Assembly: GCF_964340395.1 (NCBI RefSeq)
Contig: NC_135561.1
Coordinates: 8,761,732 to 8,825,731 of the forward strand
Direction of reading: 5' to 3'
Origin: Glandiceps talaboti
Taxonomy: Eukaryota; Hemichordata; Enteropneusta; Spengelidae
Length of the DNA: 64,000 bases
Below the pieces are notes generated by a model. The model was not told the DNA's origin, did not search any database, and was given only the letters and a program-made list of their open reading frames with translations. The position numbers and the translations under genes are program-made. Within the stretch, counting starts at the first letter, position 1, and each line of letters begins with the position of its first letter. Positions 1 through 64,000 of this stretch are shown in pieces.

Positions 1-1087
1 TCCCGAAACGCGACGAGATTATGTCCCGCGATAGTTGCGACTCTTGTCCGACAAGTTCGGTCCACAATGTGTTATTCCTAGGGATGTGTATCACTGATGG
101 ATATCAGTTTAAAGCTGATATGACTTCCTTCCTTGCATATATCGGTCTGTTGTTTGGTTTCGTTTCAAGGAATTTCCTTGCACCCCAAACACAAATACAA
201 CTTCCAGTTGGTCTCTGGCTGTGTACCGCTGCGTGTAGTTACAGGATCGCGTTTGAGTTAAATGTTGAGATCGAGATAAGGTTGCTTTTGTAGTGATGAC
301 ATTCAAACTCACACAACAAAGAACGAAAGTTGACGTTAATATAACTTTTACGAAAATCTAGTTAAGAAAATGAACTAACTAAAACAAATAGAAATTAGAG
401 ATTTATTACGGCTGGTGGGCTACTATCGAATATTTAGTGTGAAAGAATAATTACGAATGTAATAACTACATACAAAACAACAGGAATCCAGAGTGCCACT
501 ACCTACAGAGGGCGCACCATACTTTTCAATGAAGTGAAGTACCGAGCGGAGTGACGTTGCTGAGCTAGCTCACAGCCAAGAGATGACTCATTGTCATGTA
601 TAGTAAAATGAATAATTGCGGTTTCTGTGAAGTTTTGGTATTTTGTATATTGCCTTAGCAAACATAATTAGTCTTTCAAAATTATTTCTGCTGAACTGGA
701 ATCAAAAGTTAAAACTATGAATATATTTCACACAAGTATATAATTCTCTGATATTAAAGAAACTGATAGAAATGGCCATTATTCACTATAAAGTCTTCTG
801 TCATACTTAGCATATACCAAGTATTGCTTCCAATGTAATGTAATGTAAATAAAAGTCATGCAATGTATCTGGCCTGTCACATTTTGACAAATACTGCAAG
901 TGATATCCCGGCATTCACTCACTGATCTGGCGGAGATTTGTTCTCAGTCATGGTATCGTTACAATTTCGTGCCTTTAATTATGTTTCATTATCAATTTAT
1001 TTGGTTTACGTGAGTTAAATTATGTTTCCGTGCCAGTTTAATGTAAGGTATATGATAAAACCCTTTCAGCCTGGATATAACCGCAGT

Positions 1088-1312
1088 GTTTCCAATAAGG
1101 GATTTTATATCTTGTTGCAGATCTTGGCATTTATGCAAATATATCTAGCAACAACGGTTGTCAAACATGATCGTGGGTCGATGATTTTGAAGACAACAGT
1201 GTTGCTAAGCGTTTGACATTTTCAGCTTGACCACCCTCATGTGTGGTTGCTATGAATGCAATGGCTCACGCGAGATCTCGTGAGATTTGCAGCGAGACGA
1301 AAAACAGCTTAT
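1088..1312. repeat. Dispersed repeat family A, copy 1
   Basis: Matches 18594-18836 in the same orientation over about 220 bp, with small indels. Shared blocks include CAATAAGGGATTTT, TTGTCAAAC(A/G)TGATCGTGG, TTGACCACCCTCA(T/C)GTGTGG and AGATCTCGTGAGAT. No ORF; probably a non-autonomous interspersed element. Confidence 0.85.
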
Positions 1313-2000
1313 TTTGACACCAACTACAGTATCCTTACACTTGTTGAGTAAAGAAATACAGGCAACCACTCATTCACATTAATAAACTCTATACACAAAA
1401 CGTTGAATATTTGAAATAGTCTGAATTTATTTCACACTGAAATTGCAGTATCAGATAAAAAGCAACAGCAAATTTAATTTAAATTTAATTTAAATTTTCT
1501 TAAATGCTTTACAACTGGCAATGGATCAAGAATGTTAGAATTAAGGTATACTTAGAAAGATAATATGACAACCCTGACATATTGAAATTCACATCCTGAC
1601 TTCCTAGACAGATCATATGACCACTGTGTTACTGAAATACAAAGCTACATTCATGCTACCTAGGGTAACCCATGAATACACAGAACTACCCTCTCCCAGC
1701 CCCACCCCAAGCATTATGTAACACACATGTGACATGTGTTGTGAAACCAGTACATGACATGCATACTGAACTGTATAAAATTGAAAATAGTCATGCAAAT
1801 CTACAGTTTGTTACCTTTCAACTTATCAACTCTTTACAAATCTTTACAGAAAGAAACAGTTAAAACTTGGGATTTCTGTTTTACTTTCCACAGGCTATGC
1901 CTTATTTCCTAGACAGTGAGATTAATACTAAACTGATGTACATTTGAGATAGGATAAAAAAAGATCAACTAAACATTCTATAATATTACCAATATTGAAC

Positions 2001-2129
2001 AGTACAACATAGTTACTTTTGGAATGGTAAATTGGAAACAAATGAGACGTTTCCATCCGTCTACTACGGACCTTGATCATGCTTACATTCATTTCCAATT
2101 TACCATTCCAAAAGTAACTATATTGTACT
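2001..2129. mobile_element. Foldback/MITE-like element, about 42-bp arms
   Basis: Left arm 2001-2045 (AGTACAACATAGTTACTTTT...) is nearly the exact reverse complement of the right arm 2088-2129 (...AAAAGTAACTATATTGTACT). The arms enclose a loop of about 43 bp. Confidence 0.85.
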
Positions 2130-4250
2130 ATCTAGTCTTGGAACCATGAACAATATATTCTATTGTGCTCTTTTAATAATAATAACAATGCAAATGTGCC
2201 TTTTCTCCTGAGAGCTCAAGGTGGAAACACAATTATTACCCCTGGCACAGATCAATGGCAGCACAATGGCCCTTTATACTTCCTCAACTCCCTAGGGAGC
2301 ATAAAATACATAAGTCTCTATAAGTGCATAGGATGAAAGCATTCACATTGCAACCTCTATCCTACCAGTTCCCAATTATACAACTGGGTTGACTGGGGCA
2401 CAATCGTGGTTCAAATCTTGCCCAAGGACATTCAGAAATAAAAGGCAGCAACAGGGTTCACACCTGTAACCTGCAGATTCCAAGCCGGCCACATTAACCA
2501 TTCACACATCGTGATTCTACAACTATGATATATTTACTGCTGAGAGTACAAACAGTGAAACTGTACCAGTTTCAATTCTACTACCCTGTGATAGTCTCAG
2601 CATTCCAACCCGAAATTCTGTTCTGACATTTGAAAACTTGGAAATATTTTTTCAACTAAACTGTGATAAATGAAAGCCTGGAAACACATGTTTCAACTAT
2701 ATATTTACTTTACATATTTACAAACAAAGTTGTTGTTTTTACAAAATTGATGACAAAAGAAAGATAACAACATGAAATACAAAAACAGCTGGTTGAAATC
2801 AGCCAATGTTATATAAAATAGATGTTATTTACTGCAAAAAAAAAGTTGTAAAGTTATTGGATGGATATTATTCTGTGAATTAACAGAGAAATGATGTTGG
2901 AAGTCAGAATGAATGTTACAAGTTACAGTCTGTTATCAACAGGGAACAGAATCATAAAAGACATTTCCCAGTTTTCTTGTTTCCATAATGTGCAAAATTT
3001 GTTCAAAAACAAAGGAAAAGATAAAACATTTGGTTCAAAAAAAGGAAAACAGCAAATCTAAATCTTCAAAGCTGTATTGAAGGAAGTATAATCATGTAAA
3101 TATCAGAAAATGAATACCTTGAGTGATCACATCAATAAAGTAGTAAAATTGATAGAAGGATTAAAATAATGTGATATCATATTTTTGTTAATGTATCATG
3201 CAAAACTTTGTAACAATTACGGGTTTGGTCACCCACTGTATAACATCTTGGTAACAAAATTACAACAATTCTAAATGTAAATTTTATTGCTAACTTTACA
3301 GAGAGCTGTTCTTTCATTCATTTGATGAGCAATAGAGAAGAACCGATTCAATGCTATACTGCTATCACCAATTAATAGCATCTGCATGATCCAAGCAAAT
3401 ACTGACTGTAGAGGGCGCACTCACAGACTACCACATGGACAAATACCAACATCAGCATAACAGTGGTTGAGAGCCCTTTGTTTTGGTAAACATAAATTGA
3501 ATTGTTCTGTGTTAAGATTCCATGCTCCAAATACTAATCCAACAAAAGTGTAAAGTCCCCTATTTTTTAATGTACTACACACTGTATGAATCATGAGAAT
3601 ATCCTACATCTTTGCAGTAAGTTGCCAGATTTATTTAGACCGGAGTAACTTTGTTGAAACCCATTATGCCACTTTGCAGCAATGTTGACACACATCCCAT
3701 TATTTGTAGCTGGGTATAATAACTAAGATATCACAAAAACATAACTCTGAAGATTGGTGTTAGATCTGGTCAGAGATATCACATCAGATCTGATTATATG
3801 AAGTCTGGCTACTCAAATGTAGTCCTTAGCCTCTGTAACCTTCTGGGTGGTGGCCCTAGTTCTATATTGGGCAAAGTGATTATGTACCCCTAACCTCCAT
3901 AACATGTCAAACGATGTCATTTTGCAGCACCATAGTGTATTTACAACTTTCTGGCATTCCAAAATAATTTGATATAAACTCCATGTTTATGTAAATGAGC
4001 TACTTTGCATACTCTGCAAATCAGCTAAATAACACATATCAGATTTCCCTATACTTTATGCAAATTTGCTTTTTTTCATATGATACAAATCACTGTTAAT
4101 CAGCTACATTACATACATCAAACTTTGTATTAATTATTGAAACATATGCAGATTCATGTATACCAGTGAAATTTATGCAAATTAGCTAATTTACATACTA
4201 CACACTTTACAGTTATTTCAGCAGAGTTCAGCTGTATTGTGTAGTTTACA

Positions 4251-7200
4251 TTATCTGCGCTTCAGAAGCTCTGTCCTTGCATTGACTAATATCTTAAATG
4301 CTTCTTCACTGCCTGGTGCGACATTTTTATCTGGATGAAGTAAAACTGCCAGCTTTTTGTATGCTTTATTGACATCATCCCTGCAGAGTAAAATAAATAG
4401 AAAAGACAGTGAGATAACATAAGTTATAGGATGATCTTACTTTAAGTTACCATGTCACGTCTGTGATCAAATTTACACTTCTTGTATTTCTTAAGGTGGC
4501 CATATGGATGAGGATTGGATATTTACTTTGGATTCTTAATTCATAAAACAATTTTATCATGGCTTCCTACTTGAAAAGACTCAAGTGGATACCGAAGTGG
4601 GGAACATATTTACTTTGTGAAGATTCAATGAGAAATAGCTAATTATAGAAAGTATACACGACTCAAAATTACATAGTTATGAACATATCCAGCATAGAAA
4701 ATTGATAGTCTGTACAGTATGCCATGATGGTGCGCCCTCACACACTCGGTTAACCCCTCTCACATGGAGGCCAGTGAGGGCAGAACGACACAATGTATCT
4801 TACAGAATAAGAAAATTGTGTGAAGTGTTTCAACTCAAATACACATAAATGGGGAACACATGACTTGTACAACCATCTGACAAAAATAACGCAAGATATT
4901 ACTTGACATTGGCAGTGGAGAGGAAAATGACTACATGTACACTTACTTGGATGCCCCTGGCTGAAGACCTAATCTTTCATAGTTATCTCTACTACTCTTC
5001 AACCTTTGTACTGCTTCTACTTGTTCCTTTGTGTATCCTAATGTTGTTGTTATTCTTTCAGCTTTGCCTCCATTCTCAAAGGCTTTTACCACACCAGTGA
5101 ACAATGTCTATGATAGAAAACAAGACAACTTATATAATAAGTGTACACCAAGTTTTTCTTTATACAACTACATGTACTCAGAAACATTTCAACATGGTTT
5201 GTTTAGAGCAAAGCACAGTGATAGAGGAACTGTGGGCAAAGTAAAGATACATTTTCTCACAAAGTCTTCTGACAAATATACACACATAATGTATGTACCT
5301 GGGAAACAAAATTTTCAAAGACTGAAAATGCTTTGAAATAGAAATTTTGTGATAAGGAACACTGTGTGTGCAAAGTCCCTACAAAAAAATATATTTGTCA
5401 TTTAGGTTCTGAAGAAATTGGCAATCTGATTTTTTAATATAAAGTTTTTTTCCAAATTTATGGACAATTTGTGACTAGCATATCACAGCATCATATAATT
5501 CTAGTGTACTGCTATGATATGAAGCCTGAAATGGAACTACATATATTGGTTCTTTCAATGTCATGACATTTTTAAATTCATTTTTCTGAATATCCTCCTT
5601 CATAGAACTTTAGAAGATAGCAAATGTCCAAATAATATAGGATGGATAAACAAGATATGAGTTGAGATTTCCCTAGTATCTGTCTTGGCATTGATCTCCG
5701 GGGTTTGTTTAAACTCACTGCAACAATACCATTGTTCAGACTATACACAAATGATTACATAAACACTGATTACACACCACTGCATTTAGTAGACATGTAA
5801 ATATTGCTTAAAGTACAAATAACAAAAAAAAACAGAGGTGTAATATCAGATTTAGAAGAAATTTGTACAAATAGCAAGATAGGGAAAGGATAGTTAGCCC
5901 TCCAGTACTGGTATCATATCAGTGTTCTCCATGAGGGTTTTTTGAAAGGTGTGTACCACCCCTCTGTTTTCATGGACAACCTCCTCTGTTTGTGGCACCA
6001 CCCCTCTATTTTTGTTATGCTATTATCAAAGTTTGAAATTGTTGAAATGAAAGAATTCATTTTTATACATTAAATTGTGTTTTCTAATTTGTTTAATGAA
6101 TCATTACTGAAATAGGAATTTAATTGATTTTAAGCCTTTCTGATATTCAAAACACATTTTTCATTGTCAAATGTTTAATATCTGAAAAATATGCTACTAA
6201 TGATATGCAAATTAATATGTAAATCAGGCCACCCCTTCATTTTACAAAATTTTGGAGAAACCTGTGGTATCATTGAGTAACTTTGATAAAAGTTTCCATC
6301 ATTAAGGATTTACACATAGAGGAAAGTAGACTGTCGACAGTCTAAGAGGAAAGTAGTTGTTCATATAAACTGAAAATTGCAAGTGTCTATGTACCTGGAA
6401 CATATCAGGAATACCTTCACCAGTTTGAGCTGATGTTTCAAAATAATGGAAGCCTTTACTGTCAGCCCATAATCTTCCTTCTACATCATCTACTACTCTG
6501 ATACTCCGTCTGTCAGTCTACAGATATAAATGAAAGAAAACATAGTTTGTAAGGTACGCTGTGACAGGGCACCCTCACACATCAGTGAATCCCTTTCATA
6601 GCACATGCCAGTGATGGTGGAGCGACATGATGTAATGAAACTCTACTTTGTCTGTTATGTAAAATGCAAAATGAAAGAAAAATCATTTACAGTTCCGTTA
6701 AACCATAGACCCTCCACAGGGTCTATGGTTAAACATGACAAGTTGAGTTTAAGTGTGGCATTCTTGGGGTATTTGCATGAGTATTGGCAGTGTTCTCTGC
6801 GACCGTACTTCAACAGCAGTATGCGTGTAAACTGGTGCAAGTAATTACTGGTATATACATGTAAGTTATAAAGGTGAGATAGAAGAAGTAGACTTACCTT
6901 GTTGGCACACACACAGAAGACAACTTTGTCCATTTCAGTAGGATCACCAACCATTTGTTTCATTTCAGATAACCAGTCTTCTAAAGCATCAAAACTACTT
7001 CTTTCACAAACATCATATACTAATATTGCACCTTGGCTGTCTTTGTAAAATTCATTACGTACCTATGGAGAAAGTCAGAAGGTCAAAAATAATGAAAAGG
7101 GTTACCTGATTAGGCAAAAAAAATTGTTTGGATATGCAAAAAAAAAAATTGTATAGTTCCAGTATAACCTGACCCAACCTAGTTCTTTACTTCCTATCCT

Positions 7201-9415
7201 AAATTTTTTTACGAAAAAATTATTGAAAAATCGAAAAAATTTGCGAAGTCGCATAAGAAATAGTGAGATTTGAAGATGTCATCGCCTCGTGTGACTCGTA
7301 ATGCAAAGACCATATGGAAGGGCTCTGGATAAACAACATCTGAACCAGACCAAAAAAGTTTTTAAAAACACAAAAACATTTTTTTAAATTTTTTAAAAAT
7401 CCTATCCACCCTACTTTGAAATTTGGTGTTATCGGAACCACATATTTTTTTATTATTTGGCTTTACAGTAAAAACATTCTAAAAAGCCCAGTTTAGTTCA
7501 AATTAGGATCAAAATTTGTGTGTCAAAGCTTACCTCAAAAAATATTGGGTGTCCTGCCATATCAAAGATATTAATTTTTACATCTTTGTCTTTGATTGGA
7601 ACTCTGTGGAGAAATTAAAACAAATAGTTCATAATAATAATGATAATAATAAAGATTGACTACTAACAATTTACTGACCAATACTTGTGTAATGGCATAA
7701 CACTTAGGAATGTATATCTCTATTAATGCACAAAGTCAAATTTATAGATAATTCTGTGGATGTCTCTCATGGGCTAACACCAAAGTCAAATTTAATATAG
7801 ACAATTATGTGGATGTCTATAGGCTAACACCAAAGTGCAGTTTACCATAGACAATTGAATTTAAGTGGATTTCTATGGGCTAACACTAAAGTCAAATTTA
7901 CCATACATAATTATGTGGATGTCTATGGGCTAACACCAAAGTGAAGTTTACCATAGACATTTAGGTGATGCACAGTCCTGCACTGAATGTTTATGGGCCA
8001 ACACATAAAGTCTGATTGTCATTAAAAATTCCAGATACATTTCTGTACACACTTTCAGTATTTTTTCATTGATTGTCTTACTTTGTTACTCCATAATCAA
8101 TTCCAATAGTTGCCAGATACTTGCTGACAAATCTCTTCTCACAATATCTCTTGATTATACAGCTCTGAAACATAAAATATGAAGAAGAAAAAAAAATACA
8201 ATTACCAAATTACTGAAGACCTGACAGTTACAATATACTATAACTTGAGTCTAGAGTAGTTGACAATGCTTGTGTGGCTCCAACAAAAAAAAAATGCCAA
8301 AGGGCCCAGTTTGGATAATAGAATTAATATCTAGGTATGAAAACTGATTGGTCTAGAATGAATGAATGATCCTATGTAATCCTGATGATGGCTTCATTGA
8401 TAAGATAACACTAAGGCAGATGACCCAGGATTGAACCATAGACTGGTAAGTCTGAAACTCCAGTCCCACCATAAATGAAATAAATTCTGACAGGACAGCT
8501 GTTTAATGGGGTACTATTATAAATAGTACTAATAGTAGTCAGACCAAAAATATACAATCAGACAGAAGTATGATTTGTTATCCTTATTGGTATCATTAGG
8601 TCCTTGACTTCTGATGATATGGGACTCTATTATCGTTGGTGCAGTCATAGACCTTGGAGTTAACTTTTTTATCTTGTAGAACAGCTGCAGTTTCTCATGT
8701 TTCTATTGTACATGAGGACACAATGTCAAACTACAAATTTTACTGCTCTTCTCATGCATCCGGATTCCTTGAGAGACTTGTCAAATGACTATATATCATT
8801 TAGTAACTATACTGTATACATGTATATTTTTGAAATCACCAAAACCTACATTTTTCATCCACACTCTATGTTATTGAAACAAAAGTTACCATTACAAGAT
8901 ACTACTACTTATAGTAATAATCTTTATTTTATACTGGATAGTTCTTCAAAGTATATAAACTGTAAACACTTCTGTTCCAAAAAGTCCAGTGAGGGCCATC
9001 CCTCCTCATGGGTTCAGTGTTACTACTTGTGATTCTCACTATTTGCTAGTTTCCACAGTTGGTGCTCTGGCAGGTTTAACTTTAATATTTTTGTCAATTT
9101 ATTTTTTTGGCAAAAATATTTGTTGGTCTGGAAAGAGGAACTCTAAACTTTACAATTTTACTATAGCTATAAGGTACTTTACCTACCGTATCAGTTGAAA
9201 ATATCCCCATCCTAACCCTGCAACAGCTGTTTTCCATCGCTACTGTTTCACATAACACAGGATAGATTACAGCGTACATAAATGTGAAGCTAACCAATGA
9301 GTGAGTTCATGACAATGTAACTGTATATGTTTTTACTTACCTTGCCCACCTCTGCATTCCCCATGCTAATAATTTTCACTCGTATACTCTTCTTACTTTT
9401 GGCCCTGCCATCCAT
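4251..9415 (-). CDS. DNAJC27: DnaJ homolog subfamily C member 27 (Rab-like GTPase with J domain)
   Basis: Seven coding exons on the minus strand: 9341-9415, 8082-8164, 7534-7603, 6898-7062, 6395-6517, 4947-5107 and 4251-4380. They total 807 nt, or 268 aa plus stop, close to the vertebrate length of about 273 aa. All introns are GT-AG and all phases agree. The GTPase part shows G1 GNAEVGKS (split by intron 1), the switch-I threonine in [10 protein letters not shown]3 DMAGHP (His where Ras has Gln), G4 NKTD across the exon 4/5 junction, and G5 ETSA. The last two exons encode a J domain with HPDKN and end shortly after it, as is usual for this family. The family is a small GTPase that can recruit Hsp70 through the J domain; it has been linked to MEK/ERK signalling and, in some lineages, to cilia. 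The gene lies head-to-head with TUBE1. The start is the ATG before the conserved basic N-terminus. Confidence 0.96.
4718..4803. repeat. Dispersed repeat family B, copy 1
   Basis: In the last DNAJC27 intron. It shares an ordered series of motifs with 6550-6640 and 61655-61757: a GCGCCCTCACACA-like block, then GGTTAACCC, then a short T/C-rich block, then a GAGGGC(A/G)GAACGACAC-like block. The spacing is the same in all three copies, which points to a short interspersed element. Confidence 0.75.
6550..6640. repeat. Dispersed repeat family B, copy 2
   Basis: In DNAJC27 intron 4. Diverged copy of the element at 4718-4803, with GGGCACCCTCACACATC, a central CCCTTTCATAGC segment and a GGAGCGACATGATG end. 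Confidence 0.7.
6697..6734. repeat. Perfect palindromic hairpin, 17-bp arms
   Basis: Arms GTTAAACCATAGACCCT and its exact reverse complement are separated by four bases. The core CCATAGACCCT / AGGGTCTATGG recurs as a hairpin at 45530-45563 and, broken, around 63434-63515. It lies in a DNAJC27 intron and may be a tiny foldback element. Confidence 0.85.
7385..7450. repeat. Dispersed repeat family D, copy 1
   Basis: Intronic segment containing GTTATCGGAACCACA next to A/T-rich runs and a CCTATCCACCCTA-like block. It matches 48975-49045 in the same orientation. A weaker relative (pyrimidine-rich ACCC blocks with poly-A) lies near 26240-26320. Confidence 0.6.
7735..7965. repeat. Minisatellite, about 60-bp unit, 4-5 copies
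   Basis: Tandem degenerate copies, each holding GTGGATGTCTATGGGCTAACA and CAAAGTCAAATTTACCATAG-like blocks, in DNAJC27 intron 2. The unit does not match the neighbouring exons, unlike the boundary-derived arrays elsewhere in the window. Confidence 0.85.
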
Positions 9416-10405
9416 TTTCACTCAAATGATGTAAACAAGTCACTAGTAAATTATTTATCAAAGTTAAATGTAGTTTCTAAATGTCACGTCCAGTTACATC
9501 CGTTGTGAACAACTCGCCACAGGCATAAGAATAAGCTTTTGTGATGAAGAAACACAACGACGTTCGGTTCATTGTTTTCCCATAATAAAAGAAAACGCCT
9601 TCACTGTGTTGACACTCTTAAAAAAAACCCGAGTTCTTAATGTTGAAAATTAAATTACAGAGCTTCTGTCAGATGAATGTGATCGATTTTCCAAGATAAT
9701 TAGTTCCTGTCACCGGCTCCTCCACTGCGACAGTTCGGAGACGAACACTTTGTGTAAGCGCGCGATCCAGGGGCAATTATCTGGAAGGCAAAGTGTTCAT
9801 TGAAATACGCTATTTAGACTAAAAACACCGCGATCAAAGCTTTCTGGGCAAGACTCCGCTGAAGTTTGTTGAGTTGTAATCGTATCGCTGCCTATTTTCA
9901 TCCTTCTGGTTGGAATTTCTTCAATCTGAGCGTGCGCAAAGATTAATCATCACAAGAAACACACATTACGATTGGTCATCAAGGCTACTAGCAACTGAAA
10001 TATGTCATTTATTTCAATTGGTTGATCGTGAAGGATGGATCCACTTTTTACGTAGGGTGAGAGATAATGTACTTCCCATATGTTTGAAGAAGTACAAGCT
10101 AACAATACGAGTTTTCAACATAGAATAAACTAATTTTTAAAATTTAAAGAAGTGATATTTAGAAAAGAATTCCCTCCATTTCTATACATATTATAAATGA
10201 CAAGGACGAAAATTGTCCTGTGGCATTTATTAATGTACCACACCTATCACTTCCCGTATTTGGATATTCCTAACATGGCCGCCAAAGTTGAAAACGTAGC
10301 GAGAGAGTGGAGATCATCATGATCATCTTGAAATGACAAGTGCGCATCTTGCGAAGTATATTTTGTGTGGTGTCTGATATATTGTATACATTTCTGATCA
10401 CCAAA
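9416..10405. promoter_or_regulatory. Probable bidirectional promoter between DNAJC27 and TUBE1
   Basis: The two start codons face away from each other, 990 bp apart, with no intervening gene. The segment is richer in CpG than its surroundings around 9700-9900 and contains CCAAT-type motifs in both orientations, for example ATTGGTC near 9972. A short upstream ORF of 15 codons, ATGGCCGCC start at 10275 and TGA ending at 10322, precedes the TUBE1 start and would be translated if transcription begins upstream of it. Transcription starts cannot be read from sequence alone. Confidence 0.55.
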
Positions 10406-13400
10406 ATGACACAATCTATTGTTGTACAAGGTAAGCCACCTGTCAATCAGTGATATAAAACATCTCCCAGTTTACTTCCGGTATTGCATGTGCTTGTTTA
10501 CATGTGTGTACATGATGTGTGCGATAATAACTATGTGTGGTGACGTTCGTGTACATGGACATTGGTACATTTTTAGAGTACATGTACGTGTTTACGTTAT
10601 AACGCAGCATCTGCTTATGTTTTGTACTTTAAAATTAAATGAATAAAATGTATTGGATCCGATAACATTCTCATACTCATCTGTTGTCATGGCAACACTA
10701 ACATCATGGCAACCAAAATTCAAAGTGCTGTTTGTCTACTGTTTTGTAGAAATCTGCTGCTAATCTGGACTCAGGGAAACCTGCCATTCTGCACATTGAT
10801 TTAAAAGTAATTGACCAATTTATACATTTTCCTAATATTATCTTTGTATCCTATTTCCATGTGCTGTTGTTGTACAGTTGGCCAGTGTGGTAATCAGGTA
10901 AGTGGTCTCCTTGGGATAGCAACTCTACATGTACAGTGTATCATCATAGATGATGCCATTTTTGTTTTACAATAAACATTCACAATTATCCTCATTTTTC
11001 TATCAAATTGACAGTTCTACAGTCTACAAGCATAATTTTATCTTTGTTCTGATCAAGAACAATATTTAAAAAATCAGTGTAGTCCATTTTCAATTATGGA
11101 AATTAAAATATGAATGGATTTCCTAACATCTTATGAAAAATTTCATGTCGCCCTCCCCCTCCTTGTTTTACAGCTTTTGTTAAATTATTTCTATTTGAAT
11201 AAACAAAAGTAGAATCAGTCCAACCACAGTATAAAGCCAGTGATCACAGAAATCTGTTTGTATACTATAAATATATTGTGTTAAAGTGTACATGCAAAGG
11301 TACATACTTTTTTTCGTAATTATGTTTATTTTGCCATAAAAATAAAGGAAATCGGGTTTGTAATAGTACAATATAATTCTAACACGAGAAATTGCGCGAA
11401 AAATGAGGCACTCTTGGCTCAGCCACAGAGCACCTTCAGGTAAGTACCTCTCATTTGCATATGGATAGGACAGGATTTGGAACTTTATGACATCACTTCG
11501 GGAACACAAACGCATTCTTCAGTGTATCTTTACATGCAAAGGCATTATGGTCGAACCAGAAGGTCAACTTCAAAACCCGTTTTCGCCAGAACCCGACGTT
11601 GAATATTGATCAGATTCCTCAAGCGTAGAGCAATACACTCCAGCATTAACATCTGATGGTGTGATTTAGCCAAATTCATTCGAACCGACCGCTAGCAGTA
11701 ACGATAGTTCCTCTGGTAGTGAATGAGTATGTCCTAGTGAAGCCGTGTTGTTTACATAAAGTGGATGCTGTTATCAGCGTCCTTTGTTGACACATGGATG
11801 TATTAGTGAGACTAATACATCCATGGTTGACATAACTATTCAATGGGTGGAAAACAGCTCCTGCAGACAATGTAATCGAAACGAAAATTATGTAATATTT
11901 CCATACCCATCAAACATACAGAGAATGAGAATGGCTTCAAGAGTTCCCCATAATATTCTCTCAAGTTGTTCAAATGTAGCGTGTTGTAACAGTACATTCA
12001 ATCTATGACCATTCAAAATCTTCGCGAAAGTAGACCCACAAATTCGTTAGAGCAGAACGTTTTGTTGGATAACCGTCCCTCTTGAAAGCTATGTGTACAC
12101 GTACTTTATTTCATTTTTACTGCGTTCATTACCATCCACACAGTGACATGAAGTGGTTTCATCTTCTTTCAAAGCACGGCCCATGTTCACTGAAGCCGGC
12201 CGTACTGTGGTGTATTGTCTCCGACCATTTTTGTTTGAGTTTTTTATGGATAGACATGTCTTCAAGTTACGTTGTGGAAGTTATTTGACCTGGGAGCGTG
12301 AAGCTTAGTGCTGACTGTGCTTTGCTGTGTCCGTCCACTTTTGACATGTGATTGGCATGACACGGCAATTGTCTATGTAGACAAAACAATGGAAACAAAA
12401 ATAGCAACATTATAATGAGCGTTGCGTCTTTTTACTTTGATATGATTCCGACGATGTATGTGATGTATCACAATGAAAACGATCGACTCCCAGCAACATG
12501 GAAATCAAAACATACAATCGGACTACGCATTGTTTAAAAACAAATGCTATCGTAATGAAAATATTTTATGAAGCTAACTTGCTTTCTTGAAAACATCATT
12601 TCAAATTATTTTATTTGTCTTCCTTTTTTCGCTTTGATCATGGCTACACCGGTGGCGTGGAGAACCCCGGCCCCGGTAACATTTACCAACTTTCATTGTC
12701 CAGTTTTTACGTGATTTCAACTGCCTTCACCCATTATTACCTACTCAGTTATATCACTCGGAAATATGCGTAGGGTGATGTTTCACTGCGCCGGTGCTGC
12801 CGACAAAACACCAAGGAACCATTGTTGTCGGAAGACTAAACTGGTACACCACAATATGTACAGTTACAGATAATACTATAATGCAAGCGTAATTAGTAAT
12901 TCATAAGTAAACATTACACAAAGGCTTAGAAGGCTTTTGTAACACGTGGGACCTCGACACCTTTCGTGAGCTGGTTGCGGTGCCGAAGTTAGTCGAAGCA
13001 CAGGGGATTAAGGGGGCAAGTATTTTTGCGACTTTCTTGCCAATGCGCGCAATATTTAGAGGTATGAATGCAATTTCATTTATTTTTATGGCAAAATAAA
13101 CATAATTACGAAAAAAAGTATGTACCTTTGCATGTACACTTTAATACCAACAATAAGTTCTTTTGTGAGCACCATCAATGGGTAGATTTTAGTTGCAATA
13201 ATTTCTTTAAATCAAACAAAAATTTTCAAATGAAAATGTATCTGTGTTGATAGTATCCATTTGAACTTTTGTTCCAAACACAACTTGAAAATTGTGCCTG
13301 AAATTTTCGACTGCGCACTTCAGTTTTTGTCAACAGATTGACCCACTATTCAGCACACAAGAACTTGTTCAAGAGAGTTTTTGTAATGTTCTTTTCATGT

Positions 13401-16400
13401 GTGTCTGATCAGATACCAAAAATGACTATTTTCCTCTTTGATAGATTGGGTGCAGATTTTGGGATTTAGCTCTGAGAGAACATGCCAGTCTAAATAAACA
13501 GGGAATTTTTGACGAATCTCTGAGCAGTTTCTTTAGGAATGTAGACACAAGGTAAGTAAACATGTCAACACTAGAGGGCAGTATAGTGTCCTCCATGGAT
13601 CTGAGAAGTATGGGTAGAGTGACAGAGTAAGTAGTTCATGGGGTTGAAACAGTCCTTTATTGACTAGGACAGGACATATATCAAGAGACGTCATTCTCAC
13701 TTATTCTGTCTCCATATTTTTGAATAGAGAAATTATAAATGGTCTCATATGGATGTAAAATTATGGGAACATTTTGAAAAGACTGAATTAAATAGGAGTA
13801 ACTTTGGTTGCTATGGATACCAGTAATAAATCATTATTATGATGATTCTTCTAGATATGATAATCCTGCTAATCTACCTATGGGATCGGGTCGTAATAAA
13901 ATTAAAGCTCTCAAAGCTAGGGTAAGTACAACAAAATGTGCATTATATTGTGAATTGTACAGCCACACAGATTCATTGTGTACTGTCCATATTCTGTGTG
14001 TGTGTGTCTGTCTGTCTGTCTGTGTTTATGTGTATGTGTGAATGTGTTTTCTTGTATGTCTGTGTAGTAACTGTAAACCTGGGAATCTTTTGTGAAAGAC
14101 TTATTTTCACTTATTTCTCTATAAAAAAATGCAAAAATAAGTAGTGACTAAAACGTCTTCTTGTACATGAACACAATGTACCAGTCTGTAATGAGTAAAT
14201 AGTAGTCTCTGAGAACTAGCTGCAGACTTTAAAATTGCAATGAAAATATCTTGGTTTACATTTTATATATAAATATACTTGAAATTCACCTGATAAACAT
14301 CCCAAGCATCTATGTCCGCATTCCATTAATTTAAGTACACTGTACTTATGCAGTTGACAGGGTTTGATGTATCAAATATTCAGCCTCCCAGTCAGGTATA
14401 TTTCATTATAAGGGGTCTCTTACATTCATTTCTACCAGCTATCTAAATCATCAGTGTGATGTAGGAGATATACACAGAAAAGCCATGAAAAATGTTTGTT
14501 GTTGACATTCTTGCATTTTTACTTTACACTGACTTACAGGCAGTCATCATTGATATGGAGGAAGGTGTTGTCAATGATTTATTGAAAGGTCCATTAGGAG
14601 ATGTCTTTGACTGTCAGCAATTAATTACTGATGTGTCAGGATCTGGAAATAACTGGTAAGTGAAACAAGACATATTTCTTCTTGGTGGAAGCCATATTAC
14701 TGTAGCCTGGAATCATGCAGATGGAGATTTCAAATTTTGGTTTTCACACCACACGAAAATCAAAATTTAAAATCCTATCTGCATGTATTCCAGGCAATAT
14801 TTACTACAATTCATTCACTGCAGTGCCACCAAGTGGTATAATGTTAACAATCAGTCAATGTGTCTTCATATGACGACATTTGTAATGATTAACAGTACAT
14901 AAACACATTTCAATTTTGTGAGTTTATTGTGTATGGACCACTATAATAAACTGACAATACACAAATCATGACACATGCAGCTTGCAGTTTCTTTGAAAGT
15001 AATCTCCCCAATATCTGGTAAAATTTACATATTTGATTCCTGTACACTATGATTTTGATGGGGAACTGTTGTAAAATACATTTGGCACTCAGTTAGATTT
15101 TACCGACATACCACAGTGACTGTAAGAAGTAGATTGAAATCATGGGTCCATATCGTTATATATTATCAGGGCTGTAGGTCACATGACGTATGGTCAGCAA
15201 TACAGAGAAGAGATAATAGAGACGATAAGAAGAGCAGCTGAGCACTGTGATTGTTTGCAATGTTTCTTTGTTTTACATTCTATGGGTGGAGGTAAGTAAT
15301 ACCAAACAGCAGCAGAGTACTGATGGTCTGCAGTGTTTCTTTGTTTTACACTCTATGGGTGGAGGTAAGTAATACCAAACAGCAGCAGAGCACTGATTGT
15401 CTGCAATGTTTCTTTGTTTTACACTCTATGGGTGGAGGTAAGTAATACCAAACAGCAGCAGAGCATTGATTGTCTGCAATGTTTCTTTGTTTTACACTGT
15501 ATGGGTGGAGGTAAGTAATACCAAACAGCAGCTGAGCACTGTGATTGTTTGCAGTGTTTCTTTGTTTTACATTCTATGGGTGGAGGTAAGTAATACCAAA
15601 CAGCAGCAGAGTACTGATGGTCTGCAGTGTTTCTTTGTTTTACACTCTATGGGTGGAGGTAAGTAATACCAAACAGCAGCAGAGCACTGATTGTCTGCAA
15701 TGTTTCTTTGTTTTACACTCTATGGGTGGAGGTAAGTAATACCAAACAGCAGCAGAGTACTGTGATTGTCTGCAATGTACACTCTATGGGTGGAGGTAAG
15801 TAATACCAAACAGCAGCAGAGTACTGTGATTGTTTGCAATGTTTCTTTGTTTTACACTCTATGGGTGGAGGTAAGTAATACCAAACAGCAGCAGAGTACT
15901 GTGATTGTTTGCAATGTTTCTTTGTTTTACACTCTATGGGTGGAGGTAAGTAATACCAAACAGCAGCAGAGTACTGTGATTGTCTGCAGTGTTTCTTTGT
16001 TTTACACTCTATGGGTGGAGGTAAGTAATACCAAACAGCAGCAGAGTACTGTGATTGTCTGCAATGTTTCTTTGTTTTACACTCTATGGGTGGAGGTAAG
16101 TAATACCAAACAGCAGCAGAGCACTGTGATTATCTGCAGTGTTTCTTTGTTTTACACTCTATGGGTGGAGGTAAGTAATACCAAACAGCAGCAGAGTACT
16201 GTGATTGTCTGCAATGTTTCTTTATTTTACTCTATGGGTGGAGGTAAGTAATACCAAACAGCAGCTGAGCACTGTGATTATCTGCAGTCACAGTCCCTTT
16301 ATCATAGAGGGACTGTGCTACAGTGTTTCTTTGTATGACATTGTATGGTGGAGGTAAGCGACACCAAACATTTGGTGGTGAGCAAAATGTGAATTGCGTC

Positions 16401-17557
16401 CACTCCATCCCCACCATACACCCTCATTCTTTGAATATGAACAAAGGCAACTTTGATAATAAAACAGTTGGTTTACATGTAAATGTGACATGAAACATAT
16501 AAAATGATGTAACTGTCATTAATCTCAATTTTACTCTAAATATCCAGGTACTGGTTCTGGTGTTGGTACTTCTGTTCTTGGTTTATTAAATGATGAATAT
16601 CCAGATGTGTACAGGTAAAAAACTATTATGTAATAGCAATTAAATCGTATTGACATGTGAATACAGTGTTTTCTGCTAAGGTTTAGAAACCTGTTTAACA
16701 AAAGGGTAAAACATGCAGATAAAACATGCATAGATATCAATATTTTGTACTTTTACTGTAATTTTGATAAGGACACAGGTAATATAACTGGTTGTTTCGG
16801 ATACATTTTACCTATTTACAACCCTTAACAAAAACACTGTCTTAGTTGCCAGGTCGATGAACTCGATTATTTTCAAGTGAACTATTTCCATGGTCCTCAT
16901 TAGAATGGTTTGCTGTAATTTTTTTTTGTATTGTTATTATTTTATGTTTGTGATGAAATAAATTCAGTTCAATTCAATTCAATAATTTATGCTAATAAAA
17001 TGTACGACTCCTAATGTAACTAAGGTGTGTATTCAAACTCTGATAAAACATATGAATGTAAAAATTGTAAATTGAAAAAATGTGAATTTTATAGTCATAT
17101 AATATGAGGAATATCTTGTATAGATTTATAGTGTTTATCCTTTGTTATATTTTAGATTTGTGACTGCAGTTTACCCATCAGCTGAAGATGATGTAGTAAC
17201 ATCACCATACAATAGTGTATTAGCTATGCATCAACTCACACAACATGCAGACTGTGTCTTACCTATAGAAAACCAGGTAGGTCTACCCAGCTCAAAGTAC
17301 TTCAATACTATTTTGATTAGATGTCTGTACTATATGATATGTGCTTATAGGGTGAACTTTACACAGCGGACACAATGAACCATGTATCACACACTTGTAT
17401 TTCAAATCAATAAAGTGGCATACATCCTGTAATTTTAACAGGGCACAAGCTGAGTTTAATGTTTTTGGGGAGTAATTTTTTCTGCATATTACAAGGTACT
17501 CACAGTATTCTACTGACTGGTGTATATGTAACAGTGTGTTCTCTAATGATAGCCAAA

Positions 17558-17599
<42 letters not shown>

Positions 17600-20500
17600 G
17601 AGTCAAAATGAGAGAAACTAGGATTTCTTGTGAGTCACCACATAGTAAGAGATAGGGGAACACCAAATTTTGGTGTGTCACTAGAAATTGTGTGAGTCAG
17701 TGTTACATCAAATAGGCTTAGAGGGCACACTGATATGTAACCATCACTTGCAATTGACTGAACTCAAACCCGATATTAGGATATAACTCATAAACGATTC
17801 GATGGCGTAATTTATTATACGTATAAAAAAATGTACAGGAACTCTGTACTATGCAATCAACAGTTCTAACAATGCCAGAACACATATTGTAAATTAATGT
17901 CTTCCATCAACATTAACACTATACTAGAGTAGTTTAGTTGAAGTTATTTGTAAGTATTTTAAAAAGCTTATAAACTCATCTTGCGGCTCTTTAACTTGTT
18001 TGTATCACCACCACCCACCCACCCAGGCTCAAGTTCAAATGTTGGCACACATGTGCATTTGAGAATTCCTTGTTCGTGTTTATAATTCTCTCCAATGTTT
18101 TGTAAGAGATCTGATCAAGGGGGAATTGCAAGCAAGAACCAAAAAGGTCCTAAAAGTACCATTTATCATAGTGTTATTTGATAACAAACCATTGAAATTA
18201 GTTACCTTATTTATTTTGACAGGCACTGGTTGATATCTGTAATAAAATCAGTCAAGCTCTGCCACCTGACAAGCCTGGTAAGAGAGTAATGGGAAGCACT
18301 GGTAGAGTGAAGGCAGACAGTGCTGTAACAGCTAGTACTGGTGGTGTTGTCAAATCTAGTGAAGAAAAACCATTTGACAAGATGAACAATATAGTGGCTA
18401 ATTTACTTCTTAATATGACAAGGTATACACTTTATGTACTAAGAATTTATGCCATTTCAGTGGAAGATGATTTTTTACACTTTGGTGCCAGTTAGGTAAA
18501 TCAACCATGTGACTCTAAACTACATGTGTATTCCATTGTCATGTCTAGTACCATACTTATAGCTGTATCACTTATCTCATAAAATCTTTCAATAAGGGAT
18601 TTTTACGGCTCATTGCAGATCTTGCGAGATATGCAAATATACCTGGCAACAGCCGTTGTCAAACGTGATCGTGGTCATGCTTTCGCCATGGCCATGTGTG
18701 ATGATGTTGAGAACAATAGTGTTCCTAAGCATTTGATACTTTTGACCACCCTCACGTGTGGTTGCTATGGATGCAGTGGCTCACATTAGATCTCGTGAGA
18801 TCTGCCACGAGATGAAAGACAGCTTATTGATTGTCAAGTCTACTTATTGATAAAGTTTTTGCCTTTCTAGTTCTGCCAGGTTTGAAGGTTCATTGAACGT
18901 GGATTTAAATGAGATTACGATGAATTTAGTTCCATTTCCACAACTCCACTATCTGGTATCTAGTTTAACTCCACTGTACTCCCTGTCTGATGTAAAGGTA
19001 CCCCCTAGAAGGTGAGTGTCTAGTTTGACCCCACTGTACTCCCTAGCTGATGTAAAGATACCTCCTGTAATAAGGTGGTATCTAGTTTGATCCCACTGTA
19101 CTCCCTAGCTAACATAAAGGTACCTCCTTTAAGGCGAGTGTCTAGTTTGACCCCACTGTACTCCCAAATCGACACAGTTACTTCCTAGAAGGTGATCGAC
19201 TGTCTTCTATCGTGAACTCCAACAGGAATGTAATTCTGAGACTCTTGGACGGCGTTATTTCAAACGTACAAAATAATATAATGTATGATATTACTGATGG
19301 AATTAATTTCAAAGCAATTTTGGAGTAAAATGTTGATGTTATTAATGATAACAATGTAACGTAAATAAACACCATATATTTTGTTACATGACTGATTTTT
19401 ACAGACATCGGTATTTTGTCTTGTAAATTACAGGCTAGATCAAATGTTTTCAGATGCCTTTTCCAAAGACCATCAACTAATCAAAGCTGACCCCAAACAT
19501 AGTTTGTATCTGGCTTGTGCCTTAATGCTGAGAGGCAATGTAGAGATATCTGATGTCAGGAGAAACATTGAAAGGTAAAGTACATATAGTCCTCTGAGCA
19601 AATTGCTATCAGCCACTACTTTCAATATCACTGCTATCACTATGCTATTGTCATTTAGCACCATTATGTGGCCTCTACTATTACAACTAACACTATCACC
19701 AATACCACCATCATCGCCATTAACCACCACATGTCCACTACCACCACTGTCATCGCCACCACTACCACTATTGTCATCTTTAACTACCACCACATGCCTA
19801 CTAGTAGTACAACCACCATTACTACCATCACAACTTCTTGGTCCATGTATCGGCATACTGATCATATTTCACTCCACATACACTTTTGGTCACCTCCCCC
19901 ATCTATGTACATTAACATAAAATATTGATATGTTACACCAAACCAACCATAATAAGGTACAGATGTACATATAAAATACACAGAAATTACAAATGTGTAG
20001 TCCAGTGTTCTACTTGGTGACATTTCTACATATGCTGTAACTTTCAGAAACAGTTTGAAATGATTTCCATAACAACATAAATCATGTAAATTAGCTATAA
20101 TGCTGTGATAAATTCCTATAGTATCACCTAGTTCTGTTAAAGTACTTCTTTCAAGTTCACTGTTAAAAATATACCGAGTGCATTTCTACATGTGAATATT
20201 TGTACTGTTAGTTGACTAATTCTGTATTGGACTGAGTGTTATTTTACATATACACTTATTGTCTGGCTATGAGGGCACTAGCAGATGTCTAGGGCTATTG
20301 TGCAGTCAGTATTTCCTGAAGCTGAAAGGCAAGGCAAATAGTCGCTACATAACAGCACAAGGGTTGATATGTCTACTAGTGCCCAAATAGGGCAAGGCAA
20401 TATGGGACATCATGATCTCAGGAACATATTCTGTCCAAAGTTAAAGCACATCACCAAAAAGACTTCCTTGCTACTGAGTATTGCCCTAGGGAAAATAAAA

Positions 20501-21756
20501 TGCTATTAGTGCTCCCAATATGGAAATTTAGGTCACTACAGCTCAATAGCCAATATCATGTGATGAGCTCTAAGCCAATCACTGAAGCTTGTATGAATAT
20601 GATGTGTTATAACAGTTATTATATCTCTGTTTTATAGGTTGAAGCCTTCCCTAAAGTTTATCCATTGGAATCAGGAAGGTTGGAAGACTGGTCTGTGTTC
20701 AGTACCACCAGTTGGACAACCCCACTCACTGCTAACACTAGCTAATAATACATGTATACGACATACATTCTCTGATCTCAAAAGTCGATTTACAAAACTC
20801 TACAAAAGAAAGGTACAGTTTGAGTTCTACTAACCTGTTGAAGTTTTCTCCCCATAGTAACAGTAATTTTCTGAGAGCCAGAAGTCACCAGTCTGAAAAC
20901 ATTTATTCCTTTCTTGCGTTTTCAAAATGCCAGATTCAGAGAGGGAAAAGTACACCTCTTCTCAATCAACCAACATAGGAGTATGAACCTCTGATACAAT
21001 ACCCACCTTCCCCCTTGAGTATATACCCATGTAGAGGGTATGATTGCACACATCAGTATGCCCATTAAATTAATCATACACACCACTGACAGTCATTTCT
21101 TGTCATGTTTGATGTTCTCCTATTCTTTACTTTATATATCTTAATACCAGGTGAGTATGTAGTGACATACTAGAAAGTCCAATTTTTACCCACATCAAAA
21201 GTTTAGTCTCTTATTAGAGGGGAAAATACTGCATGTACTACTAGATTTGTTCTGTGTAAGTTTGTCAGTTGCCGAGCAGTTAGCTTGAATGTCCCTTACC
21301 TCTGCAGCCTGGGTTCGAACTTCCTAGGTGTCAGCTGGGTGTGATTAAAATTTAACAGGTCTGTATGTAAGAAGGTTGATGCTCAGTTTGAGCCTGCCAA
21401 AAAGTGCAGGTTTTCCTGTTTGAACACTAGGGCACTGCTCATATGGTAACTATTCAACAAATTTCCAAATTTATTTGAACAAGTAAAGATTATTTATTAT
21501 TATTATTATTATTATTGTTATCTCATGAAGTTACATGCACAAAGTTTAGTGATATTTTGTTTTGGTGATGTTATTTGTATTTTCACCCTTCTTCTAGGCA
21601 CATTTACACCACTACACTCATGTTGATGGAATGGAAATGTCACAATTCAGTGAAAGTTTAGAATCATTGACCACACTGATGAAGGAATACGAAGGACTGG
21701 AAGCTAACATGGGTAAAGTTGTACAAGATGTACAAAGACTGCAAATTGCATCATGA
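10406..21756 (+). CDS. TUBE1: Epsilon-tubulin
   Basis: Thirteen exons on the plus strand: 10406-10430, 10878-10897, 13445-13551, 13855-13921, 14540-14655, 15170-15291, 16548-16614, 17156-17276, 18223-18422, 18871-19011, 19434-19574, 20638-20812 and 21598-21756. They total 1,461 nt, or 486 aa. Exon 2 is a 20-nt microexon. The N-terminus MTQSIVVQVGQCGNQIGCRF is epsilon-type, and the tubulin GTP-binding signature GGGTGSG is split by intron 6. The central part carries the epsilon-family insertion rich in Ser/Thr/Lys (exon 9), and the C-terminus ends LQIAS instead of an acidic tail. Epsilon-tubulin works with delta-tubulin at centrioles and basal bodies, where triplet microtubules are built or stabilised. 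Three exons (6, 10, 13) have their 3' ends copied in tandem into the following sequence. The first copy at each junction is the one that keeps the tubulin frame, which fixes the exon ends. Confidence 0.97.
10683..10696 (+). promoter_or_regulatory. RFX-type X-box in TUBE1 intron 1
   Basis: GTTGTCATGGCAAC matches the X-box consensus (RYYNYY, 1-3 nt spacer, RRNRAC) at every position. A second half-site, GGCAAC after CAT, follows at 10708-10713. RFX factors drive ciliary and centriolar genes in animals, and the site lies about 280 bp inside TUBE1 and about 1.27 kb from the DNAJC27 start. The match is direct; the regulatory role is inference. Confidence 0.6.
11281..13145. mobile_element. Non-autonomous inverted-repeat element in TUBE1 intron 2
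   Basis: A 73-bp segment at 11281-11353 reappears as its reverse complement at 13073-13145 with about one mismatch; both arms contain GTGTACATGCAAAGGTACAT. The 1.9 kb between the arms has no long ORF or recognisable transposase, but contains a perfect palindrome at 11793-11825. Sequence outside the arms shows weaker inverted similarity, so the true ends may lie further out. A DNA-transposon derivative is likely; an inverted duplication is the alternative. Confidence 0.65.
11793..11825. repeat. Perfect 15-bp palindrome
   Basis: CATGGATGTATTAGT and its exact reverse complement flank a three-base GAG loop. It is flanked by a direct repeat of GTTGACA and sits inside the intron-2 inverted-repeat element. 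Confidence 0.85.
14705..14795. mobile_element. Foldback element, about 41-bp arms
   Basis: GCCTGGAAT...TTTTGGTTTTC is followed after about nine bases by its near-complete reverse complement ending ATTCCAGGC. It lies in TUBE1 intron 5 and has the size and form of a minimal MITE. Confidence 0.8.
15234..16370 (+). repeat. Exon-boundary minisatellite from TUBE1 exon 6 and its 5' splice site
   Basis: The last ~58 nt of exon 6 plus the donor GTAAGTAATACC and a few intron bases are repeated in tandem downstream. Donor-like GGAG|GTAAGTAATACC junctions occur at 15292 (the true one), then 15365, 15438, 15511, 15586, 15659, 15732, 15796, 15871, 15946, 16021, 16096, 16171 and 16244, with a diverged copy (GGAG|GTAAGCG) at 16354. 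Units are 73 or 75 bp, with one shortened to 64 bp. In the tubulin frame every copy stops just past the donor (GGT AAG TAA). The last unit carries a hairpin at 16289-16317. Confidence 0.95.
16289..16317. repeat. Short hairpin inside the last exon-6 array unit
   Basis: Arms CACAGTCCCT and AGGGACTGTG with a nine-base loop, present only in the distal diverged unit. It explains why that unit is longer (110 bp between donor-like sites). Confidence 0.7.
17562..17600. repeat. (GTT)n microsatellite
   Basis: About 12 uninterrupted triplets in TUBE1 intron 8. Confidence 0.95.
17837..17995. repeat. Dispersed repeat family C, copy 1
   Basis: In TUBE1 intron 8. Shares CTATGCAATCAACAGTTCTA, TATACTAGA(G/A)TAGTTT and AAAAAGCTTATA in order with 54384-54550, at similar spacing. 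Confidence 0.8.
18594..18836. repeat. Dispersed repeat family A, copy 2
   Basis: In TUBE1 intron 9, immediately before exon 10. Diverged copy of 1088-1312, with the palindromic AGATCTCGTGAGATCT near its right end. Confidence 0.85.
18955..19198 (+). repeat. Exon-boundary repeat from TUBE1 exon 10 and its 5' splice site
   Basis: The last ~56 nt of exon 10 with its donor (CTAGAAG|GTGAGT) are followed by three decayed tandem copies at about 19019-19077, 19078-19140 and 19141-19198. Each begins TCTAGTTTGA(C/T)CCCACTG. Only the first copy keeps the tubulin frame and a good donor. Confidence 0.9.
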
Positions 21757-22215
21757 GTTCGGAATATAATGTGTGATGAGGGGGGGGGGGGGCACGAAGG
21801 AGGGTGCAATGTTTGTTTGTTTTTGGTTTTTGGTTTTTTTGTTGTTGTTTTTTTTTTTTTTTTTTTGGGGGGGGGGGTGTTAGAAACCTATATGGGTAAA
21901 GTTGTACATGATGTACAAAGACTGCAAATTGCTTCATGAGTGAAGGACAGGGAGGGGTGAAAATGTGGGGAGGGAGGCAGTTAGAATGTTCAAAGACTGC
22001 AACTGACAATGGTAATGTTGTCAAAGAAACCACAAATTGCACGAGTTGGGAAGAGAGAATGGAATAGAATGTAACGAATGGCTACAATCCACCTACTGGT
22101 ACTTACCATTGTCATATATAGAATAAATTACATCAGAAGTTTGTATGGGGGGGGGGGGGGCAAAGAATCTAATGAGGGTCGGTAATTGTTGTCTGAGAAA
22201 CCACTCATTGTATCA
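21707..22215 (+). repeat. Repeat from the TUBE1 terminal exon end
   Basis: The last ~50 coding nt and stop (GGTAAAGTTGTACAAGATG... TCATGA) recur at 21889-21940, nearly unchanged, and again in decayed form near 22008-22044 and 22177-22215. G-rich and T-rich homopolymers (21781-21792, 21840-21878, 22147-22160) lie between copies. The first copy joins exon 12 in frame and is taken as the real end. Confidence 0.75.
22122..22127 (+). terminator. Candidate TUBE1 polyadenylation signal
   Basis: First AATAAA after the stop codon, about 366 nt downstream. Position alone supports it; the next hexamer is at about 23040. Confidence 0.35.
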
Positions 22216-22894
22216 TGATTTGTGTATTGCCACTTTTAATAATGGACAATACAAGAGACATTCTGAACTACTACACAATTTATCAGGGACTTAATAACAT
22301 TCCAGTATTGGTAACTCATACCAAGATATTTGAGACATTTTCTAAGGAGTGCAAAAAGTAACAAGTACTAGCCATCAATATAATCCTTGACATTTTTGAA
22401 GAACAACTCTTTGACAAAAGGTAAAGGTAAGGTAATCATGGACCTTCTGTCTGACGAATACCTGTGTACTGAAAAAAATTCAAAAATGTGAAATTAGAAA
22501 TTTTACTAAAGTGTACCTACATTGACATTTATATTCTAATGAGTGTTGTCACCTCTAGATTTAACATATACAATATAACCCTACAACTCTTTAGCATTCC
22601 ATAATTTAGTGACAAAACAGAAAGACTAACTGATAAACGGACTCAACGTTGAAGGAAATTACACATATGCTTAGTTTGTAATTTAGAACACTGCAAACTA
22701 ATTGTCTTTTCTGTAGTTCGGCTTTACATCAGTAAATTCCATTGTTCATGGCATATGGTAGGCGATGAAATTATAAACAGGTTTTCACTATTCTCGAGTA
22801 GTACACGTCACGTTTCTGGTCCAGACATTTCTTGGTACAATTTCCTTCAGTTTTGCATTGTCTATATATCAAGCAATAATCAGCACCTTGAACT

Positions 22895-23350
22895 TTTATA
22901 GAATAAGATTCAATATTGATCTGCGCAGTCATGTATTATGGGTCACATGACTTGAGGTAGAGAATTTACAAAGAACATGTGATATGTCGATGTAAGCATG
23001 TGCCCCTTGTGACACATTCTGACCTGTGGAACTTTTATAGAATAAAATTCAATATTGCTCTCTACATGTATTATGGATCACATTAATCAAGTCTAAAAGA
23101 ACATGTGACACCCATGTGACATGTCTACATAGGCATGTGACTCTCATGTGACGTATTCTGATCTGTGGAACTTCATAGAATTGCCCTCTCCATGTATTAT
23201 GGATCACATGACTCAAGTATAAAGAACATGTGACTCTCATGTGACATGTATTCTGATCTGTGGAACTTTTATAGAATTGCCCTCTCCATGTATATGGATC
23301 ACATGACTCAAGTATAAAGAACATGCGACACCCATGTGACATGTCTACAT
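22895..23350. repeat. Degenerate tandem repeat, about 90-135-bp units
   Basis: Four units, each with TTTATAGAAT, CATGTATTATGGATCACATGA and AAGAACATGTGACxCxCATGTG-like blocks. The later units are shorter. The CATGTGAC/GTCACATG motifs make it locally palindromic. Confidence 0.8.
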
Positions 23351-23832
23351 ATACATGACATATCTCTAGGAATATATTTCATCTCATATAAAAGACTTTG
23401 CAAGAAACTTTGAATTCATCCTCTTATTCCACTGGTGTAAAATTGTTGAAAGAAAAAATTCTAGGATATCACCACAGGATAATTTATGTTCTTCATAAAT
23501 AGTAGTAAATAAAGTTACCTTATTGGAATCTAGTCTTTGAAGTGGCTACATAGCTCACAGTAGATCTATAAAAAAAATGTTATGAAAAACAAATAACTAA
23601 AACTCTGAAAAGAAATTTTCATTTTGTCATCAAAAAATTTTCTTTCAACATCAGATTAATTTTCTTCATGACAATGAAAGGAATTACACAAAACTCGTTG
23701 AATATCATTCAATTTTATTTGCTGATAATTATATCTATAAGTATGGATTTGAAGTAATATGCAATTACATGTACAATATATCTCTTTTACATTTCACATA
23801 GACTATTATCTATAAACTGTGTTATCCGATTA

Positions 23833-24150
23833 ATTATCACTGTACTACTATGGCTAATACAGTGCCATTGAAAATGAACTTTGTAATACACAGAATGTCA
23901 GCTACTAGAATTTAAGACCACAAAGGGGTGTGTAGCAAAGTCTGAGGAAAGCTAACTAACCGAACAAGTTCTATCGATTATCACTAAACTACTATGGCTA
24001 ATACAGTGCCATTGAAAGTGAGCTTTGTAATACAGAGAATGCCAGCTACTGATATTTACTCCAACTATACAGCCACACATTCAGGAATGAGCTGTAATTT
24101 CTTAAAATTTCCTTGTCTGAAGAAAGCTAACTGTAACCAAACAAGTTCTA
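23833..24150. repeat. Tandem duplication, about 145-bp unit
   Basis: ACTACTATGGCTAATACAGT...TTTGTAATACA(C/G)AGAATG...GAACAAGTTCTAT occurs twice in direct orientation. The second copy has an insertion before the shared AAAGCTAACT end. Confidence 0.8.
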
Positions 24151-24968
24151 TGCTGTCTGCATGTGGCACCCTACTTGTGCTTATGACTAACTTCAATGAG
24201 TTTTTATTCTTGTTAATAACACAACCAAGACAGAAGATAATGCATATGATTGATATCTACCACCTAGTCTTTGTTACCCAGACTCACGTCGTTGGGAGCT
24301 ACACCTGCTCAGCAAGTCTGGACCATTACATTGCCGCCTATTAGAAGGAGCAATATGGTCACTGTTGAGATCTGAGAGTCGCTAATTGGACAAAAATTAT
24401 TCTGAATTTTTATTTTCTTTAACTCTGTATATATGTACTTTGGGTACTAGTCATTTCATGATTTCACATCACATAAATTTCACTCAATTTCCAAGAAACA
24501 CAAAATTGAAACTCTCTTTTTACGTCATTTGTTCTTTCAATAATATACTGTTACCTCATGGGTCTTAGCAGATATGAATATGGATTAGATGAACACTGAA
24601 TATTCATGACTCCTAAGTGCTTATTTTATTGAATTACAATACTCATGAATATACATTTACAAATTTATGTGATTTGAAATGAAATTACTCTCCAGAATCC
24701 AAAGTTTATGAAAACACATTTCCTGGAGTTTCATTTTTAACAACATCTAGAAAACTATAGTTCTGAGTTCTTATAGTATTTTATGATTTGATAATTATCT
24801 TACTAAATACTACCTACTAGATAAAAGATTATGAATGATGAGTTTCAAGAAAAAGTGTGTTTATCATTATTGGGGTGATTAAACATTGGTCGACCACTTT
24901 AAATAAGATTTTCGCAATAATTGTATTTAAACTATGGTTGAAGTAATGACCTTGAAAATAAGTTTATG

Positions 24969-25370
24969 TTACAATTCTCGCTATCTGCAATTCTATGCAT
25001 CGCTAAGGAGTCAAATGGAATGCAGTCTCGCGACCGCGCTTGCATTTGTCGACACCTACACTTCTGGTCGCCTATGTCAATACACGTGAATGTTTCTTCC
25101 AAACAGTTTAATTTGTAACAAATAAGATAAACGCAAGTTTTAAGCTCATATAATTATGGAGGTGGGAAATTTAAATATGTGTAGTAGTATCTTTCCAGAG
25201 CAAAATTACAAGAGATGTCTACAACTGAAAATGGGAAAGAAACTTTCCTGTGTATTACCATAGCCGACCGGAAGTGTAGTTGTCGACATTAGAACGCGTT
25301 GTCGCGCGACTTCGTTCCATTTGACTCCACAGTGATGTGTAGAATTGTATTGCAGGTAGCGAGAATTACA
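24969..25370. mobile_element. MITE-like element with ~100-bp terminal inverted repeats
   Basis: The left arm starts GTTACAATTCTCGCTA; the right arm ends TAGCGAGAATTACA. The arms align as imperfect reverse complements over about 100 bp, sharing AGTCAAATGGAA and TGTCGACA(A/C)CTACACTTC. About 200 bp of unique AT-rich sequence lies between them. No ORF. Confidence 0.8.
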
Positions 25371-25775
25371 GTACATTTCCATCTTGATGCAAGCTCATTT
25401 GTGTAAGTTACCGTGACAGCATGGACATTTAAACATTTGAGACACTACACACAATAGATAGGACTCTGTTAATCCAGCCTTTGGTTGACTTCAATGTGGT
25501 AGATTACACAAGCGAGTGATAGCGGTTCCTCTGTTGAGCAATTCTAATCACCCTGTGATCAAGATAGTGTAAACGTTGGAGGTCCCAGTACACTGCAAGT
25601 TCATGGAACTCTGGCAATAAAAGTCTGGTACACCTCCCTACTGAGACTATAATTAAACCAACGTCCATTCAATACTGGTAGATTATCACTGTTGTATCAA
25701 CATGTTGCGACAAATAGTTTGACTTTGTGTCTATCTTAGAGAACCAAAGGCTTAATATTAATACCAGAGTGATAT

Positions 25776-25921
25776 TGAGTGAAAGCAAAGTTGAAGCTTT
25801 TCATCCATACCTATGGACTTGTTCAAATAATTCCAGTGATGAGTCATGTGACCGACCCAGAATATCAAACTAGTGAACAAGTCCACAGGCATGGACGAAA
25901 GCTTAAGTTTTGCTCTCATTT
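25776..25921. mobile_element. Foldback element, about 46-bp arms
   Basis: The left arm GAAAGCAAAGTTGAAGCTTT... and the right arm ...AAAGCTTAAGTTTTGCTCTC are imperfect reverse complements, both ending at TGGACTTGTTCA / TGAACAAGTCCA. It lies about 170 bp downstream of the lectin-gene stop. Confidence 0.75.
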
Positions 25922-26092
25922 AAATATCAATTGTGTGTGTAGTGTCTCAAAAAGTTGAAATGTCTATGTTACAGTTGATACACATTTCCATGTTAAGTGT
26001 ACATGTAGACTGTAGTTGTCATATGATCACATCTCTGTCAATCACTACAAATACACCGGATCAGAATTTCCAGCTTCAGAATCAATCAGTAA

Positions 26093-29000
26093 TTACTCAG
26101 TACTTGTTCTACAACAGATAGCTACAGCCCATACACCTCTTGTGTTGTTTCCCATGCTGCCTTGACCTCCATTGATAGCTTTGCATGTACCATCTAATGA
26201 AAAAAGAGATATGTGTATTAGGGACTGGGTGACCCTATTATTTTTTCTGTTTCTCATTACCCAACCGACCCAAATTTTCAGCTCCAACATCCAAATAAAA
26301 AAAATATAATTATCGACCACCCTTAATATTTTGTGGAACAGTGCCCTCTCTGGCAAGAATAAGCAAGTGTCTGGACTGTCCATGTCATCTACAGTCATGG
26401 TGGCGGCGACAACACTTTATTCAACTAGGGGGCTAAGAAAATACCAATTGTGTAGAGAAGCTGGGAAAGGGCTTGTTAACCAGGAATCCAATAAAAAGAA
26501 GATAGGGAGGAGGAAAAGGAGAGGCAGAGAAACACGTAGATGATTTATTTTATTTTTATACTTTCTTTTTTTTAAACGACCGGCTGACCCATAGTTGCAA
26601 TGAAAAAGTAATGAGAAACATAAAAAGACATAGGTTCACCCTTAACAATTGGTCTGGTTGGATTGCTAGTGCGAAGTGTCATAGAGGTAACTCCATATCC
26701 TGGCACAGACACACACAGATAAACATATGTATACGCACACATACACACTATACTTCTTGGAGTCTTTTGAATTCTATTTTTGACTTTGTATAAGTCCTTA
26801 AAATATGAGTATTTGAAACAGAACCAAAGGAAAGATAGATTTATTTTTACCAGTAATGTAAGCTCCATCTGTCATACCCCAGTATGTAAAAACACTGCAT
26901 CCAGTCATGGTCCAGCCAGACTCACAGCTGACAGTGGCCTCAGCAAAGGATACACCATCACTTCTATCAGAGTAGATCTGCTGACATTGTAAACCAGGAG
27001 CACTGCAACACGCTGCTTCAGCCCAAACACCTACAACATCAAAATAGACTGTGTAAAATTGGGGGTACTGCAACACACATTTCAAACCTGGAGCGCTGCA
27101 ATGTGCTGACACCTACAACATGAAAATACACATAAGATGTATATACTGCAACATGAAAATACAGATAAGATTGGAGCACTGCAACATGAAAATACACATA
27201 AGATTGGAGCACTGCAACATGAAAATACACATACGATTGGAGCACTGCAACATGAAAATACACATAAGATTGGAGCACTGCAACATTACAACATTTCAAA
27301 CCTGGAGCACTGCAACATGCTGACACCTCCAACATGAAAATACAGATAAGATTGGAGCACTGTAACATGAAAATACACATACGATTGGAGCACTGCAACA
27401 TTAAAATACAGATAAGATTGGAGCACTGCAACATTAAAATACAGATAAGATACAATAACCATACAGAAACCAATAAGAAACTGCACACGCTACACTTTAA
27501 GATAGCAAGATTGAATGAAGTTTCTCGTAATATCGAAATGAAATGAAGTAATGTGTCACCATGCCCACATCAAAACACTGATGACTGCGTGTCTGTGTCT
27601 ATTTGCAGTATATTATTATTAGTTTATTTCATCTCCACAAAATGTTGCAAGAAATTATAATCTGGAATATTTTAGTGTAACACATACTCTGTATTGGTTT
27701 CTGCAGGGTTGTATCAAACAGAGCTACTGAATGGTGACTTGAAATGTGCTGTACCATTAGACAAAAGATGTTAGCCACTAACCATGTCCATAAATTCCAT
27801 TCTGTGCTACACATCCATTCTTCTGAAAGCCTGTCTGTCTGTTAGATTCAATGTCAGAAGAGTGGGACCATGGTCTAGCACCATCCAACCATTGCCAGTA
27901 TGTATGTGCCATACAGCCTAAAACAAGTAAACCATACAATGTAGTTTCTATCAAATGTAAGAAGTGATCAGTGTAAACAGATGTGTAAGTGCCATCTATG
28001 CAATAGGGAACTGGCAAACCTGCAAATGGCAAGTGAAAGTTTATACAATGGGAAATCAAACCTACATTAACCTTCTCAGTTGGGTTTTTCATTCAATTAG
28101 ATTGAGATCACCTTGTAAAATACACAAATTGGACAAAACACGACTTTTTTGTATATTTGCTATGGGAGTTCACATTGTTGTATTGGTAAGTTCACATTTT
28201 CTTCACACACTGCTTCTACATACATTACACATCTTACTTACCAAGTGGTTGTGCATGTTGGTAAGGGTTTCACATTGTTATTTTACTTACCAAGTGGTTG
28301 TGTTGGTATGGAGTTTAAATTGTTCTCACACATTGCTTCTGTAACAGCATCATCTTCAACACCTGATTTCCAGACAGAGTCGAAGTAGTAACACTCTAGT
28401 TCTGACCATTTACAACACCTGGCTACAGCATAAACACCTGGGAAAGCAGCGACAGATGACAATATGTAGAATCATGTATTTTGTTCTGTGTAAACTTCAT
28501 ACACACAGCATAATTTCATAACAGCATGAGAGACTACACTTAATGTGTCCCACTTTTATTTTTGAGACATTTACCTTTGGCCTTGACTCTTATAATTTCA
28601 TTACAGCATGAGAGACTACTCAAGTGTCCCACATTCTTTTGAGACATTGACCTTTGGCCTTTCTGTTTCAGTTATCAAGATGCAGCAATTTCCTGTGTTA
28701 TCAGACATTTTGTAGCATTTATCTTTTGTTACCAATTTCTTTTAAATTGTGTCGTCATTCACTCACATAGAAGCATTTGAGGGGGGGGTGTATCTCCTAC
28801 AAAGACTTGTTTTTGTGTTAACTTTATACAGAGAGCATAATTTCATAAAAGGATGGAGATTTCATCTGCTAACTGTTAGTCTTGTGCTGTCTAGACTATA
28901 TAGATGGCATAATTTGATATTTTGGTAGTCACAATGTCACAGAGAATGCTCGGTCGCATAGATCTTACGAGGAAAATAATTTCCTTGTCTGTGTTCATAT

Positions 29001-31664
29001 TATGGGGCAACTCTTGATACAAATAGCCTCTTTGCATGCTACTGCTTCACTACATCTATAAATGCAGTGTTTCTTTACTACAGTACATTGGTATTGATAT
29101 TGGCTGCAATGTCTGAACATTATAACTGGTTTAAAGTTACTGTATCTGGCACATCTTTTCAAACTGTTTAGTTACAAAAAAGTGACTTACCCGGTACTGT
29201 TTTATCCTGATATACATTGAATTGCCTATCACATGTGTTTAGCCGTATGACAGCATGAAATGATGAAAAGGTAGTCTTGATTTCAGATATACAAGGTTTA
29301 GTTCTTACCTCGCCCACCGGCGCCATTTTGAGCTACACATTTGGGTTTAGAAGTGTACTGTACAATTCTGTCACCATCACGAGAACCGTGTGAACGTTCA
29401 TCTAATGTGACACTGTTACATGATGTCATCACTTCATCTTCCTCACATTCTACCTCTATCTGGACATCATCACCAAATTCTGATTTTTCAGACCATCTAC
29501 TGATGCACTCTGGTTCATTCTCAGCTGTTGAGTTATAGTCATATAAATTGTGGTGAATTCACATACTGCAAGATACTAAGTTTTATGGATAAATAATTCA
29601 AAGAAATCTGAGTAATTTAACCCACAATGGGCACAGCCAGGGCTATAGGAATGACCCACATCTGTGCATGTGTGCGTGTGTGCGTACGTGTGTGTGTCAG
29701 TCTGTGGCCACACATATCTCCAACATCCATTTCAACCAAACCTGGCACAAATGTTAAACACTAAAATGTGCATATGTACTTCATTTACTTTTGTGACCTT
29801 GATTTTTTATGACAAAAGGGTGACACTATTTGTCCTACAGGACTTGTTCTGTGTATACATGAGTAATTGAATTGGCTAATGAACATACTGTTACAACAAT
29901 AAGTTTTTATAAAGAGTGGGTTAAGGAAGTGTAAAAGGGCTATTGAGTTATTAGAGGTCAATGTCACAGGTATTAAATTTTAAAAGCACTGTAGAAACAT
30001 ACATTATAACATAATTATACAGAAAACATGAAAAGATAAATACAACTGTGGCAAGCCAGCTTTCAGCTTTAAGATAGACGCAAACTATTATTGCATCATG
30101 TTATAATCTATTCCAGGACTAACATGAAAATATGCGTAATTCAGCCTCGTTTCTAACTTCCAGTGTTAACACTATCTTGATATATTACAAGGTGATTATA
30201 TCTGTACAGCAAAGACAATTATCATTTACTCAGATTTACTGTCACCCACTTGTGGTAATTATGTACCAAGTTTGATTAATTTAGATTAGCTTAAATTAGA
30301 TTTAGATTTGATTCATTTTTTTGGTGTGTAAATTCTTATGTCATTAAATTTACTCATTAATGTGAGAGATTAAGTAGTTTTTAAGGTCTTGCTTTGTTTT
30401 TATCTGGACATTTATACTGTTTAACCCTTTCATGGATGTTTATTCTTTTTTGAGTTTTGTAAAGTGCATTGAGGCTGTTGCACTGATAACAATTCATTAT
30501 CATTACTATTATTATTATTAGATTAGATTAGCTTAGATTAGACTGAACAACAATACTTTCAGTTTGTGTCTATCATAGTTAACTGAAACCTGGCTTTCCA
30601 CAGTAATAAATTACCCTGTAATGTAGTGACTTGGATTTGGAAACCGTTCAGTTGAATAGAACTATCACTAACAAATGATATCCAAATTGGGGATTCCACA
30701 GTAATTGGGCCTGGAACAGTAGTACCACTGAAGTCTTCAATTTCATTTTCATATTTTTGATCACCACTGCCAATGGTTACTTCATCACAACAACCTTCAG
30801 TCGAAAATGATAGAAACTCCACCTGGATATAGTAACAATGGAAGTTAGTAAATAGTAACATATATCTTTATGACAACTTTCAAAATGATAGAAACTCCGC
30901 CTGGATATAGTAACAATGGAAGTTAGTAAATGATAACATATATCTTTATGACAACTTTCAAAATGACAGAAACTCCACTCTTTGTGATGACCAATCAGAC
31001 TGTCACTGTGTAACAACCAATCAGGGTGACTCATTTTGATGACCAACCACATTGACACTTTGTAACAACCAATCAGGGTGACTTTTAGTAATGACCAATC
31101 AGGGCAACTCTTGTGGATGACCACTCACACTGACTTAAATTGTAATTACAAATCACAGCAACTTTGTGAGAGGAGTCAGTATGACTTTTAGCTTTGTCCT
31201 TTGCTGCTTATGGAGAGAAATATCATCCTGAATATCATAATGAGATAGTTTACACTTGTCCTTTCTGCTCTTCATTGACTACCTGTCCAGTACATGTTTG
31301 AATACAAAGTACAAGTGATCACCTACAAAGCACTCAATAACACTACTCATAGTAACATCACTAACTTGATTTACAGTAATCCTGCACCTCATTCACTTCA
31401 CTTCAAAACAACAAAGTCTACTTCACATGCCCTGTTGTAATACAAAGTCATACAAATTGAGCGTGTGTTTTCACAAGCAGTGCCCCTCTCATGTCAACAG
31501 TATACCACTTGAACTTCGTTCATCACCCACTGTCGATAAATTCAAGAACGATATCAAGACACATCTGTTCACAAGATGTTTCGAACTTTTACAAGGATCT
31601 ACTATTGTTCCTGTGCAGCACCTTAGAACATTAAGTTGAATTTGATTTTGGCGCTATTCAAATT

Positions 31665-31701
<37 letters not shown>

Positions 31702-32913
31702 CATTGATTTACCTTTAACTTAGTGTTTGGACTAGATGCAGAAATAACCCAATGACAGTTTGAGTTGGTCCAGTATTCATTTGGATAGTTTGGTGATGTT
31801 ACCAGGGCAATGTCTCCTTCCCCAAGTACAAATCTTTGTCCATTAGATGCTGAACAAGCTTCTATGGATGTTTGAAGTGCACCTGTCGATGAACAACATG
31901 TAAATGTGTTATTATAATTTCTATTGCGATAGTTGACTATTAGTATTATAAACCTCAACCTGGTGTTAGCTTTAGTAGTACACTGCACCAGCTTTAGGTG
32001 AGTATTGATTTGTTAGAGATGACACTTCCTTCTAGATTATGTCATATTATGTGTACCAGTATATGATAGCATACACCCGCCCCCCACCCCCAACCCTGCC
32101 CCCAAAGTGCAAGTGTGGCATGAAAGAACAGCAGAACTTCTAAAAAAAACATTTTTATACATTGTGGCCACCATTACAGTGATACAAGCTAACTTTGTTA
32201 CATTGTGGCCATCATTACTGTACAGTGGTGCCAGCTAACTTTGTTACGTTGTGGCCATCATTACAGTGGTGCAAGTTAAGTTTGTTATATTTGTGGCCAT
32301 CATTACATCAAGTAGACATTTCTTGATACACTATTAGAGAGTGCTATTATTTGGACTATCACAATGGGTTCCGTCCATCTGTAACATGTCAATTCTCAAT
32401 CAGACATGCAACATCCAACTTCTTTCAAAGCGCAGCAGGCACAAAGGTGATATTTCATATGGGACATATACACATCATTTTCTTTCATGACATATGCATA
32501 TTCATGACAATTCCATACCTGTATGTTGTACATCTTTGAGTGTTATGCTAAATCCTTTATCTCTTTGATATCCTGTTGCTTCCGTAGACAGATGGATCCA
32601 GACAGCAGAGGATGAAATTGTCCTTGTTGGTATATTCATCCAGTTATTTAATGTCATTTGTTGATTTACACCACTCTCATCACCCTCACCTATGTAGACA
32701 TTGGCACAGCATGATTCTAGTCCAACATCATCTATGCTTATCTAAATGAAAATATATACCCATAAAAAAGAAATTATGCACATTATACCAAAACACATGC
32801 AAGCAAGCAACCCTCCCCCTCCAACATTCTCTATCTGTCTCTGTCTCTCTGTCTCTGTCTCTCTGTCTCTCTGTCTCTCTCTCTCTCTCTGTCTCTGTCT
32901 CTCTGTCTCTCTG

Positions 32914-32988
<75 letters not shown>

Positions 32989-35900
32989 TCCTTACCTCAA
33001 TTTCATGACTATCTTCAGTTTCTATAATCCAATGACAATCTGCATAACTAGGATAATAGTCAGGATAAGCTGGTGATGTCACAGTCACCTCTCCACCATG
33101 TGGAATGGTGATTCTCTTGGTTTGACTGCATGCTTCTACTGGAGAGTCAATTACTGTCAAATCAAAGAAAGACATGATTATGTCTTGGTTTGGCTGCAGG
33201 CTTCTACTAGAGATTAGGCTACTGTCCTGTCAAATCACAAACCATGATTATATGTCTTGACACAGAGAAGCAAAGCAGAAAAGCAAACATCATACCTTCA
33301 TACACCTCTCTATAATCAACACAACCATAACATTCACAATGAGCTGAGCTGATACCACACCAGTGTGCAGTAGAGCAGCATGGATAGATTCCATTGGGAT
33401 TGCATTCAGCAGCTCTGAGTCCATTAGGTGCAGGATAACCACTTCCACATTGGACATCTTCTCGGTATGCCGGCTCTAACGAAAGTAATACAATAAATAT
33501 TTGACTTTCATAATTATTTATCACAAAATAAAATAAACTGTAAATCCAACTTAATGCTTAAAATGCTGTCATTACGAATCACAAGCTTTCACAATCCATC
33601 AATCTTCATCAGTGTCTCCAACATAACTTGCTAATTTGTATCTGAATTTTTACGACAAATATGGCCCCATTTGGCCATTATCGAGGTCACAAAACAAAGT
33701 GGTGTCCATACTGTTTCTGACATTTGTGCCAGGTTTGGCAAAGCATAATGTGTGTCCAATTCATGACAATTACATACTTGTATTTTTTACAAATGTACAT
33801 CTCTGACTGAGTGTTATCTATTTCTGACAATTCCATACCTGTATGTTCTACATCTGTGTCCAAGTTATCTATTCATGACTATTCCATACCTGTATGTTCT
33901 ACATCTCTGAGTGTCCAAGTTATCTATTCATGACTATTCCATACCTGTATGTTCTACATCTCTGAGTGTTCAAGTTATCTATTTCTGACAATTCCATACC
34001 TGTATGTTGTACATCTCTGTGTCCAAGTTATCTTTTCATGACTATTCCATACCTGTATGTTGTACATCTGAGTGTCCAAGTTATCTTTTCATGACTATTC
34101 CATACCTGTATGTTGTACATCTCTGAGTGTCCAAGTTATCTATTTCTGACTATTCCATACCTGTATGTTGTACATGTCTGTGTGTCCAAGTTATCTAGTC
34201 ATGACAATTCCATACCTGTATGTTCTACATCTCTGTGTCCAAGTTATCTTTTCATGACTATTCCATACCTGTATGGTGTACATCTCTGTGTCCAAGTTAT
34301 CTTTTCATGACTATTCCATACCTGTATGTTGTACATCTGAGTGTCCAAGTTATCTTTTCTGACAATTCCATACCTGTATGTTGTACATCTCTGAGTGTTC
34401 AAGTTACCTATTTCTGACTATTCCATACCTGTATGTTGTACATGTCTGTGTGTCCAAGTTATCTGGTCATGACTATTCCATACCTGTATGTTGTACATCT
34501 CTGAGTGTTCAAGTTACCTATTTCTGACTATTCCATACCTGTATGTTGTACATGTCTGTGTGTCCAAGTTATCTGGTCATGACAATTCCATACCTGTATG
34601 TTCTACATCTCTGTGTCCGTTATCTTTTCATGACTATTCCATACCTGTATGTTGTACATGTCTGTGTGTCCAAGTTATCTATTTCTGACTATTCCATACC
34701 TGTATGTTCTACATCTCTGTGTCCAAGTTATCTTTTCATGACTATTCCATACCTGTATGTTGTACATCTCTGAGTGTCCAAGTTATCTATTTCTGACAAT
34801 TCCATACCTGTATGTTGTACATGTCTGTGTCCAAGTTATCTAGTCATGACTATTCCATACCTGTATGTTGTACATCTCCGAGTGTCCAAGTTATCTAGTC
34901 ATGACAATTCCATACCTGTATGTTGTACATCTCTGAGTGTCCAAGTTATCTAGTCATGACAATTCCATACCTGTATGTTCTACATCTCTGTGTCCAAGTT
35001 ATCTATTTCTGACAATTCCATACCTGTATGTTGTACATGTCTGTGTCCAAGTTATCTAGTCATGACTATTCCATACCTGTATGTTGTACATCTCCGAGTG
35101 TCCAAGTTATCTAGTCATGACAATTCCATACCTGTATGTTGTACATCTCTGAGTGTCCAAGTTATCTAGTCATGACAATTCCATACCTGTATGTTGTACA
35201 TCTCTGAGTGTTCAAGTTATCTATTTCTGACAATTCCATACATGTATGTTGTACATCTCTGTGTGTCCAAGTTATCTATTCATGACTATTCCATACCTGT
35301 ATGTTGTACATGTCTGTGTGTCCAAGTTATCTATTCATGACTATTCCATACATGTATGTTCTACATCTCTGTGTGTCCAAGTTATCTATTTCTGACAATT
35401 CCATACCTGTATGTTGTACATGTCTGTGTGTCCAAGTTATCTTTTCATGACTATTCCATACCTGTATGGTGTACATCTCTGTGTCCAAGTTATCTTTTCA
35501 TGACTATTCCATACCTGTATGTTGTACATCTGAGTGTCCAAGTTATCTTTTCTGACAATTCCATACCTGTATGTTGTACATCTCTGAGTGTTCAAGTTAC
35601 CTATTTCTGACTATTCCATACCTGTATGTTGTACATGTCTGTGTGTCCAAGTTATCTGGTCATGACTATTCCATACCTGTATGTTGTACATCTCTGAGTG
35701 TTCAAGTTACCTATTTCTGACTATTCCATACCTGTATGTTGTACATGTCTGTGTGTCCAAGTTATCTGGTCATGACAATTCCATACCTGTATGTTGTACA
35801 TCTCTGAGTGTCCAAGTTATCTAGTCATGACAATTCCATACCTGTATGTTGTACATCTCTGAGTGTTCAAGTTATCTATTTCTGACAATTCCATACATGT

Positions 35901-38900
35901 ATGTTGTACATCTCTGTGTGTCCAAGTTATCTATTCATGACTATTCCATACCTGTATGTTGTACATGTCTGTGTGTCCAAGTTATCTATTCATGACTATT
36001 CCATACATGTATGTTCTACATCTCTGTGTGTCCAAGTTATCTATTTCTGACAATTCCATACCTGTATGTTGTACATGTCTGTGTGTCCAAGTTATCTATT
36101 CATGACTATTCCATACCTGTATGTTGTACATGTCTGTGTGTCCAAGTTATCTTTTCATGACTATTCCATACATGTATGTTGTACATCTCCGAGTGTCCAA
36201 GTTATCTATTCATGACAATTCCATACCTGTATGTTGTACATGTCTCTGTGTCCATAGTTATCTATTTCTGACTATTCCATACCTGTATGTTCTACATCTT
36301 TGAGTGTTATATTAAATCCTTTATCTCTTTGATACTGTGATGCTTGCGTAGACAGATGGATCCAGGCAGCAGATGATGAAATTATCATTGTTATTGGTAC
36401 ATTCGTCCAGTTATCTAACGTCATTTGTTGATTCGTACCAATCGAATCACCCTCGCCCACATAGACATTGGCACAGCATGATTCTAGTCTGACATCATTA
36501 ACCGTTACCTAGTAAATGAAAAATTACATGATAGAAAAGACTAAGTGACTGTACAAACTGATTAAATAATCAAAAAATCAAATTTCTTTTTAAAAAAAGC
36601 CCATGTATGTTTTTTGTGCAAAACTTAAGCTACTCATTAATATCAACAATGAATTGAATGTTCAAGGTCACAAATATAACTTTCAGGGATCTATGTATGG
36701 GACACATAGTTATGGTGACTTACATTTAGTCAAATAATACACCACACTCATTTAAATTAAACGTATGTTGATCCAGTAGTTTGAAATACTGGAAGTGTAT
36801 GTGTACACCAAACAAACTCGGCATCTTCTCATGTCTGAAGATTTCCCAAATATTCAGAGTTTTCTTTTCTCAGACTGCTACATTAATTGCAATAAAAAAC
36901 ATTCTAAAACTATAGCAACAATCCATTGTGAAAGAACTTCCACAAGACAGATATTTTAATATATTTTTCATGTGATTCAAAAGCAAAACCTTTGGATTGG
37001 CATTGAATGCTAAGTTGTCTACTGTATCCTGCCTTAATAGTTAAAATTAAAACCAGCCACTGCTTACCTGAACATTATGACTATCTTCAGTTTCTATAAT
37101 CCAACGACAATCTGCATAACTAGGATAATAGTCAGGATAAGCTGGTGATGTCACAGTCACCTCTCCACCATGTGGAATGGTGATTCTCTTCGTTTGACTG
37201 CAGGCTTCTACTGGAGAGTCAGTTACTGTCAAATCACAGAAATGATAATTAGACATTAGTACTTATTGAGCAAATTGCTATTCACCTTGAACATGAAGGT
37301 CAAGGTCAAAATCAGCATCTGAGTGACTGGCAGGTCTACCTCTAGCAATGTGTATGTGATCACTTTTCATGTGCATATTTGTTTGACCTTGAACATTTGA
37401 AGTCAAAATTCAAGGTCAAAAAATGAAGTTTACATCTCTAAGAATAATCACTCAGGTTATCAATGGGGAATATCATCATTTATCTAATATGCTAGTGTAT
37501 ACCATTTTAATAAGTCCACACAAAACAGATATCTTATTACCTTCATACACCTCTCTATAATCAACACAACCATAACATTCACAATGAGCTGAGCTGATAC
37601 CACACCAGTTTGCAGTAGAGCAGCAGGGATAGATTCCATTGGGGTTGCATTCAGCAGCTGTGAGTCCATTGGGTGCAGGATTACCACTTCCACATTGGAC
37701 ATCTTCTCTGTATGCTGGTAGATCAACTTCTAAGATATCAACATAAACCAGGACTTAAAATTAAATGTAGTAGTCTCAACACCTGTTATATCAAGACATT
37801 GTCTACCAAATTTATATGGTGGTAGTCTGTTGGACTAATGTAAATCAATAGAAAAGTGTAGCTGTCTGAAACTGTTCACTTGCATCAACTAGCTGACAAC
37901 CAAGTGTAGAAGTTTAATTCGAACCCTGGACAAAATGTCACTGCGACATACCGGGCCCACAACATATTGTGAACCTGTGACTCCAACCTCATAAGGTTTC
38001 CAGTTTAGAATCAATGTGGCAGTAACATATGATAACTAAACATGACTGCATCTCTAAGACATATTAACTAAAACAACTGTATCTCTAAGACATGATAACT
38101 AATTTAACTATCTCTAAGACATGATAACTAAAACAACTGTATCTCTAACACATGATAACTAAAACTACTGTATCTATAACACATGATAACTAATTTAACT
38201 ATCTCTAAGACATGATAACTAAAACAACTGTATCTATAACACATGATAACTAAAACAACTATCTCTAAGACATGATAACTAAAACAACTATCTCTAAGAC
38301 ATGATATCTAAAAACAACTGTATCTCTAACACTTGATAACTAAAACTATTATATCTTCTAACACATGATGACTAACACAACTAAAGTTGTAATACAACCC
38401 TAACCTTCTCCAGACCCATCATCAGTTTCAAAAATATCAGTATCAGCTTGATAGACCTCAACTTCACAAAGAGTAAGATATTGGGTCCATCCCTCTAACT
38501 GTACACTGACATAGCGACCAGTAGCACCCCGACATTTAAAAGTGATCGGCCGTCCAGATGAGGCACGGTTGTTTTTCACCGTCCTTCCACACTGTGTGTT
38601 AACATGGAACATCTCGGACTCTGATCCTACACGAACAACAGCTCCCCGCAAACGTTCAGCTGTAATAAATGAAGTTATAATATGTACATGTTACGTGAGG
38701 TAATTCATGAAATTAACATACAGTCCCGGTTTTAGGCCAAAATTAGAATAGTATGTAAGACAACATGGAATTTTGTTTTCTTCTTGAATATACAATCAAC
38801 CCATATGTGATCAACACTAAACTGCTTGATGTTATGAAATGAAACACGTGCATGTTAAACCTGTACTAGCTATAACAGGGGTCCCTAAACATACTCACAA

Positions 38901-39814
38901 CAACAGTCCTTTCTATTGGTGACCACAACTCTATCAATCGGATAAGTATCTCCTAGGTCAACCCTCCACCAGGGATCACTGTCTTCCTGGGTATGGGTAC
39001 ATGATTCATCTATCCATGAAGTAGACTTAAATCCATCCACAGCTCTACTTGCATATCCTACTTCAAATAGACTACTTTGAGATGTCACCTTTTCCAATGC
39101 CAAGTTTACTTCACCTGCAAAACATAGACACTTAATAGGTAAATAAATCTAACCAAGTCTTCGTAGACAGAGAACATTGAATTATCTACTTTTTGTTCAA
39201 AGAAATACTTATTATATAATATTGCAGACACGAAATGTACTAAATCATTATGCTTCAAAGGAAATACTGTAACTTAGTTGATATAAAATGGATTTTTAGT
39301 CTTTAGTTTGTTGTGCAATGTGCTGAGACGTAAGTGTAGCAGGTATCTTTAAAATAATAAAAGTGAAACCACATAATCAAACCACAGACTTTATTGTGGT
39401 ACCATTGACAAAGATGTAAATTTACTGCCTGCCATTAGTTTACATCACTGGAGAAATATGTTCTGACTTGAGAGAATAATTATCCCATACCTGTAGGTGG
39501 TTCTGGAGTAGGGACACTAGTATAGACTTCTCTATAGTCAATGCAGCCACTACACTCACAGTGGTCTCTTGATATACCACACCATCCATACGGAGAACAA
39601 CAGGCTCTGTCTGAATTGGGATTACATTCTCCATCTTTCATTGATATGGTTGGATAGGAAGGCCCACAACGACCATCTGGTCTCCATAACTCAGCTATAT
39701 AGGTTGTAACAAAAATAATCATACATTAATTTACTGGTATCATGTATGATGAAATACAATGCGCACATGCACACACACACATGCACACAGACATATACAG
39801 AGACAGCCATACAT

Positions 39815-39847
<33 letters not shown>

Positions 39848-39867
39848 GACAGACAGACAGACAGACA

Positions 39868-39904
<37 letters not shown>

Positions 39905-42900
39905 GGAATTCATCCATACCTCTATGTCCATGAACTTCAACTTCACATAAAGTCAAATACTGTTCAAACCCTTCCAACTGGACACTGACATAACGACCAA
40001 CAGTGCCACTTTCACAGGTGAAGGTCAGTGTTCTTGAACTTGCATCACTGGAAGTGACCGTTGAACCACACTGTTCATTCATTCTAATGTTATGATTTGA
40101 GCCTACACGTACAACAGCACCCTCCAGACGCTCAGCTGAAATAGTTCAAAGTCAGAGGTAAGTTTATTCATTCTAATGTTATGATTTGAGTCAACGCGCA
40201 CGGCACCCTCCATGCTCCGCCAAACTAGTTCAAACCTGGAGGAAATTTTCTTCATTAACATTCTACTTTATTGAGCCAATTTATACAAAAGCCCACTTCA
40301 GATGCTCAGCTAAAATAGATTTTATGAATGATTTCATTAATATAAAAATCAATTCATTAATAGATTTCATAAAACAGATTTTATTAATATGAAAATAAAT
40401 TCCATTAATATATTTCAGAAAATTGACTTCACTACAAACTTAAAGTTCGTGGAAAGTGAATATTTCAAGCTCGTAGTTTGATAAAAAAAAAAAAAAAAAA
40501 ACTTATATATGCAAAAATTACAGCCATGCCTCAAGTTACAGAGTTAATTGTAAAATGATTTGACCTTACATCCTGAAAACAAAATTGATAGTTCCTTATT
40601 AGACGGATTGGAAATTATTGTACATTTCAGTTTCTCTTAGATTTCAAAATTCAAGAACATGATGCTGCACAAAAAAAGCTGTTTTTGCAAATCTCATAAG
40701 AGTCAAAAGTGGTTGATCTTGTACTTACAACAACAATCTTGTCGGTTTGTGATGACAACTTCCTGTACAAAGTAGGTATACTGTAAATCCACCTTCCACC
40801 ATGCATTGTTTTCAATTTCAGTATGGGTACAAGATTCATCAGCATAGAAAGTACTTTTGAATCCATCAACAGCATGGGAAGCCACTCCAAGGTTATGATG
40901 TAGACTACTTTGGCTTGTCATTTTGTTTAAGGCAATATCATTGTTTGTAAGCATTGGACCTGGAAGAGAGGACATACATACTTAGTATTTATTTCTCAAC
41001 ACTATATGACCTTTTATGGAAGACCTTTAGTTTTAGGGACACTCAAAATGAATTTTGACTTCTGCATATAGCTGGTGCTGTTCATGTTATGTATATTTAA
41101 GCTATCAGCCATTCTTTTCATGGAGAAATTATGTAGCAAGTGCAAACACTCCAAGACTGCGTTCCACTGGACAGGATACCATAGGTATATGTCAGATCAC
41201 AATCAGTACTCTGCCAACATTCCAGGAATGGAAATTACAGCGAAATTGGTGGGTTTCAAAGGAGAATAAATGCAATGAAATGTTACAGAATTCATAAAAT
41301 TAATGGATTTAACTTTGGATTTCTACAGAACTTTTAATGTTATAAATACATAATCCCACAAAATTAATGGTAGTTTTACATCATATGCTCCTCGGTTGAT
41401 TCCGCAGACTACTAATACTTGCCTCTGGCTCATATTTGCATTACTCCACGGAATCATACTCGGAGTATTATTACATAAAACTAACATTGATTTTGTTGGA
41501 TTATATAAAAATCTCTAGAAGGCAGTCACCTGATGTATATAACTATAGACAAACTTCTCCTTGATCAGATTAGGCTTATTTATAAGTTTATTCAGATATG
41601 CCCCCCCCCCCAAAAAAAAAATAAAAAATAAAAAAAAATAAAAAAAAAATAAAAAAATATTATTTCAATGGTAAATAACCCAACCTTCTCCACAAACATC
41701 GCAGTATTCCCATCGGATGTCTGGATCAGTTGTATAACACCAGGGACGATTAGCACCACTTGGATTTCTACAGTAGTTGTGATCCACAAGGAAATCATCA
41801 CCACGGTAACTGTGTTCATGTGGATACTGTACGTCCCATCTCTGACATGTCTTCCCATTTCTAGTCTGACTCACATGGCCTTGGTAGTCTCTTGCATCAG
41901 ACGTTTCAAAACATTCAATATTATCTAGAAACAATGAAAGAATTAAGTTATAGTCACTTGTAAAATACAGGCTTGATCAAGTTATCTGTTTGAATGATAT
42001 GGTTGACAAAATGTAATCATAAATTCTGTGGACTTGTGACTTACCTTGTAAATACATACTAGTACATTACTAGACTGAAAGATAACATTGTCTACATATA
42101 CTGATGGAGTCTTTGTTCAGTGTGTAAAATCTACCCGAGTTCCGCAGTTATTTTACTAAAGTTCCCAACCAAACTTATGGCACATTTCCCCATTTCTGCA
42201 TACACTGGGTTCCCATCCCTATTGAAAACACTGACTTATTTCATCTATCAATATGTACCACCTGCTTACAGGAGGGATAACAGCACAGCCACAAATCTTT
42301 CTAGTATCAAACTTAAACATCTATACACCAACTTTTGCGCACACGCAAAACACACACAGGTTTTGCTATCTTCAAATTTGAAAATTCTAATTGTGAAAAA
42401 TGTTGTCATTTGAAATTAAGCATTTTCGTATTATGGTTTTTGTATGCGATTGATAGATGACAGTATACTAGTCTAGCTCTTCTAACTATACGTTGGCAAA
42501 TACCTCAGTTGGAAATGCATGTCTCCAGTGAGGATAATCCAAAGTAATAAAATGTCAAAATAAATTTATTGATACTATAAAATCTTGGATGCAAGTGACC
42601 AGACAGTCCTGGTGGGAGCTAGTGACCAGAGAGTACTGGTGGGAGCAAGTGACCACAGAGTACCAGTGGGAGCAAGTGACCACAGAGTACCAGTGGGAGC
42701 AAGTGAACCAGAGAGTACCTGTGGGAGCAAGTGGACCAGAGAGTACCTGTGGGAGCAAGTGACCAGAGAGTACTGGTGGGAGCAAGTGACCAGAGAGTCT
42801 CAGTGGGAGCTAATGTGTCAACAGGTCAGAATACGTTGAACTGTGTGGGCATAGGTAGATATGCATAATTAGGACAAAAAATGTGATTAATGTTGAAGTT

Positions 42901-45900
42901 AATGAGATCATTTTTTTCTAATTATGTCATGATTACCAATTATAACAGGGTGGAATATTATCAATGAGAATCAATTTCCTCAACTGTTAATTTAATTTAG
43001 ATAATTTTGCAAATTATGGAAACTGTTCTCTGAAGTGAAAGCCACAAGATAAATACAGCTTGTTCCCCTATATTTTCTTCATGTTACCAAGGAAACACAA
43101 GTAACATAATACTATCATGGGTCACAGATTGGAAATGACAAAACGAATATATCAAAAGTACTTTCCACGCAGCTCAATGAAGAAAATGATTGAAGAATAT
43201 GATATTCAGGGTTCAAAATTTACAATAGTCCCATGTCCACAGACTACTTATTCTTGTCATGGGGTTACAATAATTTGCAGCTGGTAGCCCACTCAGGCTA
43301 CCACTGATTATGTGATGATTTAATAGCTGGTAGATTTACAGATATGAAAGTATTTTTTATAACATATATATTACAGTTCCTCTATTTTCAGTTCAGAACT
43401 ATAGGACTATTGGTCACCATCCTTGGGCTACCACATTCTGAAATTGTAGCCCATTAGGACTACCAAAAGAAAAAGGTTAATTTCAAGCCCTATAGAAAAA
43501 ATAACATTGTAATGGTGATTTTGACTCATTTCAAGCACCACAGGATTCTGTGGAAACAATACTGCAAACAAAGAATCTGATGATGAGAGACTTTGAAATA
43601 AGAGAAGTGCATTAGATGGACAGAATTATGTGCCATCAAAACTTTTGACATCCAACAATACTCCAGCTCTAGAGTTGAACAACTCCAGAGTTGAACAACT
43701 GAACACTTTGTGTAAACACAAAAGAATCAAGCTTACCTGAATCACAGGGCCAATGAGAATATCCCACATCACAATACTCCCATCGTGTTTCAGGATCAGT
43801 GGTATAACACCAAGCGTCGTCACCACTACCATCTGGATTACGACAGTAGTTGTTATCTTGCAGCAATGGGTATGGTTTATAGTTTACATGTCTGTGAGGC
43901 TCTTGAGATGACCATTCCTGACATTCCAAACCAGATGCAGTTGTGGAAACTGTACCAAGGTAATCTTTTCCATTTGCTGTGGTGTAACATGATGATGAAC
44001 CTAAAAGGAAACACCATTGTACAGTTTTCCTAGAGCATAGTAAATCTCAAAGGAGCATTTATACTTAGCCAGTCCAGGTATCCAAGTTCTCACTTTATTG
44101 GTGAAGTCATAAGGATTACACATGTTATTAAATTTGTTCTGGACCGGCCTTTACTCTAAATATGTTTTTCCGTTCACACCAAAATTTCAATCTGAATATG
44201 AACTGGACCTTACAATATATAAATGTTGGCGTTGCATTCTATCTCATACAGCAATGACACATGAAAGTATAATTCCTTCTGAAACTTTACACTATTACCT
44301 TAGTTTAGTGACATCTGTTCTCAAAACTAACTGATAAATATTTGTACATAAAAAGTACAGCATGAAAAAAGATTGTCAGGTGATAGCTACTTTGTTTAAA
44401 AAAAAATTCAAAATGCTTATTCTTACTTGTTGTTTTGTTATATTCCATGTAAATATTTCATAAGGTGACACAAAGGTCATCACCATAGCAACTTACCTGA
44501 TTGACATATGAAATAGATGTGACTTTGGCAGCGGTTGTCATTCCATTTGAAATCATGCTCCCTAACATCACAAAAATACAATGAAAAACAATTGTTATAT
44601 TTTAAGTATGAAGTTGCCTTTATTCTGGTTAGTTGGGCTATTCAGGAGCCTTCAATAATGACAGGGGGAATGGGGGGGGGGCATTTTTACAAATCAGTCC
44701 TCGGGGAGGGCCATACTTTAGAAGTTGGAAATCCTTAGAGGAGGGTCACATTTTACATTGACTCATTTTTTTTATCAAACTTTGCATTATATTTGTGAAA
44801 AAGGAACCGACCGATTTCCCGGGGAACCCTTTCTCTTGGCTGGATTCACCATGTCCAATTACAAAATGTAGCTAGGATATGTGCTGCAGGGTTTGTGGGG
44901 TTCCGACTCGTCGGAACCCCTCCGGATATATACGCCGATCCGCAGCATAATCCAGGAGCTACATGTCCAATGTAACCCCCCCTTCCCCGCCTGGCCCCAC
45001 TACAGACAATGCTATACTAGTATCTGCTCACGTGATTTTGCTTGTCACATAAAACTTCTCATCAAGTTTTGATACCGACTACTATAACAAATACGATAAT
45101 TTACCACCACAGGTGTACACAGTCTTCGTTATCATAGCTCGAGCCACCATCATTCGGCTCGAGAGGCGCCCATGCAGTAAACGTCAATTCTTTTCCCGCC
45201 GAATCCTTCCAAACGCCCTCAACTTCGGAGTCTGTTGCATCGATCCAGAAACTTCCTGTAATTACAAATTTGTCATGGTAAAAATTACATTGTACATATA
45301 CTTTAACGAATATCGTTGTCAATATTTCTACAGCGCACACAGTCGACCATTTATACACATTGAGTGCTTATTAATGTGCGAAACTGTAAACTTCAACTAA
45401 AGAAACAGAAAAATAGGACCAAAACGCTATTGTTCTCGCGTGTAAGCTGTTAGAATTTCCAGTTACTTGGTTTCCTGTGAAGTTGGCGATAAAAAAACAC
45501 CACATAATTTTTTTTATTCCTACGATAAACCATAGACCCTACACCTTGGTGTAGGGTCTATGGATAAACTGGCACATTATGACAACACTTTCATCTGCAT
45601 GTCTGAATGAACAATCAATGCCCATTGACCATGCCCATAGCAACAGTCAATGCCCATAGCAACAGTCAATGCCTATAGACCATGCCCATAGCAACATAAA
45701 AATGATGGTTTATATTCCAAAGACAAGAACACCAATGAGTATAAGCCTTTGGATATTCCAAAATTTGTCACAAAGTCACTCAGCAACTAATATATATTAC
45801 CCATATCAACAATAAAATGTTCACATGTATGCCTAGAAACAAGAACGCACCCACAGCAACAACACTAATGAAATGGTGATGTACGGCAGAGATAACATCA

Positions 45901-47111
45901 GGAATGGTTGGCAAGTGGATAAACTTTTAAAGAATTGACATATAATCACCCAGCAACTAAGATCTGCCCACATCAACAGTAAAAACCATGGTTCATTTTA
46001 CATAAACGACAGGGCAGGGTTAGCTTGCAGATAAACAGTTTGTTAATTTAAAAGCACACATATACATAAAATGTACAGTTATGCTACAATAGCATTGACA
46101 CTAGTTGGCAGTGAGTAGACCATCAGTGTTCCTATAGTGGTCTGAGGTACATGTAGACCGAAAAAAATACATGTAGGTAGTACCAGTACATGCGCTGGTT
46201 TGAGAGAACGCACTTTGACAGCAGTAAAAAGTACATATAATTGTAAAGAGGCCGTTGTGTACAACTATGTGTCAATGGAAAACTACTGCACTGTATACTT
46301 TGGCGTTGCCTAATTACGTAACTGAATAAGTTCACTTATATTGATCCTTCAAGATAGGATAGCGAAGAGTAGTCTTACCTGTAATGGCCATTGGCGATGC
46401 GTTCCCAAGGAAGCTGGCCAATGCATCCTGTGTTTGTTGATCTTTGACACTCGCTAAAACAGAACCTTCTGCTTTGCAAATATCATAGGCTTCAGGCCAC
46501 GTGACCTCGTCCAGGAATATCTCATAATTGATTCCTTCATATTCTGTATGAGTAACGAAACGATTCGTATAATACGTGAATTGGCCATATTGATGAGAAA
46601 TATGTATTCGTTGGGTAATCAATTAAACAACGTTAATGTAACTTGTGACTACAATGAAATAAAAACAGCGTGAAACATAATTGCGACAATAAAAATTAAT
46701 ACTGTGTGAAAGTGTGCATGTACAGTTTGTCGTTATACATACAACAAGTGATTCGTAAATATGCTAAGTAAACACAAGTAATCACGGAGTACACCTGTTG
46801 CCTCCCCGATTTACATACTTAGTATTGAAATGTCGCCACGCGTACATCTGAGGCATGATTGAGGACACATTACGCTATTTCAGCTATTCTATAAACTGTT
46901 CTTTTGGGGACGAGCGAGAATTTTAAAAAAAAATCATAAATGGCAAATTCGGATAGTGTAGTAGTGTTTATAGTCCACGACTGTACATAGGCTGTACATT
47001 AGTTGTGTAACAACTACTTCCACACCCTTTTCCCGAATAACACGTTTATGTATATACATAAGGATATTTAGTTCTGTTCTGTATCACATTTTTTTTTGTA
47101 CGTGGGAATAA

Positions 47112-47142
<31 letters not shown>

Positions 47143-47629
47143 GGCTATCAATTGTAAATCGTGTATTAACAATTATTTTACTGATATGAGCAATGCTTTT
47201 GAGATATCCATGTCGCCACTTGATACAATCTTTGACAAAATAGATAACTTGCTCGGTGTAGGAGATATGGTACATAGCATTGTATTCGCATAGCGTCTGT
47301 GATTGGTCAATTCATTCTATAATATCTCGGCATTCGAAGTTGAATGCTATAGTATAGCTATGATGAAAGTTATGTAATGTAGTCTTGTACATTCTTTGCA
47401 GGCAAGACACCTGGTAAACGTTTAACAAGTTGACTTTTTTTCTATCATAGACGGTTGTCAGTATTAAACTTGAGACAATACAAGGTGTGTTTGTGCTTAT
47501 CTCCTTACCAAAGGTTATTCCTTCCAATACTGTAGTACTGCTGTCAGAAGGAGACTGTATTGTAGTAACGGCAGACTCAATAATCGAACACAACAGTAAT
47601 GTGATAAAGACAAGTCGTTCAACCATCAT
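26093..47629 (-). CDS. Secreted mosaic lectin: CTLD-kringle2-FTP/hevein-CUB-PCSK9V-like protein
   Basis: Twenty-four exons on the minus strand: 47509-47629, 46379-46543, 45105-45255, 44497-44561, 43737-44000, 41685-41924, 40729-40959, 39920-40135, 39491-39694, 38899-39114, 38405-38659, 37541-37729, 37068-37225, 36283-36508, 33296-33475, 32996-33153, 32519-32741, 31713-31882, 30615-30822, 29309-29524, 28291-28437, 27783-27917, 26851-27030 and 26093-26193. They total 4,419 nt, or 1,472 aa, with every phase consistent. Approximate order: signal peptide 1-20, C-type lectin 41-167, kringles 168-255 and 256-335, FTP/F5-8C 336-484, hevein 485-552, FTP/F5-8C 553-709, hevein 710-772, CUB 773-900, hevein 901-960, CUB 961-1087, CUB 1088-1213, PCSK9-V-like 1214-1472. 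No transmembrane segment was seen, so secretion is expected. It probably binds glycans, including chitin-like ones; the role is unknown, and pattern recognition is inference. The start is the first of two adjacent Met codons before a hydrophobic leader. The gene has several exon-boundary repeat arrays. Confidence 0.88.
26985..27452 (-). repeat. Exon-boundary array at the 3' splice site of a PCSK9V-like exon
   Basis: The start of exon 26851-27030 with its acceptor (minus: TGTAG|GTGTTTGGGCTG...TTGCAG(T/C)GCTCC) is copied upstream in the intron at about 27088-27140 and 27298-27350. Around these, a derived 33-bp unit (plus strand: ATTGGAGCACTGCAACATGA followed by AAATACACATAAG) repeats about eight times. 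The unit is a fusion of exon start and intron. Confidence 0.9.
28165..28345 (-). repeat. Short exon-end/donor duplication of a PCSK9V-like exon
   Basis: The 3' end of exon 28291-28437 with its donor (plus: TTACTTACCAAGTGGTTGTG) recurs at 28235-28254, and the exon-internal TTCTCACACATTGCTTCTG recurs diverged at about 28200-28219. Two copies only; the exon-proximal one keeps the frame. Confidence 0.7.
28514..28665. repeat. Intronic tandem duplication, about 80-bp unit
   Basis: ATTTCATxACAGCATGAGAGA and GAGACATTxACCTTTGGCCTT occur twice in order. Not exon-derived. Confidence 0.8.
30788..30980 (-). repeat. Exon-boundary repeat at the 3' splice site of the CUB 3 second exon
   Basis: The first ~19 nt of exon 30615-30822 and the acceptor with about 55 nt of intron form a 78-bp unit, starting at about 30804, 30882 and (partial) 30960 on the plus strand. 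Shared blocks are GATAGAAACTCC(A/G)CCTGGATAT and CATATATCTTTATGACAACT. Confidence 0.88.
30980..31140. repeat. Minisatellite with repeated CCAATCA motifs
   Basis: Degenerate 20-45-bp units of the form GATGACCAATCAGxxTGAC / GTAACAACCAATCAGGGTGAC, about six copies. Confidence 0.8.
31670..31701. repeat. (GATT)n microsatellite
   Basis: Seven GATT units, 12 bp from the donor of exon 31713-31882. Confidence 0.9.
32150..32300. repeat. Minisatellite, about 45-55-bp unit, three copies
   Basis: CATTGTGGCCATCATTAC and AGCTAACTTTGTTA blocks alternate three times in the intron between the CUB 2 and CUB 3 exons. Confidence 0.85.
32519..33153 (-). other. CUB domain 2 (two exons)
   Basis: Exons 32996-33153 and 32519-32741, paralogous to the CUB 1 exons with the same internal phase-0 intron and nearly the same peptide. 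The donor of the first exon lies about 10 bp from a long CT microsatellite. Confidence 0.9.
32829..32985. repeat. (CT)n/(GTCTCT)n microsatellite
   Basis: About 155 bp of CT with interspersed GTCTCT, ending about 10 bp from a splice donor (exon 32996-33153). Confidence 0.98.
33111..33232 (-). repeat. Exon-boundary duplication at the 3' splice site of the CUB 2 first exon
   Basis: The exon start and acceptor (plus: TTGGTTTGACTGCATGCTTC...TACTGTCAAATCA, ending 33165) are repeated at about 33186-33238 as TTGGTTTGGCTGCAGGCTTC...TACTGTCCTGTCAAATCACA. Two copies. The paralogous exon at 37068-37225 lacks this duplication. Confidence 0.88.
33296..33475 (-). other. Hevein-type chitin-binding domain 3 exon
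   Basis: Phase 1-1 exon with [38 protein letters not shown]. Near-identical to domain 2. Confidence 0.9.
33775..36320 (-). repeat. Large exon-boundary minisatellite from the CUB 1 second exon donor (about 45 copies)
   Basis: The unit of about 52-55 bp (plus: CCATACCTGTATGTTGTACA followed by TCTCTGAGTGTCCAAGTTATCTATT-like sequence) begins with the last ~25 nt of exon 36283-36508 and its splice donor (minus: CATACAG|GTATGGAAT). The array fills 2.5 kb of the intron to the next exon. Variants GTTCTACATC/GTTGTACATC, TATTTCTGAC/TAGTCATGAC and CTGAGTG/CTGTGTG/CCGAGTG distinguish units. Multi-unit blocks recur at offsets of about 218, 656 and 1,201 bp, showing segmental expansion. The paralogous exon at 32519-32741 has a single copy. 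Confidence 0.95.
36283..37225 (-). other. CUB domain 1 (two exons)
   Basis: Exons 37068-37225 and 36283-36508. It has [35 protein letters not shown] and [13 protein letters not shown], with the C...C/C...C pattern of CUB domains. Its second exon's donor end seeds the 2.5-kb array at 33775-36320. Confidence 0.9.
37541..37729 (-). other. Hevein-type chitin-binding domain 2 exon
   Basis: Phase 1-1 exon with [41 protein letters not shown]: eight cysteines. Almost the same peptide as domain 3 (33296-33475), so it is part of the recently duplicated hevein-CUB cassette. Confidence 0.9.
38018..38385. repeat. Minisatellite, about 30-bp unit, about 11 copies
   Basis: Units of the form ATCTCTAAGACATGATAACT + AAAACAACTGT with small indels. 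They lie 25 bp from the donor of exon 38405-38659 but are not derived from it. Confidence 0.9.
38405..39114 (-). other. FTP/F5-8C-type galactose-binding domain 2 (two exons)
   Basis: Exons 38899-39114 and 38405-38659. Same motifs as domain 1: [59 protein letters not shown]. The intron position is identical, indicating internal duplication of the whole FTP cassette. Confidence 0.9.
39491..39694 (-). other. Hevein-type chitin-binding domain 1 exon
   Basis: Encodes [30 protein letters not shown], with eight cysteines in hevein (CBM18) spacing and the Ser/aromatic residues of the chitin-binding face. A Pro-rich linker (TPEPPT) follows. Hevein domains are common in plants and fungi and uncommon in animals. 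Confidence 0.88.
39762..39902. repeat. Mixed (CA)n/(CATA)n/(CAGA)n microsatellite
   Basis: Compound tract next to the donor of exon 39920-40135. Confidence 0.97.
39920..40959 (-). other. FTP/F5-8C-type galactose-binding domain 1 (two exons)
   Basis: Exons 40729-40959 and 39920-40135. The pattern NIALxK-like start ([12 protein letters not shown]), [39 protein letters not shown] and LTLCEVEV is that of the fucolectin/tachylectin-4/pentraxin branch of discoidin-fold domains, which bind fucose-like sugars through His and Arg residues. Same exon division as FTP 2. Confidence 0.9.
40070..40330 (-). repeat. Exon-boundary repeat at the 3' splice site of the FTP 1 second exon
   Basis: The first ~65 nt of exon 39920-40135 with its acceptor (plus: TTCATTCTAATGTTATGATT...CTCAGCTGAAATAG) are repeated at about 40167-40235 and, more decayed, at about 40255-40322. 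The second copy keeps TTCATTCTAATGTTATGATT exactly. Confidence 0.9.
41685..41924 (-). other. Kringle domain 2 exon
   Basis: A single phase 1-1 exon: [46 protein letters not shown]. Six cysteines. The acidic pair of kringle 1 is replaced by ANR here, so the two kringles probably differ in ligand. The donor is GTTGGG, followed by poly-A/poly-C low-complexity sequence. Confidence 0.94.
42590..42815. repeat. Minisatellite, about 27-30-bp unit, eight copies
   Basis: Units AGTGACCAGAGAGTACTGGT + GGGAGCA with variants, in the intron between the two kringle exons. Confidence 0.95.
43737..44000 (-). other. Kringle domain 1 exon
   Basis: A single phase 1-1 exon with the kringle pattern: [41 protein letters not shown] and a final Cys in HWPC, giving all six cysteines. 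The acidic DD before AW could serve a lysine-binding site, as in plasminogen kringles, but I cannot verify the full site. Confidence 0.95.
44897..44920. repeat. Perfect GC-rich palindrome
   Basis: GGGGTTCCGAC, a two-base loop, then GTCGGAACCCC: 11-bp perfect arms. Surrounding GC-rich sequence (44860-45000) stands out from the AT-rich introns. Confidence 0.8.
45530..45563. repeat. Perfect hairpin, 16-bp arms
   Basis: CCATAGACCCTACACC, TT, GGTGTAGGGTCTATGG. Shares its CCATAGACCCT core with the hairpin at 6697-6734. Confidence 0.85.
45605..45695. repeat. Minisatellite with CATGCCCATAGCAACAGTCA-like units
   Basis: Three to four short units in the intron upstream of the second CTLD exon. Confidence 0.8.
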
Positions 47630-47671
47630 GCAAACCTAGTAGTCTAAGAGTAGTTTTTGAAAATAGAGAAT

Positions 47672-47672
47672 G

Positions 47673-47745
<73 letters not shown>

Positions 47746-47835
47746 GGAGGGAGGGAGTGAGAGGGAAGAAGGGGGAGGGGGGACGGACGGAAGGACATAC
47801 AGACAGACAGACAGACAGACAGAGACAGAGACACA
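47672..47835. repeat. (GA)n/(GGGA)n/(CAGA)n microsatellite
   Basis: Compound purine tract just upstream of the accepted first exon of the lectin gene. Confidence 0.97.
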
Positions 47836-48974
47836 AGGAGATACAGTGAAATGCAAAATGCTCGCAAAAGCAACCTCATTATGTACAAATGTTACCTGAT
47901 AGAAAATACGCATTCAAGTATAAAGTTTTTATCCAAAATATAGTGCCCTGTTAAAGAAAGAATCGTCAATAATAAATTATGTTCATAAATTTAACAACGG
48001 TTAACACAACAAAGTGCAAGGTTCAAGGTATACTATAGTTGATATCAATGCACAGCATCGCATGTCGATCGACGTATCATCAGATAGGTTTGTCGGCGAA
48101 CTATCCATTTTTGCGTTCTATTCCATGTATAAACTGACAGAGCAAAAGAAAACATCTCCATAATCCTTGACTGAAAGTCTGCATTTTTGAATCGATATAT
48201 GTTTACAAAGAAAATTGTTCTTTCTCACCTCCCAGTGGCACGACGCGATGTCGCAGTTATCTTGTCCCTTTGTCGTGTAAATCAAAGTACAACTCGTATT
48301 AAAGTGGGATCGGAAGTGAGTAACACTGACCTGATATTACTGTCTATAAATCATATCAGTTTATCTCTCGAAAAAGAGGCTTATAGTCTTTGACCGTTTT
48401 TTTTTTAATTTCAAAGATTCATTTTTACCAGGATGGACTTTTCCAGAGAAGTAACTTGACGAATAAAAAAGTTACCTGGACAGCTGATGATTTAGGTTGC
48501 CAAGCAAAACATTCAGTACACGTTAATATGAAGAAACTAGCGATTTTCTTAACCAGTATAACCGTAACGGACCTTTTTTTGTTTGCATCCAGCACAGTGG
48601 ACGTGTATGCAGCACACCATACACTTGTTTATTTACAAGATAAATATTATGTAACACTTGCTGTATTACAAGATAGACATTATACATGGATTGTTTGGTT
48701 CCGGTTACCCGACCCCACCTATAGTTTTTTTCACTACCAACCCTAAACATTTTTTTTTTACATATTCGAGAAAAAAAAATCATGAAAAGACCGAAGTCTC
48801 GCCAGAAATAGTGAATGCGGAGGCTGACATCAACTTAAAAAGACAATATAAAACTGTTCTTCCAATCTGTGTAATGGCTGTACATCTGATGGGAAGAAAC
48901 CAATGACACAGAGACAGTATGGAAAACACATAACTACCTGAGCTAGACACTGGCACATGAAAAAAAATATAAAT

Positions 48975-49045
48975 AAAATAAAAAATCTACCTACACCACC
49001 TATTCTAAAATTGAGCGTTATCGGAACCACACAATTTTTATTAGG
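48975..49045. repeat. Dispersed repeat family D, copy 2
   Basis: Contains GTTATCGGAACCACA and flanking A/T and CACCACCTA blocks as in 7385-7450, same orientation. Confidence 0.6.
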
Positions 49046-49067
49046 CCTTACTGGGATAGGTAAATTG

Positions 49068-49108
49068 ACCCGGGAGGTGGGGGTGGGGGTGGGTGTGGGG
49101 TGGGGTGG
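49068..49108 (+). other. G-rich tract able to form a G-quadruplex
   Basis: Six or more runs of three to five G separated by one to three bases (GGGAGGTGGGGGTGGGGGTG...). Fits G4 patterns; no functional context. Confidence 0.6.
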
Positions 49109-50186
49109 TAGTAGGTACATAGTAGGTAGATACGTACAAGTAAATGATCAGATATTTCTATTACTATTACTATGTGATTTGTATTTGCTAAACCAACTTT
49201 ATCACTTTTCTTATTTTAGTCACGGTCAAGTTCAGATTTGCTGCCAAAACATTGTTGGGGGGGGGGCTTTGTTATTGCTATGTAGTGGGAACAACTAGGA
49301 TCTCAATATCAAAGTATCAGTCGTGAGAGCAGGCATGTGACGTCACTATTGATTGAGTTGAACCACACACAATAGAAGGATGAATGCACTGAATGGAGGA
49401 ACGATCGAACTAAGAAGTATGAGATAGGGATAGTAGATCTATAGGGAAGATCGATATTTAGACAATTGGGAGTAACGAGAAACAATGGACTTTAGAAATT
49501 GGAGGGAAGTTTGAATCCTATGCTATATCACCGGTTGCTAATTCAGCACCTTCTGCCATAGACAGTGTCTATATGCTTCTTGCGTCTTACTACCAGTTGT
49601 CCTTTTTGTGTGTGTTTATCAGCAGAAGTAGAATTTTAGTGGAAATGTCTTGAACGTGACTTTGGTTATTATCTATATATACAGATAGGTTAAGCGTTGC
49701 AAGGGAAGGTGATCTAGTGGTCAATTGTTAAAAGACAAGAAAAAAAACACGAAATCTTGAGAAGCAACGCGAACAGACTGAATGACGACTGACTTATTTT
49801 GTTTAGTTTAATAATACTATTCGAAAATTTTAAAAAAAAATGTCCCCTTCGAAAAAAAATGTCTGAACTAATAGATTTCACGTTCTCTGTTTTATCCATA
49901 TTCGCAATCCAAAGCTGGTATTTCTAACGTGACACTACGAAATAACATCTCGAAATGGTCTTGGACGGGTCCGTGAGAGAGACTGTGGTTTACAACGATG
50001 CTTGTATCGCAGTCATATCACAATCGACAACAAATGCATAACTAAAGCCAATAATCGATGGATAACAAAGCAGCAATCCACCCTTCTACTTTAAGAAAGT
50101 TAATAGGTCATTGAAGTAAGGAAGGGAAGGATGAATGGAACAACAAGATGCAGATGGAATGATGAGAGAAACGAAAGGATAGAATA

Positions 50187-50345
50187 GAATTGTGCATGTA
50201 TGTATGTATGTATGTATGTATGTATGTATGTATGTATGTATGTATTTATGTATGTATGTATGTATGTATGTATGTATGTATGTATGTATGTATGTATGTA
50301 TGTGTGTCTGTGTCTGTGCGTGTGTGTGTGTGCGCGCGCGCGCAT
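50187..50345. repeat. (ATGT)n microsatellite with (GT)n/(GC)n end
   Basis: About 150 bp, 50 bp from the donor of the alternative first exon. Confidence 0.97.
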
Positions 50346-50396
50346 AATAATATCACTGTAAACCATAGACATGTATGAAATTTAAACCGTACTTAC

Positions 50397-50502
50397 CAAA
50401 TTTTATGTAGGTTTCACTCTCATAAGGCATGACACTGCCTAGTCTTGCAGGAGAAGGAACGATGCTTAGCATCAACGCTATGACAAAGATCTTACTATCC
50501 AT
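50397..50502 (-). CDS. Candidate alternative first exon with signal peptide for the lectin gene
   Basis: Starting at ATG 50502, the exon encodes MDSKIFVIALMLSIVPSPAR, a typical signal peptide, and ends ...KIKF-like with TTTG|GTAAGT after 106 nt, i.e. phase 1. The accepted first exon 47509-47629 also ends TTTG|GTAAGG in phase 1, and the next exon (46379-46543) accepts exactly this phase. Either leader would therefore yield an intact secreted protein. It could instead belong to a separate gene whose other exons I do not see. A long (ATGT)n tract lies 50 bp away. Confidence 0.55.
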
Positions 50503-53500
50503 ATCTGAGCCTGTTTTGTGTGTATGAAATATCATTTATTTAATATAGACACATTTTATATGAATTAAAATAAATGATATTGACAACGTGGAATTTGATG
50601 CGGATAAATGACTGGTACAGAGATATTTGGAGTACAATCACCACATATTTACTACTCTTAATGAATACTTCTTTGTTAACGTGTTACCGACATTATTAAT
50701 TTGCTTTGGCCAGAACTACAGAGTCTAGAACTATTGTTCGTGGTATTCCCTTACAGCCAACCCTGTCAAACTCGGTTGACTGGGGAACACACAACGTCAC
50801 TGACAACGTGGCCGTAGGTTTGGTCATTATTGATGATAGATAGGGCCTAGGCACGTGTATACTGTTTACGAAGAAAACAATTTACAAATTACGAAATACG
50901 CAAGTACCAGTCCTCCTTTTTAATTCACACTTTTATACAGCCAATTTACAAATGACGGGGGAAAAAGAAGTTTCATCTTCACGATTTTCCAAAAAAAAAT
51001 ATCATTTGAATTTGATTTTTTGATAATTTATTTTGACATGCAATAGAAAACGGTAGTTTTTAACGGATTGCATAGACAGCAACTCGACAACAACAAATTA
51101 CGATGACCAACTACGGTATAATTGCAATCTTTGAATTGAACTTTATGAAAAATAGGAAGAAGTGGTTATGGAGGATGAAACTACCCTCCTTGTCCGCCGT
51201 CAGTTACCCCGTATCGATTATGCTAATATCTTTACGCGTCAATATCATCTATCAATGGTTGTTATTCAATATTACGTCAGCGACTTTACTTCTGATCCGA
51301 TATTTCTTGGTCAAGACAAGACGCACAAGACTGCAATCAGCGTTTTGTTCACGACTATTTGTTTTAGGTTTAAAAGGAAAAAAACACACGAAGGGACACT
51401 TATAACATAACGATATATCTCAAAAATAAAGATGACAAAGTAAGGGGAAAAACGTAGACTCATAGCTTGGAGGATAATAGTAACGTTGAAGAACATTGAG
51501 AACGACCAAGAAACTCAAAAGGAGAAAATTCGAAATTAATATCACCTTTTGTTCCACGGCTAGCACATACAGCTCTCACCACTCGGTCTGGTATACATCC
51601 GTACCCGTGGTATATCAGGTCTTATCTCACACTCTTTATATATACTTTTCCTGTTTACGTCGAAATCAGCGGAAATTACCAGATATTAAGTAGAACAAAT
51701 TTAAACAATCGCTATTGTATTCTGTATTCAATCACACAACCAATTTCCATGAATCCAATCAGACAAAATTAAATAAAACCTTTCATGATCAAAATGACAA
51801 ATTATAGCAGATATTACAATACGTGTATTATAATTTAGGTACATTTCTTGATAGCTGTCTGTTTAGTTGGTAACAAACCCTTCTTATTTGTATAATTACT
51901 GAATCTGAAAATCAATAAATATTTTAATTTTTATTTCCAATGTATCTGTTACTTTGTGAATTTCGACATATGCAATGGTGTAGTGGTGATTTGACACATG
52001 ACTTCAGTGCACTCTATGACCAATAACGTCTTAATAATAATGGGCAATATGTGCCATGGGGACAAATTTTCCTGAATATCGAAGTTTGTACAATCTCTCC
52101 ACACATGAAAGTTGCTTTTGGTCCTTTTGAAATAATAAAAGAAATTTTTGGGTCCACCAATGGTTTTCAAGGAAATCAACACGCTTATATTTTCCGATAG
52201 AGTTAACATTAACACAGTATTCGGTGGCCATATTGGATGGCGGCCATATTGGATTCTAAAATGGCTTAAAATTGATAACATTTTGACCTCTATGTTTTGT
52301 TTCTTGATTTTAACTGAGAATAGGTTGGAGTTTTCTTGAACAAATAACAGCAAATGTTTAAACATTTTATTTACAAGGCGCATTTTACTTTAAAACATTG
52401 TTATTACATCAATCATGACCTAATCAATGCATCTAGCTAGCTGTTGCATGTTGACGTAAAGCTGTTTGACACAAGTACGCATGTTATATGCTACATCTCA
52501 GACCACTATAGTGGTCTTAGGCTACATATTCATTGAGGCTACGTATTTACATATTCATGAATTAGACTCGGACTATCACTGAAGACTGTGACCTAATCAT
52601 GCATCTCTCATGCAGTCGACCTCCGTCACACCATTTGACGATCATGACTTCACAACAACCTTACTGACGTTTCGGATTTTGGTCGTAGAGCGTATGTGAA
52701 TACATAAACGTTTTCAGTTCTCTTAGATATCGAATTTTCATGTAGTATGTTGGCTCATAGTTAAACTGTATTGAAAACTATAATCATAGATGCGATCTTT
52801 ATCCACAAATGCATTTGAAAATGTCTTGCCTAGTGCATGTCTTTCTTTACATCAATTTTACAATATAAAGTGGGTTTTTTATCTGTCCTATCTCCATATT
52901 TCCATGTTTTTGTCAGACAGTAAAATGCTAGTGTAGAATGATAATGAAATTGAATGGTTAAATCTTGTTTGCCTATGCACACGTTCGTAGAATTTAATAC
53001 AAATCTTTTCCTAGAAGACGAGCTAGGTGATGGCGTTAAAGGTCAGCAAAACATCATTGCACCACTAAATCCTATTAGCCTTATCAATTAAGGATATCTT
53101 TCTAAACCCAAGGGCATAGGATCAGGCTGGGTAGGTTTTTATGTTTACGAAAACACAGAAAAAAAATGAAAGAAAATAAAGAAAAACATATAAATAGTGA
53201 CAAACTTGAAGGACAGAGTGAAGGTGTGTATCTACAGTGACCACATCATATATAGAAACATTTGTCGATATTGGTTTGTAATTACCTGTCGTTCATGTTT
53301 GTCAATGTTTATATGTTTTTGTTTATTTTGTTTGTTTTTGTAAACATAACAAACTAAGCGTGAGCCCCTGTGGTATAGACGTAGATTACATCGTCACGTG
53401 ACACTTTGGTAACACTCAACGGTAGCAGTTTATCACTGAACGAGATCACCGCGCGCAACGATACAATGTAAACATAAGTTTATATAACTTTATTTTTAAA

Positions 53501-54383
53501 CGAACAGTTACTGTACATATGCACAAAGTCACATTCTCGGTAGACTATGTATTGGTACAAGAATTACACATGGTGGTAAATAATTTTTTTTACATATATT
53601 TACAACAAAAAGAACGAGCGAAGATTAGAAGTAATAAAACACAACACGAACTAGAGACAGTGGAGAAGTTCTCACTGTCTATGCACGAACTAACAAACAT
53701 ATACACAAACTAATATAGTGTTTGGTCTAGTGACGTCAATTTTGTTTCGTGTCATAAGTTACGTTGCCAACACATTGTCCTTGGTTATGTATTTCTGAAT
53801 AGAAAATATCAATATGCAATATGTTTTATTAATATCACTCCTTACAGTAAGAAACTATACTGTTCTCAAATCATAAACGAAATATATAAGTCAAGGAAAT
53901 AAAGAGGAAATGAAAGATGAAATGAAAATAGTGATAAGGATAGGAGCTAAGTTGTGTTTGACTGCATCGGTGACACCTTCATACTAACACGCTAGGCCAC
54001 TATAGAAATGCGATATGTTTACTAACCATCAAAATTACATTTAGTACAGGATCTGAAAAATTATGTTGAAATTATGATCGATATTTGATATCTTTAATTG
54101 AAAATAAAAAGTTCATTCAATAGTTGTAATTTCAATGGGTCTCATCAACTTAATCTAGTAAAGTGAATGATTTGTTTTTGAAAATTTCGCAACCTTCAGC
54201 CAATTTTCAATATTTTTTTTCAATGCGAACTTTGACATTATTTCTGACGTCATCAATGGCGGTCGGCAAGTCAACCAATGAAGCAAGTTCATTGGTTGAC
54301 ACTTTTTGTTCGATCCATGTTCTCATCTTCTGGCTCTCCTGATTCTCCTTCCGCCAGCTGAAGGGTTTTTTTTCAAAATGCAC

Positions 54384-54550
54384 AGGAAGTCCCTACTATG
54401 CAATCAACAGTTCTAACAATACCAGAGCTCAAACTGTAACACCGTTGAAAGCATGTATCGATTAACAGTATACTAGAATAGTTTCGTCGAACTTATTTGT
54501 AAATATTTTCACTAGAGTAAAAAGCTTATACTCTCAGATTGTACAACTTT
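54384..54550. repeat. Dispersed repeat family C, copy 2
   Basis: Same orientation as 17837-17995; shares CTATGCAATCAACAGTTCTA and AAAAGCTTATA. Confidence 0.8.
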
Positions 54551-54965
54551 AATAAGATTGATTGATTTTCGTCCACACATCAACAACGGCGAATGATAAC
54601 AACATTGTATTTTTCTCTTATGGGTGATATACATATATTCATAATGTCTCTATTTTGGCTAAATCGTACATTATTACTCATTAACCAGCAATGATTACAA
54701 CATGGTTCAACTGTAAAATTATGACATGAAAGCTAATATACACCCCTTTCCTTTTAAAATTTGTTTTTTTTTATACACATCAGATAAAAATACATCCCAT
54801 ATTATTTCTACAATCCGCCATCTTTTGAAAATAATGTACACAACTATAACCATGTGATCAAGCGGATGAAATACAGAGACTTATTGCCTTTATTTATCAC
54901 CCATTAAGAATCAGGACAGAAGCAAATAATCTAATGGAACTGTAACGGATTGTTGTTTATGTAAG

Positions 54966-55180
54966 CTTGTATTTGTATTTGTATTTGTATTTGTATTTGT
55001 ATTTGCATTTGCATTTGCATTTGCATTTGTATTTGCATTTGCATTTGCATTTGTATTTGCATTTGCATTTGCATTTGTATTTGCATTTGCATTTGCATTT
55101 GCATTTGCATTTGTATTGTATTTGTATTTGTATTTGTATTTGTATTTGTATTTGTATTTGTATTTGTATTTGTATTTTAG
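54966..55180. repeat. Hexanucleotide array of TTTGTA and TTTGCA units
   Basis: About 35 units in blocks: TTTGTA on both flanks, mixed TTTGCA/TTTGTA in the centre. Open in all frames because the unit is 6 bp. Confidence 0.97.
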
Positions 55181-55699
55181 GCCTTTGACCTTTGAACTGC
55201 AATAAAATGACATGTGTTTATATGAAAACAATGTCTGATTTTTTAACCAGATGACCAAGTAATAATAACAATAATAATTTCGTTTCCAGATCTAAAAACA
55301 TAATACTATTTACATGTGTGTCTGTACATTTTCACTATAGTGGTTGTAACATACTAGTAATAATATATGATTAACGTACATGTGTATTAGGAACTATTTG
55401 ATGAAGACATCAGATTTCAAATTAAGTTATGACTTATGTCGTCATATCGCATACATTCATGTGTCTTTTAAATATATAGGTTAACATCTAAAATGCTGTT
55501 GGGTTATTAACTTACGATATGAGTTCCTTGCCTTGAATCGATGACAATCTTCACGTTTTTATGAAGATAAATGAAACAAAACAAAGAAAAACAACATGTC
55601 TTATGGTGGGGTGTGATATTATACTAAAATGTTACTATAATATTTAGAATAACTGTCACCATACCCTGTACGGCAACTGAGAGGCCCATGATACCACAA

Positions 55700-55950
55700 A
55701 TCAATTTTGATTTTTTTTTAAAGAAAAAAAAGGAAGAAAAATATTTTTAAAAAGGAAAAAAGAAGAGAAATAAACTTTTTTATTTTCTTGTTTTTCTTTT
55801 TTTAAAAATCAAAACGCAATGCAAAAATGATACGAAACAAACTTTTTTTCTTTTTTAAGCTGCCAATTGATGTGAAATAAACTTTTCTTCTTTTTTCTTC
55901 TATATTTCTTCCCTTTTTTTCTCTTTTTAAAAAAAAAATCAAAATTGATT
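55700..55950. repeat. Large A/T-rich inverted repeat
   Basis: ATCAATTTTGATTTTTTTTT followed by a purine-rich arm is mirrored as its approximate reverse complement ending AAAAATCAAAATTGAT, with about 90 bp between arms. Partly a consequence of low complexity, but the ATCAATTTTGAT ends are specific. Confidence 0.65.
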
Positions 55951-56234
55951 TGTTATATCATTAACCCCTTGGTTGCTGTACACCTTACAGCTAGTAGCTG
56001 TCTTTGTATAAATAAAGTTCCAATGTTCACACTATTCCAGTCCATTTTACCAGCTTCCAGACAGATTATTTCGGAATTCAAAGCGGATCCCTTTAACAGT
56101 TTTGTCACGGTTTCTTAAAATTAATATTGAAGCATCTTCATTCTCCATGTTCATTTACCAATATTTCAATACATCAATACAAATGCTTGAACGTAAATTA
56201 AGTTCTCGTTATCGAGTTTGATAATGTAACTTAA

Positions 56235-56873
56235 TTAAAGCAGTACTTGTTCACATTCTACCCGCAGCTTCTTATCAACTTTATCGATAGCTTCTATGAA
56301 TACTAACAATGTTGGTCTTTTCTCCAACTCAGTAACGACATGGACCCAGCTTTCTAACATGTATTCCGCTGCTTCCATGTTATCATTATTTCGTTCTGCC
56401 TGCATTTCAACGCCAGCCCGTGCATCTGAACCCCATGTTAATCTCCTACCAACATCTCTCCATTTATCTTTGATGATATCAGCAACGAGTGGAATTTGTT
56501 CTCTTTTCAGGACAGTGATACTATCCAATACTAATCTCGCAGCATGGTGCCCTATTCTTTCCATGTAGTTTCTGAGATTTTCCCTGATTTTGATCGGTGT
56601 ATATTTAGAATCAAAACCCCTGCATATGATGTACAGTAGAAGTGATTTAATTGGTTCTTGTCTTGTCGTCATAGCCTCAATGGAGCGAACCTCCGTTAAC
56701 CCGTAAGTGTAAGCTAGTGTCCGCCAATCGCCTTCTATTCTTTCTACACATAGAAGATTACAAAGTTCATTGAACTGTTTCATTGGCAGTACTTGACGAG
56801 TTGTCGGTGTTGCTACTAGCTGTGTCTCGTACTTTGAAAACACGTCATCTTCACCACCTTGACCAGCCTCCCT
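56235..56873 (-). other. Terminal exon with two death-fold segments
   Basis: The 3' exon carries both candidate death-superfamily segments. The first has FNELCNLLCVERIEGDWRTL and helices around IEAMTTRQEP and LLLYIICRG. The second has the classic WRDVGRRL, ML.SW and a final TLLVFIEAIDKVD helix. The second fits a death domain better; the first could be another death-fold member. Confidence 0.7.
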
Positions 56874-57056
56874 CTGCGGAGAGCATAAACAATAAACTTT
56901 AATATAATACGAAATCTTTGAGAACTAAACTAGAATAGTACATATTTCAAGGTAAAACGGTGCTCGAGGTATTATCAATTATAGCTGTTGGTTGGTGACA
57001 TGTATGTATGTATGTATGTATGTATGTATGTATGTATGTATGTATGTATGTATGTA

Positions 57057-57087
<31 letters not shown>

Positions 57088-57154
57088 ATGTATGTATGTA
57101 TGTATGTATGTATGTATGTATGTATGTATGTATGTATGTATGTATGTATGTATG

Positions 57155-57193
<39 letters not shown>

Positions 57194-58123
57194 ATGTATG
57201 TATGTATGTATGCATGCATGCATGCATGCATGCATGCATGCATGCATGCACGTACGTACGTACGTACGTACGTACGTACGTACGTACGTACGTACGTATG
57301 TATGTATGTATGTATGTATGTATGTATACGTACTGTGTTCATCTGTCAGCCTTGGGAAATAAGTTTAATTGCAACATAATAGACTTTGGGGGTAATATAA
57401 GTCTTCTAGGGCCCTCGTAGCCAGGCAATAAGTGTTAAATATTGCCTTCGGTTATGTGTTATTGTTGAACTTGTTTGACTAGACATGAACTTACCCTTTG
57501 ATCCCACATTTGACGGTGTTTCACAGTTATCCCTCTTTGTTGCTTAATATGTACATCTACCGATAGTTCCGTGTTGTCAACTATTTCCCTGTTTATTTCC
57601 ATGACATGGGTATGATAATATCCTCTTCCGTCGACTATTCCCATAATATTCTGAAGGGCGAACTGGAAATCCTAGCAAGCCAAAAAAGACATTATATCAT
57701 TGAAATGAAATGGATAAATCGTTGTTCCAAAACTGTAACAGTAAAAAATTACGCTTTCAGCCTTATTTACGCTCACGACAGCCTATGTATGTATGTATGT
57801 ATGTATGTATGTATGTATGTATGTATGTATGTATGTATGTATGTATGTATGTATGTGTGTATGTATGTATGTATGTATGTATGTGTGTGTGTGTATGTAT
57901 GTATGTATGTATGTATGTATGTATGTATGTATGTATGTATGTATGTATGTATGTATGTTTATGTATGTATGTGTGTGTATGTGTGTATGTATGTATGTAT
58001 GTATGTATGTATGTATGTATGTATGTATGTATGTATGTATGTATGTATGTATGTGTGTATGTGTCTGTCTGTATGTATGTATGTATGTATGTATGCATGT
58101 ATGTATGTATGTATGTATGTATG

Positions 58124-58154
<31 letters not shown>

Positions 58155-60265
58155 GTGTGTATGTATGTATGTGTGTATGTATGTATGTGTGTATGTATGT
58201 ATGTATGTATGTATGTATGTATGTATGTATGTATGTATGTATGTATGTATGTATGTATGTATGTATGTATGTATGTATGTATGTATGTATGTGTGTATGT
58301 GTGTGTGTATGTATGTATGTATGTATGTATGTATGTATGTATGTATGTATGCATGCATGCATGCATGCATGGATGCATGTATGCATGTATGCATGTATGT
58401 ATGTATGTATGTATGTATGTATGTATGTATGTATGTATGTATGTATGTATGTATGTATGTATGTATCACACTGCCGATACTTTTATGTTTTCAGAGTACT
58501 AAGTATGTGGCTATGGCAATGTATTTACTCGGTACCTTTATTTTGGATAAACAGTGCCTTATTTCGTGGTGTCAAAATGTGATCCTTCCAAGACCGGAAA
58601 TCCTGACTGAACACAGATATGGAGCATGGAATAAAGCAATGATATTATTGATTGCGTGCCTTGGCAAACTGGCTTCAGTAACATATGCTTTACCAACCTT
58701 ATTGTCAAGACATTGCCATTCCTTTGACATCTTTTCCAGCTTGTACTTGATATCTCCACCATCACGTGATATCTGCATAGCAACAGACACGCACATTTCA
58801 CCATTGTATTTATTCTCTTCGTAGAATTTGGCCTTCTGTAACATTGAGTAAGAGATAAGTTTAGTCAAAAGACCAATCAAAGGGTAAATTTAAGGGGAAC
58901 TCCACTCGAGGTAATGCATTTTCAATAACTTTGGGTTCTGACGAGTTATGTCAGGGTTTTACATCATGTACCTTCATCACATGCGATGCCAGAGTAACAT
59001 CCATTTGAAGTCGCTCCGAAGTTCCCATTTGGAGACCTTTGTTAAACTTGATGTTTCTCTGAAATTGCGCGTAATGTAGGTGATATAGAACCATGAAATG
59101 ACTCTCTCCAGGATGCAATATTCATGAATGTCTATTACCTGGTGTGACATGGCGTTCCCCTCTAAGAGTGACGGAGGACACGTGACATATGAAGACTCTG
59201 GTACAAAGCTTTTCTGATCACTGAGAGTATCGCGAGATAGTAAATCTGAACTGTGGTAGTATTACTGATACCAATAATATTGATACTGCAATGAAGCATA
59301 TGGGCGGATAAACGGATCCACAGAAAGAAATCACAATAAACTCAATTACTTCGAACATTACTCTCCTCCTGGAAGCATACATCATACACATCATATTGAA
59401 TCATATCAAATAATATTTGTATCGACTAAAAGATCAACTACGAGCATACCGATTCATGGGCGATGGTATTCTGGTAGCAATGAAGTCTGAACTTGGTGGA
59501 GTACTCGCCATCTTTGCTTCGTGAATGGAACGTACTAAAGCAGACAGACATATCAGGTTGACTGTCATCTTTTGGTACGGCAACGATTTTATAGGTGCCT
59601 GGTTTCTCGATGAAAACAGTTAGTTTATCATCAACCTCGTCTTCGTTTCTATTCTCTGTATCCATAGGATCTACTGGTTTATGATCAATCACCAGGACTT
59701 GGACATCCTTCTCATCTATTACTTTCCAGGAGCTTGCTTTTCCGATTTCATGATTGCTTACAGCGAGTTGAAACTTCCACTTTTTAGGGTCTTCAACACA
59801 ATGGGGTAGTGTCAACAGTACTGGTTCATCAAAGGTGACGGCTTTGTTCCCTTTGTTACTAGAAATGCGCACTGTTGGAGTGACTGATGCATGATGTCTT
59901 TTCGGCTTTCTTGTTTTCTTTAGTTTTCTCGCAGTATCACTTTCTAAAGAAAGCATCACTCTTGATTTGATATCTGATTGGCTATTACTTTCTGGATCTT
60001 CGTCATCCGGATCTAGCTCCTCCTTACTAAGCTGTGGAACAAGTACACTGACATCACCACGTTCTACATTTAAGAACCCACCATTTCGGTTTAGATAAGC
60101 TACTGCGAGGAGTTTTGCGGCTTGCGTGGTGTTAGCCTTGTCTTCCTCTGTTAATTTTCCAGCTTCAGCTTCAAGTCTCTTCATCAGAGTTTCCAGGTCG
60201 TCCTGTATGCTAACTAAAATATGCAAATTGTATGAATAACTATAAAATTGATGATTTTCGTGATG

Positions 60266-60339
<74 letters not shown>

Positions 60340-62111
60340 GTCACCTTCCCTACGGACTGATCACTAGCCGAAATATTATTCTGTCAGTATCGTAGTTCGG
60401 CCGACATAGAGGGACCAACTGGGACCTGTCACATTTACGACACCTTCATTCTCATCCCCAAACCAACTCAGCTATACTGAGCTATATCCTCTATACACAA
60501 CAAAGCGTTTCTATATCTGGTGAGACACCTGAATAAATTACTTGCTAATAACTAGCCCTGTTTGCATGACGTGTGTGGGTAGAAGTAGGGCTAGCTAACA
60601 ATCTAAAGAATGTGAGTAACATTATTTATGACTATATACAGAGATAGTTTTGGAACTCATTTTAATACAAAAAATCCGATCAATGCTTTGTCGAATCTCT
60701 CTACTTTATTGACCAATTTAATCATCATCACAGTCAGTGTTTGCTACAGTCTTACACCACCAAACTTCAGTGCAAGTAATAGACAATCTGAAAGTTTTAC
60801 TCACATGGTTCTTCGTCTTCTACCCAAGAAATCAGCTGCCCAAGACCATGTACATCAATAACTTGGTTAAGTCTGTCTTCAATATTATCAAAGATGACGG
60901 CAACAGCACTAAGAATTCCACCACATTTTGATTTCAGCCTGTGAGAACTTTCAGAATTGTCCTTAATGTCTTTATGGATGTTAGCTACTGATCTGCGACG
61001 TCTACCACCTTTCATCGGTATTTGTAGTTTCAAGTCATCCAGTTGTGAATCAATCTCCTGTAATGCCTTGTTGATTGTCTTGGTGAGATCTGTTACCTTG
61101 TCATAGATATGTGTAAATTCGGTTACCGCTTTGACGCTAAGCCTTTTGCGGGGTGCTTCTCTCCTCACCTTTTCAAGTTGATACGACTTTTCTACTCGCT
61201 TATCCACGAAAACCACCTTCTTTTTTATTGCAATCGTCATTTCTTTTAGAAACTTTGTAAGGTTCGTCGAAATGAAGTTTTGCCACTCTGTTTTCAATAA
61301 ACGAAGCGTGCGTAGGGAGTTGTTTATTTTTACGACTGTCTCACGTTTTTTAGGAGTCAATGATATCACATCAGCAAGTACTTTTGGTATAGATTCGTTC
61401 CCATTCTCAGCATTGTGATCAGATTCATATGAAAGTGATGAAATGATATCAATATCATTGTCTACTGGTATACCTTCTTCTTGAGGGGGCAATATGAAAG
61501 AAAAAAAAGAGCAAAAAACAGAGCAATGGATGAGTTACTAAGTTCAACATAGTTTTCGAGTGACATGTTTATATAAAACATTTGGGCTTACTATATAACC
61601 GGTTTAAAACTCATGGTGTAAAATATAACATCGTTTGACAATGTAAGGTCTCGTCTGTAGGCAGTGCAGTTACGGGGCGCCCTCACACATCGGTCAACCC
61701 TTCCTTTGCATGCTGAGGGCGGAACGACACGACTTATCTTACAGTCTGTGTAAGGTCTCGTCAAAACCAATGGAACAGCTCGGCGCTGCAGGTGTTTAAA
61801 AAATGCTGTGATGTAAGAATCTACTCACAAATGTGAATTTCCCGCGTTGGTATGTCTCTGCCCCCTCCCACATCAAATGGTTTATCCCTTAATATCTACA
61901 TTTCATCAGAAATGTAATAAACGATAGTCATTCAAAAAGCTGGCACGTACAAAGCCAATGTTTATAAAATCACAGATGTAAGTCGGAATTTACTTGTAGT
62001 AAACCTACCTTGCGATCTTTGTTGATATTGTGCAATGTCAGTTTGGGATAAATATAAATTATCAGTACTCTTCCTAGGATATCCATTTTTATTCTCTTGT
62101 TGTTCATTCAT
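56235..62111 (-). CDS. ZU5/UPA-like and death-fold domain protein
   Basis: Six exons on the minus strand: 62009-62111, 60805-61479, 59450-60213, 58698-58835, 57495-57671 and 56235-56873. They total 2,496 nt, or 831 aa, with consistent phases. Residues 1-50 are polar. Residues ~50-255 are highly charged and helical, with a basic stretch GGRRRRS. Residues ~260-514 start with an acidic helix, then a linker with KKTRKPKRHH, then a ZU5-like part (TFDEPVLLTLPHCV... KWKFQL). Residues ~500-619 resemble a UPA domain (RLHCYQNT, then IVDGRGYYHTHVMEI). Residues ~640-725 and ~735-831 look like two death-fold segments (GDWRTLAYTYGL; KDKWRDVGRRL... YMLESW). No LRR, ankyrin, transmembrane segment or signal peptide. 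ZU5-UPA-death modules occur in UNC5, ankyrin and PIDD. This is nearest a PIDD-like cytosolic adaptor without LRRs, but I do not name an orthologue. The first Met of exon 1 was taken as start. Confidence 0.8.
56999..57328. repeat. (TATG)n array with (GT)n, (CATG)n and (CGTA)n blocks
   Basis: 330-bp compound tetranucleotide array in the last intron of the death-fold gene. The blocks pass from TATG to CATG to CGTA by single-base changes of the unit, suggesting spread of variant units. Confidence 0.98.
57785..58467. repeat. (TATG)n array, about 680 bp
   Basis: Second, longer array in the preceding intron, with TGTG interruptions and a CATG block. Exon 57495-57671 is sandwiched between the two arrays. 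All-frame-open ORFs here are artefacts. Confidence 0.98.
60270..60339. repeat. (CA)n microsatellite
   Basis: About 70 bp, in the intron before exon 59450-60213. Confidence 0.98.
61655..61757. repeat. Dispersed repeat family B, copy 3
   Basis: In intron 1 of the death-fold gene. Contains GGGGCGCCCTCACACATCGG, CAACCCTTCC and GAGGGCGGAACGACACGACT. Same orientation as the two DNAJC27-intron copies. Confidence 0.75.
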
Positions 62112-62898
62112 TCTTTATTTCTTTTGCTGCCAGGTGAGTACATGTCGTTAATGAAAACAATGTAAAAGAAATAGTTCTCGATGAATTGAAAGAAGCTGTG
62201 AGACACCAAATGGTTTTACTAGTATGTATCACGGTTATGTAAAGATATATACAATTCGACACACTCAGTAAAAGACGTCTTGTGCGAATTTCGTCCCCCT
62301 ACTTAAAAAAAAGTTGATTGATTCGACAAACTAAACGGGCAAGTACTATTGTTTATACTGTAGTTTTCCTAAGTATAATATCACACGAATCATGGTACTA
62401 CAAATGTATCAATACTGTAAGATAACTTTATTATTTCTTTCCATAAATAGAGAAATATATTCAAGTCAATATGTTATGTTTCGCCTGTAGACAAGGAAAA
62501 CACAATCTAAGAAATATTACGCACCCCGGCCCTATGGAAGAAACACTGGAAATAACACTGGTGCTGCCATACTTTAAACTATTCAAGCGAAGACAATTGT
62601 CGGTTGTTAAAGAAGTCATTCTCGCAACGATACATACACATATAATCAAGCATGACGAGTGTAACAATAGAGATATGACCTTTGAACGCTTTGAAAATAT
62701 ATGTGTGTGGCTACTGAGGGAACACTAACAAGTTCAAAGAGCAATACAACACAATGACGATTGTTTCTACAATTGGTTGCTTCGTAAACGAATAACTGGT
62801 GATATTAAAGGGTTAAAGTGTGGTTGAAAATCAAGTTCAAGAGTAATTTCAGTCAAAATATAAAAATGTTGGCATGGAGACAGTTTGGTTTTATGTTT

Positions 62899-63110
62899 GT
62901 GTTTCTAAGTTTGTGTCTGTGTGTCGAAGTCCATTTGGGTTTGTGTTTCTAAGTCCATTTTGGTCTGTGTTTCTAAGTTTTTGTTTGGGTTTCTAAGTCC
63001 ATTTGGGTTTGTGTTTCTAAGTCCATTTGGGTATGTGTTTCTAAGTTTTTGTTTGTGTTTGTAAGTCCATTTGGGTTTGTGTTTCTAAGTCCATTTATAT
63101 TTGTGTTTAT
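62899..63110. repeat. Minisatellite, about 24-bp unit, eight copies
   Basis: Units of TTTCTAAGTCCATTTGGGTT + TGTG with variants. Confidence 0.92.
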
Positions 63111-63448
63111 GATACTTTAACCACCGACCCATAAAGCCTGAAATAAACAACACTACATGGCAACCGTTGGTGTTGACAAACAACCCCTTCCTCACCCTTT
63201 TGAACTATTTAAAAAAGTAGAAGTATTTAAACATATACTTAATTGATTTTAACTAAACAATCAAAGCAAGATAAGAAAAAAATTCCTTTATATTTTACAT
63301 GTCATTTTTATCAATACATTGAAGTGTTTTACGTTCTACGTTTTCAAACTGACTTGCTATGAATTTGACTTCTATTCAATGGAACCGCAAATCTTCCCAC
63401 AAGTGAATATTGAAATATTGAATATAAAGTTACACCATAGACCCACCT

Positions 63449-63494
63449 CCACCACCACCACCACCACCACCACCACCACCACCACCACCACCAC
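63449..63494. repeat. (ACC)n microsatellite inside a broken CCATAGACCC hairpin
   Basis: About 15 CCA/ACC triplets. The flanks CCATAGACCC (63434) and AGGGTCTACGTGG (about 63505) resemble the two arms of the hairpins at 6697 and 45530. Confidence 0.9.
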
Positions 63495-64000
63495 GTTGCT
63501 AGAGGGTCTACGTGGTTACACTTACTTTTGGTAATCCTGTCTGGTAATGAACTTCGTCTTATAATTCCAGACTTTGACTCCAAGCTTTGGCTTACATGTA
63601 GGTAGGACTGCTGTCCAGAGAAAACCCGTTTCTGGTAATCAATTACATTAAATAAGGTGTTTTATGTCCCCTGTGTTTCTATGAAGGCATTATTTCACTG
63701 GTACATACGTATACTGTCGTGGTTATTCATTGTATCTACTGTTGCTTACACCGATTGTTCAACACAGACAAGCACCTACAGTAACATAGCTTTATTATTT
63801 CAACATATAGTTCCGACTTGCTAAACAAAGGGGCAGTTGCCATAGGCGACGAGTTCTATGGTATGAATACCTATTGAAGCACCACAAACACTACTTGTAC
63901 CATAGCTATTAAACGTTAACACTTATGGATCCGTGTCTCTTGGGATTGTAGGTACTATAGAAGGAGTGACCTCATCAGATCACAATTCGGACTATTTACC

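Follow-up and report, generated by a model that had tools for sequence, protein, structure and literature searches.

Minisatellites that span exon-intron boundaries, termed mirages, are known from the amphioxus genes Adh3, the globins, PGBD5 and troponin C. The available parts of the two reports (PMC3087553, PMC3902484) describe repeats crossing a boundary on the donor or the acceptor side, with units of 10-160 bp, AG/GT kept in many copies, turnover within arrays, RT-PCR evidence of normal splicing, and somatic instability. Human genes within segmental duplications have internal tandem repeats at exon-intron boundaries, and the available part of PMC2812944 reports 27 intron modifications. A related process is intron gain by tandem duplication, in which duplication across an intron-exon boundary copies the splice signals and a new intron arises there.

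In the hemichordate Glandiceps talaboti, an acorn worm, the end of an exon together with its splice signal is recopied many times into the adjoining intron. The window, i.e. the whole stretch of 64,000 nucleotides analysed, contains TUBE1, the lectin gene LOC144444621 and a DNAJC27-like gene. On the intron side, a boundary-crossing copy within 1 kb was found at eight of the 66 splice edges of the first two genes (four donors and four acceptors); the third (9400-4251, minus strand) has boundary copies at none of its 12 splice edges. At these eight edges the repeat unit comprises exon end, splice site and adjoining intron, the exon is involved at either boundary, and the AG/GT signals persist in many copies (41 of 46 in mirage 7 and 15 in mirage 1), some copies elsewhere lacking them. 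The copies in TUBE1 and LOC144444621 are mirages, boundary-overlapping minisatellites as in amphioxus. Literature searches returned no report of hemichordate mirages, so that, as far as these searches show, mirages now occur in a second phylum, amphioxus being the earlier host. An earlier note on this DNA had listed nine exon-end repeat cases in the two genes, on donor and acceptor sides alike, and had likened them to the amphioxus repeats; all nine exist when its coordinates are taken as exon labels, both sides are affected (four edges each), and the likeness is borne out by the available part of PMC3087553. The same part already describes acceptor-side mirages in amphioxus, which the note had regarded as an extension of the phenomenon.

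Compared with what the available amphioxus text describes, the Glandiceps repeats are alike in their boundary-spanning units, in affecting either side, in AG/GT retention and in their presumed turnover, and differ in their hemichordate host, in reaching 46 donors in one array and in one stop-codon case. They share with the human repeats that both are minisatellites at boundaries; however, the human ones, as far as the available part of PMC2812944 goes, come from a search of recent paralogues and often persist in transcripts as well, whereas those of Glandiceps also lie in conserved genes, TUBE1 and kinesin-like genes among them. The likeness to intron gain concerns the tandemly duplicated boundary and its splice signals alone.

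The spliced models match Glandiceps TUBE1 (P0001, 471 aa) and the public lectin protein (P0121, 1216 aa) at 100% identity over the modelled parts, and the public protein models of both genes use the exon-proximal copy. At a boundary-crossing score of at least 36, nine of 68 edges (66 splice edges and two stops) were positive against 0.9 expected by chance; this expectation came from comparing the probes with 1-kb pieces from elsewhere in the window, and it is too high because some of those pieces contain the probe itself. The 32996 donor, a GA microsatellite, was dropped from these nine by hand, leaving eight with scores of 43-120. A block-shuffled null was abandoned as too permissive, its flanks overlapping the probe, and the 32996, 31713 and 39920 donors adjoin simple repeats, which were rejected as boundary copies.

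Table. Positions in the window of the mirages and their source exons in TUBE1 and LOC144444621
Feature	Position	Strand	Remarks
TUBE1 exon 6, source of mirage 1	15170..15291	+	spliced model = P0001
Mirage 1, 75-bp unit, 14.4 copies	15233..16286	+	TRF
TUBE1 exon 10, source of mirage 2	18871..19011	+	spliced model = P0001
Mirage 2, 60-bp unit, 3.5 copies spanning exon 10 donor	18956..19165	+	
TUBE1 exon 13 with stop codon	21598..21756	+	spliced model = P0001
Copy of TUBE1 last coding bases and TGA	21890..21939	+	31/32 aligned bases identical
Lectin exon, acceptor 27030, source of mirage 3	26851..27030	-	model = P0121
Mirage 3, composite	27031..27451	-	33-bp intron arrays 27116-27286, 27330-27451
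Lectin exon, donor 28291, source of mirage 4	28291..28437	-	model = P0121
Mirage 4, 45-bp unit, 1.9 copies spanning donor	28234..28324	-	
Lectin exon, acceptor 30822, source of mirage 5	30615..30822	-	model = P0121
Mirage 5, 78-bp unit, 2.2 copies spanning acceptor	30804..30978	-	
Lectin exon, acceptor 33153, source of mirage 6	32996..33153	-	model = P0121
Mirage 6, single degenerate acceptor copy	33194..33251	-	42 identical bases, 56-base probe span
Lectin exon, donor 36283, source of mirage 7	36283..36508	-	model = P0121
Mirage 7, 55-bp unit, 46 donors including the authentic one	33813..36307	-	
Lectin exon, acceptor 40135, source of mirage 8	39920..40135	-	model = P0121
Mirage 8, two degenerate acceptor copies	40200..40330	-	edges 40219 (AG lost), 40309

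The unit of mirage 1 joins 59 bp of exon end to 16 bp of intron start. Its 15 donors, a tally that takes in the authentic site and a degenerate final donor at 16353, were counted by the string GGAG|GTAAG that they carry, which was also the search string. Units 6 and 7 repeat units 2 and 3 as a block; in mirage 7, blocks recur at lags of 12 and 22 units, with identical unit pairs in 5 of 33 and 6 of 23 comparisons, respectively. These block repeats, seen in one assembly, suggest past array turnover. At the 3' end of TUBE1, the claimed repeat running across the stop was found as a copy of the stop end of exon 13, but rather than adjoining the exon its TGA is located 183 bp downstream. In mirage 3, the 33-bp intron arrays begin some 85 bp away from the edge, and two copies of the acceptor plus exon start, at 27112 and 27326, lie among them. 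TRF reported no array for the 33153 and 40135 cases.

Reading on past the authentic donor leads to a stop at all four donors, as does reading through the first five donors of mirage 1, and reading in from a distal acceptor copy leads to a stop in all six copies translated. The view of the earlier note that only the exon-proximal copy keeps the frame holds for the distal copies that were translated, all of which reach a stop.

The extra donors could have been kept for function, as decoys or enhancers tuning splicing or U1 snRNP recruitment. Within the mirage 7 unit, variation is lowest at the donor: the 15 columns round it hold 5 minor-variant counts, the minimum over 56 circular windows, although nine of these columns are the string used for cutting the units. 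The retention of AG|GT at 41 of its 46 donors points the same way. However, the donor window of mirage 1 is one of 19 invariant windows among 75, and its donor string was likewise used for cutting; GT or AG has been lost in other mirages; and the counterpart lectin edges (the 32519 donor and the 37225 and 38659 acceptors) are absent from the best 18 edges by boundary-crossing score. We regard a function of the copies as very unlikely.

Outside the window, boundary copies were found in kinesin-like and tubulin genes (L036, L042, L035), and one tubulin intron has them at both ends, weakly at the acceptor (scores 59 and 39). Decayed copies are present at L036, at L035 and at edge 40219 of mirage 8. 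Four further examples (L053-L056), selected for repeated donors, do not enter any rate; in L055 and L056 an open reading frame follows a good acceptor, which is not clearly so in L053 and L054, and a Pfam search of the L055 and L056 exons gave no match above the cut-off. Eight tubulin loci (L001-L008) were covered by a TRF scan only. In 19 arbitrarily placed stretches (190 kb, 5 kb of it N) there are 32 arrays of period at least 15. Tandem arrays are difficult to assemble, but an assembly artefact is extremely improbable here, given that the copies differ among themselves and occur at several loci and contigs of a genome in 47 contigs. The copy number of an array in the assembly may be wrong.

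The earlier note argued that minisatellites of the ordinary kind would not fall on exon boundaries with such frequency. A process linked to transcription or splicing, such as R-loops or nicks at splice junctions, might actively generate duplications at exon edges. In the three gene bodies of the window, 6 of 14 arrays straddle edges where 1.3-1.8 would be expected, the value varying with the unit length assumed (post hoc P 0.0007-0.004; 0.005-0.023 without the composite 27030 case), but the window was chosen for its boundary repeats. The 14 arrays result from 15 found by TRF after joining those at 27116 and 27330, which were jointly classed as straddling though about 85 bp from the edge. For a separate sample, 46 neighbouring match pairs in 25 tubulin and kinesin stretches gave, after exclusion of four pairs with large profile gaps and one unresolved pair (L041), 41 introns with 82 edges; these stretches cover a small fraction of the 103 tubulin and 142 kinesin matches and, having been chosen for close neighbours, favour short introns. 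Since many-copy arrays flood intron controls, interiors were weighted by copy number and founding units were counted, and an enrichment by raw coverage (736 of 2874 control positions at 21 matches or more, versus 9 of 66 edges) was dropped. In this sample alone, 5 of 83 edges were positive, or 4 of 82 without the L042 donor, which was added by hand because it had been seen to be positive, against 2.2% of intron interiors after correction and 12.7% raw; the splice model of the L039 donor in the sample is uncertain. Pooled, 13 of 159 edges and 180 of 1769 intron-interior positions lie in repeats by raw coverage, about equally often, while against the corrected interior rate of 2.4% the edge ratio is 3.4 (bootstrap 1.6-6.9) at a loose threshold and 2.3-2.7 at three stricter ones, whose intervals include 1.

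Genome-wide motif counts disagree on edge preference. Per instance, the frequency of pairing at 38-68 bp is 2.5 times that of the reversed control for AGGTAAGT, 1.8 times for AGGTATGT and 2.9 times for TTTTACAG; for AGGTGAGT the direction is opposite, with 2210 of 17700 paired versus 4715 of 21312 for the control. The pairs are clustered within arrays and cannot count as independent. A count of donor-like 7-mers in arbitrary stretches found 1 of 101 paired, versus 358 of 4402 for shuffled 7-mers, a test hard to read as few of the former are likely to be genuine donors and some of the shuffled strings are simple repeats. The window count, the pooled ratio of 3.4, the tubulin intron affected at both ends and the first three motifs are what a hotspot would produce; the selected window, the separate sample, AGGTGAGT, the 7-mers and the TUBE1 stop-end copy, where there is no splice site, speak against it, and we consider active production at edges unlikely. 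The preference of arrays for exon boundaries appears weak, and targeting is not established: the contention of the earlier note fits the window, post hoc, and elsewhere receives weak or mixed support.

The mirages here are probably minisatellites of the ordinary kind, in a genome rich in repeats, and are tolerated wherever splicing removes the surplus copies. A founding tandem duplication (33-123 bp here), arising perhaps by slippage, template switching or break repair, would straddle an exon edge by happenstance and place a second exon end and splice site in the intron. Splicing, which stays on the exon-proximal copy in the public protein models, would do so in the RNA as well, and since extra copies leave with the intron they would cost little. 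Arrays may then expand by unequal exchange among copies, to which the block repeats point, and some copies have decayed, losing GT or AG. Many edges would be affected because the genome is generally rich in arrays. Edges may carry a genuine but modest excess, two- to three-fold, and part of any excess may stem from selection holding the exon half of the source copy constant, so that old duplications would stay recognisable longer at edges.

Several observations sit less easily with tolerated minisatellites: the window excess (6 of 14 arrays) is sizeable, the loose-threshold ratio excludes 1, and a donor that is the least variable part of the mirage 7 unit is not strongly predicted by drift alone.

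The boundary copies in Glandiceps talaboti are probably a harmless by-product of a genome filled with tandem repeats. It is unlikely that exon edges are true hotspots of founding duplications through a process common to cephalochordates and hemichordates, which would make mirages an ancient deuterostome trait; if they were, mirages would steadily supply duplicated splice sites, along with raw material from which new introns could form. Rows of dozens of near-identical donors are natural tests of the spliceosome's choice of the first donor, and allelic array lengths would reveal the rate at which splice-site duplications arise.

The TUBE1 protein modelled from the window matches tubulin epsilon of Glandiceps talaboti, an enteropneust hemichordate, at 100% identity. 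The second gene is LOC144444621, whose protein agrees with our 19-exon model across all 1216 residues searched; a chitin-binding match in this protein lies below the Pfam cut-off. The third gene has a computed Ras match and last exons that look DnaJ-like, and we take it to be DNAJC27-like. Weak Death and ZU5 domain matches occur in minus-strand reading frames at 56238-61534 of the window, and TRF found long ATGT microsatellites at 57000-57327 (82.5 copies) and 57784-58466 (172.8 copies).

Genes in the window and repeated kinesin exons on several G. talaboti contigs (C-numbers)
Feature	Position	Strand	Basis
Lectin gene (C-type lectin, kringles, F5/8 type C and CUB combined with PCSK9 C-terminal-like modules)	26093-45256	minus	Pfam
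DNAJC27-like gene, seven exons recognised	4251-9400	minus	Ras match
Repeated kinesin exon	C22:18850998-18856604		profile match
Repeated kinesin exon	C22:19491767-19497360		profile match
Repeated kinesin exon	C23:19036435-19042650		profile match
Repeated kinesin exon	C23:19236811-19242852		profile match
Repeated kinesin exon (further loci besides these five)	C11:22926056-22934877		profile match

The earlier note had claimed that exon ends and their splice sites are copied in tandem in TUBE1 and the lectin gene, and a boundary-crossing alignment test on 68 edges (66 splice edges and two stops) bears this out: nine reached a score of 36 or more, against 0.9 expected under a null that overstates the chance rate. 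The donor at 32996 was dropped as a GA microsatellite, leaving eight, with boundary-crossing copies on both sides as proposed (four donors and four acceptors). The TUBE1 stop end is also duplicated, its copy matching at 31 of 32 aligned bases. Five of the eight positive splice edges are covered by TRF arrays, and a sixth (27030) has arrays nearby; at acceptors 33153 and 40135 the copies are degenerate. The lectin donor array at 36283 (mirage 7) holds 46 donors including the authentic one, spaced 51-56 bp apart, with AG|GT in 41, and its unit blocks recur at lags of 12 and 22. In the array at the TUBE1 exon 6 donor (mirage 1) there are 15 donors; units 6 and 7 of this array are identical to units 2 and 3. 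The claim that distal copies break the frame also held, a stop being met in every case translated (four donors and six acceptor copies).

Whether exon edges are preferred was approached in three ways. In a post hoc comparison with random placement, the three gene bodies held 14 arrays with a period of at least 20, of which six straddled edges (TRF position places five there, and the sixth is composite) against 1.3-1.8 expected (P 0.0007-0.004; 0.005-0.023 without the composite case). Pooling the window with a sample of 25 tubulin/kinesin stretches, which were picked from profile matches with their DNA not yet seen, gave 13 positive edges in 159; for intron-interior positions outside edge-derived arrays, raw coverage gave 180 positive out of 1769, and weighting by 1/copy number gave 2.4%. 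The pooled ratio of edges to weighted interiors is 3.4 (bootstrap 1.6-6.9), and at three stricter thresholds 2.3-2.7 with intervals spanning 1. The sample by itself had 5/83 positive edges (4/82 without one hand-added donor) against 2.2% of weighted interiors. Genome-wide, 8-mer pairs 38-68 bp apart were counted with the reversed 8-mer as control: AGGTAAGT was paired in 3756/28973 (reversed 1920/36815), AGGTATGT in 4378/36564 (2608/39746) and TTTTACAG in 2627/56241 (1251/78108), whereas AGGTGAGT went in the opposite direction, 2210/17700 (4715/21312); these three increases and one decrease come from counts heavily weighted by long arrays. Donor-like 7-mers in arbitrary stretches showed no excess (1/101 paired, 358/4402 shuffled). 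A modest excess at edges is possible; a strong one goes beyond what the three tests support. A long array at C1:2287892-2293242 carries AGGTGAGT at intervals of 46 bp or a multiple of this, across some 5.3 kb.

Within the window, none of the 12 splice edges of the DNAJC27-like gene has boundary copies. In the tubulin/kinesin sample, positive donors were found at stretches L036 (copies decaying), L042 (two copies of a 123-bp unit; the hand-added edge), L039 (splice model uncertain) and L035, where the acceptor of the same intron is weakly positive (score 39, threshold 38); the last batch, seven compact introns, gave 0/14. The positive edges indicate that mirages are also present elsewhere in the G. 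talaboti genome.

Two further candidate donor mirages on C1, with units of 99 bp (L056:1-851) and 50 bp (L055:1-851), follow open reading frames that have a good acceptor. On several contigs a kinesin motor exon (profile about 245-320) recurs at about 1.8-2.0 kb spacing, resembling a dispersed element or a family in which a kinesin exon is repeated in tandem.

This genome has many tandem arrays: stretches placed arbitrarily and totalling 190 kb, of which 5 kb read N, contained 32. Duplication within an exon would mostly damage the protein; duplication across an edge would leave one exon end intact, and the remainder would leave with the intron. Array growth and homogenisation may then proceed as in other minisatellites. 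We infer the founding mechanism, as we do splice choice in the RNA and array instability. The internal duplication of modules in the lectin gene can serve as a rough clock for the copies at 36283, 33153 and 40135: their counterpart edges (32519, 37225, 38659) are absent from the best 18 of the 68 edges, so these arrays are probably younger than the module duplication, or were lost on one side.

Mirages have been described in amphioxus globin genes, with Adh3 and other loci cited, either boundary may be duplicated, and intron gain has been proposed in connection with them (PMC3087553); PGBD5 is a further mirage locus, with troponin C cited (PMC3902484), and repeats at the boundaries of human segmental duplications are reported (PMC2812944). 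Among the open-licence papers listed, titles and abstract openings yielded no report of a hemichordate mirage. The prior host was amphioxus and the present one is a hemichordate. The mirages of G. talaboti are real, lie at several places in its genome and, as far as the papers listed show, take the phenomenon to a second phylum.
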